From the NCBI GenBank assembly GCA_004194705.1, contig SADC01001342.1:186001-250000 (forward strand): a stretch of 64,000 bases of DNA, written 5' to 3'. Position numbers and translations under genes: made by a program. This DNA is from Ditylenchus dipsaci (lineage: Eukaryota; Nematoda; Chromadorea; Rhabditida; Anguinidae). Below the pieces are notes generated by a model that made no database searches, was not told where the DNA came from, and saw nothing but the letters and a program-made list of their open reading frames with translations. Of the stretch, positions 1-64,000 are shown piece after piece; within the stretch, counting starts at the first letter, position 1; each line of letters starts with the position of its first letter.

Positions 1-699
1 ATCTCAAAAGGAGCGTGTATCTCCTGCATGGAAACCGTTCAATTCCGAAGTAAATCAAATTTACATGTTGCTGGTTTGAATCTCTCCGGGTGTAAACTTT
101 ACTTTTTTCAGTGATTAAGTCGGATTAAGTCTAAAAAATATCATTGAATCGATTAAGAACAATTCCATAATTTCTTCTTTGGTCAAAAACTATTTTACAA
201 TTTTGATTTGAAGTAAAATAAAGTCAGCCAGAAACCATATACCTCGGCTTATATTGCCTCTAACTATTTTATCACCGTTATGAGAGTGCGAAAAAGTGCA
301 AAAGTTTTAACTCGAAGCAGTGAAAAAATTTCGCAAATCTGTTCTGTGCCTTTTCTCATCGATTACACTTTTATATATTGATTGAGCACACGAAAATCTC
401 GAGATCAAATTCAAAATTTTCCGATTTTCAGAAGGTTGAAAAATTATAGACCCTTTTTTATAATTAGAGAGAGAACGGTAGTCTTTTTCTGCCATGGTAG
501 TTGTCTAGACCTTTTGTCTAGACCTGTTTGGCAGTTTTTTTAGAAAAATCTGATTTTTAGTCCCAAAATCTAATTTTTCGATAAATTTTAAATTTTCCTG
601 ATCCAAACCGTCTTGTGAAGTGCAATTCTTAGAACCCGCGTTTGTCGTGCTACATTTCTCTGAATAAGTTATAATAATAATATAGTTTTAATTGGACAG

Positions 700-3600
700 G
701 CTCGACCATCCGAACATCATGAACTACTACGGTGCCTTCGAAGTCCAAGATATGTTGATGATCCAAATGGAGTTCGCCAATGGTGGATATCTGCAAAAGT
801 ATTTGGCTGACCAGGAATATGCTCTAGAAGATAAAGTTGTTGTAAAGATGTGCCAAGAAATGGCAGTATTCATTGTATATACTTGTCTAGACATATATAA
901 ATATGCTTGTCTTTAGAGTGCCGTGTCGTACTTACATTCCAAAAATGTCCTCCACCGGTAAGTAAGCTTGATAATCGGGTTAAGTCATAAGTCTACGACA
1001 AATCTAATGCTGTAACCACTACAGTCGACTCTCGATTGAAAGAAAGCTAGGGGACCGGCAGTAATCGCAAATTCACACTATCATGATTCGATATTTTACA
1101 TTGATAAGCTGTAAAAATACATTTTAAATTCAGTGATCTGGAGCCATCCAACACATTTATCAATGCAACAAACACTGGAATGACTATTAAAGTTGGTGAT
1201 TTTGGCATCGCTAGAATTATGGGTACCATGACTAAGCTGATCGGAGCCCAGACCATCATTGGAACTCCTAATTACATGGCCCCAGAATGTGTGAGTCAGG
1301 AAAATAAAAATACACTCGAATCTCGATTATACACATCCACTGATTGCAATTAACTTTGACTGAGATAGGCTTATTTTCTGTGATGTGACACCCTAGTTAG
1401 AAGCCACTCTAAGGTCGGTCTCTTGTGGTGGCGTGTAACCAAGATTCGCAGAGCTGTCTACATGACAAAAACAGCTCCACATATCCGATTTTTTGATAAA
1501 AGTTTTAACTGGACATCTCTGCGCATAATACAGGATGTATTTTTTGAAAAATGAAATTGTTTTAGCCAGTAAAAAAAGTTGGCGCTACCGGAGTATATCC
1601 CTCCCAAATGAAATTTTTTTAAAGTCTTTCCAAACACCCTATATCGACCTAAAATTGCCTAAGAAGCTCAAAAAAGACATTATTTTTGTGTCTAGTCAAT
1701 AAAAAATTGAGTTTTGGGACCACCCAAATATACCTATTTTGACCATTTTGAAGGGAGTTAGGGCCATATTAGGGTGGGAAAGGACCAAAAGGGCCAATTT
1801 AGTGTGAAAAGGAAGATGTTGAACATAGTTTTGTTGACTGGGGCCTACCGCATAAAAAACTCTGGTATGCATATATTGTTTATGCATCCAGAGTCACTTT
1901 CGAGTGATTTGTGTCTAAGGTATGTGGGTGTAAGCATCTCAACTCCAAGCCCCCAAGCCCCCTGCGCCCCGAAGTGGGCGCAGGGGGATTGGTTGGTTAG
2001 AGATGCGCACACTCACTTACCTTAGACATAATTCCGAGCAAGTCTCTCAAACAAAAATCCATTTAGAGGCTCTTTTTGCCCAGCTCCAGTGACCAAAACA
2101 TGCCAAAACAGGCAAATGGTCGAAATTTCAAAATGTCCAAAACTCAATTTTTTATTAACTAGGACTCAAAAATAATGTCTTTTTTGAACTCCTGAGGCAA
2201 TTTTAGGTCGATATGGGATCTTTGGAAACACTTTAAAAAAAATTATTTGGGGGGGGGGGGGAGGTTGCTGGTAGGTAGGGTCAAAAAATTCCATGTAGCT
2301 TTAAAATAGGTTTTAAAAATAAAAATAGGTTTTATAGTTTTATAGCTTTTAAACTGCGCTGCGAAATCGCAATATGAACAGTCAAAAACCGAAATGCGGT
2401 TCTTCAAACCCACCGCGAGATCTTACAAATGAGCATGAACTTTCCTGTATGTAATTGGATAGAAAATGATTAATAGACTAAAAAAATTTGATTAAAAAAC
2501 ACGCTGTATTCCATTTTGTCGGCTATATTGACATCTTTTATATTGAATCTGTGGGCTCCTAATAGTTAAAGGGAGGGTACATCTCTTGTCCGTATCTGGT
2601 CCCGCATGGAAATCGTTTTAATTCAAATTCAAACAAATTTGTAGGTTGTTGGTTTGAATTCCTCTGGCCGCACGCTTTATTTTTTCATAATTTTATCGGT
2701 GATTGAGTTAAACACCATGTGTTTGAAGGCTAATAATTATCAATTCAATGAAATGAATCATTCTAGTATTGATTTGTTGTCATTAACAGCCTTAATTTAT
2801 AAAACGATTTCGTAGCGCAGTTTAAAAACTATAAAACCTATTTTTATTTTTAAAACCTATTTTAAATAATTCCTTCCTCGGTGTCGGCTCTAACTTAGCT
2901 CAAGTAGTCGTGTATCTCTGCGCTAAAGTCTTTGTTGTGCTCCAAAGAGCCTTAGGATAAGCTCGGAAGAAAATGTTAAAAAAATAAAATGTGTGGTCAG
3001 AGGGATTTGAACCAGCAACCTCGAATCTGTTTGAATTTGAATTCAAACGATTTCCATGTAAAAGACCGTCGGTATTCTAATATTTGTTAAAAATGTTCTT
3101 TTTGAAGGGGGACCAAGTCAAAAAAGTAAAAAAAAATCAGAAAATTTTCAAAAAATTCGAAAATTTGAAGTTTTTCGTACGATATGTATGCGTATACGCG
3201 GATAGTATATAATATTATGCTAATAGTATGCGCAAATAGTGTATCGTACGAAAAAATAAAAAAAAATTCACTTTTTTTCACTTTTATGCCCTGGTTCCCA
3301 CTCTTAACCATTTGGTAACAAAATACCAAAAAATACCGGTATTTTGCCCAACCCTAGTTTTTAAATAAGTCACTGCAGGTTGTGCGGGTCACTACTTTTG
3401 ACCTGAACAACCATTTCTGTCTTAGAAACGCCGATATTTTATGCAAAAAAGCTCAATCTTAAGGAATGCATGAAACTTATGCGTAAAAATGTCCAACCAA
3501 AATTTCCTATAAAAAATTGAGACTCACAGAGCTTTTTTTTGGCACGTGGACCGTTCTCAATAAAAGTAAAACAGGTTATAAAACCTAATATTTGGTTTTC

Positions 3601-4136
3601 AGTGGAGTGGTCTGGGCTATAATGAAAAAAGTGATGTCTATTCCCTTGGTTGGTGTTTCTACGACATAATTTCAAGTCCAAAAACAGGTGTGATGGTCAC
3701 CAGTCTTAAGCAAGGTAATAAAAGACACAATTTTATCAATAAAATATATTTTTATTGATTTATAGTGACCAAAGCTCAACAAAAAATGCAGTTTCTTCTG
3801 ATTAGTATGATTGATTTAGACCCAATTCTGCGCCCTTCTGCTGTACAAGTCTTGGATGTGATCCAATCAATCATAGATGCCAAACAAGGATCCATGAATG
3901 CCAGCTGCAGCTACCAGCCAGTACTACTTCTTCCTCCACGACCAAACGCGTCTGCTCCCCCTTTGACTCCCAGCACCAATGAACTGCTGCATGTGCTCAA
4001 CTCTCCACTCAGCAGCTCCACCATTCCAACAGCAGCAGTTGTAATCAGCTCACAACAAGCAGGGGCTGCAGGAACTGGCGAATGCAGCACTAGTGCTACT
4101 GCTACTAGAAAAACCGCCACTGAAACCGACCCACAG
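700..4136 (+). CDS. NEK-like serine/threonine protein kinase, 5' part missing
   Basis: Five exons are readable: 700-865, 917-957, 1134-1290, 3603-3714 and 3766-4136. They encode a kinase domain from the C-helix side onward: LDHPNI, the hinge MIQMEFANGGYL (NEK8/9-like), a YLHSKNVLHRD catalytic loop, VGDFGIAR (DFG Asp present), GTPNYMAPEC (APE motif), SDVYSLG (F-helix) and RPSAVQVLD (C-lobe Arg). A Ser/Pro/Ala-rich tail follows. The glycine loop and VAIK lysine are not found upstream, so earlier exons are outside the window or lost. The catalytic loop reads HRDLEPSN where kinases normally have HRDLKPxN. That Lys-to-Glu change would be expected to impair phosphotransfer. Introns are 51 bp, 176 bp, 2.3 kb and 51 bp. 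After 4136 a donor joins an exon at 4195 leading toward the AAA-ATPase-like gene, so a fusion is possible. Confidence 0.8.
1291..3602. repeat. kinase intron filled with two foldback repeats
   Basis: The 2.3-kb intron holds two inverted-repeat pairs. The first has arms near 1590-1735 and 2140-2270, sharing text around GACCTAAAATTGCC and its complement. The second has arms near 2297-2375 and 2800-2868, sharing AACCTATTTTTATTTTTAAA and its complement. Around 1880-2040 lies a block with copies near 18440-18545 and 31755-31870. The ORFs here are by-products of the repeats. Confidence 0.75.
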
Positions 4137-4194
4137 GTATGTGGTGATAGCTAGATGAAAGGAAGTCATTAGTCTAACTGGGAATTTTTTCTAG

Positions 4195-6971
4195 ACATCC
4201 AGAAGATCTGCATTTGATCGTGGAGATCCATCCCGGAAATCCACGGCATCAATAAAAGAATTATCTAAAAGAGATAACTCACAACCCCTATTCAAATGGG
4301 GCGAACAGCTACGAAGAATTAGTGGAAGGGGGTCTATGCATTGCGGACAAGACGATGTTTTTAATGGACTTCTACAACCACAACCACACCAGCATTGTCA
4401 TCACAATGCCCCGTGCTTTCGGGAAGACTACCCTGCTCCATATGACTCGTTCCTTTTTTGGCATTCCATTGGAAGCTGACAACAAGCCATGTGAAGAGGT
4501 GAAGGATTCACGCGCTTACAAAGTGTTCACTGAGTTCCATCAAACAAGAATTTACAAAGAGCAGTCCGACTTTGGTAAGATTACTTTTTCAATTTTATTT
4601 GCTGACCTGTTTTCTAAGTTCAGTAGAGCAACATTTTGGGAAGCACCCGGTGATATACATGACACTGCAGGATGTGATTGGCCCTGCAGAAGATTTGCTG
4701 CCGCAATTTCAGTCAGCACTCAAAAATACATTTGGAGACTTCGACTTGGTAATCACCTAATTCATTGTAATCTAACACATAAATTTTTAAATTTTCAGAG
4801 GAGTTAGAAGAGAAAAAAATGGCTGGTAAAGCATCGAAAAGAGAGCTCAATGACCATCTTATAATGGACCAGGTTGTTTGCTTAATTAATGCTATCCAAA
4901 CCAGACCTGTTAACGGGCCAGGATTTTCACAGATTTCCACCGACCCTATCCACTAACCCGCACCAGCACTGGCAAAAGCCCAGTCGGTGCCGTTGCGGCA
5001 CCCGGTGCCGTTACAGGGCTGGTGTTGTATAAGCCACTATCCGTATTAGAAAATACATTCAATATGAATTATCTATTCAGGTGCTGTATGGAAAAGGCCA
5101 GATGGAAAAGAATGATTTGGTCCAGGGTCTTGAGCGTCTGACAAGAATACTTTACAATAAATGTAAGCTGTTGTGTACCAGGTTGTCTCAGAAACTGCTC
5201 TGATTTTTAAAGTCTTTACTATTTTTCTCGGCTCAGTCGTCAGCAATTTGCTTTATTTATTATTTTTATTTAGCTATAAATTAAAGCTACATTTCATTTT
5301 TAATATCCTAATCAAATTGTGGACTGTTGTGAATACCCAGGAAGATAGTTAAATTTTTCGAAGGAATCTCGCTAATTTATGAGACAATCTTTTACCATTA
5401 AGTTGAAGAAAAAGTTTTGTTGTAAACATTCAATTTTTTTTTCCAAAAATTACTTACTTTCCATGGCAAATTTTCATGGCTCAACCAACCAACAATTTGT
5501 TCACTACGCTGATCTAAAAACTGAATTGTCCATGGTTAAGCTGGCAAAAATCAGTTATGAGAATGTGAAAAAACGGACGGCAAAATTAGAATCTTTTTGA
5601 TATTTGAGGCTAGATTAGCTAATCAAATTGGCAAGCATTTCGTTAATTGGGGCAAAAACGTGTCGTACCCTGGGCGGGAACAAAGTTGAGGGGCAGCAGC
5701 TTAGCAAGTGTAAAATATACTGTCAAACCTCGATACGGTGGCTCCCTAAGTTATATAAGACTAAAAAATCTAATATAATACCCCGTGCTTAAAAACAGGC
5801 GTAAAAACAGCCCTGGGCCTATTAAAGTTTTTTTTTCAAAAGACCAAATTTGAGGGGAGACTGAACAAAGTAGCCAAGATTCCAAGCCATGTTTTGACTT
5901 TTGTCGCAACTAAATTGTCAGGTGCTATGCAATTTTAAAAACCTATTTTTTGCGACGAAATTCTTTTCTTCTCAACCTAATTCATCGGTCATAACCATAA
6001 GTAGATATTTAGTAAACTCCCTTTCATTTACAGACCACCAACCGTCTTTTGTGCTGTTGGATGAATACGATTCACTCGCATCAGCTCAAATACGGAGAGA
6101 ACCACTGGCCAGCTTGAGAGACCAGATTCATAGTGTGATCGCTCCTTTCTTCCGATCCTCCACTAGAAATAAACCAGAACAGGCTGGAGATTTGCGCAGT
6201 TTCTTTGAAGCCTTCATGCAAGCAACATTTAAAGACAACAAAAACATGTCCCATTCTATTATGGCCGGAGTCAATAGAGTTGGTCAGGATATTTTGTCGG
6301 GCACTCATTTAGAGCCATGCAATATGCAGTCCAATCCTTTTGCCGCATATTTTGGCTTCACTGCCAAAGACTTAGATGGGTTTACTGAGATAATGAGGCG
6401 CCACGATGTACAAGTAGATGATCGCTGGAAACAAATTGTTTCAATCCATTATAATGGTCAATATTTAAGTTTTTTTTTTATTAGAATTAATATGTTTTTG
6501 CGTCTAGGATACACATGTTACACCGAGGACGGTAACAGAAGTGTACAACTGTTCAACCCATATTCCCTCAGCAAATACTTGTGTATATACGCCATAACAG
6601 ATCCTGCTCATCAGCCAGTTCCCAAAAAGTTTTGGGCGAGAGCGTCGGAGTCCAGCGTCTAAAATACTTATTGAAACGCGATAGTGGTGCCAGAGAGGTA
6701 ATCAACTTATTTCATGCATAAATATTCCTGAAAAAAACCTTTTTCAGATAGACAAGCTAATAGCAGGCCAGGATGTGAGAGTCAATTACTCAAACAAGTT
6801 GGACTTCACTCTCGATGACTACAAAACCGTGTTGCAGCTATGTGAACAAGGAGATGCTGTCAAAGTCAATGACGACACCATCCATTTGGTTTTAACCTAT
6901 CTGACTCATACCGGCTATCTAACTGTTGTTGCCAAAGAAAATGTATTCCGGATCCCGAACGAAGAAGTCCG
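4195..6971 (+). CDS. AAA-ATPase-like protein (PF09820 type), C-terminal nuclease domain missing
   Basis: Exons: about 4195-4574, 4624-4748, 4801-4872, 5081-5162, 6034-6456, 6508-6696 and 6748-6971. Motifs follow the order of the AAA-ATPase-like family: IADKTMFL, MPRAFGKTTLL (P-loop region), VIYMTLQDV, FVLLDEYDSLA (Walker-B-like), IMAGVNRVGQ, YFGFTAKDL, HYNG|YTC across a 51-bp intron, LFNPYSLSKYL and the C-terminal YLTHTGYL...RIPNEEVR. In the family a PD-(D/E)XK nuclease domain normally follows IPNxEVR. None is found before the repeats that begin at 7150, so the gene looks 3'-truncated. Two joins are imperfect. Near 4270 the frame of the kinase-side exon must shift by one base to reach the AAA frame. 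After KYL (about 6582) a 32-bp intron or an indel is needed. This may be the C-terminal part of a kinase-AAA fusion. The biological role is unknown. Confidence 0.7.
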
Positions 6972-7149
6972 GTCAGTAAATATTTTTTGTTATAATTCTC
7001 TTTTTTTCTTGATTCGCTTCAAAAGGTTACCCTAAAATCTCTATCAATCCACAAACAATCCTTCGAAAAAATTCAATCCTTCGAAAAACTCTTTTTCAGC
7101 CCTCAAAAATCAAAATTGTTAAACGAGCTCGCATTTTTTGGGTGCTCAA

Positions 7150-7403
7150 CAGGGTTGGCAGGGTGTGGCTTTTTTTGGCCATAAAAAAGCTACACCCCTT
7201 TTTGCAGAATTTTCTGACACATCGCTTTGAATTTTCAAATTATAACATACGTTTTCAAGAATTTAATAAAAGGGTGAAGAAGATGTCTCTCAAGTGGTAT
7301 GTAAAAACATCAGATGCGCTAATAAAATAATCGAAAAAACAAGCGATGAAAAGAAAGAAAAAACATCTTTTCAAAAAAGTCACACCGGGCCTTGCCTACC
7401 CTG
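7150..7403. mobile_element. hAT-type MITE with perfect 8-bp TSD
   Basis: Ends read CAGGGTTGGCAGGGTGTGGC on the left and, inverted, CAGGGTAGGCAAGG on the right. They are flanked by identical GTGCTCAA at 7142-7149 and 7404-7411. The 254-bp element has no coding capacity. It sits just downstream of the truncated AAA-ATPase gene. Confidence 0.85.
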
Positions 7404-7534
7404 GTGCTCAATCAAAATGCGAAACCAGTAGAGCTGGTTAGAGTTAAGAAAATGCAATCAACAACGATTTAAATTATAGTGATTGCTCAAAACCATTTCA
7501 ACCATTTCAAAATGCATGAGCGGGGTGCACTACG

Positions 7535-7952
7535 TTTCACCGTCACCTATTTTCACCGTCACCTATTTTCACCGTCAGCACTTTAGGACCGCTTTTTAGA
7601 TCTAAATTTTTCTAAAATTTTAACAGTCTTGGTACCAAATTGTAGCCCTGAATGTCAGCTACATTTTGGTACCACAATTTATAGAAAAATAAAAAACTTT
7701 TAGATCTAAACTTCAAAAGACGCTCACCCTGTGTTTTACGGTGATAAAAAAGTGTGAGAGTGAGCGCCTTTCAAAGTTTAGATCTAAACGTTTTCTATTT
7801 TTTTCAGAAATTGTGGTACCAAAATGTAGCTGACATTCAGGGCTACAACTTGGTGCAAAATTTAGATATAAAAAAGGATTTAAAATGATGACGGTGAAAT
7901 TATTGACGGTGAAAAGAGTAACGGTGAAAATAGTGAGGTGAAACGGCTCTAC
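7535..7952. repeat. foldback with (TTTCACCGTCACCTA)n arms
   Basis: Left arm at 7535-7600 repeats TTTCACCGTCACCTA. Right arm at 7885-7952 is its complement. A second palindrome inside, about 7640-7850, contains the TGTAGCCCTGAATGTCAGCT module in both orientations. No TSD is clear. No gene is seen between 7404 and 8270. Confidence 0.7.
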
Positions 7953-8272
7953 CTGGCTGGCATAATAATTGTTTCATAATTAACTTGTTTGGTAAAAGTC
8001 AGGTTTGCCAAGTAATTAAATTGATCAATAATTGACTGGTAAAAAAATCAATTTGATTTAAACCCGCTTTGAGACAATAATTGTTTATTAGAAAAAAGGT
8101 TTAGCTTAAATTTCTTTCATAAATATGCGAACAAATCACATCTGAAAATCGTACACAGTAACAACCATACTGAATTCCGTCGTCTTACGGATTTTGCTTA
8201 GTGTTTAGCTCTGCATAGTATTTAGTTCACTTAATCTCGTTTCAAAAAGAGTCGACTGCAATCTAAGAACTA

Positions 8273-8522
8273 CCGTATTTCCTCTAATAAGCGCCCCCGC
8301 TCTAATAAGCGCCCCTCCTTGACTTTGAGGGTCTGGATCTCAGTGTAGAAGCAATATTTTGCAAAGCTGTTTGATACGTTTTCTTAACTCCTACGAGCTC
8401 TACCGTTCCACTTTTTAGATTTTGGTTAAGCACCCAAAAATCTCGAAATCGAATTCCAAATTTTCCGACTTCAGGGGGTTTGAAAAATAAGCGCTCCGGG
8501 GCGCTTATTAGAGGAAATACGG
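8273..8522. mobile_element. TA-flanked MITE, CCGTATTTCCTCTAATAA ends
   Basis: Inverted ends CCGTATTTCCTCTAATAAG are flanked by TA on both sides. The core repeats AATAAGCGCCCC. Elements with the same ends but other cores lie at 23288-23441 and 44308-44463. The TA duplication suggests Tc1/mariner mobilisation. Confidence 0.75.
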
Positions 8523-8592
8523 TACTTCATAACTTCTATCTTCAAAAAAAACAAATTAAAATTCGAATTCCCTTTATTCAATTCAACGAAAT

Positions 8593-8920
8593 TTAACAAT
8601 TCATATCAACTAACAGACTATGACAAGTAATATATTGGATGATGTTCTCCGCATTGTACTTCAACGCAATGTTTTTTCTTTGGATGCAAATTCTTTTGTC
8701 GTGTGCTTTCAGCTTGGCTGGTTTACCAGTTTGAAAAGCGACAAGATGAGCCTCTTGCAGTGAACATTCTTTTTTGAGCTTCCTTAACCAGCGCCAGAAT
8801 CGAAGCTTTTTCCCGTCCTCAGTTCCCATCGCGTACTTTAATGAATTGTGCCAGGCTTCAAGAGAGTTGGTAGTTTTGGCCTTGCCATCACGAGTCAGTT
8901 CGTAACATTTCCATAAAGAA
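8593..8920 (-). pseudogene. MULE transposase C-terminal fragment
   Basis: On the minus strand, after an acceptor at 8921, the reading is SLWKCYELTRDGKAKTTNSL continuing EAWHNSLKY, then FWRWLRKLKKECSLQEAH and a stop near 8593. TTNSLEAWHNSL corresponds to the conserved TNNSVEGWHNxL region that follows the DDE core in Mutator-like transposases, and the Leu/Lys-rich helix after it also fits. An upstream ORF at 8888-9226 (minus) may belong to the same gene but shows no clear family match. The catalytic core is absent here. It may be related to the MULE at 24.1 kb. Confidence 0.6.
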
Positions 8921-9339
8921 CTGTAACAGTTCCTCTATAATCACCGGATCTTTTGGATTGTCATCATTCGGGGTGGAGAACTTGCCGTCCAGCTTAGCTT
9001 CAGAAGTGTTTGAAAATAAGTTGTCTTTAAGAAAGCACACTTCTGTACCTACACCAGTCATATTGACATTCTGCCGGTAAAACTTAACTCGGCTGGAGTT
9101 ACTTTTTTCAGAACGATTTGACTGCTTGATGTGCTGTGAGACTACGTTGGAATAGCCAACATTGAGCACGTGGCACAGCCAAAGAGATGTGTTGGTTTGG
9201 GTGCTAGGACATTGGTAACAGGGCAAAGTCAGCGATGGCCTAAATGAAAAACTTCATTTACAGATTTTTATGTTGACTGGGAAAGGAGATTAAAAAATTG
9301 TCTCTTTACGAACTTCGATTGTACAGTATAATTTCCGAT

Positions 9340-9572
9340 ACAGTCGACCCTCATTATAATGTCTTCGGAGGGGCTGCTTAAACCGGCCGAGTCCTTTAAA
9401 ACGGAAGTTGTTATACAGTTAATCGATAATCCGGCACCTCCAATAACCCGGCACCTTAGTCTAACTGAATTTGGTTGGCCAGAAAAGAAATAACGTAAAG
9501 TGATGCTTTGATAACCCGACACCTTGAGGACGGTCCCTAGAGGTGCCGGGTTATCGGGGTTCTACTGCATAG
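9340..9572. repeat. TA-type palindromic MITE remnant
   Basis: Starts near CAGTCGACCCTCATTATAAT, similar to the ends of the TA-flanked elements at 13426 and 20868. It contains AACCCGGCACCTT and complementary AGGTGCCGGGTTATC at the right. From here to about 10180 I see no gene. Confidence 0.45.
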
Positions 9573-10186
9573 TAAATTTTCATTTAAAGGAGCATGACCG
9601 TGCGTTTTAAAAAGTTAAGCGGGGACAGCATTTTTTGAACAGTTCCATTTTTTCACTCGTTTTGCGTCAAATCTACAGAGTGACCAGAACAAAAATCGCA
9701 GTCCCCAGCTTGACATTTCCATATCATTCTTTGATCGATTTTTTATCTGGTGCTTTAGAAAAGGGAAAATTTGTAAACAGCCAAAATTGTCAAAACTGGC
9801 TAAAAGATAAACCGAATGTTCTGTACCATTCGATTTACTAATGTCTCTTTTGTCTTTCAATAAAAAGATCTTGCTGAGACTTGGAAAAATGAAAAAGTTA
9901 TGGCAAAAATAAACTCGGGAATTTATATTGGGCCACCCTGTAATATTGATGAACCTGTCCTACTTTTAAAAAAATAGGAAGAAAACTTAAAAAATCTGGA
10001 TGAGAACGCATGTAAAATTTGATCGAGAAAGAAAAAAAGTGCTGATCCCCGCCTTTTCTCCGTGTCGGGCACGGGCATGCCCCTTCAAGCTACATCTCGA
10101 TATATTCTTTTTTGACACTTCATAAAAGAAAGACAGCTGGAGATCTACTACCATGACTTTGGAGTTTTTTATTTTGCAGACGCCAT

Positions 10187-11720
10187 TTATGAGATTTGAG
10201 AGGTAAGGTTATAAGAAAACATGGTATAGAATGTAAGGGAGGCAGATAGCAGAGAAATAAGAAACAGGCCTGGGGCGACTTGTTTATCTTGTTCAAGCGC
10301 AGGAATTTGCAGTTGGATCGGAGGTATGATTACTGGTGTTTCAATTCCAGCAGCTTCTGCCTCATATTCATCCACCATGGAAGTGCCATAGACTCGAAGA
10401 CAACTCAGGGTGCAGTAATGTTCTCGGCCGTGGTGCGATACTAGCTCCAGCTGAACAAATGTTAAAATTATGCTTTTTTACGTGCTTACAAGAGGAAGTC
10501 GAAACCAACTTTGATAAATTTGGCATAAGCTCCGGTTGGTAAAGTAGGAAAAGACTGGAATTCTCGGTTGTCTTGAGCCTCAAATTCACCAACAACCTGC
10601 CATTCCAAGGTGGGATATCTCTCAGAAATAGAGAATCGGATTTCTTTAGGCGATGAAGAGAAAAGTTCAAAGTTGGCGATTTCTAGCATGGTCGGCTAAA
10701 AATATCACAATATATTTATCTTGTCGAAATAAATTAATATTAAATTTAATTTTATTAATAAAATTGTATCAGATAAATGTATACTATAAAATAAAATTGA
10801 CTCAATTCACCTGAATATTTTCACACAACTCTACAATTAGGAACTTGTTTTGGGCCCTATCGCAAGGATTTCTCATGTAATCGTCTCTGTAAATAAACCA
10901 AAAATTTAGAATGAAATTTTTATAAAAGTCAAAGTGCCTACTATTACACTTCTGACTGCCCTTTAATGTGCCAATTTTTCAAATTAAACAAGCGCAATTT
11001 TAATATAAATTTTATATAGATTACACCGTCCATACTGTTTAGGCGGATTGTGCTGGTGGTTTTTAAAAATGGATAAATATTTTTTGCCGACGATTTTTTT
11101 AAAGTTATATAATGGATTCGCACTTCTGAGAAATTAGGGCAGCTTATTAAAATAAAAAGATCTTACAAATTTTAATTATTTTCATTCAGTTTAAAAAAAG
11201 CGGGCAGAAAAAATCGTGTCCTTTGAAAATTGTCAAAAATGCGTTCACCCTTTTTTTCACATTTTGTATACTATTTACAATACATTTTAAAATTAGTGTC
11301 TGCAAAGGAGTCTAAAGTGCAACAGTGTAGCCAAGAATATCCACCTCTCCTTGTCGTTCAACACAGCATTCTTGTTCTCGGCCTCATCATTGGCAAATAT
11401 TACTTTAGCACCACATTCTTTGGAAGCATAGTTGCGTCTGGGTGACTCCAGTGGTTCGTCGTTAATCCCATTGGTTGGTTTAACAAATTGGCTCGGCTCC
11501 AAATGACTCTCCACAACATTCTCCTTGAACACCGCTGCATTTGGCAGGTTGAAGCCGGAGTTTGTGGAGGGGTGTTGGGTTCTATGGGTGTGGGTTGCTG
11601 AACCACCCATTGCTTTTCTTGTTCAGCAGGGCTGTGATCATCCACTGAGACATTGTTATCTGCTGCAGCAGCTCCACCTGGAGTTTCTGTGCTGGTCTCG
11701 GAGTAAGCAACTTTGATGTA
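10187..11720 (-). CDS. SUN-domain protein of the SUCO/SLP1 type, partial
   Basis: Minus-strand exons: 11345-11720, 10811-10886, 10510-10695 and up to 10450. After a Pro/Gln-rich acidic linker the SUN domain reads NYASKECGAKVIFANDEAEN, then RDDYMRNPCDRAQNKFLIVE, LCENIQ, LEIANFELFSSSPKEIRF, YAKFIK|LELVSHHGREHYC and LSCLRVYGTSMVDEYE. This order and the paired Cys match SUCO/SLP1-type SUN proteins of the ER and nuclear envelope. Exon phases join correctly. In the first exon the linker and SUN parts are in different frames, so a one-base shift or a tiny intron lies between about 11500 and 11600. N-terminal signal and C-terminal coiled-coil/membrane exons are not found. The last exon reads to a stop at 10187. 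Confidence 0.8.
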
Positions 11721-11999
11721 CTGAAAAAAATGAATGAAAAATTGGCAATTAAAATTCTATTTGGTATCTCAAAACCGCTAAAATCGCTGTGGTATTCAAA
11801 AGGTGTGTAGACGTTTTGTTTTTTGTGATATTGTTTTAAACTCGCGCTTTTTTCAAATTTTTTTTGCAGTTTAGAAATTTCATTTGATACCGTCCTAATG
11901 AACACTACCATACGCTTCGCCTGAATTAAAAAATTAGAAACGAGCGCCAAATAGCCAAAAAATTGAAAGGCGCGAATTCATACAAAATGGTATAAAAAA

Positions 12000-12400
12000 G
12001 GGTAATATTTAATTCTGTCCCCAAATTTCTGAAAAATGTCCCCAAATTCACTGAAAAATGTCCCCAAATTTTATATGTCCCCAAATTGCTGAAACATGTC
12101 CCCAAATTTGCTGAAAAATGTCCCCCAATTGCTGAAATGTCCGCAAATTGCTGAAAAATGTCCCCAAATAATCTAAAATATGTCCCCTAATTTGTTTTAT
12201 TTATTTTCTGTTTTTCTTTTGAGGACAATTTTTGGGACACATTTCAGAGTATTTGGGACATTTTTCAGTAATTTGAGGACATTTTTCAGCAGTTTGGGGA
12301 CATTCCAGATTTGGGGACATTTTTCAGCAATTTGGGGACATTTTTCAGAAATTTTGGGACAAAATTAATTACCACCCATAAAAAAACCCAAACGCCCCTA
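12000..12400. repeat. foldback with (TGTCCCCAAATTGCTGAAAA)n arms
   Basis: The left arm at 12015-12190 contains about seven degenerate copies of TGTCCCCAAATTGCTGAAAA. The right arm at 12230-12365 is the complement. The right flank ends AAACGCCCCTATGCC, resembling the right end of the Ulp1-bearing element at 36360. Flanking ATAAAAAA on both sides may be a TSD but is low complexity. Confidence 0.7.
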
Positions 12401-12409
12401 TGCCATTTA

Positions 12410-13185
12410 AAAAAAATTAATTGAAGTTGTTGGAAATGATTGATGTAATTTTTTTTTAAGAACCATGCAACTTGATAACCACAGCAATTTGGGAATTTTG
12501 AATTCGCGCTGGACCACCCTAATTTTGTCAATAATATTTTCGAATTGTTTTTTGTTTGCATGTAAAGTTTTTTCAAAACATAGAACCGTTTACTAATTGA
12601 GCCCAAGGTTGCAAGATCGGACTAGTTAGCAGACTTACATAGCTATAAACTTGTTTCTATGAGGTTGTGTTAAAAATTGACTGATAAAAGTAGTTCAATT
12701 TTTTTAATGCACATAAAGAATTTATTCGAAAACATTATTGACGAAATCAGGGTGGTAAGGGGGGCACGAAATTCAAATTCCGCAAATTGCTGTGCTTATC
12801 AAGTTTCATGGTCCTTCAAAGGACCATGGTTTTTTTGAGGCAGCGACTGTCCCCCGCCAATTCAATTTTTTTTCTTAATCATGGAACTTCTGTACGGATT
12901 TTTCAACTTGGTTTCTTACAAAACAAGGCCTAGAACTTTATTTTAAGTATAGTTTTGTAAGAAACCAAGTTGAAAAGTCCGTAGACAAGTTCAATGATTT
13001 GGAAAAAATTTTGAATTGGCGGCGGACAGTCGCTGCGCGCAAAACGCATGGTCCTTTAAAGGACCATGAAACTTGATAAGCACAGCAATTTGCGGAATTC
13101 GAATTCGCGCGGGACCACCCTAATTTTGTCCATAATGTTTTTGAATTAATTTTTTTTGTGTGCATTGAAATTTGAACACCATTTA
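12410..13185. repeat. cluster of GGACCAT/GGGACCACCC palindromic repeats
   Basis: The left arm at 12745-12830 (GCTGTGCTTATCAAGTTTCA then TGGTCCTTT) pairs with 13040-13135 (AAAGGACCATGAAACTTGAT...GGACCACCCTAATTTTGTC). Partial copies occur at 12455-12540, 15855-15922 and 57540-57605. ORFs here are repeat artefacts. Confidence 0.65.
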
Positions 13186-13425
13186 TGAGTAAATTTTTAA
13201 CACACACTCATATAAGTTGTTATGGTGCAGTGTAATTAGGATAAGTCGTCCGATCTGGCATTGTCGGGCAACGTTGGGCTCGACTAGTACAGTGATGTCA
13301 ATAATGCCGAAAAACTGTACTACAGTTGCAAAAACTGTATCACAGTTTAGAACTGTACTACACTTTAAAAACTGTAGTACAGTTTCAAAACTGTAGTACA
13401 GTTTAAAATAGTAGTCAAAACTGTA

Positions 13426-15363
13426 CAGTCGACGCTCTTCATAAGATACCCTCTCCATAAGATACGATCTCTATAAGATACGCCTTGAAACTAATTTGGT
13501 TGGTTTTGCATTAAATAAAGCTGAATCAACGTTCTCCATAAAATACGCTCTCCATAAGATACGCTCTACATAAGATACCCCTGGAAACAGTCCGAACCTT
13601 TGAAAACCGCTCTTCATAAGATACTTTCATAAAATTCTTCGAATGAGAAAAGAATTTTTCAACCAATTTTAAATTCGCGCCTTTTGATTGCTACTGCGAA
13701 TTTCTTTGATCCACATGTTTGATAATTTTTGTTATGTTTTATTCGGCGTAGGTGCGTTTGTCCCCTTTTTCCATTTATGGAAAAAAGGGGACAAACGCCT
13801 TACGTAAGGCGTTTGTCCCCTTTTTTCCACTTTTGAATTCGCGCCTTCTTCATATTAATTATTTGGCTGCTGTTTCATTTTTCTTTAACGTTTTTTTACT
13901 CTTAGTCAAATTCTTAGGCACAGGGTAAGCCAGCGCAAGTCTATTCCCAACCAACTTTAACCATCCAAAATGGGGTAGATGAGGTAGGTGTCTCCTATTC
14001 AGATGGATATCCCTCTGGATGGCCTAAAAAGTTAAAATTTCTTAAAAATAAAAATAAACTATTTTTTCTAGCTTGAAGTTGTGTGGGGAATTGGGTTTGT
14101 TAAGTCCGAAATTGCGATTTTACCCATCCTAACTTCAATTGGGTACCTCCCGGTTGGGTGGATATCCACCTGGATATCTCCACCCAAACAACCTGAAAAG
14201 TCAAACGCTTGTCTTTTTCTATCTAAAATTATTGAAAAATATTGTATGCACCCAAGTGGATTCGAAATAGCAACCTCTAAATCACCCCTTAAAATCTGAA
14301 GCAGTTTTGCAGTTTTTGAGGGGCCGTGCAGAGTGACCGAACCAAACTAAGTGGTCGTCCACATGGAATTTTTTTCAAGTTTTCGGGTTCCAAAACAATT
14401 TTTCTGCACTAATTTGAGCATGCTGAAGATGGTTTGACAGTGGTAAAATTGTGTTTTATCGAGAAATTTTTGAGTTATCGTAAATTATTGATTTTGGTAA
14501 ATCAATAATTCACAATAACTCAAAAATTTCTCGATAAAACGTGATTTTAGCACTGTCAAACCATCTCCAGCATGCTCGAATTAGTGCAGAAAAATTATTT
14601 TGGAGCCCAAAAACTTTAAAAAAATTCCAAGTGTACGACCACTTGGTTTGGTTTGGTTCATGGATCGCCCAGTAGAACTGAGGTTTGATTATAGATAAAC
14701 ATTTTAAATGATAGGAGTTCTTTACAAGACAAATAAGTTAATTCAGAAATTTAAAACCAAAAAGGCGCGAATTCAAAAAGTGGAAAAAAGGGGACAAACG
14801 CCTTACGTAAGGCGTTTGTCCCCTTTTTTCCATAAATGGAAAAAAGGGGACAAAAGGCTACGACCCGTTTTATTCTGCATAAAGATACGGTTAGGGTTTT
14901 ATCATTATGCCACAATTCGGGTTTAGGACATTTTTCCGCCGTACATTTTTCCGCCGAAATTGTTCGGCAGACTTGTTTTGGCTGTAATTATTTTTCTGTA
15001 CTGAAAAAAACCATTCTGTTAGTACCGTTTTGTAGCTAAAATTTAGGGCTTCAAAATGAAATATTAACAATCGACATTTATCTGCGTGAATAGCGGAAAA
15101 ATGTCCAGGTCTCCACAATTCTCATCTGTACTTTATTTAAAGATTCACACCTTATTTAGAATCACAAATCTTTATAACTTTTGAAATTTTATCGAAAAAT
15201 TTAACTAAATTTGCTCTTCATGAGGTACGCTCCTCATAAGATACGCTTTTCGAAAATTCGGCTGAATACGCTCTCCATAGGATACCCTCCTCATAAGATA
15301 CACTCTCCATAAGATACCTTTCAAGCCGGTCCCTTAAGGGTATCTTATGGAGAGCGTCGACTG
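13426..15363. mobile_element. TA-flanked foldback with (CTCCATAAGATACG)n ends
   Basis: Ends CAGTCGACGCTCTTCATAAG and complementary CTTATGGAGAGCGTCGACTG are flanked by TA (13424-13425 and 15364-15365). Subterminal copies of CTCCATAAGATACG fill 13440-13625 and, inverted, 15225-15350. A second inverted pair is nested inside: 13755-13845 and 14762-14850, with GGCGTTTGTCCCCTTTTTTC. A third is the palindrome at 14330-14655 (CAAGTGGTCGTCC type). No transposase gene is recognisable. Just upstream, 13315-13425 has short direct repeats of AAAACTGTACTACAGTTT. Confidence 0.75.
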
Positions 15364-15380
15364 TACTACTGTTTTGAAAA

Positions 15381-15828
15381 GGATCAAATTGAAAACAACC
15401 CTCTAAAGTCTGAATTTCGCCCTCTAATTTCTGAATTCTGCCCTCTAATTTTAAAAAACTGGTTTTCTCTGTGAAAATCTTAGTGACTTTTATTTTTTTG
15501 AACCTGCTTGTAGCACTACTCTTCTAGTTTCTAATGAGCTATCAATCAACCTGTTATGATTTAGAAAACTTTGAGAAAAGTTGGTTTTCGTAAAACAACT
15601 ACTTGTTTCATAAAAACCAACTTTTCTCAATGTTTTTTAATAATAAGAGGTTGATTGATGGCTCATCAGAAACTAGAAGAGTAGTGCTACAAGCAGGTTC
15701 AAAAAAATAAAAAGTCACTAAGATTTTCACAGAGAAAACCAGTTTTTAAAAATTAGAGGGCAGAATTCAGAAATTAGAGGGCGAAATTCAGACTTTAGAG
15801 GGTTGTTTTCAATTTGATCCAACAAAAA
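15381..15828. repeat. foldback, GGATCAAATTGAAAAC ends
   Basis: Near-perfect inverted arms begin GGATCAAATTGAAAACAACC on each side and run to a centre near 15610. The sequence is related to the 9-bp-TSD element at 33501-34334, but no TSD is visible for this copy. The arms include the ATGAGCTATCAATCAACC block seen in other foldbacks. Confidence 0.7.
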
Positions 15829-15966
15829 ACAATTCGAAAAACAATTGACAAAATTAGGGTGGTCCCGCGCGAATTTAAAATTTCCAAATTGCTGTGCTTA
15901 TCAAGTTTCATGGTCCTTTAATCTATATTTTCATCGTGTAGTATAAATGTACTATTCAGTCTAAAT

Positions 15967-18858
15967 ATGGAGAACGCTTCAAATAATCTTGAAGAATTGC
16001 AATTGGTCAAGAGTCAGCTTAAGATGCAGAAATTCGTAAATCCTTCCATATTAATTTCTAATGCAAACTATAAAAGTTGCAGAAATATTTGTGTTGTCTT
16101 GAGAAATATCAAGCTGAATTCGACCAACTGGAATTTCTAGAAGACGTTGAAGAGAGAGAGAAACAAGAAGACAAACTGCATGTCAAAATGGCCGAGCTTA
16201 CTGACGACATCAAGAGTATCGACAAGCTATTGGCCAGCAAGTATTCGGAGACGCAGAATAACGGCAGTGGGTAATAGATTTCTTGCTATTTCCACTAACA
16301 TTGGTTTTTCAATTAGTACGGACCCTAAAGCAGCCCCTCTACCGAAAATCAGTGTTACTATTACCGGAAGCGGGATTCAGGCTTTGGACCAAATGCTCAG
16401 TGATTTCGCCAATGATGATAAGTCTGCTTCAAACATTGGACTAAGGTAAAGTAACTACCTTTTTTACTGGTGCTATGCAGGTACTAAATTATACATACAG
16501 GCTCCGTCAGAATTACGCGGCCATTTTAAAAAGTCGGACTGTCTAGCCCTTTACCGCTTAATTTCTAATGGCTCATTTATAAACGTTGTCGTCGTCGTTG
16601 TCGTTGGAATATTTTTTTTATAAAACCTTTTTTTCGCCAACGACGACGACAACGACGACCTATTTATAAAAAATCCAACGACAACGACGACGCCAACGAT
16701 AACGAAATTTTTCATTCAAAATTGGACAAACTTCGTATTTTCAGTACAGAATCTGTACTACAGATTTCGAGGGAAAACGTGAGGAGAATATATTTAATCC
16801 TTAAAGTTCTGACTTGAAATGCAAAATTTGTCTTATTTGGAAGAAAAATTTCGTTGTCGTTGGCGTCGTCGTTGGCGTTGTCGTTGGCGCAAAAGTGCCT
16901 TCATAAAACATTTTTCCAACGACAACGACGACGACAACGACAACGTTTATAAATGAGCCATAAATATTTTTGTAATTGGTATTTCGCTTTTAGCGTACTG
17001 ACTGTTTTTCGGCTGTTGCGTAAAGTTTTGAATGAAGTCGGAGATTTGCCTAGGATTAGGGACCCAAAATTCGTTAATTGATGAGGGGTGGGGGCTGCAA
17101 AGCCAAATGGCCACGTAATTCTGATTTACTCTGTATATCATAAAGATGTTGTGGCTTGAGTTCAGAATCCTCCACGGGGAGTGATCAGGTGGAGCAGATA
17201 ACCTCATATTCGTGTTTCTCGATCCCGATTTCATGATAAAGCCGCGCGTTTTTTTGGTTCTGAAAAAAATTCGAGCCACAATGTGATGACTGCATTAAAC
17301 ATCAATCTGAATTATTCAATCCAACCTCGTGAAGATTCCAGTCCACCGTTAAACTTAAAAAGACAATACGGCGCTACCCAGGTTTATTAATTAGAAGTTA
17401 TAATGAAGTGCCGTTTGAAAAAGTCAAAGTTTATAAAAAAATGGTTTCGCCAAAAACAGGTTTAGAAAAAGAGTATGTTTGGAAACAACCTGTTTGATAA
17501 ACGTACATTTGTAACAGGATGTTGTCTATAACAGCTTTCGACCTCTAAAAACTGCCCCTGACCTACAAAACCATCATTTTTTAACCATGAGACGGTCTGT
17601 TTTCTGGATTAATTCGGGCATGCTGAAGATGGTTTGATAGTGGTAAAATGACGTTTTCTCGTAGTACTTTTTGAGTTTTGGGAAATAATTGATTTGGCTT
17701 GAGTTCAGAATCCCCCCCCCCACGGGGACTGATCAGGTGGAGGAGATAACATCATATTCGTGTTTCTCGACCCCGATTTCATGAGAAAGCCGGCTGTTTT
17801 TTTGGTTCCGAGAAAAAAAATTTTTTCGAACCACAGGGGGGGTATCATGGTCTTTTAGTCAAAATTTGAAAAATTCAAATTGGCACCTTTTGAATTTTAA
17901 AGGGAATAAGGGCTGTATTGGGAAGGGAATAAAAGGGCCACTTATCACTCAGGGCCCACTAACAAGAAGATGTTGAACATAGTTTTGAATACTGGGACCT
18001 ACCGCATAAATAAACTCTGGTATGCATACATTTTTTTGTTCGCTTGTGCGTTTTTGATTTTGAGTAAAAAAAATTCGAACCACAGGGGGTATCATGGTTT
18101 TTTAGTCAAAATTTGAAAAATTTAAATTGGCGCCTTTTGAATTTTAAAGGGAATAAGGGCTGTATAGGGAGGGGAAGGGAATAGAAGGGGCCACTAATCA
18201 CACAGGGCACACTAACAAGAAGATGTTGGGGGCGCAGCAGGGTGACCAACTTGCCGTTATTTAGCGGCATTGCCGTTATTTCACACAATTTGCCGTTATT
18301 TTGTTGTTGAAAATAACGGCATTTATTGTCCAATTTTATTATTAAATTAAAAAATGCCGTTATTTTTGGATTCTTCTATTTGGAATGCCGTTATTTTGGA
18401 ACATGTTGCCGTTATTTTCAAAATTTGAGTTGGTCACCCTGGGGCGCAGGGGGCTTGAGAGTTAGAGATGCGCGCACTCACTTACCTTAGTCATGATTCC
18501 GAGAATTACTCTTGATCATAAAATGCATATAGAATCTATTTTTGCCACGGCACAAGTTGAAAAACATGGTAAGACAGTACAAGTATTTAAAAAATTACCT
18601 TTTAACATTCTGCCATGAAAGTGGCCCTTTTCATTCCCTTTCGCTCCCTATACATATGGCACCTTCACTCTGAAATGTCAGAAGTATTCACCGTTGCAAA
18701 ATCACAAACTTGATATTTTCAGATGCATTGGTCAGGATGATGTCCTTGAGATGTTGCAGAAGATTCGCTTGTCTGGATCTCTACCAAATTTGGACGGAAT
18801 GATCTCTCGTGGCGGCGGAATAGAAGGTAGCATTGGCCGAGATTTGAGACGGGCCTGA
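15967..18858 (+). CDS. small coiled-coil protein, unknown function
   Basis: Four exons with consistent phases: 15967-16035 (starts MENASNNLEEL), 16083-16270, 16317-16445 and 18723-18858 (ends SIGRDLRRA and TGA). The product is about 174 aa. The first half is a charged helix (EFLEDVEEREKQEDKLHVKM), likely a coiled coil. The middle PKISVTITGSGIQALDQML and the C-terminal GQDDVLEMLQKIRLSGSLPN are not ones I recognise. Exons 1-3 are separated by 46-47-bp introns; the last intron is 2.3 kb of repeats. The open frame across four exons supports a real gene. No function is claimed. Confidence 0.65.
16569..16960. mobile_element. TAA-flanked foldback, (GTTGTCGTCG)n arms
   Basis: Ends TGGCTCATTTATAAACGTTG and the complement are flanked by TAA on both sides (16566-16568, 16961-16963). 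A 3-bp TAA TSD with such ends is typical of PIF/Harbinger-type elements. Arms are GTTGTCGTC iterons. A second, larger copy lies at 50387-53089. A wider inverted pair (GTCAGAATTACGCGGCCAT near 16506; complement near 17099) surrounds it. Confidence 0.75.
17590..18722. repeat. repeat-filled intron of the coiled-coil gene
   Basis: Holds duplicated blocks at about 17690-17830 and 17150-17280 (TTGAGTTCAGAATCC...GATCAGGTGGAG), a pair at 17820-17990 and 18060-18230, and the block near 18450-18550 shared with 1910-2060 and 31755-31870. No coding sequence is supported. Confidence 0.6.
18238..18441. mobile_element. hAT-type MITE with (TTGCCGTTATTT)n and 8-bp TSD
   Basis: Ends CAGGGTGACCAACTTGCCG and, inverted, CAGGGTGACCAACTCAAA are flanked by identical GGGCGCAG at 18230-18237 and 18442-18449. 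The interior has direct and inverted TGCCGTTATTT copies. Confidence 0.85.
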
Positions 18859-19169
18859 ATTTATTGTAACGCTTTGTAGCTTTTGTGGGAGGTGTGTGTG
18901 TGCTCTACACTCGACATAAACGTTTCTTTTTCCCGCATGCTTCTGCCGTAGAGCATTTGCGTTTGGAGCATGCTGCTAAAGATGGTTGTTTACTTGGTTT
19001 GGTGTGAATATGCTTTATTTTGACGGATTTAGAGTCACCAGTAGAGCCTCCGTTCGCACTGCCACCTGTTACTGAAAATCAGAAGATTTCTTTTGAGGAT
19101 GTTAGTTTTAGTTCGACCGGTGTAGCTGTAGACTTTTATTTGTTGTTCTTGTTACAGGGTATTCGCCTA

Positions 19170-20410
19170 ATGGCAGCTGCAGCAGAGGAACAAGTGATAG
19201 AAATTGATGATGGAGAAGATCTGGATAACTTGGAAGATGGCGAACTTGAAGAAACTGCGACGAATAGCACCTATATCAGTGACTTTGAGGCTATGAATGA
19301 TGTTGATGTCATATTTGAACACATAGCCAAAACCCAAAAGGAAGAGGAAGCTTTGGTGATGCATCCTGATGACTATATTGAAATCCTTTCGGAAAAGGTG
19401 TTGAATTAATCTTTTGTGATCGGTTACATTGTTTGTATTTAGATAGTGGAACAGCCTTGTGAAGGTCAAAAATCCCCGCAAACAAAGATGATCGACATTG
19501 CAGATGCTGAGTTTGTTTTATCGATCTGACTGGCGATGATGAAGCAATAACGGAGGATGCTGATGCCAATGATGTATAGCTGTTTTTGCTAGATGTAAAA
19601 AATTGTTGTGAAAAGATGATTTCATTATGGTTTTAGGAGGATGGTGTGCCTGAGACTCTCTCGATTGAAGTGCTTGCTCGGAATCCTGAAGAAGCAGAGC
19701 CTAAGGAGTCAAGGTTATAGACGTAATCACACAAAAAACTTATCGAAGCAACTTAATATATCGTAGCTAATTTAGGACACTCCTGTCAATGATGAGCGAA
19801 GCAAGGCAATGGATTTGGACAGTTCTTTCGAACTAACGCCTTAGCTCTTCAGATGATGACATGAATGAAAACGTGAGTTTGACAGACTTGTTTTTTTCTT
19901 TCTTTAGCATGACTTTTCAAAATGAAACTGCATCGCCTATCAAAAATAGTTTCATTAACTTGTGAACTGGGCTGGTTTTTGAATGCCAATTACAGTTGAA
20001 TCACGATATAAGTTGAATCTCGATACAAGACACCCAACTCAACCGAGCATCATTGGTCATATATAAATAGTCTATCCTGTCACAGCCAACTAAAAAAAAT
20101 TTATGTGGTGTTATGTCTCGAGTGCTGTTATATCGAGATTCAACTATGCTAGAATTTCCATTTACAAAAAACGGGAATGTAGAGTAAGTCATTGAGCTCT
20201 GCTTGTGATTATTGTTTAAAAAATTTAGGAACTAATGTTGTTAAAGCACCTGTTTATATTTAGGTCCAACAGCATACTAAAGCTAGGAATGAAAGTGAGC
20301 TGGATACCAAGACTAGTACGGAAGTTTTGTCTGCAAACTACTACAGAGAATTGATCAAGGAGCGATATAAGAAACTCGAAGAGGAAGCCAGGGCGAAAAG
20401 TGGTGTCTGA
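19170..20410 (+). CDS. acidic, probably nuclear protein, unknown; two frameshifts
   Basis: The start at 19170 (MAAAAEEQVIEIDDGEDLDN) gives a very acidic N-terminus. Exons continue 19170-19398, from 19442 (IVEQPCEGQKSPQTKMIDIA), from 19637 (EDGVPETLSIEVLARNPEEA), from 19777 (DTPVNDERSKAMDLDSSFEL) and a last exon from 20265 ending YYRELIKERYKKLEEEARAK and TGA at 20408. Single-base frame breaks occur near 19517 (in GTTTTATC) and 19843. Each is needed to reach IDLTGDDEAITEDADAN and SSDDDMNEN. An AATAAA lies at about 20464. I do not recognise the family. Low-complexity acidic patches and a basic C-terminal helix suggest a chromatin or RNA-linked protein, which is inference only. Confidence 0.5.
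19995..20147. mobile_element. short palindromic MITE in an intron
   Basis: Begins CAGTTGAATCACGATATAAG and ends with complementary TTATATCGAGATTCAACT, close to TA on both sides. It resembles the TA-flanked CAGT...CTCG elements at 20868 and 44269. About 150 bp, no ORF. Confidence 0.55.
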
Positions 20411-20875
20411 AGAAAAAATAGACAGAATATTATGTTCCATGTTGGGTGTTATGTTGTGCAGTGAAATAAAACCGTTTTTTGGAAAATATTGTTTTTACCT
20501 GTAAGATGAGCTTTCTTATGGAGGCGTCATGGTCTCTTCGGCTTTCGAGCCTAGAGCGATGTTGTTGTGTGACGATGAAAAAATAGTGTTCTGAAATCCA
20601 AGCAAGCATCACCATACGATATCAAACAATCAGCCACTTTCTACTTACTGTAGAAGTACCTCAAGCCAGCTAATCTAATTAAAATGTGCGCTAGGAAGGT
20701 TATTCTTCAAGCTATTATGTTTGTTGCTCGGAGTTGTTTTAAATAATTTTACCTTAGTTGAGTAGACCATAGAGCCTAGTCCAAAATAACTTGACTACTA
20801 GAGACTGGGATTCATATCCTTTATCCGGTCCCAGCCACATTTTGATGGCACCCTTATTTCTATGATACAGTAGAG

Positions 20876-22475
20876 CAGGGATCCCAAGTTTTTTTTTTCA
20901 AAAATAAGTTAATTTTCGAAAAAATAAGATTTTTGGCCCAAAAATAAGTACATTTTGAAATTTTGCTTTTTCGTAACTTTATTAGATAACTTATCCTTAA
21001 ATATCGTCATTTGTCATCAAATTCTTTATTCAATCAGAAAAAACCAATAATAACCACAAATGAATTAGCAACAAACAGTTAAAAGTACTTTTCCCAACTT
21101 CTAATCTTGGTTAATAGAACATTGCTTTTCAAAAGATAACTATACATTTGCGGGCAAGAGAAATCGAAATTAACTTTAGTCTGGACCACACTTTTCACTG
21201 TATTGACGTGAAGCCAATTTTTTCGTTAACACGCATTTGAGCCCTTTGGATTTGAGCCTCCGCATTTGAGCCCCCCGTATTTGAGCCCCCGCATTTGAGC
21301 TCCCGCATTTGAGCCCCGCATTTGAGCCCCATAGCAAAAGCCGACATTTGAATCGGGACACGGACATTTCACCGCCGGGTCATTTCACCGCCTGTATAAT
21401 TTCACCGCCGGGTCATTTCACCGCCTGTATCTGTCCATTTTTTTAAGTCCGATTTTGTATTTATTCATTTTTCTGTGTTTTTTCTTCGAAAATCGATTTA
21501 CTTTAAATATAAAAATTTAGCAATCTGATAGATGCTAATATAGAGATCGTATATAAAGAGTTAGCTCTTATCCCGGACCATGTACCCCCAAAGGGTCAGC
21601 CCTTATCCCGGACCATGTACACACAAAGGGGCTTCCTATTGAATTAGGTTGCCTGCCGAAGGCAGGCAGGTAGAAGGAGAAGAATCTGAAAAGAATGAAA
21701 ATGACACTTATTGAATTTGTTGTTTGTTCTAGTGTTTCATTTAAATTGTTGAATGTTATCAATAAATTGCTTGCATATGTACCACTAGATTTGTTCTGTC
21801 GTTCTGTTAAAAATCAGCGACTAATAAGCTCACCCAAAAAAATTAAATGGGGCTCAAATGCGGGGCTCAAATGCGGGGCTCAAATGCGGGGCTCAAATGC
21901 GGGGCTCAAATACGGGGGGCTCAAATGCGGGGGCTCAAATGCGGGGGCTCAAATCAAAAGGGCTCAAATACGTAGTAACCAATTTTTTCCTTCGTCCACT
22001 GAACACCGCAAATAGAAAAGATTCGCTCAATGAAAGCATTAGACACCGGAATGGAGAATATGGCACTGACCAATTGAAAGATGCCCGGCAGAGAATCATC
22101 GCTGTCGGAAAAGATCTTTATCCACTTTACTGGAATCGACAATAAGAAAACACTGAGTACAACACAAACAAAATTCAAACAAAATTCGAAGGTTCAGTGT
22201 AACAAATAAACAGCGGCAAAAAATACCGTGAGCAAAAATACGAGACAAAACTAGGGAACTCGTAACAACCGGCAGAGAAAATTTGGGAAAATAGCACCTG
22301 TGCAAAATATTTCCGTATTTTCGTTTCAACACGAATATTTTAGTTTGAAATTTAATGGTAAGACAAATAAGACATTTTTCTCAAAAATAAGACAAAATAA
22401 GATGATTTATTTTATAAGATTTCCCTCCTGAAAATAAGTACATTTCTTATAAAATAAGTACACTTGGGATCCCTG
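20876..22475. mobile_element. 1.6-kb hAT element with perfect 8-bp TSD
   Basis: Ends CAGGGATCCCAAGTTTTTTT and, inverted, CAGGGATCCCAAGTGTACTT. TSD CAGTAGAG at 20868-20875 and 22476-22483. Inside are inverted arrays of GAGCCCCGCATTT (about 21238-21330) and GGGGCTCAAATGCG (about 21847-21970) plus a hAT C-terminal coding remnant at 21978-22137. It is non-autonomous: no catalytic core is seen. Flanks of ATAAGTACATTTT repeat near both ends. Confidence 0.85.
21978..22137 (-). pseudogene. hAT transposase C-terminal dimerisation remnant
   Basis: Minus strand reads LPGIFQLVSAIFSIPVSNAF then IERIFSICGVQWTKEK. This fits the hAT dimerisation region (IPxSNAxxERxFS). It is only about 50 aa, and the DDE core is missing. 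Confidence 0.7.
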
Positions 22476-22929
22476 CAGTAGAGTCTCGATATAGTGGCAC
22501 CCCCCTCAAGTTCGTTCCCGCCTAGGGTCCGACGACTTTTTTAGCTCGATTTTTGAAGGTTTTTGAGAACTTGATCCGTTAGTCCAGTCTCAAATATCGC
22601 AAGGATTCCGATTTTATCGGTCGTTTCTAAAAATAGTCGAAGTTTTGCCGATAGGACCCGCGAGTCTCGATATAGTGGCACCCTATTTTCAAAAAGAGGT
22701 GCCACTATATCGAGACCCGCGGGTCTTTTCGGCAAAACTTTGACTATTTTTGGAAACGACCGGTAAAATCGGAATCCTTGCGATATTTGAGACTAGACTG
22801 ACGGATCAGGTTCCCCAAAAACTTTCCAAAATAAAGCTAAAAAATCATTGGACCCTAGGCGGGAACGAACTTGAGGGGAGTGCCACTATATCGAGACTCG
22901 ACTGTATAAGCAAAATACACACTTAAAAA

Positions 22930-23287
22930 ATTCGATTATAGCCTTGGCTGGTACAGAATAGCGATTGCATATAGTTGCATTAAAACTGAGCCCAGAATCA
23001 GTGCTGCATACACCAACTCTATCTAAGTACTCCTCAGAGGGGAAGAGGTGGAGAGAGTGAAGTAAAGTGTTGGTTTATTCCTCACAAAAGGCACAGACAA
23101 GCTGTAGTTGTCAACTCCCAATACAACACTAACACCATACTTAAATGTAAAAAGAATGTATTGAAAAAAACACGAAAATTATAGTGGGTTGGGATAAACG
23201 GGACAGGAACCGGAACGGCTTCAAGTCGCATCGAGGATAATTTTTTCAAAGTTTCTTTATCGGCCCAAATTTTAAAAACGTTAAATA
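22930..23287. other. no gene seen
   Basis: Between the nested elements and the next MITE I find no convincing exon, repeat pair or RNA gene. Confidence 0.5.
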
Positions 23288-23441
23288 CCGCATTCTCTCT
23301 AATAATCCCAGTGTGGGATTAATTTGAATCTCCGAAATCTTGAAATAGTCAATTAAAACTAGCCCTAACTCTGAAATTCTAGTAAAAAAAAACAAGGGGT
23401 GTGGGACTATTAGAGAGGTGGGATTATTCGAGAGAATACGG
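23288..23441. mobile_element. TA-flanked MITE, CCGCATTCTCTCTAATAA ends
   Basis: TA-flanked, ends CCGCATTCTCTCTAATAATC and complementary ATTCGAGAGAATACGG, core repeats of GTGGGATTATT. Sister to 8273-8522 and 44308-44463. Confidence 0.7.
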
Positions 23442-23689
23442 TATCTCTATTTTTCCATTGATGACTTTTTCAGATAATGCAATAGATTTTCCAATTTTTT
23501 CGGGTATCAAGTTTTTCGGTTTCGGGTATCGACCAAAAATCTTATATCTTTCTAAAATTTTACTTCTAAATCTACAGAGTGCTTCAAGAAATCCGCTAGT
23601 TTGAAAACAGACGTAACTTTTTCCTAGTGCGATTTCAAAATTATGTTTTTTGTAATCGATTTTTCTCGCCGATAATATTTTTTTGGTAT

Positions 23690-23965
23690 ATAATGTGAAA
23701 AACACGATTTTCGCTCGGTCTCCCCTGTAGTTTGGGCCTTGGATTGTAGATGGTTTCTGGATGTCCCAGGCCCAAACCACAGGGAGATCAAGCAAAAATC
23801 GTGTTTTTTCACATTATACCGTATTTATTCGGTATACCAACAACTGGGTACACATTATGACTGGGTACAACGACTGGGTACACTTACGACTGGGTACACT
23901 TACGACTGGGTACAACGACTGGGTACACTTACGACTGGGTACAACGACTGGGTACACTTTTTCGC
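23690..23965. repeat. palindrome plus tandem (ACGACTGGGTACACTT)n
   Basis: 23698-23812 is a palindrome (AACACGATTTTCGCTCGGTC left, complement right). 23838-23965 carries about seven copies of a GACTGGGTACA unit with alternating ACGACTG / ACTTACGACTG spacers. It lies just upstream of the MULE gene and may be its 5' end, but no inverted partner was found downstream. Confidence 0.6.
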
Positions 23966-24097
23966 AATTTTGTTTCTTTGTGAGACTTAAAGCTTAAAAT
24001 TAGAAGCAGTACCAGAAGCCATTTTGGTGTCTTTTCAATTATTTTTGAGGTCAACTGTTTATTTTTACGCTGTGGAATTTTTTTAGATTTTCTTGAA

Positions 24098-25293
24098 ATG
24101 GCTAGCGTGCAAATGACTCACTCTCAGCGCATCGGAGCAAGAACGGCTCCCATCAGCTACACAGAAGACAGGAATGGATGCTTCGTTTGGACGAAGACTG
24201 GCAGAACCGTGGAGAAGAATGGAACCAAGCAAGTGTATTTCAACTGTTCCGGATGCAGACAGTACAAAATTGCAAATGGTGGAGCAGAAAAAATTGCAAC
24301 AGTCAAGTTTAACCTTACCGCAAATCAATGGATTGGTAGTCCGGAAGACTACCGTCATATCTGCCAACCAAAGAACATTAACCAGGTTTCACATTTGTTT
24401 TTCTCAATTTTTCGGTTGCTACTGTTAGTGTTTTAGGTCATCGGGAGAAACGTCAGACGATCAGTTCAGGCAGAAGTCGCAGCTGGTACTAATGAAAAGC
24501 CTTCTGCCGCGAGAGTTCGCATAGATGCCAAGCTGATCAGAGAATACCATGTGCCGCATCAAGGTCATTCATTTCTCATTTGTTACCATGGCAACGTTTA
24601 TATTATCAGACTTTGCCGAAATTCGCCAAGCTGCCATTGGAAGCGTCGTAGCAACTGAAGGAGCGCTCTACCGTGCCAAGAGAAAGAAGTGTCCCAGCAT
24701 AAATACGTTCCAAGAATTTCTGGCTGCTGAAAATCGGGCAATGAGAATGACAATGCGTGGAGCCGAATCGAAACCTGGAGATGAACATTTCGAAGAGATG
24801 ATTCTGCTTCAGGAGGTTAAATTTAGGATCGATAAAAATTATGTGAAAATATGTCTTATTGAAAAAATTCTAGACCAGGAAATTCTCATCTTCTCGTCTC
24901 AGATTCAACTTTCTCTTCTTCTGAATTGCACTCATATAATCTGTGATGGAACTTTTAAATATGCGCCAAAAGGAGTCAAGCAGATCTATCGTGTCTTCGG
25001 TCTGGTCCGACAAATTCATTCGACGCCGCTTGTCACTGCTCTTTTGATGGGAAAAAACAAATTTATGTACAAGAAAATGTGGGAAAAAAGTGAGCGATTT
25101 TCTACATTAGTCTTTTTTATTCGATTTGTTTGTTGTAGTCAAAGAAGCCTTGCTTAACCTGCATGTGGTCAGCTCAATCAACTGTGCCAATTTCGATGCC
25201 GAAATTGCAGCCTACTCATCCTTCGCTGAAGTGTTCCTAGGCGTGAAAGTCAAGCTTTGTAGTTTCCACGTCAAGCAAGGACTTTACCGCAAA
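24098..25293 (+). CDS. MULE-type transposase, N-terminal zinc finger and DDE part, multi-exon, 3' incomplete
   Basis: Exons 24098-24385, 24437-24563, 24610-24815, 24874-25089 and 25139-25293 join with 46-58-bp introns. The first exon starts MASVQMTHSQ and has a FLYWCH-like Cys/His region (YFNCSGCRQYK ... DYRHICQ). The later exons carry the MULE core: NCTHIICDGTFKYAPKG (first Asp), YRVFGLVRQIHSTPLVTALL, then NFDAEIAAY (second Asp) and KVKLCSFHVKQGLYRKV, the CxFHxxQ motif. The terminal catalytic Glu and the C-terminal TNNxxEGWH/SWIM part are not found after 25293. The frame is clean through five exons, unlike usual dead copies. It could be a domesticated gene or an element cut short on the 3' side. 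Confidence 0.75.
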
Positions 25294-25299
25294 GTATTT

Positions 25300-26110
25300 T
25301 AATCATTGTAGAAAGCACTATATAATTTTTTATCATACAGATGAAAGTTGGTATAAAGTAAGGGTTAAAATATTAAAAAATTCAATTCGATGAAATCCTC
25401 AATAGGACTATACCAGTACTTTCGGTAGTATCCTGGAACTGACGTTTTTTCCCAATTTTAATTTACATTCTCATTTGCAACCTTGTACTCAAAATGTAGC
25501 CCTGCTTCTTGCCGTCATTTTCAGCATACGGTAGTATAAAATAATGTAAATCGAAATCGCAAAAAATCTCAGTTCCTAGTACGCATCATTTTGGCTGGTT
25601 TCCTTTGATTTTGGTAGTCATTGCCAAAATCGCAAAATTGAGGCAGTTACTGACAGCGAAGCAGTGCTGGAAATGGTTGCAATCGATTGCTCGATGATTT
25701 TTGGACCTAAAAGTCAAAAAACTTACTAAAAAAGTAAATTAAAACACCCCCAGAGGGACTAGAACTTTCGACAAAAGACGATGCGTATATAAAGTTCCCC
25801 CCCCCCTTTAACTCCCACGAGCTCTACCGATTCCGCTTGTTTGATTCTGGATTTTCCCGATTTTGGGGGATCGAAAAAACCGACATGTCTTTCCATTAGA
25901 AGAAATACGACATACCAAAAAATATTGTCGGCAAGAAATATCGATTACGGAAAACAGAATTTTGAAAATCGCTGTAGGAAAAAATTTAAGGCTGTTTTAA
26001 AACCGGCGAGTTTCTTGAAACACCTTGTATATTGTTTTGAAATAGCAATAATCACTAGACAAAATAACTGTTTGGCTTCGACAGTTGTCGAAATCTCATT
26101 GTTTTGGATA
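25300..26110. repeat. repeat-derived DNA, no gene
   Basis: Contains an ATGTAGCCCTGCTTCTTGCC module, a CCCCCCCTTTAACTCCCACG block resembling the 8380-8490 region, and diverged palindromic pieces. No supported exon. Confidence 0.4.
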
Positions 26111-26171
26111 GGGTTGTCACTAGGGTTGGCGGGTAACCGAGATTTTCGGTTTCGGTTACCCGAACCGAATT

Positions 26172-26240
26172 ATCCATGTATTCTTGCTTTTAGTGAATGG
26201 TGTTGGTCTTGCCATGGCTATGATGCACATCATCACTTTT
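26172..26240 (+). pseudogene. SUCLA2 gene fragment (intron end plus exon start)
   Basis: TGTATTCTTGCTTTTAGT followed by AATGGTGTTGGTCTTGCCAT matches the intron end and exon start of SUCLA2 in this window at about 30808-30865, with scattered changes. It encodes VNGVGLAMAMMHII against [14 protein letters not shown] in the gene. Neither neighbouring exon is present. Confidence 0.7.
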
Positions 26241-26394
26241 TCGGTTTTTCGGATAAAATGCCGAAATCGCTTGCCTAAACCACCGACACTAGTTGTCACC
26301 ACGGTGTCTGAAAACGCAAAAAAGTTTCGCTTTGTATTTTTAGACGAGTTCAGCAAATCGTCAAAGTTTAAGCCTCGTGTCCAATTAGCGGATT

Positions 26395-26590
26395 TTCACC
26401 TTCACTCACACTCTTCATTGGACACACAACAAACCTTTCACTCTCACTCTGACTTTGTCCCTCACTCTCACTTTCACTCTCAGTGTGTGTCCAAAGTCAG
26501 AGTGAGAGTGAAAGGCAGACTGATAGTGAGAGTGAATGGCAACTTTTAAAAGACTTGAAACTGAAAAAGAGTGAGAGTGAGAGGCAGAGA
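26395..26590. repeat. CTCTCACTCT-type simple repeats with inverted partners
   Basis: TCACTCTCACTTTCACTC on one side and GAGTGAGAGTGAAAG on the other, bounded by CTAATTGGACAC-type text. Matching inverted text lies at 27490-27650, making a wide inverted pair of about 1.3 kb. Confidence 0.55.
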
Positions 26591-26682
26591 TAGAGTTATT
26601 TATTTATATTATATTTATTTATTTATATTTCTCTCTTTGTATCTCCTGGTATGTTTCTTCACATAAACCTACCTACCGAATC

Positions 26683-26835
26683 CGGGGTGCAGAAATAAAT
26701 AAAAAATTAGAAAAATCGCCCTTCGGCAGACTGAAGGGCGATTTTTTCTAATTTTTTATTTATTTCTGCACCCCGGATTCGAACCAGCGACCTCCCTTCT
26801 AAGTACGTAAGGCACTACACCAACATCTCTCCTTA
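26683..26835 (-). repeat. palindrome with tRNA-derived (SINE-like) head
   Basis: 26683-26775 is a near-perfect hairpin (CCGGGGTGCAGAAATAAATA and complement). On the minus strand, 26760-26835 reads TTGGTGTAGTGCC, then GCTGGTTCGAATCC, close to Pol III A- and B-boxes. It does not fold as a full tRNA. Confidence 0.5.
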
Positions 26836-26884
26836 TTAGGATCGCCGAGAACTCACGTCGGAGTAGCCAATAGGCAGGGAAACG

Positions 26885-27430
26885 GTAAATTCGCCCACAG
26901 TAAATTCGCCTACAGGTAAATTCGCCCACAAATTTTTTTTATTTTCAGGAACAAATAAACCATGCTATCCAACCCAAAATTGCGAGCTGAAAACTGTTTG
27001 TTAGGACCAAAATCCTGTTTTGACTAACCAGAATCTCAATACTCTAGAAAGGTACCCACTCCAAAGTGCTGAACCCCAAAGTTTGGGGAATCATTGTGAT
27101 TAAGCAGAAAAACAGTTCTATGTTATCCAAAATTAATTTACCTAGAGCCCAATAGGCAGAAATAACTGGTTTTTTGGGGGTTTACTAAAGGGGGGGGTAA
27201 ACTTTTTGCGAAAAATCGATTGAGCGGATCAGAATTCCAGTCTGATGGGCTAAATCGCCCAGAATTCCACCCTAATCCACCCTGAACCACTCAAAACCAC
27301 CGTAAACCTGGAATTCTGAGCGATTAAGCCTATCGGACCCGAAATCTGATCCGCTCAATCGAATTTTCGCAAAAAGTTTACCCCGCTTTAGTAGACCCCA
27401 AAAAACCAGTTATTTTTGCCTTTAGGGCAC
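26885..27430. repeat. AATTCGCCCACA iterons and GATTGAGCGGATC palindrome
   Basis: 26888-26935 repeats GTAAATTCGCCCACA. 27170-27425 is an inverted pair: AACTGGTTTTTTGGGG, GCGAAAAATCGATTGAGCGG and complements. Related copies are at 28325-28680 and 36945-37315. Confidence 0.65.
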
Positions 27431-27689
27431 TCTGGATGTGGTTCTGAGTGATTCTAAGGAGTGATGTAGAGGTTGCTGGTTCGAATATTTGAAAATTCCG
27501 CTAATTGGACACACGAAAATTGAGTGCAAGTGAGAGTGAAAGTGAGAGTAAAAATAAGTGTCCGCTAATTGGACACACACTGAAAGGGAGAGTGAGAGGT
27601 AAGATTGTGAGTGAGAGTGAAAGGAAAATCCGCTAATTGGACACGAGGCTTTACAGTTTCTCAGTTAACACAGCACAAATGTCTAAACT

Positions 27690-29220
27690 GTTTTAACTCT
27701 ACAAATAAAACACTTGAAAAAGACAGTTTCAAAAAACATAAACTTCTCTGTTGGATATAAATTAGCGGGAGGAAAAGAATGGGCCATTTCAAATTGCGCT
27801 AATGCAAATTGGGCCAATTTCAAAAGGCTGTAACTAAAACACACACCAAAATACTGATTTCCCCCAGTAAATTTATTATTTCCCCCAGTAAATTTATTAT
27901 TTCCCCCAGTAAATTACTGATTTCCCCCAGTAAATTACTGATTTCCCCCAGTAAATTTATTATTTCCCCCAGTAAATTTATTATTTCCCCCAGTAAATTA
28001 CTGATTTCCCCCAGTAAATTACTGATTTCCCCAGTAAATTTATTATTTCCCCCAGTAAATTTATTATTTTCCCCAGTAAATTACTGATTTCCCCCAGTAA
28101 ATTTATTATTTCCCCCAGTAAATTTATTATTTCCCCAGTAAATTTGAATTTCAAACAAAATACTGATTTCCCCAGTAAATTACTGATTTCCCCAGTAAAT
28201 TACTGATTTCCCTCAGTAAATTACTGATTTCCCCCAGTAAATTTTGCGGGAATTTGAATTTTCAGGTCAGAAAATACCTTCAACTGGTCAGAATCCCACC
28301 CCAGAGTGGCCAGAAGTCCCTGAAAGTTGGTTTTTTGGGGGTTTACTAAAGGGGGGGGGGTAAACTTTTTGCGAAAAATCGATTGAGCGGATCAGATTTC
28401 GGGTCCGATGGGCTCAATCGCTCAGGATTCCACCCTTAATCATTCTCAACTATCTTAAACCATCCCAAACTGCTCCAGACCAGTATCTAACTACCCTAAA
28501 TCAGTGCTTAGGTTGGAACTTTAAAAAAGACAGTCCATGTGAAATATGCATAGTTGAAAATTGTCAAGGGTGGAATTCTGAGCGATTGAGCCCATCGGAC
28601 CCGAAATCTGATCCGCTCAATCGATTTTTCGCAAAAAGTTTACCCCCCCCCTTTAGTAAACCCCAAAAAAACCAACTTTCAGGGACTTCTGGCCACTCTG
28701 GGGTGGGATTCTGACCAGTTGAAGGTATTTTCTGACCTGAAAATTCAAATTCCCGCAAAATTTACTGGGGAAATCAGTAATTTACTGAGGAAATCAGTAA
28801 TTTACTGGGGAAATCAGTAATTTACTGGGGAAATCAGTATTTTGTTTGAAATTCAAATTTACTGGGGGAAATAATAAATTTACTGGGGGAAATCAGTATT
28901 TTGGTGCGTGAAATCAATTTCAGCCATTTCAAAATGGGCCACGATTTTGAATCAAACAACAGTTAAAAAATTGCCAATAAGTTGGCGCAATTTGAATTGA
29001 CCCAATTTGAAATTGGCCCAAATTGAATTGGCCAATTTGAAATGGCCCATTCTTCTCCTCCCCAATTGCCCATGGTTGTTCCAGTCCCATCCATACAGGT
29101 CCCATCACCTGAAATCAAAGTAAACTACTCCAAGTGCCGTATTTACTCTAATTGTGCCACATGGGGCATACTTTTTCCACATCCCTCGGGGCGTGGGGCA
29201 CAATTAGAGCTAACTTTATT
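27690..29220 (-). pseudogene. broken RCCD1 copy interrupted by a foldback element
   Basis: 27690-27768 (CTTGAAAAAGACAGTTTC, then AAACTTCT.TGTTGGATAT) and 29061-29220 (AATTGCCCATGGTTGTTCCA ... GTGCCGTATTTACT) together match one continuous stretch of the RCCD1-like gene at about 44855-45050. The exon part has lost bases and has a stop. The foldback at 27769-29060 sits exactly between the two halves. Confidence 0.75.
27769..29060. mobile_element. 1.3-kb foldback with (TTTCCCCCAGTAAATTACTGA)n arms
   Basis: Ends GGGAGGAAAAGAATGGGCC and, inverted, GGGGAGGAGAAGAATGGGCC. Each arm has arrays of CCCCCAGTAAATTACTGATTT or CCCCCAGTAAATTTATTATTT (27855-28250; complement 28755-28895). A second palindrome (28325-28685) of the GATTGAGCGG type forms the centre. 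Flanks AATTAGC / AATTGCC may be a diverged TSD. Confidence 0.75.
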
Positions 29221-29358
29221 CAGAAACAGGAAATTTGAAGGATATTGCCTGCATCATGCTCCAATTGCTTTTTCGTCCTATTCGTACTGCTTCATTCCCT
29301 GGCAGAAATGTAATTGTTTGAATTGTCTTTTGTTGGTATAATTTTGTCAGAAGTTTAG

Positions 29359-31633
29359 TTGGTGCATCAGTATCAGAAGCGGATGGTAAGTCTGCATGAA
29401 CATTGTGGCATAACACTGCTGGTGGCTTTTTCTTTGACCTTTCACCATGTCTGTTAATAAGATTTCAGTCCTCTTTTGGAATCAAAGTGCCTCCACATGG
29501 TTAATTTGCTGATAATGGTAATTTAGTAACAACTCCAACCTTTAGGTGTTGCTAAAAGCGCTGATGAGGCCTTCGATCAAGCAAAAAGGATTGTGGAAAT
29601 GACTATGTCGTAAAAGCCGTAAGTGGTCGAATCAAGTCGTGTTTATCTATGCACCACTTTTAGCAAGTATTAGCAGGTGGACGTGGGAAAGGAAAATTCA
29701 GTTCAGGGCTTGGTAAATTTCTTGCACTTTTTTTGCCATATTCAGTAGAGAATCTTATTATTCTAGAAGGTGGAGTTCAGATCGTTTCTACGTGAGTTTT
29801 ATTTTAAATCAGGTTCGAGCAAACTTTTACTTTTAGTCCAGAAGCAATCAAGCAGATGGCGAATCTCATGATCGGATCTCACTTGGTGACCAAACAAACT
29901 ACAGCTCAAGGTCTTATGTGCCGAGAAGTATTGGTGTGCAAACGTCTGTATCCGCGACACGAAGTTTATTCATGTTTTATTTCTTCTTCTAGTTTACAGG
30001 CTTATTTTTCAGTTCTACTTCAGCATTACTCTAGACCGCAACTCCAACGCAAGTTTTTCGTGTGCCTTCATTCTCCAAGATAAGCGATGAATTATTGGGC
30101 TTTTAGGGACCTGTTCTGATTGGCTCAAGCAAGGGCGGTGTAAATATTGAGGAGGTCGCTGCAGCAGATCCAACGGCAATCATCACTGTTCCGGTTGACA
30201 TAAGCAAAGTAATTCTGTGAGATTAGATTCATTTACTGATGGTTGATGTTCAGGGAGTGACAAATGAGATGGCTTTGACGCTTGCTGAAAATATGGGATT
30301 CGAGTATTGTATATATTAAAAAGTTCGGCTAACGACCCTTCTTTTTACAGTTAGACTGCCGACATCAAGCATCCGACATCATTCAAAAGCTGTACGGGTT
30401 GTTCATACAGACCGACTGCAATCTCCTCGAAATAAATCCCATGGCAGAAGATGTCGAGGGCGATGGTATGACGCTTATTATCCATGTCTCTATTATATGA
30501 ATCTTTTTAGTGTATTGCATGGACTGCAAGGTTTCCTTCCTGACTTACGATGAGATACAATATTTACGTTTATATTTTAACTGTTTAGGTTGTGATTGAT
30601 GAAAATTCAGAAGTTTTTATTTATTATCTCTGAATGGAATGTAATGGTGCATTTAAGTTCCGACAGAAGGATCTATTCGCTCTCAAGGATATCGATCAGG
30701 AAGACGAGCTTGAAATGAGGGCTACCAATGCTAATCTCAACTACATTCGACTCGATGGTAATATCGGTTGTATGGTTAGTTCGTTTGTTTTGAACATATA
30801 TCCATTTATTCTTGATTTTAGTAAATGGTGCTGATCTTGCCATGGCTACGATGGACATAATTAAGTTGCACGGTGGAGAGCCGGCTAATTTCTCGATGGT
30901 AAAATCGATTGGATGGATCTTTTCTTTGAATAAACTGTTTAGTTGGTGGCGGAGCGACAGTGGATCAAGTGACTGAAGCCTTCAAGATTATCACAGGTGG
31001 ATTGTTATTTGCAACTTAGTTAAAATCAAAATCTTATTATGTAGATGATAAGTCGAAAGTGCATGCGATTCTCGTAAATATTTTGGTGGCATAATGCGTT
31101 GTGATCATCGCTCAAGGGATAATAAGTGCTGCGAAAGAGCTGGATCTCAAGATACCTGTTGTAGTCCGGCTGCAAGGTAATTTTTCAAAGGACCATACTT
31201 GTTGGTGCCAGTGAAAATTTGACAAATTCAAATGCGTGCGGGATATTTCTCTTTCGTCTCTCACTGTACTCTTTTGAGTCGCTCGTAATAACTCCAAAGA
31301 GTATAGTGCGAGACAAAAGAGATAAGTCCCGTGCGCATTTGAATTTGCCAAATTTTCATTTGCATCGACAACTACGGTCCTTTAAGTAGCTGTTTATAAT
31401 ACACAGTTGTTTTGCAGGAAATAAAGTGGGGGATGCCAAGGCCCTCATTGCTAATTCTAAGATGCGTATCCTTGCGTGTGACTCTCTGCAAGAATCCGCG
31501 AAGATGGTGGTCAAGCTATCATCTATTGTTGAATTGGCAAAAGCAGTAAATATTTTTTTCGTTTACTACGAAGCATTTTTAACAGCTTGTTCTTTAGGCG
31601 TCCATTGATGTCATGTTCGAGCTACCCATATAA
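29359..31633 (+). CDS. SUCLA2: succinyl-CoA ligase [ADP-forming] subunit beta, mitochondrial; several frame breaks
   Basis: Beta subunit of the TCA-cycle succinyl-CoA ligase. Readable blocks in order: [227 protein letters not shown] and the terminal [11 protein letters not shown] then TAA. The C-terminus matches the ATP-specific (SUCLA2) form rather than SUCLG2. About 14 short introns; one (30049-30106) has a GC donor. One-base losses at about 29593, 30774, 30891 and 31081 and a two-base loss near 31103 break the frame, mostly in short homopolymers. The targeting-peptide exon was not found. Confidence 0.85.
31190..31386. mobile_element. about 200-bp GGACCATACTTGTTG MITE in a SUCLA2 intron
   Basis: Left AAAGGACCATACTTGTTGG pairs with right complement. 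The core has CTCTTTCGTCTC and AGAGTATAGTGCGAGACAAA in inverse order. A closely similar copy sits in an ALG8 intron at 54288-54486. Confidence 0.75.
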
Positions 31634-31639
31634 TATATT

Positions 31640-32900
31640 GTTCTGTTTGTCTGGGGACTTATGTAAAATTGTAAAATATAAAGGCTTTTAGTTCTACTCT
31701 GTGTTTGCCACTTTTTCTTGTCCGTGTTTTTGTACTGAAGTTGGGCAAAAGAGATTCTATATGCATTTTATGACCAGGAGTATAACGCAGGCTCATGCTC
31801 AAGGTTAGTGAGTGCGTGAATCTCTAACACTCAAGACCAGTATTCTCAATCATGAAATGCATATAGAATTAATTTTCGACTTGCTCCAGTACGAAAACAC
31901 GGTAAAAATGAATAATAGGATATGTAGGTACTCCGTTCAAGTAGTTTACTTGGACCAACAAAGCAAAATTTTTTTGGTCTAATTTTTTTTGAAAATGGTT
32001 GGGCGGGGCAGGAGCAGCCTGTGTCAAATCATTGTGCCACCGCAAACTGTGCCAAATTCAAATTATGCCAAAGTCAAATTGTGCCACCGTAAATTGTGCC
32101 AAAAGAAAAGTGTACCAGAACAAAAATATAAGAATAAAAATGAAAAGAATCAAAATTGATGATTTTTGTAGTGAAATGTATCAGAATCGCGCTACAATTC
32201 GCGGCTGCGTTTCGCGGGGAAGTTCATGTCCCCGAAAAGTTCATTTCCCCGAACAGTATCATTTCTCTGAAGAGTTCATTTCCCCGAATAATCATTTCCC
32301 CGAAATGTTTGATTCCCAGAAAATATTTATAATTTGAATAAAGTTGTGTATGAACAGAATTTGTTAAACGGATAAATCTCGATTAGATGTTCCATCTTGT
32401 CTGTTACTTCTGCTTGTTCGTCCGTTTATTAGATGCTGCTTTTTATGACAAGTTTCCAGAATTGTTCTAGTATGGCTAGCATTAGGGTTAAAAAAGACCG
32501 GACCAAATTTTTTTGGGTAATATTCCTGGTCCAAATCTTTTTTCCGGTCCGATTCGGTCTAAATCATTTATCGGAGCAGGTTTACAATACCCCAGCATCA
32601 AGTTCAACCCACCAATTTGGCCAATTTTTTTCACAAAAATTTTGTTGTTTTCGTATTTTCAATTTTTGCGTCTTTCTTGTAGTGAAATTGGTTAGTACAA
32701 TTTTAATTTTTCGGTTTCGTTGTTTACGAGTTTTTGTACTGTTCGCTTTCATGACAAATCCATTGCTGTGTATAAGCGAAACAAATTTTCGCAAATGAAA
32801 CATATCGATTAAGTTCATCGCTTGTGTGTGTGTTTTGCTTGAGATAATAAATAATTGAGTACTTATGGGTTATCGGATATCATTTTCAAATTTTGTCCTT
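31640..32900. repeat. intergenic repeats
   Basis: 31755-31870 is another copy of the block at 1910-2060 and 18450-18550. 32020-32110 repeats AAATTGTGCCA. 32215-32320 repeats TTCATTTCCCCGAA. From 32340 to 32900 I see no gene. Confidence 0.5.
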
Positions 32901-32904
32901 TCCT

Positions 32905-33055
32905 ACGATTTGAGTGCTGGGGGTCAGGTAAACCTGAGTGCTGCGGTCAGGTAAACCTAAGTGCTGGGGTCAGGTAAACCTGAGTGCTGGGGTCAGGTAA
33001 ACCTGAATGCTGGGGGTCAAGTAAACCTGAGTGCTGCGGTATGTAAACCTTAGCC
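32905..33055. repeat. minisatellite, GAGTGCTGGGGTCAGGTAAACCT x about 6
   Basis: About six copies of a 22-24-bp unit GAGTGCTGGGGTCAGGTAAA+CCT with small changes. No inverted partner found. Confidence 0.85.
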
Positions 33056-33105
33056 CATTTATCTCCAAAATAACCAAATTTATTTAACAAATCAGGTAAT
33101 TATTG

Positions 33106-33476
33106 GGTGGGGGCACACCTCATATTTTTTTTTACAAAACAGCGACACATACTAATTTATTCAATAGTTCCTCAATTCTATCAATCAATATCGCTTTTCG
33201 CACACATAATATTCAGATACTTGCTTCCAAAAATGATAGAACACATCAGGACCGTCAAATAATTTCGCCCTCTGAGAAAGGTGGATTTCTCTTACTGTGG
33301 TATGTAGAGAAGGTTTAAAATGGGAGGCGGCCGTATAGCTAAATATATTCTTTCACATATCAAAAAAAAATAGTGAAAAGCGTTTACGCGAAAATAACAA
33401 AGCCGTAAAAAGAAAAGAGACGTTAAAAAAATTGATCATACACCAAAAATATGAGGTGTGACCCCAACCCAATAAG
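33106..33476. repeat. foldback, TTGGGTGGGGGCACACCTCA ends
   Basis: Ends TTGGGTGGGGGCACACCTCA and, inverted, TTGGGTTGGGGTCACACCTC, with TA next to each end. 370 bp, no ORF. Confidence 0.65.
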
Positions 33477-33500
33477 CACCACAAATCAATAAAAATCATT

Positions 33501-34334
33501 GGATCAAATTGAAAACACCCCTCTAAAGTCTGAAATCTCCCCTTTTTTTTTTTTTTCTCCCCTCTTTTTCAAATTTGCCTTTAAAAACTGAAATTTCCAC
33601 TCTTTTTTCTGAAATCTCCCCTCTTTTTCTGAAATCTCGCCTCTTTTTAATTATTTTCATTGTTGATATATGCGGAAATAAAGATAGAACTGTGTATAGA
33701 ACTGTGAACTGCCCGAAGTAAGAAAAAGTAAGAAAAAATTTGAGTCCATCCTCAATCTAAAATTCCTCTTCGTCAATGACGAAGAGGATTCTTATTTTTT
33801 TTTGACTTTTGACGAAGAGGATTCTTTCTTTGGATTCTTTATTTCTTTAGCTTATGACGAATCGTCATAAGCTAAAGAAACAACAGGTGATTTAGGCTTT
33901 TCGGCTTGTGCTTTAGGCGCAGGTTAGCTTAGGCGCAGGATAGGCCAGCGTACGGAAGGACGAACTCAAACCTTCCCGAACGAGAAAAAAATCAGCAAAA
34001 AATATTTCTCGACCATTTGCATCAAAAGTTCTCCAAAAAGTCGTGGTAAACAGTCGTAGGTCGTTCTTACAAAGACAGCCCAAATTACTGAGGAAACAGT
34101 ACATATTGGTGTATATTTGTGTTCGCCCCTGTAAAGTTGCTCAAAACAACCAAGAAATTAGATTGGGGACCTCACAATAGAGTCAATTAGAGAAAACAGC
34201 ATTGTTCTAAAAAAAGAGCGAGATTTCAGAAAAAGAGGGGAAATTTCGGTTTTTAAAGGCAAATTGAAAAAAGAGGGGAGAAAAAATAAAAAAGAGGGGA
34301 GATTCAGAAATTAAGGGGTGTTTCAATTACATCC
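33501..34334. mobile_element. 834-bp foldback with perfect 9-bp TSD (MULE-type)
   Basis: Ends GGATCAAATTGAAAACACCC and, inverted, GGATGTAATTGAAACACCCC, flanked by identical AAAATCATT at 33492-33500 and 34335-34343. Subterminal CTGAAATCTCCCCTCTTTTT repeats. Nested palindromes at about 33765-33890 (GACGAAGAGGATTCTTT). No transposase. Confidence 0.85.
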
Positions 34335-34446
34335 AAAATCATTAAACAACACATCGAAATCTTCATAAAAATAAATGTCACTACTTCAGGATCTGAAATT
34401 TTATTTAGCTGAAAAAAATTCAAAATCATAGTACGCTATCCAGAAT

Positions 34447-36364
34447 GGTGCGTCCTTATCATAACGCCAAGGATTTCAAAATTCAAATTTCATTATTGCT
34501 TATTGCTCGGTCGGCTGTGTTTCCTTGTATCTTTTTGCTCTCCCTTTTTTCTATTTTTTCTTACAACTTTATGGGGATCCTTTTGTGTCTAAGATTTCGA
34601 AACACTTGTTAATATTCTTTTGCTCGTTTTACATTATTTTTTTAAATTGCTGCGAGCCGTTCACAAATTTAGAACAGAAGTTTAAGTCGTCAGCTGAATC
34701 TCGGTATGGTGCGAAAGATTTGGATGATTTGCGAAGATCGTGATTATGAAGGTTGCACCCGCAATATTTCAAAGGCGTATCGCCCACTTTACAACTTAGA
34801 AGCCTACAATCCATATGTATTTTTTCATAGCAAAGTTTTTACGTTGTCGCCTTGAGTACCAGCAAATCTATTCTTCTATCATCGACCTAAACTAACCTCT
34901 GATTTTGACTTCTCTCAACTTTTTCTCATTCTTTTCATAAAAGTCAAGAAGGGCGTCACCACACAAACAAAATTCTTGGTTTATTCAACACATCAACAGT
35001 AACAATAGCACGAAAAAGGATTAGATGAAAATAACAATCAAAAAAATCTTAATTTTTCTTTAACTCTCCAGTCACCACTTCCATGGCCATTTGCTCGCGG
35101 AATCGATTCATATCTTTCTGAGAAAGTTCACTTGACTTAGTCTGACGCGATCTCGGCAAATCGACAAAGAAAAAACCCAGATTCATAACCGTTCTCTTGC
35201 ATCGCAATTTTCTGTGAAATTTTAAGGGTATAACAAGCAAATTTTTAATATACCTTGTCCATTAAGGGCAGCCAGTTTGTTGCATCCAATCCTTTAACCT
35301 TTTCGAGCTGATCCACTCGCAAAAACTCTCTAAACATATAAACGTGTAGGTGCAAATAAAACAGATAGAGTAATGATCTTACGTGACTTGAGAGAGATAT
35401 CTACTACCATCACCGTGTAGAGAATCATAGTAGACCAGTCGTTGTTTACCAACTTTGACTACCTTAATTGAATTTTACATGCATAATGTAAATTAAAGCA
35501 ATGAGAAGCATTATGAATAGGTATCAAACGAGATCACGGTGGACGCTACAGCCAGTTCCAGTCGGCCTTTCAGTTGGTCCTTTGCATGCGCTTGCTGAAT
35601 TTCATCATCGGATTTTTCTCGACTTCTTCTCTCATCACACGATCAATATCTCTAGCAATAAGCTCGTTTATTGGCCGAAGGCGACATTCTGAGGCATGGA
35701 TTCCCATTGAGTGAAAGTTGATGATCGTTTCTTTGATCATAGGCACCGGAACTGGACGGAATTCCAAACTGAAAACGCTATATTTAGATTATTGGACGAT
35801 TGAAAAAACTAAAAGTAATTACTCAGTACAATCAATGCATGCAAAAACGCGATCCTTATCTTCTTGTAGAGCCGGTATTTAGTGCTTTTACTGCAATCAT
35901 TTGGTTACCAACTTAGTTTGCAGTGGCCTTAAATCACCAGCAATTAAAGCGTCTAAAAATGGTGCAATATTTTACCGAAATCACTTTGGCTGAAGTAGAT
36001 ATTCACCGCATCTTCTTTTGGCATATGGTTATGGATCGTCATTCGAGTGCACTTCTTGTTGTACTGTTCCATAAAGTAGGCAGTCACATCGTTCATCTTT
36101 ACTTTTTTTGTTCTTCAATTGCTGTAGCAGCTCGACCACATCATTGTTAGACCACACTTGAATTTTTCATCTAAACAACCGGAAAAATACACATAAAAAT
36201 CACGCAAGAAAAAACTAGACACCAATAGAAAAACATCACATGAAAATACACCCGCCGCATAAAAATAAGAATGACTTTTGAATTTCAAAATCCTTGGCGT
36301 TATGATAAGCGTTTCGTAACTTTTGTATAATTTTTATACAAAAGTTACGAAACGCCCCAATGCC
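34447..36364. mobile_element. 1.9-kb MULE-type element carrying an Ulp1-like gene; perfect 9-bp TSD
   Basis: Flanked by identical ATCCAGAAT at 34438-34446 and 36365-36373. The left end is GGTGCGTCCTTATCATAACG. The right end (inverted) is GGCATTGGGGCGTTTCG followed by a small hairpin (36305-36350). The arms share CTTATCATAACGCCAAGGAT at both ends. The only gene inside is the minus-strand Ulp1-like protease. No transposase core is seen. Confidence 0.85.
35049..36170 (-). CDS. Ulp1/SENP-like cysteine protease, altered active site, inside a transposon
   Basis: Minus-strand exons: about 36170-35960 (VWSNNDVVELLQQLK ... MNDVTAYFMEQYNKK), about 35880-35825 (DRVFACIDCTE), 35771-35540 (LEFRPVPVPMIKETIINFHS..., not assigned), 35463-35383 (VVKVGKQRLVYYDSLHGDGS), 35330-35254 (EFLRVDQLEKVKGLDATNW) and 35223-35049 (QENGYESGFFLCRFAE then SELSQKDMNRFREQMAMEVV). 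The order LNDV - YYDSL - QxNGxxCG - SQxDMxxFRxxMxxEI is that of C48 (Ulp1/SENP) proteases, which cleave SUMO-like conjugates. Where the family has Asp-Cys-Gly this copy reads Glu-Ser-Gly, so the nucleophile Cys is replaced by Ser. The His-Trp site cannot be read cleanly. A one-base frame break falls near 35140. The gene ends 600 bp inside the element's left end. Confidence 0.7.
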
Positions 36365-36467
36365 ATCCAGAATTTCATAATGCTGTGATTTTATAATGCT
36401 AAAACAGCGAATTGACTTACAGGAACATCAGTTCTGAAGTATTTTAGAATTCTGCAGGGTATCCAGC

Positions 36468-36925
36468 AGTGTGGGCAAATACGTCCGGACTTACGTTCGC
36501 ATCCACGTCCAGTCCATGTCCGTCCAGACTTTTGATGGACGTTGGACGTGGGACTTTTGAAGGACGTCCGGGGTGGACTTGGAGAGGTCTGATGGGCTGG
36601 ACGTCCGGACGGACGTCGGACAAAAGTACCCCTATACATAAATCTGCGGACTTATGGTCCGGATGTATCATTCTCAAAGTAAAATTGATTCCGGAATGGC
36701 GGAATTCCGGCTGCAAAAAATCCTCCGCAAATTGTCATTTGTCTTGAATGGGAAATTCATCCCTTTAACATCCCTTCAACTCTCTCTCACATCTTCCCCT
36801 TCATTACCTCTACGACCCTTTCAGAGAAGAGATGGAGGCGGAAGTGCGACCGACGCCGGACGTGACCAAAAAATGGCCGACGGACGACCTAGAGACGTAA
36901 AAGGTGCCGGACGGACGTGCGGACG
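36468..36925. repeat. GC-rich (GGACGTCCGGAC)n inverted block
   Basis: Dense GGACG/CGTCC iterons (CTGGACGTCCGGACGGACGT at 36598, GGACGGACGTGCGGACGTAC near 36906), unlike the AT-rich surroundings. Arms are diverged; no TSD found. Confidence 0.6.
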
Positions 36926-36939
36926 TACAAAATTTAAAA

Positions 36940-37320
36940 AAAATTCGATTGCGCTTATCAGATTTTCCGTTTGATCGGCTCAATCGCCAGATCTCATCCT
37001 CAACCATTCAGAATACTAAACAACTTTATACCACTCCCAACCAGTAACTAAATACACTCACCAGTGTTTCGGGTAGTTTGGTGGTTCTGAATGGTCCGGT
37101 GTGCAATTTCAGCTGATCTTAGTGGGGTTCTTGATGCGCGCGATCGATTTTCCGTAAAAAGTTCACCAGCCCTTTAGCAAACCCCGAAAAACCGATTTTA
37201 GGGGCTTTTGGCTACTCTAGGGTGAGATTCTGAGCGATTTGGCCGATCAACCGGGAAATCTGATCTTCTCGATCGAATTTTTTGCAAAAAGTTCACCCCC
37301 CCCCCTTTAGTAAACGGGCA
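36940..37320. repeat. GATTGAGCGGATC-family palindrome copy
   Basis: Diverged copy of the repeats at 27170-27425 and 28325-28685, with CCGTTTGATCGGCTCAATCG left and TTTTTTGCAAAAAGTTCACC right. Confidence 0.6.
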
Positions 37321-38530
37321 AACCTTTTTCTTGCCGTAAAAATACTTTTTGATCTAGTTCCACCAAACTGCCCTAATAAACCTCAATCCATCCTAACTAT
37401 TTGAAAATATTAGGCCGTGTCAAAAGTTCTTTTTTTTGGCTTTATATTCACTCGTATTTTCGAATTTGGAAAACGGTTTATCTCGAAAAGATTTCTTTTG
37501 GCGAAAAAAAAAATTCGAAAATGGTAGAATTCGCGAAACAGTATTTTGAAAATGGTAGAATTCGTGAAAATACGTTCAGAATTAGTTTGTTTCTACGAAT
37601 ATAATTGAAGATTTATGCGGTTTTGGGAAAAATAATTTTCGTTGCTTATACAACTTGCAGTGGATATTTTTCTCGAAAATTTTTGTCTGATATTTTTTTG
37701 TGTGAGTTTTACTAGGTTTTTTCTCAAAGTTGTTCATAACTGATTGGGATTTTAAATTTTTTAAACGATGATGGACTATTCAGGTTCTCAAAATACTACT
37801 TTATAAATTCTCTTATTCAAAGATTGCACCGAAATTCACATCAAATCATCTATAATCATTTGCACCTCTATCCATCTTTATTCACGATTCTAAATATCAC
37901 ATCAAAACATAACACGGACTAATAATGGAAATTTCTTATCAAATTTTATCGTTGTATCTGCTGTTGTGCACTTGGTTGAATCCACCACTTCTACTTCGCC
38001 AAAAAGATCTCTGTCACCTGTGAATCCATCCATTTCATTTCATGAAAGCGACTGCTTGTAACATACTTTTACAGATCCAGAGGGAAGTGGTCAAAGAGGA
38101 TCAATCATTTAGCGTCATCTCTTCATGCTAAAAAGGAAAATTTTCCTAACATTTTCCTATTGAATTAGGGTGCCTGCCGAAGGCAGGCAGGTGTGTATAA
38201 AGGGTCAGCCTTGGCCCCTAAACGCTAATGCGAGCACTGAATTGTTCGGGAACCCTTAAAAGGAACCCTTAAAGCCTCCGGGGCGTAGGGGGCTTGGGGA
38301 CTTAGGGTTGAGCTCCACGACACAAGTGCACCCTGGAAAGAATCCGAGCGAACAGCAGCATGTTGGATCCATTCCCAGGGCCTTTATATAAGTCAGCATG
38401 TGGGCTGTTATGGTGTTGCACACTTTTCATCGTTTTTGATGAACATGTCATGTCTTTCCGCCACCGGAAAACATGTTTTTTCGTACTAATTACGACCTGA
38501 AACGTTCGAATTAGGGGTCAAAACTTACTT
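37320..38530. other. no gene seen; small block shared with 21590-21665
   Basis: No supported exon. 38155-38215 (TATTGAATTAGGGTGCCTGC, then CGAAGGCAGGCAGGT) matches about 21635-21672, so it is a dispersed repeat. Confidence 0.45.
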
Positions 38531-38539
38531 TTGGTAACA

Positions 38540-40458
38540 TGTGGGGCTGTTCCGAAAAAGGTAAAGAAATATTTGGTAAAAGGCACATTTGGTAAAAAAA
38601 ACTTTTTGGTAAAAAAAAATTTGGTAAAAGCACATTTGGTAAAAATTTTTTGGAAAGGCACATTTGGTAAAAAATTTGTGAGGGGGCCGATTCGTATTCG
38701 CGCTTCTCGCATATGACAAAACTCGTATTCGCAGAATTCAAAGTTGTGTTCTTGGCGTTGTGTTTTGACCCACTTTTGCAGTCTGCTCTTGGGAAATTTA
38801 TCACTCATTTTGTAGCTTGTCTCACTGGCTTCAAAATGAGTGGTAACTCACCAAATAGTGGACTACAAAAAGTGGGTCAAAAAATGCGAATACGAGTTTT
38901 GCAAATACGTTCTGCGAATACGAGTTTTGTCAAATACGAGAAGCGCGAATACGAATCAGCCCTCTCCCAAAAATTTTTTGGTAAAGGCATATTTGGTAAA
39001 TTTTCTTTTAGTAAGGCACTTTGTAGTCGTTTTTTGTGTCAAAGACCTTTTTATTCCAACTTTTTCTTCTCTTTCCCTTTCTTTCTCCAGGTTTCTATAT
39101 CTATATCCTCCCAGTAAAATTCTTCTTAATTATACTCATTTTTTCTAATTTAAAATTATGTGTTAGATTAGGTTTGTTAGGACCGAAATCAATATTTCAC
39201 CCACGCAAACCCCAAAATGTGCGGTGGTTACCTCCTGGTCAGGTAGATGTCCACCTGGATGGCCTTCAAAATTAAAATTTCTTTATAATAAAAAATAAAC
39301 CATTTTTCTTACTTAAAATTGTGTGAGGAATTCGGCTTGTTAAGACCAAAAGTGCGACTTTAACTACCCAACTCCAAACCTGGGTGGCTACCACCTGGAC
39401 AGGTTGATATCCAGGTAACTTCAGAGTAAGGGTAAATTCACCCAAATGCCCTGAAAAGTCAAACGCCTGTTTTTTATATCTTTAATTGGTCAAAAAAGGT
39501 ATGCGCTCAGGTGAATTCGAACCAGCGACCTAAATCAACCCTTAGAATTATTAACAACCCCATCATGCAGTGTGACCAAACCAAGTGGTCGTCCACTTGG
39601 ATCAAAATTTTTTTTTCACGTTTTCGGGTTCCAAAACAATTTTTCTGCACTAATTCGAGCATCCCGAAGATGGTTTGACAGTGGTAAAATCACGTTTTAC
39701 CGAGAAATTTTTGAGTTATTGCTAAAGATTGATTTTGATAAATACTGTCATAAACCACTGTCAAACCATCTTCTGGATGCTCGAATTAGTGCAGAAAATT
39801 TGTTTTGGAACCCGAAAACGTGAAAAAAAAAATTTGATCCAAGTGGACGACCACTTGTTTGGTTCGTCCCTCTGGATGTCCCTCTGGATGGAGTTCTGAG
39901 CGATTATAAGTGGTGATGTAGAGCTTGCTGGTTCGAATCCACCTGGGCGCATACCTTATTGTTTTATCATGATTTTGAGTATTTGAGTGGTGTAGAAGTC
40001 CATACACTCATCGCCAAGGTGGCTGGTTCCAACCCCTTCTTGATGCAATCAGTCCTGAGTAGAGGACCTCGATTCATGTCCTGGTCACTAGGTGCTTAAC
40101 GGGGTTCGGAGACCATAAATTGCTTTTAGATGCCCTCCGAAAACGGTGTCTCTGTGACTAAAACAGCCAATTCCGCGTTGAAATAAGATCTATGGCCAAA
40201 AACAAGAAACTCTATGATGAAAAAGATATACCACCCAAAAATATCCACGGAAAAAGTGCTTTACCAAAAAGCTTTCTTACCAAATGTGCCTTTACCAATA
40301 AATTTTACCAAATATGACTTTACCAAAAATTTTTTACCAAATGTGCCTTTACCAAATGTGTCTTTACCAAAAATTTTTTTACCAAAAAGCTTTTTAACCA
40401 AATGTGCCTTTTACCAAATATTTTTTTACCTTTCTCGGTACAGCCAACATGTGGTATA
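38540..40458. repeat. 1.9-kb foldback with (GGTAAAAGGCACATTT)n arms
   Basis: Outer ends ACATGTGGGGCTGTTCCG and complementary CGGTACAGCCAACATGT. Arms are GGTAAAAGGCACATTT repeats (38565-38675) and complement (40255-40430). Nested inside: a palindrome with CGAATACGAGTTTTG units (38690-38960) and the CCAAGTGGTCGTCCACTTGG element (about 39585-39870). No TSD is clear. A GCTGGTTCGAATCCACC B-box-like motif lies at 39928. Confidence 0.7.
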
Positions 40459-40672
40459 CCATAATCCTGCCTACGAGTGTTGTTCTAGAAGAATTATCAC
40501 CACCCAGGTACCACTATTTGAGTTATACACGTTGTACATCTTGAGTCGTACATCTTAAGTACAACTATTATGACACCTAAACAAGAATTTTCTTGGGTAT
40601 TTCAACTATAAGGTGTAAAATATAAATGTAAGGAGGAATTGTTTCTGTGTTCGAAAGCTATCTGTCGAGAAT

Positions 40673-43600
40673 GGGAAACGGTGAATTCGTCAACGTTGAA
40701 TTCATCGAAAGGTGAATTCATCGACGGTGAATTCATCGACAATTTGGTGTTTTGTTTAATAGCCTTTTGTTTGTACCTTTCATGATTCATAAGCCTACAG
40801 GTTCGACTTCCGGTGGCAGCAAACATGATTTTTCTTGACTAAAATAGGGTTTAAAAGTCCAGGAAGCCTCAGGATGCTTAAGAAAAACCGCCTGAGACCT
40901 TCCCTGAACCGGTGTACCTCCAGAATCCGACATTTTGGATTTTTTCGAAAGTAATAAAAAGCATTGTATTCGGTAACCGGACAATTTGCACTCTTAACCA
41001 GATATGTCGCGCGACATTTTGCACTCTGAGCCAAATTTGTCGTCGTCTTCCTTTCGCATACCAAAGAGATTCGTTTCAAAAAGCACTAGAGTGCAAATTG
41101 TCGCGCGACAAAAAGCACTAGAGTGCAAATTGTCGCGCGACTAAAAACGCTAGAGTGCAAATTGTCGGGTGGCATCGGACTCAGATCCCGGAAACTGAGA
41201 ACACGGACAACTCGGCTTTTCAAAAGCTCATCTCAAAAGAAATTCATATATAGGACAACTCAACACAATTATACTGATCTTTTGAATACCCGCCTAATGC
41301 GGAATTCATTTTTAGGACAACTCATCCCAACTAAAACTCATCTTTTTGACAATTGGGCGGGAAAATTTTGAATTATGGGACAATTGAATTGAAATAAGGT
41401 TTGACTTTCTGGCAACTTGACCCTTTCGTGTTTCAATGTAGGCATATCAGGCTTTTTGTCTTTCTTGTCATTAATGTTTGTTTCCCTGTCTTTTTAACTT
41501 TAACTTACCCTTTCCGTATCTTTTAACTGTGCACTTTTGCCCGAAATTCAAATTTTTCGTCAATTTTACAATTAAACCATACTATCGTACGTAAAATAGT
41601 CTTACAAATCCTGTTTAATAAGACCTTAATTACGATTTTATCTACCCGAAATCCCAATATTCTGGGTAGGTACCACCTGGCCAGCTGGACCACAAAACCA
41701 AGTGGTCGTCCACTTGGATCAAATTTTTTTTACGTTTTCGGATTCCGAAACTCATTTTTTCAACTGATTCGAGCATGCTGAAGATGGTTTGATAGTAGTA
41801 AAATTACGTTTTATCGACAAATTTTTGAGTTATTGCTAACGATTGATTTTGATAAATCAATCGTTAGCAATAACTCAAAAATTTCTTGATAAAACGTAAT
41901 TTTATTGTTATTAAACCATCTTTAGAATGATCGAATCAATGCAGAAAATATGCTTTGGAATCCGAAAACGTAAAAAAAATTTTGCTCCAAGTGACGACCA
42001 CTTGGTTTTGGTGGTCCAGCCGGCCAGGTGGTACCTAACCCAGTTTTTCGGATTTCGGTGAAAAAAATCGCAATTTCAGTCCTAACAAACAGCATCTACC
42101 ACACGATTTTGCATATGATAAGATGGTTTGTTTTCGATTCAATTTTTTTTTAATTTTTAAGGCCATCCAGGTGGATAACGACCTGACCATGAGATACCTA
42201 CCCTGGATTTTGGGGTTGGGTGGGTTAAGTCACAGTTTCGGTCTTATCAGACAGGATTAACCACACGATTTTACGGATGAAATCATTATTAATTTTTCGA
42301 TATGACCACTTTTTATTTTTCTGGCGAAAAAATTCCGGCTCAGCCAGGTGGATATACATCTACTATTGGTACCCACCCCAGATTTTGGAATTTCGGTGAG
42401 CAAAATCACAATTTTAGTCTTATCAAACACGATTCTCCACACGATTCCACATATCATAGCATGGTTTATTTTTTAACTTAAAAAAATTTTATTTTTCAGG
42501 CCATGCACATGGATACCCGCCTGACCAGTAGCTATCTACCATGGATTTCGGTTTTCGAGTGGCTGGAATCGTAATTTTGGTCCTGACAAACCCAATTCCA
42601 CACACAATTTCGGGTTAGAAAAAATGGGTTGTTATAATTTTAAAGAAATTTGTATTTTTCGGCTATCCAGGTGGATATCCACCGACCACGTGGTACCTAT
42701 CCCAAGTTTGAGGTTTATGTGGGCAAAATCGTAGTTTTAGTCACAATAAACCGGTTTTCGTGAAGCGATTTTAGATCAAGTTACGTGATTGTTTTTGATT
42801 TTGGCTAAGTTTTATTTTTCGAAGCATTCAGGTGGATATCCAAGCCTATGATAAAGAGTAATACTCCATCCATTACCGACAAACACAGACAAATTGTCAT
42901 CGAATAGACAACGAATTAAGTATAAAATAGGTGAGTCCTACAAAAACAGACAAAAAATTACTTCAAAAGTACAAAAGACCAATTTCAAACAATCAAATTA
43001 TTTCCCGCCCAATTGTCAAAAAGATGAGTTTTATTTGGGATGAGTTGTCCTAAAAACGAATCGTGTTAAGACCAGTTTTTATTTATTTGAATTGTTTTTG
43101 GACCAATTTTGTATGATCTCAATTATTTTTGTGCCAGTTGTCCGAATCTGAGTTGTCCTATATATGAATTTATTTTGAGATCAGTTGTCCGAAAGCTGAG
43201 TTGTCCGTGTTCTCAGTTTCCGTGATCTGAGTCCGATGCCACCCCAAATTGTCGCGCGACAAATATATAACGACAATTTGCACTCTAGTGCGAAATGTCG
43301 CGCGACATATTTGGCTAAGAGTGCAAATTGTCCGGTTTCCTTGTATTGTTCCCGAAACCGTCTCTTAAGCAGGGTCTGTAAATTCGACAGTGGTTTAATG
43401 GTATTTTTGCAGTTTTTGTGAATCTAGCAGAACCTTACTACTGTACCACTGTCAAACCGTCTTTAGGATACTAAAAATAGCGCAGAAAACAGGTTTTGGA
43501 ACCTGAAAAACATAAAAAGTTGCACCAAGTGTGTGACCAGTTGGTTTGGTTAGTGCATGGATTATCCAGTAGAACTGAGGTTGGATTAGAGAAAAACATT

Positions 43601-43728
43601 TTGAATCAAAAAAGGTATGAAATAAAATTTTCGATGAATTCAACTGTCGATGAATTCATCTTTCGATAAATTCACCGTTGATGAATTCACCGTCGATGAA
43701 TTTACCGTCGATGAATTCACCTAATGCC
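40673..43728. mobile_element. 3.1-kb MULE-type foldback, (GTGAATTCATCGAC)n arms, 9-bp TSD with one mismatch
   Basis: Ends GGGAAACGGTGAATTC and, inverted, GGCATTAGGTGAATTC, flanked by GTCGAGAAT (40664-40672) and ATCGAGAAT (43729-43737). Arms carry GTGAATTCATCGACG iterons. A nested foldback spans about 40974-43341 (GGTAACCGGACAATTTGCAC ends, TTGTATTC/TTGTATTG flanks), with GTCGCGCGACA and GACAACTC blocks in its arms. A palindrome at 41690-42010 (CCAAGTGGTCGTCCACTTGG type) lies inside that. No gene is supported. Confidence 0.75.
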
Positions 43729-43757
43729 ATCGAGAATAAACAGTGTTTGTATTAAAC

Positions 43758-43912
43758 GGCGACCGGACAAAACAGGTTTTTAAAAGTATTTGTCGCACGA
43801 CAAAAACGGTTTTTTTATTGGTCAAATCGGCCGAAACAGCCGAATTGACCGATAAAAAAACCGTTTTTGTCGCGCGACAAATACTTTTAAAAACCTGTTT
43901 TGTCCGGTTGCC
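43758..43912. mobile_element. 155-bp near-perfect hairpin with perfect 9-bp TSD
   Basis: Ends GGCGACCGGACAAAACAGG and, inverted, GGCAACCGGACAAAACAGG, flanked by identical GTATTAAAC at 43749-43757 and 43913-43921. The centre has GGTCAAATCGGCCGAAACAG. The terminal text resembles the nested element ends at 40974. Confidence 0.9.
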
Positions 43913-43919
43913 GTATTAA

Positions 43920-44268
43920 ACGCTGAAAAAAGCGTCAAAAACATAGATAACAGGCAGAAAAGGCGGCAACCCAAGTAAATAAGCGGTACAATAATTCAAA
44001 AATGGCACTAGGTCATTTCGTTCCGTGGGGTTGGTACTTATGTACCTGGGGGCCCTTTTTGGTTAACTGTAAATAGTGCTTAAACGTCTCCTAAGTTATT
44101 TCTATACGCTAAAAACGATATAAAAGTTCTTTCCTAACAGTTTCCGCACTAAAAAGTTGGGTTTTCATAAAAAAGATTGGGTACCAAAAGTTGAGCTTTA
44201 AGTACCCGATTTTTTTGCGCCAGCCTGTATAAGTTCAAAGCTCACCTATTTCACGGAGAAATTCACTA
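43920..44268. other. no gene seen
   Basis: No supported exon, RNA gene or inverted repeat pair in this stretch. Confidence 0.45.
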
Positions 44269-44604
44269 CAGTAAAACCTCGTTATAAGATACACCCAATA
44301 TAAGATACCGTATTTTCTTTAATAATGACCCCGGGGTCATTATTTTTCAACCCCTGAAAAATTCCGAAATTGTCAATCAAAAATGACCTTAACTCTGAAA
44401 TCCTAGTCAAAAATAAGGGGGGGGTCATTATTAGAGAGGGGGTCATTATTAGAGAAAATACGGTAAACCTCGTTATAAGATACACCTGGGTCCGGTCCCA
44501 AGCTAAATAACTCCCGTCAAACTAGCCCCCTATATAAGATACACCACGTTATAAGATACAGCTGGGGTCAGTCCCTGGGTGCATCTTATAACGAGGTTCA
44601 ACTG
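44269..44604. mobile_element. TA-flanked MITE with a second TA-flanked MITE inside
   Basis: Outer ends CAGTAAAACCTCGTTATAAG and, inverted, CAGTTGAACCTCGTTATAAG, flanked by TA. Inner element 44308-44463 has CCGTATTTTCTTTAATAATG ends, also TA-flanked, with a GGGGTCATTATT core (sister of 8273 and 23288). Confidence 0.8.
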
Positions 44605-44696
44605 TAATGCTCTTTATTATTAAATAAATAAGTGTACAATGTGCGATTTCAAGACACGCTAATAACAACCATGCCAATGTAATGATATTTTTCATT

Positions 44697-46296
44697 CATT
44701 TACTTTCTGACATTCTCCAAAATTCATTTGACTGCCATCCTCCAGCGTGAGAAAAGTTGCGTTATTTCGACATCCTATTCTTCGAATGGTTTGATCGACG
44801 TCAAAAGGATGTGGTGCTGTTTGAATCGAAAACTGAAAATAACTTAGATAAAAAACTTGAAAAGGACTTTCGAAAAACACAAACTTCTTCTGCTGGATAT
44901 CCTAATTGCCCATGGTTGTTCCAACCCCATCCATACAGGTCCCCATCACCTGAAATCAAAGTGAACTGCTCCAAGTGCCGTATTTACTATAATTGTGCCC
45001 ACGGGCATAATTTTTCGACACCCTCGGGGTTGGGCACAATTAGAGACTGGGGTATACCGTATTCACTCCAAACTAAAGCGCCCCCTCGTTCAGAATCGTG
45101 TTCTTGGCGTTGAGTTTTTGGCCTACTTTTACAAATTTTCATCATGCAAATCACCGCTTTTTTTTGCTACAAAATGAGAGGTAACTTGCTAAAGAGAAGC
45201 CTCGAAAAAGTGAATTAAAACGTAATTCAAAAAACAGGTTTCGCGAATTAGGGTGTGACCGTTTATTAGAGTGAATAAAGTAATTAGAGTAAATATGGTA
45301 GCAAAAATCGACGTCTTACTTGTAAGAGCACAACTGTGCCAACCACCAGCAGATATTTGAACCACGCTGATTTCTGCTTCAGAGAACATCTCGACTTTTT
45401 TTGGTTTTAGCTCTGAGTTCAAAATACCATGACCAAGTTCTCCGTGACTGCCTGTTCCACTACTGTGAACAGCTCCAGAGTCGTCTAATAGCACAATGTG
45501 ATCATTTCCTGCGCAAGCCTGAAATAGTTAAAACAACAGAGCTGCAAACCGCTTGCAGAGAATTCCATTACCTGGCCTACCCTGAAGTCCAACACATACC
45601 TCTGCGGAGTGCACTTTGACGGCCGCGAATCATAAATCCTAAAAAGGGTTAGGATAAACGAGCATATCGGAAAAAGAATATTAGTATTCGCCTTTCGATG
45701 GTAGATCTAGATTTTGCATCTTCTTCATTTACGATAAGAAACGAGCCGAAAAGAGTACAGACCAAAAAGTAGCTTGCAGATAGAGCTGAGGTAGATGGAG
45801 GAATCATGAACTCTGACATCCAACTATCCCAATGAGACCATTGCCGAAGAAGAAGACTGCTGCTTTCATCCGCATCTTGAAGTTTTGAATTATGAAGGCG
45901 CACGTCAAGCTCAACGAACTTCCAAGTTTGATCACCGGACTCACGTTTAACACAGAACAAGATCTGCAATTTTCGCGTTAGCAAGAAAAAAAAATAAAAA
46001 TGTAAGCTAGCCTTATTCTTATATGCGAATATTCTTCCAGTCTGGCTGACCAAAAAGAATATACATTGATCAGTGAAACCGACATAGTCGACTGCTGCCA
46101 TTTCCACAATTTCCAGCTGCACTTGTTCTAAGGAGAAGTTGTCGACGATGGAGACTGAGCTGATGATTGAGCGATTCTTATTGCTAGCAGATGTCTCTGC
46201 GACACCAACAGACACAGCGGAGACATCAACGTAGCCAAAGAAGGAATATCGGCGGAAACTAGAAGCTTGTGGCTCTTTCACTTCATTATGAGACAT
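44697..46296 (-). CDS. RCC1-repeat protein, RCCD1-like
   Basis: Minus strand. The start MSHNEVKEPQASSFRRYSFF at 46296 leads to an N-terminal RCC1-like region, then YDSRPSKCTPQRYVLDFRVG, ACAGNDHIVLLDDSGAVHSS, GTGSHGELGHGILNSELKPK, ISVVQISAGGWHSCALTS, SDGDLYGWGWNNHGQLGYPA and IGCRNNATFLTLEDGSQMN before the stop at 44697. HGELGHG, AGGWHS and the GWGWNNHGQLG blade are diagnostic of RCC1 beta-propeller repeats. The small repeat number and spacing resemble RCCD1, which in animals partners the demethylase KDM8. An in-frame 48-bp segment at about 45964-46011 could be a GC-AG intron. One exon join near 45650 has a phase problem. The gene is head-to-head with ALG8, with a large transposon between them. 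Confidence 0.7.
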
Positions 46297-46594
46297 CTAA
46301 TAGGACAAAAATAGAAACATCGAAATACACCATCAAAAACATATCCACTAAAAATTGTGGTACACAGATTTGGTTTTAAAATACCGCCGTTCAATGCCCG
46401 AGTTTAAAAAATAATTTTTATTACTCTAAAACTTTTAAGGCTAAAATTCATTTGCGCCCTCAAAATGCTCATTTACGCCCTCAAATTAATTATTTACGGG
46501 TGAGATCGTATTGTTAACATTTGAATTGAGCAAATTGACAATTCAATTTTTTTACGATTCAGCTCAATTTTTTTCAGCTTTTTGACGATTCAGC

Positions 46595-47300
46595 CATGGG
46601 TGGGCAAAGATCAGATCAGATCAGATCGATCTAGATCAGATCGAGATCAGATCAGATCGCCAAAGATCAGATCAGATCGATCTGATCGATCTGATTCATT
46701 TTGTCATCCAAATGTTTTGTCTCGAAAAGATTTCTGTAAGTTTGAATGTTCGATCCGGTTTTGTATTAAATTATTTGAGCTGAGTTTATTTGTAGCACTC
46801 ATTTTTCATTGAACACCACCAAGTTCTTATTATTTTTCTATTATTGTGTAGTTTTCAGTCGAATCTCTTATGCAATACTTTTATTAATTTTTCTAGTGAA
46901 TATGCAAGGAACTTTAAAATGTTATTTAGAATAGGTCTAACCTTAAAATTAAATCAAAAGAGAGCTTAACGAATGCCCTACTATAAGTGTATTTACAGTG
47001 TACGGTTCAAGAGATGTTCGCAAATCTTGAACAATGTTTTTAACATGACTAAATGTACGTTCTGCACTGCCATTACCACCAGGCAAAGAAAACAAAATTT
47101 TGCAAAACGCGCAAGGTCAGGCAAAGAGTTTTCCTGACTTTTCCAGAAGTCAAACTTACAGAAATCTTTTCGAGACAAAACATTTGGATGACAAAATGAA
47201 TCAGATCGATCAGATCGATCTGATCTGATCTTTGGCGATCTGATCTGATCTGATCTAGATCTGATCTGATCGATCTGATCTGATCTTTTGCCCACCCTTG
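46595..47300. mobile_element. 706-bp hAT element, (GATCAGATC)n ends, perfect 8-bp TSD
   Basis: Ends CATGGGTGGGCAAAGATCAG and, inverted, CCAAGGGTGGGCAAAAGATC (i.e. ...CAAGGGTGGGCA). TSD GATTCAGC at 46587-46594 and 47301-47308. Both ends hold runs of AGATCAGATC. The CATTTTGTCATCCAAATG...TTCTGTAAGT stretch occurs as direct copy at 46698-46744 and inverted at 47155-47200. Confidence 0.85.
46928..47165 (-). pseudogene. hAT transposase C-terminal remnant
   Basis: Minus strand reads DFWKSQENSLPDLARFAK, then (one-base shift) LFSLPGGNGSAERTFSHVKN and IVQDLRTSLEPYTVNTLIVG before TAA. The FWKS ... LPDLARFAK ... LPxxNxxAERTFSxVKxI order is the hAT dimerisation region of ZMYM/KRBA-like hATs. Only the C-terminal roughly 75 aa remain. 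Confidence 0.75.
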
Positions 47301-47744
47301 GATTCAGCACATTACTTTTCAGCTTTATGAAAATTCATCACATTTTTCCCGGTTTTCTTGAAAATTCATCACACATTTTTGCTTTTCGTTGACAATACAT
47401 CCAAAACGCGATTTATCTGGCGGATTATTCAACTGAAATCTAATTCAGCTTAAAGCTAACTCACCAAAAGTAGGACTCAGCACATTGTTACTGTTCTTTG
47501 TCACTCTTCAGCTAGTTTTTTATATAACTTAACAAAAAGCACAGTGGGCGTGGACACTCATTTGGGCAAAACTCATTTCGGCTGCCTTATTTGTGCCCCG
47601 TAGGTGAATATTAGATTTTTTTGAGTTTTTATACCATTTTTGTCTTCTTTCTAACTTTTAAAGCAACTTTCACAACGATAACATATGCTTAATTATTCTT
47701 TCCCGCCTATTGTTCATTGATCCCTCTCCCTCTTAGCTGCGGCG

Positions 47745-49195
47745 GAGTTAAATCAAACAATGCTATCCTACCCAAAATCATGCGCTGAACGCGGTTTGAC
47801 AATACCAAAATACCGAATTCACTAGCCAAAACCTCAGTATCAGGGTAGCGACGTATTCTAGACGAATACCTCTCTTTACCAAGATTAACTTCATACAATT
47901 CGAAGCTTTTGACTATGTTTGCCTATCTAAACCACCATTCTTGGACGCCTTCAATCGCTCTCCAACCTCATGAGCTGAGCTCAGCACCCAAGCAAAGTAC
48001 AGATTTTGTATACCCGATTCTTCTCTATGTGGTTACCCCGCTTGAAAAAAATTGTCTTTATTTCTTTTATTGGCTTTTATTTCCAAAATTGACATGTTTC
48101 TCATCCTCCATCTACCTCTAGGGTAGCCACGCATATAGCCAAGGAGTACCCGCTGGTCAAGTAGATGTCCACGTTGATGGCCTAAAAAGTTAAAATTTCT
48201 TATGAATAAAAAATAAACCATTTTGCTAACTTAAAATTGTGTGAGGAATTGGGTTTGTTATGTCCGAAATCGCGATTTTACACACTCCAACTTTAAAATA
48301 CCACCTGGCCAGGTGGATGTCCACCTGAAGAGGGTATGAATAAAAAAGTTAATTTAAATATTTCTATTTAAATTTGGGCTTGTCAAGATCAAAAGTGCGA
48401 GTTTACCTTCCCAAGCCCAAACCTGGAGTTGCTACCATCTGGACAGGTTCATAAAAAGGTAACTCCAAGGTAGGGGTATATTCATCCAAATGGCGTAAAA
48501 AGTCAAATGCTTGTCTTTTTATATCTACAATTATGCTAAAAAAAGCTATGCGCTCAGGTGGATTCGAACAAGCAACCTTACATCACCAATTAGAATCGCT
48601 TAGAACTCCATCCAGAGTGACCAAACCAAGTGGTCGACCACTTGAATCAAATTTTTTTTCACGTTTTCAGATTGCAAAACAATTTTTCCGCACTGATTTG
48701 AGCATGCTGAAGATGGTTTGACAGTGGTAAAATTACGTTTTATCGAGAAATTTTTGAGTTATTGCTAATTCTTGATTTATCAAAATCAATCGCAAGCAAT
48801 AACTCCAAAATTTCTACATAAAACGGGGTTTTACCACTATCAAACCATCTTCAGCATGCTCGAATTAGTGCAGAAAAGTTGTTTTGGAACCCTTGAACGT
48901 AAAAAAAATTTTGGTCCAAGTGGACGACCACTTGGTTTGGTTGACTCTGGATGGAGTTCTGACCGATTCTAAGAGGTGATGTAGAGGTTGCTGGTTCGAA
49001 TCCACCTCGGCGCATACCTTATTTTTATTATAATTTTGAGTGTTTGAGTGTTGTGGAGGTCCATATGAGGCATTCTGATATTAAAAATACGTCGCTACCC
49101 TGATACTGAGGTTTTGGCCAGTGAATTCGGTATTTTGGTATTGTCAAACCGCGTTCAGCGCATGATTCTGGGTGAGATAGCATGGTTTGATTCAA
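47745..49195. repeat. foldback with AATACCGAATTCACTGGCC-type arms and B-box copies
   Basis: The left arm at 47750-47870 (AATGCTATCCTACCCAAAAT, GCGTTTGACA-type) pairs with 49085-49195. Inside is another CCAAGTGGTC palindrome (48615-48950) flanked by GCTCAGGTGGATTCGAAC at 48549 and TTGCTGGTTCGAATCCACC at 48988, the latter containing a perfect Pol III B-box. Confidence 0.6.
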
Positions 49196-50143
49196 TTTTT
49201 CTTACAACCTGAGGTGGATACCTGTTAGGATGGGTACCTACCTACCTTTGAGGTAGATTGTGCAGGAAAACCAGGTCAAACTAACGAAATAAAATAAAAA
49301 GTACACTCAACTTCAATGAAACTGGTAAAAAAGAGCTGGGCTAACAAAAAGCACAATCTATATGCCAAGAAAAATCAACAGTAACGATAAAAACGGGAAG
49401 GCATTCAACAATCTCTTTAACAACGCGAAAGCTAGTCAAAAGATAACAAACTAACGAGTTGAATACAAATTCTGCTGAATTTTCAAAAAACCGGGTAATA
49501 ATATGCTGAATTGTCAAAATGCTGAAACAAATGTGCTGAATCGTCAAAAAATCAAAACCAAATATGCTGAATTGTCTTGTGAAGAATTTCGATGTTTTGA
49601 ACTGTCAAAAGTTCGAATTTTCAATAAGTTCAACTATCATAAGCTCAATTGTCAAAAGATGAATTGTCTGCTTGCAGAATTCCAATGTTAACAGTCTGAT
49701 GTCACTCATTATTTACGCCCTCAAATTTTATATTGCCATTTTTCTGTAAATTTTGTTGCAATTTTGTAAATATTTTCACACCAGTGTGTAGCCCTGAATC
49801 TTGGCTTTTTAATGAGCTATCAAATTTTCTGAATGATATGAAAAATGACGAGATTTCGAAGTTACAAAAAAACCATCAACTTTTTAAAAAATTTTTGAAA
49901 CCTCGAAATCTCGTCATTTTTCATATCATACAGAAAAATTTGATAGCTCATTAGAAAGTCAAGATTCAGGGCTACACACTTATATGAAAACATTTATGAA
50001 ATTGAAACAAAAATTCACAGAAAAATGGCAATATAAAATTTGAGGGCGTAAATAATTAATTTGAGGGCGTAAATGAGCATTTTGAGGGCGCAAATCACCT
50101 ATAGCCAACTTTTAATCCGTAAATTTTTTTGGAAATGTAAAAA

Positions 50144-53100
50144 ATGGCTGAGAATGGTATGAAGAAGACTTCTATCAACATCAATGCTTCTTTTTGGACA
50201 AATCGACTTGTTTGGCTGCTTTGTGCTTCTGTGATAAGCCTAAAATGTCTGCTTATACGCTCGTATCGCTCCACTGACTTTGAGGTAAGTTATTTATGGA
50301 TAATTATTTCGGCAATCGGACATTTAGCAAAAAAATTGAAATGTTGCTATGGACCAATCAACCGAAAGTCAAATGATCAAATATAATGGCTCATTTATAA
50401 ACGTTGTCGTCCTCGTTGTCGTTGTCGTCGTCGTTGGAATATTTTTTTTATAAAACCCCTTTTTTTCGCCAACGACGACGACAACGACGACCTATTTATA
50501 AAAGGATAATATTTTTTTTGCCCATAGAATACTCGCTTTTGCCCATAGAATATTTTTTTTGCCCATAGATTGGGTATGCCCATAGAATACTTGTTTTTGC
50601 CCATAGAATACTTGTTTGTGCCCATAGAATTTAAAGGGCCCATAGAATACTCGTTTTTGCGCCTAGAATTCTCGTTTTTGTCTCATAGATTTTAATGCTT
50701 ATAGTATTGTATGATAGTATCGTTTGTGGCAGTAGTATCGTTTTTGGCAATAGATTTTGATGTTTATAAAAAAAAAACGAACACATCTCCAGTCAAACGA
50801 TTTGAACAAGCTTCTTAACGAGAGACATATCTTTCACCTTTATCATTAATATCTTAATACCATATTTGCTCTATTAACTCCCTATGCTCTAATAACCCTC
50901 TACCCTTCATTTTTGGACAAGGATTTCAGAGTAAAGACCATTTTGATTAACAATTGCAAGATTTTTTAGGGGTCGAAAAAACTTTGCATGTGAGGTTAAT
51001 AGAGGAAATACATATATGTTCCCTGAATCTTCCAACAATCCATGTTCCCATATCAGTATCACATTTAATTTTCTTTGAACCAAAACGACATTTTACAACG
51101 CTCAACAATAACAAGTCTACAACGAAACATTTACCCTTGAGCAGGTCTTCCTCTCTTTCTTTTCTTTCCCAGTATATCAGCCACAGCATGCCTCGGGAAT
51201 TGAATGGCTCCTTGCTTCTTCATGATCAGCAGGGGTTGGCCAGACTTGCGGACAATATTTTGCGGATGCGTGTTTCCGGACGTGATTATTGCGGACAAAG
51301 CTTTGCGGATGAGGTTTTGCGCCTAAACTTTTGCGTCCGCAAATCTTGCGGACGCAAGATTTGGGGACGAACATTTGCGGACGAGAACTTGCGGACCAAG
51401 ATTTGCGCACGAGAATTCGCGAACTTCATATAAGCATCGCCTAAGTCAGAGATTCGACTAACTTAGTTTTTAATGATGTCATCCTTCACTCCGGCTTGAG
51501 ATACCTTCTTTTTTCTGCTCCTTTTCTGCCAAACTTCGGTTTATCCGCAAAATTCGGTCCGCAAATGTTCGTCCGCAAATGTTGCATCCGCAAAATTTGG
51601 TCCGCAAAGTCTCGTCCGCAAATCTTTGTCCGCAATTTTTCGTTCGCAAATGTTGCATCCGCAAAATTTGGTCCGCAAGTGTTGCGTCCGCAAAATTTTG
51701 TCCGCAAGTCTGGCCAACCCATCAGCAGCGCATGTTTGCATACTCTTTTTTTGACCCCTCATAGCAAGTGCACGAATAGTAAATTGGCCAGAGCAAAGAC
51801 CGGAGAATCACATAGAAGAGCGACTTTAACTCCTGAAGCAGATTATATGACACCAGATTTAGCGATTCATCGGCAAAGACCCACCAAGTACTAAACCCAA
51901 GGGACGAGATGTAGCCCACCATTGAAAAGATCATAGTGCTGGACGATATCTTGATCAGTCACCTTCTTTGATGGCATCAGGAAAAGGCTTCTGCTTCCGT
52001 AAGTTCGACGACCTTTTTCTCCCAGTAGATAAGCTTCGCGATAAAGAGATTGTGGAATTGATGAAACTGAGGCCACAATCTTGAAAAAATACTTACGAGC
52101 ATATCCTGCAGAATCAGTTTCCGGTTTTTTCTTCCTTTACTTTATCGCGAATGACCTGTTTCACTTTGGGAGAGATTACGCCCTGCGCAGTTGATTCATG
52201 GCTGGAATGCTCCCCACTTGACTCGACAATAATGTCTTGATTGCTACTGGGCCTTCGAATCCTGAGCTTTGCTGGGCAAACACATCCTTTCTTTCTGGAC
52301 GCAGCGCAACTCCGACTTTTAATAACATGTTTATGGCAGAGAGATGTCCCTTTGCTGAAAGCATGGATAAGAAACTAAGAATGACAACAAAAGCTTACAA
52401 ATTCCACTTGTTTAACAACCAAACGCTATCCGGATTCTTTTCCACTGCAGTAGATGGCTTTCTGCTTCGTCACCACTGAATTTGATCATTTGTGCGTAAA
52501 CGAGAGCAGGCTTATCCTTTCTTCGGCCAGACACTCCTTGTAGAGACATAGCTGAATATAGCAACCATATAAGGACATATATAAGCAATTCAAATTCTAT
52601 GGGCAAAAACGAGTATTCTATGGGCAAAAACGAGTATCTATGTGCACTTTAAATTCTATGGGCAAAAACAAGTATTCTATGGGCATACCAAATCTATGGC
52701 CAAAAAAAATATTCTATGGGCAAAAACGAGTATTCTATGGGCAAAAAGATTTAACACCCTTTATAAAGAATCCAACGCCAACGACAACGACGACGCCAAG
52801 GACAACGAAATTTTTTATTGAAAAGTAGACAAATTTCGCATTTTTAGTCGAGCTTTCGAGTGAAAACGCGTGGAGAATATAGTTAATCCTTAAAATTCTG
52901 ACTTAAAATGCAAAATTTGTCTGATTTGGAAGAAAAATTTTCGTTGTCGTTGGCGTTGTCGTTAAGTTTTTCATAAATAGGTCATTGTTGTCGTCGTCGT
53001 TGGCGTTGTCGTTGGCGTAAAAGTGCCTTTAAGAAACATTTTTTCCAACGACAATGACGACGACAACGACAAAGTTTATAAATGAGCCATAAGGAAACAC

Positions 53101-56100
53101 AAAAACAGAATAGCAAAAACTCTAAAAATGTTGTAAAAGGCCCTATGCCGGATTCGAACATAAGATGTAAGGCCTTTTCTCCGATGAGCGCAGATTTTTA
53201 TGTTTTTTATGACGGAACTGTCTTTTTTCTTCTACTCAAAAATTACGCGTTTAGTGTCATCGTGTAGGTAAGATTCAGGGTTACCAATGGGGCTATTAAA
53301 AGAGAAGTTGTGTAATTTTGTCCTTTTGTTATTACTATCTAGACCCCTCGGAAAACTGTCAATTGAGTGTTTGGGCTTAAACAAAAGCCTGCGATGTGCT
53401 GAGTACGATAGCATCAAATTCAGTCCACTTTTCTATGAATTTCGCCGAGCTGTGGCCTCCCGAAGTTTGACACTCAGAAAAACTAGTACATTTCTCAAAA
53501 CAATTTATGCTTACCAGGGCTAGCAACCTTTAAAAGCCTTTTTGGTCTTACTTCCCACCGTTTTTTCGGAAATTTTAGTCTGAAAGGGTCAATTTTTTCA
53601 AACTTTTAAAAACATAAATATTTCAGGTTCATCGAAATTGGATGGCCATTACACACCATTTACCTTTATCACAATGGTACTATTCTAATGGTATCTCCAT
53701 ATTTTGTCCTTGTTGAAAATTTTAATCCAATGATTTTCAGTTTCTGAATGGACACTTGATTACCCTCCCTTTTTTGCCTACTTCGAGAAGTTGCTGTCGG
53801 TCCTTGCCAATTATTGGGATCCAGCCATGTTAGCCTTGCAGCAAGACCCGTACTTTTCCAAGAATACCCTTTACTTCCAAAGAGGATCGGTTATTGCCGT
53901 GGACTGTATTTATGTAATTCCCATTTTTTGGTTTTGTTTGATTATTATTATTGTTTTTCAGGCATTATCCTCAATTGCCCTAGCCAACAATATTGGTGAG
54001 TCAATAGAATGGATGAAAGAGAAAACTTACTTGAAATATCGCCTTAAATTTGGACTTTTATGCGTGCTGCTGTGCAATTCAGGCCTAATCCTGCTGGATA
54101 ATGTTCATTTCCAGTACAACTCTTTTCTATATTCTTTTCTTTTCTTGTGCATAGTTGCAATTCTGGCTGGACGATTGTTGACTGTGAGTGTCTTTTTAGA
54201 AATTCAGATCAATATTAGTGCAGGGTGAGAATTACACGTTCTGTACGTACAAAGTAGCCCTAAAAACGGCGACCACTTAATTTTTTTTAAAGACCATACT
54301 TGTTGATGCAAATGAGAATTTGACAAATTCAAATGCGCGCGGGACACTTCTCTTTCGTCTCGCAATCTACTCTTTGGAGTTATTTCGAGCGACTCAAAAG
54401 AGTAGAGTGCGAGACGAAAGAGAATTGTCCCCGCGCATTTGAATTTGTCAAATTCTCATTTTCATCAACAAGTATGGTCCTTTAACGATTTTTTTCGCCA
54501 CCATGGCCGATTTTCGATCTTTTTCTGATAAGCCTCACAAAATAACATGATAAAAGGAAAAATCCCAAACTTTCAAAAAATTTTGCAAAAAAAATTCCAT
54601 GCACCTATTTTCAGTCAAAACTCGATGTAATAACCTCGAAAAAGGTCTTTTTCTCAGTCAGCTGGATCCGACACTTTGAAAAATTTTTTTCACTATTCTA
54701 TTTTGACAGTCTGGTCTTAAAAATCACAAGGAACTCCAATCTTCTAAAAAATCTAAAAAAGAGCATATGAAGTTTTGACTGTAGGAAGGCGTTTGAACAG
54801 GAAATTTGGACCACTAGATTGTCTAAAGAAAAACTACTTAAAGTAAAACTAGTATAACTACTAAAACTACCGAACAAAACTTACCCAAACCTTCTGGTTG
54901 ATTTTCAGGCAGCTTTTCTATTTGGTGTGCTGCTCAACTTCAAACACATTTACTTGTATTACGTGCCTGCTTTTGTGTTCTACTACCTCCAATTCTACTT
55001 GTGGCCAGTCAACCTGGCTGCTCTACCCAAACGAGTAACATGCCTCGCCTGTGTTCTAGCAACACCACTCCTTTGTGCCTTTGGCCCATTTATATATACA
55101 GGTTGACCATAACTATTTGGGCAAGTGTTTATATCATGATTCAGGTGGCATGGATGGATTTCAGCAGATGTTGTCACGACTATTCCCCTTTCAACGAGGG
55201 TATACATATTTACTGCTTTGCGCTTTTGTACGATCAATGAAAAATCGGGTTTCAAAACTGGGTTTTCTCGCAAAATTTCTGTCCGGTCCTACGGGACTGG
55301 GTTTTGAGCAGGGCGTAATCAGCAGTAAGCCAAAAAGGGGCCAGTAAATCCCATTTCCCCAGAAACCTACAACTATTTCCCTGGTCACACTCTTTGGTCT
55401 TGATCACCGGTTCACACTTATTTCCGCCAAAATCATTTCCGCCAACTCATTTCCGCCAACTTATTTCCGCCAAACTCATTTCCGCCAACCTTATTTCCGC
55501 CAAACTCATTTCCGCCAACCTTATTTCCGCCAACCTCATTTCCGCCAGTTTTGGCCACTTCAAGTTAGTTACCAATTTTAACCCAAAATTTTAAGTACAA
55601 ATTTTCCTGAAATTTTGCTGTTTCTGTTACGAACTCATTTCCAAGCTTTTCTGTGTGGCATTTTTGTACTCCACAGCAGTGTTGGGCACTCGTACTTTGC
55701 TCGTACTTGATATTTTGCATTTTTGGTTTGCAATTTTGTTTTTTTGTCTAAAACTTTTTTTATGTGCGGCTTCAGGACATTCACAGCTACCATTTTGCAA
55801 AAAAAATAAACTGGTTTCAAGATTAAAAAACGTAAATTATCATCATTTGAAAGGCAAGTACGAGTGCTCGTACTTGTGCTCGTACTTGCCTTTAAAATGC
55901 TGATATCTTACGTTTCTTAATCTTGAAACCAGTATTTTTTTTTGTGAAATGGTAGCTGTGAATGTCCTGTAGCCGCCTATCAAAAAAATCAAAAAAAAAA
56001 ATACAAAATATCAAGTACGAGCAAAGTACGAGTTCCCAACACTGCTCCCCAGCAGGGTTGGCAGAGTGTAACTTTTTCGGCCTCATTATAGTTTCTAAAA

Positions 56101-59100
56101 GCCACACCCCAGCTAACCGTGTTTCACAGTGATTTAATATAAAACAGCTTTGCATCTGTATTTCGGTAAACTTTATTCTGTTAAAATAAATCAACTTTCC
56201 ATAACACGCAAAAGTTAGCAATAACAGGCAAAATCAGTTAAAATCTATGACAATTTTTTTACCACCTTAGCCTTACCACCACAGATTCGAACGCAACGCC
56301 AGTTTTGAATTGTCTTTGCCAAATTTGCATAGCCCTTACGCATTTCATAACCGTTGCACATCACAAGCGGCTTCCCCTTACTCGTTTTGCTGATCGATGC
56401 CATTTTCTACAATAAATTTACATACCAAAAAAATATAGCTATGAAAAGCAGCAACGCAAACAAAGGAGTACACAAATGAGAAAAATGAGAATTTGATAAT
56501 CCAAAAACTGTTATCTTAAGGTTTTCATAAAAAGTGGCGGAAATGAGGTTGGCGGAAATAAGGTTGGCGGAAATGAGGTTGGCGGAAATAAGGTTGGCGG
56601 AAATGAGTTTGGCGGAAATAAGTTGGCGGAAATGAGTTGGCGGAAATGATTTTGGCGGAAATAAGTGTGAACCTTGATCACCGTCAACTTTTTTGAACTT
56701 ATTTTGCGGTCAAAGATGATGTTTTATATTGCTATTTTGGGGTTTTTTATATTAAAATATAGCTCAAGATCAAAGCTTTCTTGTATATCAAAAATATTTT
56801 GAAAAATGTATATGATGGTACAACAGTTGTCCGTGTCATGGTCAGTGTATATATTTTTTTTCTTTTTTTTTTCTTCCTCGAGGTGCATCGACCGTGACAT
56901 TGACCGGCTTACAACTAAATCAAGTGTAAAGCTACGCGTAAAATGTGTGGCTGCAGTGTGTGTCTGCATCTTTGGCGGCAATGAGTGCATACAATGTGAA
57001 ATCACACGCTACAGTCACACACCACACTCTGCAGGCACACGCTACAGCCACACTCTGCGTACAATTAAAAGCACTTGATTTTTATTGGGAGAATTTATAC
57101 TTAGTTTCCCAATCATTGCTCAGCAACATACTATGTCATACTTTTCGGTGTTTGAAGACCGAAAAGTATGACATAGTATGTTGCTGAGCAATGATTGGGA
57201 AACTAAGTATAAATTCTCCCATTAGCATTTTTATTTACCATAGCGTTTTATGAAAATTAAGAAAAAAACCTTTGACAACACTTCAAAACAACTGCGAAAA
57301 TTAAAATAAGACAAAAAGATGGAAAAAAATATGAACAGCGAACGATTGCGCAAATTCACATTGCGCAAAGTTCAAATTGCGCAAATGCAGATTCCGCAAA
57401 AGCAAATTGTAAAAAATCCTGATAACGCTAAAGGTTGCTGGGACCAATGTTGGGCATACATTTTTGAAACGAGGCCTAGAATTTAATTTTAGGTGTAGTG
57501 TTATTAGAAACTCAGTAAAAAAATTCGTACGTAAATCTAATGATTAGGTAAAAAAAATTGAATCGGCGGGGGACTACCAGACCACCGTGAGCATGGTCCT
57601 TCAAATCGCTTCACAATACTCAATTTTGGTAATATGGTTGGGCTAATGGCAGGCCCTTTGAGATGGCTTGGACATATTCCATGACCCAGTGCTAGTTAAT
57701 TCCCAAAGATGCCGAATTATCTAGGGTCGACTGTATTGCAATTAAATTTTTTTTAACAAAATCCTAATAAAGTTTTCTTCCAATTTTGCAGCCTAACTCA
57801 CGCCTATTGGGCCCCTAACTTCTGGTCGCTCTACAATTTTATTGACTTTTTGCTCTATCAAGTGTCAGTGTTGGCAGATAGAGTGGGCAGGTTGGATTGC
57901 AATCCAAATTACATGAAATGTCCTCTGCAACCACCTATGTACACTCAAGGTCTTGTGATGGTTTGTCATTTTGCCCTGGAATTTCGAGTTAATATTGCGT
58001 TAACTATAGGAATATGACCACTCTGTGCTGCCCAACATCACTCCATCCATCAGTTTGTTGCTTGTGCTCATCTCAATTGTGTCAGTAGCCATTCAAATCT
58101 TGTTTTTCAAAAAGAATGGCAAAAGTAGAGGGGAATCATTTATGGTTGCAATCGCTTTGAGTGCCTATGCATTCTTCTTGTTTGGATGGCATGTGCATGA
58201 AAAAGCTTCTTTGATGATACTCCTTCCAGTCACTTTGCTCGTCTTTCAGGTATATGGGATAGTGTAGTAATAAATAGATATCAAGAAGAAGAGGTGGACT
58301 AATTACTTTAATAAGCACTTTTTCGATAGTTTAGTATGTAGAATGCTGGTATCATAAGAATGCTGGTACCATAAATTTTTTGAGTTCAGGCTGGGTATGA
58401 AATATGAGTTTTATCAAGTCGTATATCCTCTTAAAATAAGCTTATTTTTGAGTTTATTGTAGGAGCAGAATACGATTTTGCAGTGCTCTCGACTATTTTT
58501 TGTTTTCTTAAAGGGGCATACCAGCGCATTACATGGGGAAAAGGCAGGTACCAGCGGTTCTTTTCTTTACCACTATTTTTTTACATGCGTTCTCATCTAG
58601 ATTTTTTAAGTTTTTTGTCTAGTTTTTAAACGCAGTATAAGGTCATCTATAGGGTTGTTAAGCGAAAAGCCGAAAAGCCGAAAAAATTTCGTCTAAAATA
58701 GCATTTTTATCTATGTTGAGATCAATTTTTTTTCGTAAAGTCTCACATTAAAAGATAGCCCGAAATATCAGCTTTCCAATGACACCAAAATTGCGTTAAG
58801 GTCATATAAAAATCATGGATATTTATTTAGAAACATTTTCGGCTTGAAAAGCCGAAAGTTTTTTTATTTTCGGCTTTTCAAGCCGAAAATGTTTCTAAAT
58901 AAATATCCATGATTTTTATATGACCTTAACGCAATTTTGGTGTCATTGGAAAGCTGATATTTCGGGCTATCTTTTAATGTGAGACTTTACGAAAAAAAAT
59001 TGATCTCAACATAGATAAAAATGCTATTTTAGACGAAATTTTTTCGGCTTTTCGGCTTTTCGCTTAACAACCCTAGTCATCTATGTCAGATTTGATGCGA

Positions 59101-60099
59101 AACAAATCAAAAATAGGATGATTCGAAAAAATCCTGGTCACCAAATTTCCCGCGGATTTTTTGGATTCTGCCCTTTTTATTCGGCGTCTTTATTTAATCT
59201 CAAAAAAATTCTCTAAATTTAGAAAATTTCAGAGAATTATATAACGCTAGAATAGTGCTACATCAAATAGTACTATTCGCCGCCAACTCAAATATTAAAA
59301 ATGTTGATGCATGAGAAATGGTATGGTCCGAGTTTCGACCGTCTCGCTGCTTCACTAAAAAAGCCTAGCCTGGTAGGGTGTTGACCCGGGCCGGAGCGTG
59401 CCCAGCCTGGGATACGCTTAAAAACCATGGCACTTTATTTGAGTTCTACCGAGATATTGACCCCTGATTTCTCACGAAATACAGATACTTTAAGTTGAGG
59501 GGGCAGCTTAAATAAAGAAAATACAATTCTTTCAACATAGTAAAGGAATTTTTTTTTAATTTGTCAACCATTCAGGACCTCAAATACCTTGCCTGTTTCA
59601 CACCCCTATGCCTTGGTTCTCTATTCTCCATCCTACCTTTATTCTTTAGTCCTCTAGAAGATCTGGTCAAATACTGCCTAACCGGTGGATATATAGCTCT
59701 TGTAGCTATTGTCTTGTTCTACATTTTCGGGCTTGAGTGCAGCAAAACACTGGGCAAAGACACTAGATTATTGAAAATATTGATGGCCGTTGAACTGTAC
59801 AAATGTTTTATTCACAAGGTATCTTACATGCATTGAAGGCGCCACTTCATGCCATTAACTTATAGCTTGTGTTCGGCCAGGCTTTGCCCTTCCTACCTCT
59901 GATGAGTGTGTCAGTGGTGTGTGCCTACTCCATTTGTCTGTCCTATAGCCGACTATTGGTGGTTGTGTTTGGTGAACAGCGGAGTATTAGAAGAGCCATG
60001 CGACAGTGTCTTCAAATGGAGGTGGTCAATTTCGACTTTATGCCAATGATTTTATTTTTGAAAAAATTCGAATGGAAGTGGGAGAATCGAAGTGTATAA
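50144..60099 (+). CDS. ALG8: dolichyl-P-Glc:Glc1Man9GlcNAc2-PP-dolichol alpha-1,3-glucosyltransferase
   Basis: ER multipass enzyme adding the second glucose to the lipid-linked N-glycan precursor. Ten exons join in phase with no frame breaks: 50144-50284, 53627-53690, 53741-53913, 53962-54183, 54909-55101, 55145-55199, 57792-57954, 58010-58249, 59576-59818 and 59866-60099 (575 aa to the stop; human is about 526). Landmarks: [35 protein letters not shown] (the luminal catalytic Asp region), [63 protein letters not shown] and [19 protein letters not shown]. Small introns are 43-55 bp; four others are 0.7-3.3 kb because of inserted foldback elements. The last exon has no stop until 60097, inside what may be the first exon of the endonuclease V gene. 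Confidence 0.95.
51135..52560 (-). pseudogene. degraded SWIM zinc-finger / AT-hook ORF (probable transposase remnant)
   Basis: Minus-strand pieces from 52560 down: [32 protein letters not shown] then (shift) [80 protein letters not shown]. Removing the hAT-like insertion at 51233-51720 with one TSD copy continues as [17 protein letters not shown], then [12 protein letters not shown] and a GT donor near 51135. Cys-x-Cys ... Cys-Lys-His is the SWIM zinc-finger pattern, and KRGRP is an AT-hook core. Both are common at MULE transposase C-termini. Frame shifts at A-runs and the insertion make it non-functional as read. The N-terminal pieces are unassigned. Confidence 0.55.
51233..51720. mobile_element. 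488-bp (TTGCGGACAAAAT)n hAT-like MITE with perfect 8-bp TSD
   Basis: Ends GGGTTGGCCAGACTTGCGGA on both arms, flanked by ATCAGCAG at 51225-51232 and 51721-51728. Arms are arrays of TTTGCGGACGAAC-like units. It interrupts the SWIM motif of the surrounding ORF. Confidence 0.8.
54288..54486. mobile_element. about 200-bp GGACCATACTTGTTG MITE in an ALG8 intron
   Basis: Sister of 31190-31386 with the same TGACAAATTCAAATGCG and CTCTTTCGTCTCG blocks in both orientations, apparently TA-flanked. Confidence 0.75.
55677..56044. mobile_element. hAT-type MITE, CAGTGTTGGG ends
   Basis: Ends CAGTGTTGGGCACTCGTACT and, inverted, CAGTGTTGGGAACTCGTACT, flanked by CTCCACAG / CTCCCCAG (7 of 8). Arms nearly meet near 55865. 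Confidence 0.8.
56245..56403 (-). CDS. 52-aa FLYWCH-type zinc-finger ORF inside a foldback element
   Basis: Open frame with ATG at 56403 and TAG at 56247-56245. [20 protein letters not shown] continues to [17 protein letters not shown]. The pattern GKPLV...GYEMR...NWRCVR.C is the first part of a FLYWCH zinc finger, a DNA-binding domain common at the N-terminus of animal MULE transposases. The distal Cys/His is missing or lies in another exon. It is the only coding sequence in the element. Confidence 0.6.
   Translation of the reverse strand: MASISKTSKGKPLVMCNGYEMRKGYANLAKTIQNWRCVRICGGKAKVVKKLS
57078..57226. repeat. near-perfect 150-bp hairpin
   Basis: TGGGAGAATTTATACTTAGT left, exact complement right, with arms of about 68 bp and a loop around GTTTGAAGAC. 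No clear TSD beyond a possible TTA. Confidence 0.75.
57230..57780. repeat. intron remnant repeats
   Basis: Short GCGCAAATTGC-type iterons (57350-57410) and a diverged copy of the GGACCAT family (57540-57605). No exon. Confidence 0.5.
58650..59075. mobile_element. 426-bp hAT-type palindrome, arms about 200 bp, perfect 8-bp TSD
   Basis: Ends TAGGGTTGTTAAGCGAAAAG on both strands, flanked by identical GTCATCTA at 58642-58649 and 59076-59083. The two arms are almost identical, so insertion or gene conversion was recent. In an ALG8 intron. Confidence 0.9.
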
Positions 60100-60378
60100 A
60101 TTGGCCGACCGCAGAGACCTGGGTAGCTGAAACTCGCATATATATGTATATACTATCTAAGGGTAGTGTTCACTACAGTCGTCTCTCCAATCGGCACTAC
60201 TGGGGCCTGTGGTTAGACTGTAGTTAACCAGTCTGTAGTTAATTTTTTGCGTAGGCTAAAATTAAAAATTGGGTATGCTGAAAATTTTCCATATTTGATT
60301 TGCCAACTTTAAAAGCCAGACTTTTTTGCTCAATCTTCCTTTTTTATTGTGATCATGTTTCAATATTAACATTTTCAG

Positions 60379-62273
60379 CAGAGAATACTGGCTGAATCAA
60401 ACCTTGAGCCACTGGATGACCAACAATTCTCATTTGTTGGAGGTCTTGACATTTCTGCCTGTCCGGACAATAGATCACTTGGAGTGGTCAGCTACACTGT
60501 GCTCAAATACCCTGAACTAGAGGTTAACACATCCACAAGACCTTCGTTTTTACAAGTCCTAAACTATCCTCGATTGTAGGTGGTTCATACCTCCGACCAG
60601 GTGGTCCAGCTGCCCTACCCCTACATTCCAGAGTTCTTAGCTGTACGAGAAGCATCTATATTGGCAGATATAGTGCTGAGCAATTATGACCAGCAAGTAG
60701 ATCTACTACTAGTGGATGGAAATGGCATTTATCACTCGAGAATGTGTGGATCTGCCTGTCACGTAGGTTATTTGACACAGACCAGGAGTGTGGGCGTAGC
60801 CAAGAATTTCAATGGATTTCCGATGTATTCTTTCGGAATGCCTCAAAAAGACGTCAATCAGATTGAACAGGTGAATTTTTTTGAGAAATTTATCAATTTT
60901 AAGTAACTTTGAAATAATACTCCGGCTATAAAGGGTTGTAATTTCGATTTACATGGTTTTGTGAATCCAATTTTCGGTTCCTGATTATTGAAAAAAATCT
61001 TTGGCGGGTTAATCACTGGTTTCTTCTTGATCACATTGCATTTTGACAGCAAATTTTTGCAGGGAAAAATAGCATTTTTTGCTTTTTCCTTTTTGACCCA
61101 TTTTGGCCGAATTAATTTTTAATCAAAACCCGAAATGTTTTTCGTGCTGAAATGGTCATATTTAAGCGTAAAAAGTTGGTTTTATTATGAAAAAATCATT
61201 CAAAAACTGGTTTTGATATATAAAATTTCGGGATTTCGACAGTTCTTAAGAATTAATTTTTCGGGATTTTCAAACTGCAAACAAAAAGATCAAAAAGGCT
61301 GAAATATTCAGATTCCCTCGATCATACATAATTTTTGACTGCATTTTCATAATAAACAATACTATTTTACTCCAATATATGACTTTTCAACGACGAAAAC
61401 AAGAAAAATTTACATAGGGCTTCTTACGTGTGAAAAAAAGGGATTAAAGAAGCATGCTCAACTGTTTAAATTTGTCCCCGCCGATTTAAAAATTTACCTA
61501 ATCATTGAAATTGAACTTTTCAACTTTGTTTCTAACAAAACAAGGCCTAGAATTTCATTTTATTTGTAGTTTGTGGCTCTAGGTAAATTCGCCAACAAAA
61601 AATTCGTTAACAGTGAATTCGCCAACAAGTAAATTCGCCAACAATTTTTTAAGGTTACAGGTTCGAATCCTAGTGATGGCAAACTTTATTTATTTTTCAT
61701 TAAGTTCATTTTAAAAAGCCAGCAAGTTTCAAGTGGGTAGCAAAATAACCTGGCACCTTTTCCAAACAGGTATTCACATGTACTACAATAAATGAACCTG
61801 GCGTGTGGTCAATTCGTCCACAGGTCAAAAAGGGAATATAATAGACTCTTCTTCGTACGGAATTTTAGCAAACAAAGTAAAAAACAACCCTAGTAGCGAA
61901 TACTCCCTAAGTTTTATTCTCACTAAATGTCAGCTTTAAATTTTTAATATAAAAAATTGTGATTTAGAGGATAAAATCCAATCTGAAACAAGCCAAAAAG
62001 AGTGCCTATATCAAAGTGAATGCCCTAGAACCAGCTATTTTGAGTGTAATCAGGTCTAGCAACTGTTTCACACCTCAGTTTGTTTCTCCCGGTTATGGTT
62101 TGGACCTGGACTCAGCTACTCGAATAGCTGCTAAGTGTTCCTGCTTGGCCAATCCTATTCGATTGGTGAGATATATATTTCGACTTTTTACGTTATTATT
62201 TAACTTTTTATTATTATTTCAGAGTGATCTTCGTTCCAGAGCTTTACTACAACATATATTCAACTCAAATTAA
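60379..62273 (+). CDS. ENDOV: endonuclease V (inosine-specific), 5' exon unresolved
   Basis: Exons 60379-60522, 60580-60870, 61968-62165 and 62223-62273, all phase 0, with no frame breaks. Motifs: FVGGLDISACPDNRSLGVVS (catalytic Asp of GxDIS), VLKYPELEVVHTSDQV, YIPEFLAVREASIL (PxFLxxRE), LLLVDGNGIYHSRMCGSACH (DGNG, catalytic Asp), RSVGVAKNF, FVSPGYGLDLDSATRIA and NPIRLSDLRSRALLQ. Animal ENDOV cleaves inosine-containing RNA. The family's SxGH motif is SPGY here. The N-terminal exon may be the [14 protein letters not shown] stretch at about 60042-60090, which is in the ALG8 reading frame, but its donor phase does not fit. AATAAA at 62291. Intron 60871-61967 is repeats. Confidence 0.9.
60871..61967. 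repeat. ENDOV intron repeats with (GTGAATTCGCCAACA)n
   Basis: 61590-61645 repeats AATTCGCCAACA, as at 26888. Next to it TACAGGTTCGAATCCTAG is a B-box-like motif. No exon is supported. Confidence 0.5.
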
Positions 62274-62319
62274 AAAATTGGTGTTTACAAAATAAAATCT
62301 TAATTCATAAAGTAAATTT

Positions 62320-62580
62320 TATGGCCTTATCCCTCAATGGGTACCGATTTTTGAGCTTGCTCCCCCTGTTGTTTTTGGCTAAACTTTTGCATGAAATTTA
62401 GCAATATAGATTTAAACCCGATAACTTCTTTTACTTAAAAGAGCTGCTTACGAACCATTTTTTCTGCATGAGAATATTCTAACATTCACGAAAAAAAAAG
62501 AAAATTTTGTGTGAAAATTTAGCAAAAAAACAACAGGGGGACCAAGTTTGAAAATCGGTACCCATTGAGGGATAGGCTTT
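62320..62580. repeat. foldback, ATCCCTCAATGGGTACCGAT arms
   Basis: GCCTTATCCCTCAATGGGTA left and complement right, with arms of about 90 bp. It follows ENDOV; no TSD is clear. 62640-62730 is CACTGTACTTTTTTTT simple sequence. Confidence 0.7.
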
Positions 62581-62934
62581 TTCTAAAAGTATGCTAGGCC
62601 GTTCTCGAGCCTTCGGTTTATTTCGGTCTATTTTTCACTGTACTTTTTTTTGTAGTACTTTTTGTAGTACTTTTCTGTACTTTTTTTTTCACTGTACTGT
62701 ACTTTCTTTTTCACTGTACTTTTTTACTATGGTCTATTATAGGCAAGCCTTTTTTGGCGCTACGCCAATTTTGTTTTGCTATGCAATATGGTCTTACAGC
62801 GAGAAAAAAGATTTGTGACAGAAAAATATTTTTCTGTGGCAGATTTTTTTCATATTTGCGGCAAAAGGTCTTCTTACGATAAGAAAAAGGTTTGCCCTCT
62901 TCTTTACCGTATATTTTCTATGGCTGTAGGTGAA

Positions 62935-63315
62935 AACACGCACCAAAATACTGATCTCCCGCAGTAAATTACTGATTTACCGCAGTAAATACATAAACAA
63001 GAGTATTTCTCGGTGTTTTTACAATCGTAAAATTTATTTTTTGGATCAACATGTAGCCCTGAATCTCTAGTTTCTAATGAGCTATTAGCTGGCTTCATCT
63101 AATATGGAAAAGTGAGTGAACAAATGGTTATGAAAAACGTGAAGTAGTTTCAAAAAAAACACATTTTCCTCAAATTTTTTCCAAATTTGTGAAGACAGTT
63201 GATAGCTCATCAGGAACTAGAGATTCAGGGCTACAAGTTGATCTAAAAATATAAATTTCAGGATTGTAAAAACACCGAAAAATACTCTTGTTTATGTACT
63301 TACTGCGGGAAATCA
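62935..63315. repeat. foldback with CAGTAAATTACTG arms and TGTAGCCCTGAATCT module
   Basis: Left ACTGATCTCCCGCAGTAAAT and right TACTTACTGCGGGAAATCAG complement. TGTAGCCCTGAATCTCTAGT (63053) and its inverse (63205-63235) flank the centre. Confidence 0.7.
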
Positions 63316-63479
63316 GAAATAAATTTTATTTTTGCCGGAATTAAATTTTTATTTTGAGATTTTCGGCTTTTAATGATTTTTATTACTTCTCGCATTACTG
63401 GCTAAGTTACCACTTTTTTGTAGCTCATCTCTTTTTCTATCCAATAAATGGTGATTTACCTAGCGATGGATTGTAAAAA

Positions 63480-64000
63480 GTGGGTAGAAGTAGAACGCCA
63501 AGAGCACTATTTGAATCAAACGGGCTCGGATTATTAGAAATTTATATATTTTTTGAACAAATTGTATTTTATATTAATTTTTGGGTGAAATTTATAAAAT
63601 TTTTGCTAAAGTTAACGTGCAAAACGTTTCGCCGACTCCTGCTGACGAGGAAACGACCCTGATGGCGCATTCACAAAGAGGATTCTGCTTGCGGATGCTA
63701 AAACAGATTCGACAATTGGAAATGGTCATAATTTTTTTAGTTTATTCAAAGTTCTTCTATTTTTGCCGTCTTGTAGCTCAAATTCAGAACTATCCTTTCC
63801 ATACCATATATAAGTTATCAATAGCTTATCTGGTAGCCATGAATCTTAGATACACGCTGGCTGAAACAGAATGATTTTTGAATAATGAAAAAAATGTTAT
63901 GGCCATTTCCGGCGAAATATCTCTTTTGACATCCGCAAACAGAATCTTCATTGTGAATGTGGCTTGACTGTGACTTGCTGGTACATCGATGAAATTTTCG
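63480..64000. other. unassigned end of window
   Basis: An open stretch at about 63610-63720 (VNVQNVSPTPADEETTLMAH) lacks a family match. GCATTCACAAAGAGGATTCT at 63668 recurs inverted near 63932-63960, so this is probably repeat-derived. Confidence 0.35.

What the first reader, a model, noticed from the sequence alone, without database searches (positions are those of the whole stretch)
33501..56673. A family of foldback transposons united by 9-bp TSDs and 5'-GG ends
Six elements, unrelated in body sequence, share one rule: ends start GG and the flanks repeat for 9 bp. They are 33501-34334 (AAAATCATT), 34447-36364 (ATCCAGAAT), 43758-43912 (GTATTAAAC), 46439-50106 (AACTTTTAA), 55409-56673 (TTGATCACC), all perfect, and 40673-43728 (one mismatch). 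50504-52759 (TTTATAAA+A/G) fits with 8 of 9. Known: 9-bp TSDs and long inverted ends are Mutator-like traits, and Drosophila FB elements are long-arm foldbacks linked to MULE-type transposases. Inference: one MULE-like machinery moves many sequence-unrelated foldbacks here.
Basis: partly seen in the sequence, partly recalled or inferred. Interest (0 to 1): 0.9.

Follow-up and report, generated by a model that had tools for sequence, protein, structure and literature searches.

The report
Mutator-type foldback transposons in a nematode
The repeats are real jumping-gene insertions of the Mutator type, already known from other nematodes and mosquitoes; several related transposon lineages, rather than one machine, seem to have made them, and some duplicate 8 bases of target instead of 9.

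Summary
Related empty sites carry the 9-mer once for two elements. Other copies of five of the seven families sit in other 9-bp repeats. The genome is a nematode, almost certainly Ditylenchus dipsaci. Mutator-like (MULE) transposase has 115 matches. In 17 of 30 fetched MULE loci the gene lies between GG-starting, tandem-unit inverted repeats with 8- or 9-bp duplications. The 55409 family has coding relatives inside the same ends. One machinery for all is not supported: TIR units are shared only by near-identical transposases, and the 55409 family makes 8-bp duplications in 11 of 12 other copies. Nor are the families wholly unrelated: ends of several are alike, and three elements share a hairpin. 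The architecture is that of Tm1 of root-knot nematodes and Muta1 of Aedes, both published. So: new members of a known kind, with duplication length biased by family as a modest extra.

The parts
33501..34334 (.). non-autonomous foldback, TSD AAAATCATT
   Evidence: two of four other sites fetched show other perfect 9-bp TSDs, L005 CTAAAAATC and L007 ATTTAAAAG; the copy at C1307:154221 has the same TSD and lies in the duplicated block
34447..36364 (.). element with cap pair GGTGCG / GGCATTGGGG and offset palindromic arms, TSD ATCCAGAAT
   Evidence: four other copies were sampled, one (C118, about 215703-217210) shows the same cap pair, TSD unclear there and unresolved in the other three; many copies of the right end
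40673..43728 (.). foldback, caps GGGAAACGG / GGCATTAGG, TSD 9 bp with one mismatch
   Evidence: three other copies sampled: C396 (CTATCTTAC, same caps) and C220 (CATTTCTTG, caps GGGGAACGG / GGCATTAG) exact at 9 bp, C1309 unresolved; both can also be read as 8 bp in a shifted register
41167..43244 (.). foldback nested in 40673-43728, repeat of 9-10 bp (CAAATTGTC); not in the finding
43758..43912 (.). 155-bp MITE-like foldback, TSD GTATTAAAC
   Evidence: 13 other copies read: 9 bp exact in 4, 8 bp exact in 4, 9 bp with one mismatch in 2, unclear in 3
46439..50106 (.). foldback, caps GGCTAAAATTC / GGCTATAGGTG, TSD AACTTTTAA
   Evidence: of 12 other sites fetched four show both ends: L060, L063, L068 with 9 bp, L066 with 10 bp
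50504..52759 (.). foldback, caps GGATAATA / GGGTGTTA, TSD 8 of 9
   Evidence: of 10 other sites fetched four show both ends, all with perfect 9-bp TSDs: L070, L075, L077, L080; related empty site in the window
51233..51720 (.). element nested in 50504-52759, GGGTTGG ends, 8-bp repeat ATCAGCAG
   Evidence: empty in L073 and L081, two loci of one C1256 copy, with one base changed in the 8-mer
55409..56673 (.). foldback with 144-bp TIRs, TSD TTGATCACC; the family usually makes 8 bp
   Evidence: coding relatives L044, L045, L046, L051
38545..40445 (.). foldback, TSD AACATGTGG; not in the finding
   Evidence: related empty site in L046
27826..28925 (.). foldback, TSD ATTTCAAAA; not in the finding
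   Evidence: ends resemble 46439, 33501 and an element end in L017
13745..14866 (.). foldback whose arms hold the unit in both orientations, TSD GTTTTATTC; not in the finding
12001..12377 (.). short foldback, TSD 8 of 9; ends resemble 50504 and MULE-coding L032
32573..33055 (.). candidate GG-ended element with an exact 8-bp repeat CATTTATC
   Evidence: no other copies looked for
33095..33480 (.). candidate GG-ended element with an exact 8-bp repeat ACAAATCA
   Evidence: no other copies looked for
16600..16800 (+). related empty site for 50504-52759 (TTTATAAAA once)
23984..25157 (+). open stretches that look by eye like FLYWCH- and MULE-type exons; Pfam finds neither
   Evidence: no element ends found

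Best explanation
The elements are mostly non-autonomous members of several MULE lineages of the Phantom/Muta/Tm1 type in a nematode genome. Each end is a short cap starting GG, often different at the two ends, followed by tandem units that form a long inverted repeat. A MULE transposase of the matching lineage recognises the units, cuts at the GG caps and inserts with an 8- or 9-bp stagger, giving the flanking duplications. Shown: caps, duplications, related empty sites, dispersed copies at other duplications, and MULE genes inside the same architecture (for the 55409 family inside the same TIRs). Inferred: binding to the units, cutting at the caps, and movement in trans by the matching lineage.
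For: Ends and TSDs. Empty sites carrying the 9-mer once: 50504-52759 and 38545-40445, and an 8-mer once for the nested 51233-51720. Copies with other TSDs. PF10551 has 115 matches with 150 of 504 candidates scored. 17 of 30 fetched MULE loci are bounded by GG-starting tandem-unit TIRs with 8- or 9-bp duplications. L051 has a MULE domain (28 bits, cut-off 27.6) and weak FLYWCH (18 bits, cut-off 23.6) inside 55409 TIRs. TIR units follow the transposase lineage (Mantel r 0.55, p 0.0001, 17 elements). TSD length differs between families (49 cases, permutation p about 5e-5).
Against: Only the 55409 family has coding relatives with the same ends; its MULE matches in L044 and L045 are below the cut-off and the L046 piece tested has none. 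The 50504 and 12001 families resemble MULE-coding L032 only weakly. TIR matches of 46439 in L016 and of 33501 and 27826 in L017 lie beside the MULE gene and do not enclose it. For 33501, 34447, 40673, 41167, 43758, 46439, 38545, 27826 and 13745 no coding partner is shown. One search asked for an 8- or 9-bp repeat, so other lengths could not appear. L009, L010, L023 and L024 read exactly as 8 or as 9 bp, depending on where the cap starts. Transposases 75-90% identical share TSD length in only 43% of 7 pairs. The Mantel signal comes mainly from near-identical pairs.
Confidence: 0.85

Rival explanations
1. One MULE transposase moves all the sequence-unrelated foldbacks, recognising little more than GG ends.
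For: GG ends shared across families; 9 bp in most window elements.
Against: Several transposase lineages with their own TIR units; 8-bp duplications in the 55409 family and in 6 of 6 bounded loci of one transposase clade. Cross-mobilisation is not excluded.
Confidence: 0.08
2. The 8-bp families belong to another superfamily (hAT, P/Galileo or Merlin), and only the 9-bp ones are MULEs.
For: 8-bp duplications are usual in some of those superfamilies (recalled).
Against: A MULE domain lies inside 55409-family ends, and PF10551 loci themselves show 8-bp duplications. Not tested for 51233-51720, 32573-33055 and 33095-33480. No hAT, P or Merlin family search was run.
Confidence: 0.05
3. The 9-mers are chance or assembly artefacts.
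For: The assembly holds a 99% duplicated block, and the published D. dipsaci draft is larger than the measured genome.
Against: Exact 9-mers at random flank pairs: 5 of 398,728. Different TSDs at copies on other contigs, and related empty sites.
Confidence: 0.02

Closest known systems
Tm1, Mutator/Foldback family of Meloidogyne (PMC3169594; abstract, parts 1 and 2 of 3 of Results, sections 9 and 10, and part 1 of 2 of the Discussion read)
   Same: Plant-parasitic nematode; composite TIRs of about 14-bp tandem units with asymmetric terminal caps; TSDs of 8-10 bp, mostly 9 (45 of 53 elements with both caps); FLYWCH-MULE transposase; mostly non-autonomous and MITE-like copies; an empty site shown. 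The 50504-family caps (GGATAA / GGGTAGT in L075) resemble Tm1 caps of M. hapla (CGGATAA, and CCTACCC, whose reverse complement is GGGTAGG).
   Different: Here many families with different units coexist in one genome, and TSD length is biased by family; Tm1 is one family of low copy number.
Muta1 and Muta5 of Aedes aegypti (PMC5225508; section 7 and found passages read)
   Same: 145- and 151-bp TIRs of a terminal motif plus tandem 12- or 15-bp units; TSDs of 8 or 9 bp; hundreds of derivatives, most of which share only the TIR; Muta1 is called a type 2 foldback element, and its movement was shown in yeast.
   Different: Muta1 alone makes both lengths (8 bp in 21 of 60 events, 9 bp in 39 of 60); here the 55409 family and one transposase clade are nearly always 8 bp.
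Phantom group of MULEs (PMC6446971; found passages and table rows read)
   Same: Invertebrate MULEs, some with FLYWCH; TSDs of 8-10 bp where given.
   Different: The hosts listed for that group include no nematode; no tree against reference Phantom sequences was made here.
Plant MULEs with multiple tandem TIRs (PMC3310237; abstract and outline seen)
   Same: Repeated TIR sequence at MULE ends, mostly in tandem.
   Different: Described as extra long TIRs; here short units are repeated; plant lineages.
Drosophila FB and Galileo (recalled; Galileo's P-type transposase is also stated in the Tm1 paper)
   Same: Foldback architecture with internally repeated arms.
   Different: Galileo carries a P-type transposase.

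Membership tests
MULE superfamily | MULE transposase domain between the element's own inverted ends | tested here: met
   Met for coding relatives of the 55409 family (L051 over the cut-off) and for 17 of 30 MULE loci; not shown for the other window families
MULE superfamily | target site duplication of 8-11 bp (range from PMC6446971) | tested here: met
MULE superfamily | long terminal inverted repeats | tested here: met
   weak and offset in 34447-36364
MULE superfamily | complete DDE triad and activity | not tested
   only domain fragments were read; no activity assay
Phantom | FLYWCH zinc finger N-terminal to the MULE domain | tested here: inconclusive
   L051 18 bits, below the 23.6 cut-off; not tested for the other loci
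Phantom | placement with Phantom transposases in a tree | not tested
   the tree holds only rows of this genome
Tm1 | asymmetric caps outside tandem-unit TIRs | tested here: met
   the 55409 family has near-symmetric caps
Tm1 | Motif C unit (CGATTCAGTATCGC in M. incognita, CGTTTCAGTATCGC in M. hapla) | tested here: not met
   read by eye only: none of the units printed is Motif C; Motif D was not looked for

The most novel reading that the evidence does not exclude
In one animal genome, MULE lineages share a GG cleavage cap but have replaced their tandem recognition units, and some have settled on different stagger lengths (8 against 9 bp). The ends would then be modular, with a conserved cap for cutting and fast-evolving units for recognition, and stagger length would be a property of the transposase lineage.
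Probability: 0.35. Interest if true: 0.45.

Novelty: new member of a known kind. Interest (0 to 1): 0.3.

Why it matters
It places a large, varied set of foldback MULEs in a crop-parasitic nematode outside Meloidogyne. The set offers pairs of transposase and TIR unit at many degrees of relatedness, and families with different stagger lengths, which could show how MULE transposases choose ends and set the length of the duplication. It also corrects a 9-bp rule to 8 or 9 bp by family.

Tried and rejected
Empty sites through the duplicated block: window 31290-49088 aligns in one piece with C1307:152001-169820, so no element is missing from either copy over that stretch; the rest of the block was not fetched. 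Coding partner of the 46439 family at C158, chosen because an arm lies about 2.4 kb from a MULE match: the other end is not in 122200-123250, and the four other copies measured are about 1 kb, so the link was dropped. TIR matches of 46439 in L016 and of 33501 and 27826 in L017 lie beside the MULE gene, not around it. The match of 50504 ends in L029 was not followed up. Ends around the window's presumed MULE exons: none at 22-27.6 kb, one weak candidate at 7-11.5 kb. hAT, P or Merlin for the 8-bp 55409 family: rejected by the MULE domain, without a search for those families. Species guess Pratylenchus penetrans: dropped for Ditylenchus dipsaci. Matching with indels shifted the ends and was replaced.

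Weak points of the tests. One search compared 548 pairs of ends, of which 35 reached p 0.005 or less; three of the 35 are the two ends of one element (L009, L011, L032), the control keeps only base composition and the first two letters, and some links run across the two groups that I name. One search counts exact cases only: near matches, the 10-bp L066 and single-copy elements are left out, and window copies, L068 (found by its 9 bp) and register-dependent loci are included.

Searches for earlier description of these foldbacks. In those listings (open-licence papers only, and only the best-ranked rows where many matched) I saw Tm1 and Muta1 but nothing on foldbacks of Ditylenchus. PMC13359780 was seen only as a listing and one passage.

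Full report
What was checked. The seven elements of the finding were read at their coordinates. All begin with GG and end with CC; five have perfect 9-bp flanking repeats and two have one mismatch. A scan for any pair of GG ends with similar inverted ends and an exact flanking repeat found 9 hits at 9 bp (8 distinct elements), with 0-2 for 13 of the other 15 dinucleotides; AA and TT gave 7 and 4. At 8 bp GG stands no higher than CA (6 each) or AA (9). Three block-shuffled windows gave no candidate with inverted ends; GG pairs with a maximal 9-bp repeat alone numbered 11 in the window and 0, 0 and 2 in the shuffles. Random flank pairs in this window match over 9 bp in 5 of 398,728 draws. The scan adds 13745-14866, 27826-28925, 38545-40445 and 41167-43244 as perfect cases. 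It did not list 50504-52759, which its low-complexity filter leaves out, nor 34447-36364, whose outermost ends do not match. One search also lists GG-ended candidates with exact 8-bp repeats: 32573-33055, 33095-33480 and 51233-51720.

Where it is. The window is part of a 227-Mb assembly in 1359 contigs. Nematode SL1 occurs 58 times exactly and the reversed control 0 times. A transposase fragment of this genome is 100% identical, over 88% of its length, to a Ditylenchus dipsaci protein. The published D. dipsaci draft has 227.2 Mb, 1,394 scaffolds, a largest scaffold of about 3.6 Mb and 37.5% GC (whole text read). I take the species as D. dipsaci; the numbers of contigs differ slightly.

Are the repeats duplications? 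Yes. A related empty site for 50504-52759 lies in the window at 16600-16800 and carries TTTATAAAA once. One for 38545-40445 lies in L046 and carries AACATGTGG once. One for the nested 51233-51720 is seen in L073 and L081, two loci of one copy, with one base changed. Other copies sit in other repeats. 46439 family: 3 at 9 bp and 1 at 10 bp, of 12 other sites fetched. 50504 family: 4 at 9 bp, of 10. 33501 family: 2 at 9 bp, of 4. In the remaining sites both ends were not found in the stretch held. 40673 family: 2 at 9 bp, of 3 sampled, both also readable as 8 bp in a shifted register. One window copy with 33501-like ends (15381-15820) has no repeat. L068 of the 46439 family was found by a 9-bp scan and so is not neutral for length. 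For the 43758 family 13 other copies were read without regard to flanks: 4 exact at 9 bp, 4 exact at 8 bp, 2 at 9 bp with one mismatch, 3 unclear. For the 55409 family 12 other copies: 11 exact at 8 bp, 1 unclear. The window copy, with 9 bp, is the exception. For the 34447 family 4 copies were sampled: one shows both caps, with an unclear repeat, and three are unresolved.

What moves them. PF10551 (MULE) has 115 matches; only 150 of 504 candidates were scored. Of 30 fetched MULE loci, 17 show both ends: GG-starting caps, mostly GGGTAC-like at one end and GGGACAC- or GGGATC-like at the other, then tandem units, then a flanking repeat. The scan asked for a repeat of 8 or 9 bp, so other lengths could not appear. 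I read 9 bp exact in 5 (L010, L014, L020, L023, L033), 9 bp with one mismatch in 2 (L029, L032) and 8 bp exact in 10. In 7 of the ten both caps read GGG; in L013, L025 and L036 one cap is read one base shorter or longer. L009, L010, L023 and L024 read exactly as either length, depending on the cap. Six of the ten belong to one transposase clade, which is 8 bp in 6 of 6. In the other 13 of 30 loci no ends were found in the stretch held. The 55409 family has coding relatives (L044, L045, L046, L051) inside the same ends. The MULE domain is just over its cut-off in L051, below it in L044 and L045, and not found in the L046 piece tested; FLYWCH in L051 is below its cut-off.

One machinery or many? 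Transposase identity and TIR-unit similarity go together (Mantel r 0.55, p 0.0001, n 17), almost wholly because pairs over 90% identical share units and others hardly do. A quick tree of 83 columns shows several lineages and a minimum of 3 changes of duplication length. Over 49 exact cases the share of 8 bp differs by family (permutation p about 5e-5), and the 55409 family differs from four 9-bp families (11 of 12 against 0 of 13, the window copies counted; Fisher p 2.7e-6). These groups are partly related and some cases depend on the register, so the p-values are guides. Against a strict rule by lineage, transposases 75-90% identical share duplication length in only 43% of 7 pairs. Cross-mobilisation is not excluded. 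The simplest reading is several MULE lineages, each with its own units.

How unrelated are the families? Less than stated. Ends of 33501, 27826 and 46439 and an element end in L017 form one group; 50504, 12001 and MULE-coding L032 form another, with some links across. 40673-43728 and 46439-50106 share an internal hairpin, part of which is also in 38545-40445.

Known kinds. Tm1 in Meloidogyne was described in 2011 as a Mutator/Foldback family with composite TIRs and 8-10-bp, mostly 9-bp, duplications. Muta1 of Aedes has the same architecture, duplicates 8 or 9 bp and was shown to move in yeast. The finding is therefore a new set of members of a known kind.

Limits. Binding and cutting are inferred. 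For most window families the coding partner is not identified.

Noticed in passing
window 31290-49088 and C1307:152001-169820 (L083-L085): 99% identical block about 65 kb apart on one contig, ending inside the 46439-50106 element; perhaps uncollapsed haplotypes joined in scaffolding, or a true tandem duplication. Its other end was not fetched.
   Followed up: partly
window 58650-59075: Inverted repeat of 208 nt per arm, 100% complementary, with a 10-nt spacer; a young hairpin element or a sequencing artefact.
   Followed up: no
window 39574-39865, 41693-42010, 48620-48941: A related internal hairpin of about 300 bp in three different foldbacks, perhaps a nested MITE or a shared core.
   Followed up: partly
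flanks of the 43758 family (L106-L125, L140-L145): Many of this family's duplications start with G and end with C around an A/T-rich core, by eye a weak palindromic target preference.
   Followed up: no
window 15381-15820: A 440-bp hairpin with 33501-like ends but no flanking repeat.
   Followed up: no
window 4256-6659, 45192-45527, 53734-54225: Gene pieces beside the transposons: AAA-ATPase-like domain, RCC1 repeats and an ALG6/ALG8 glycosyltransferase.
   Followed up: no
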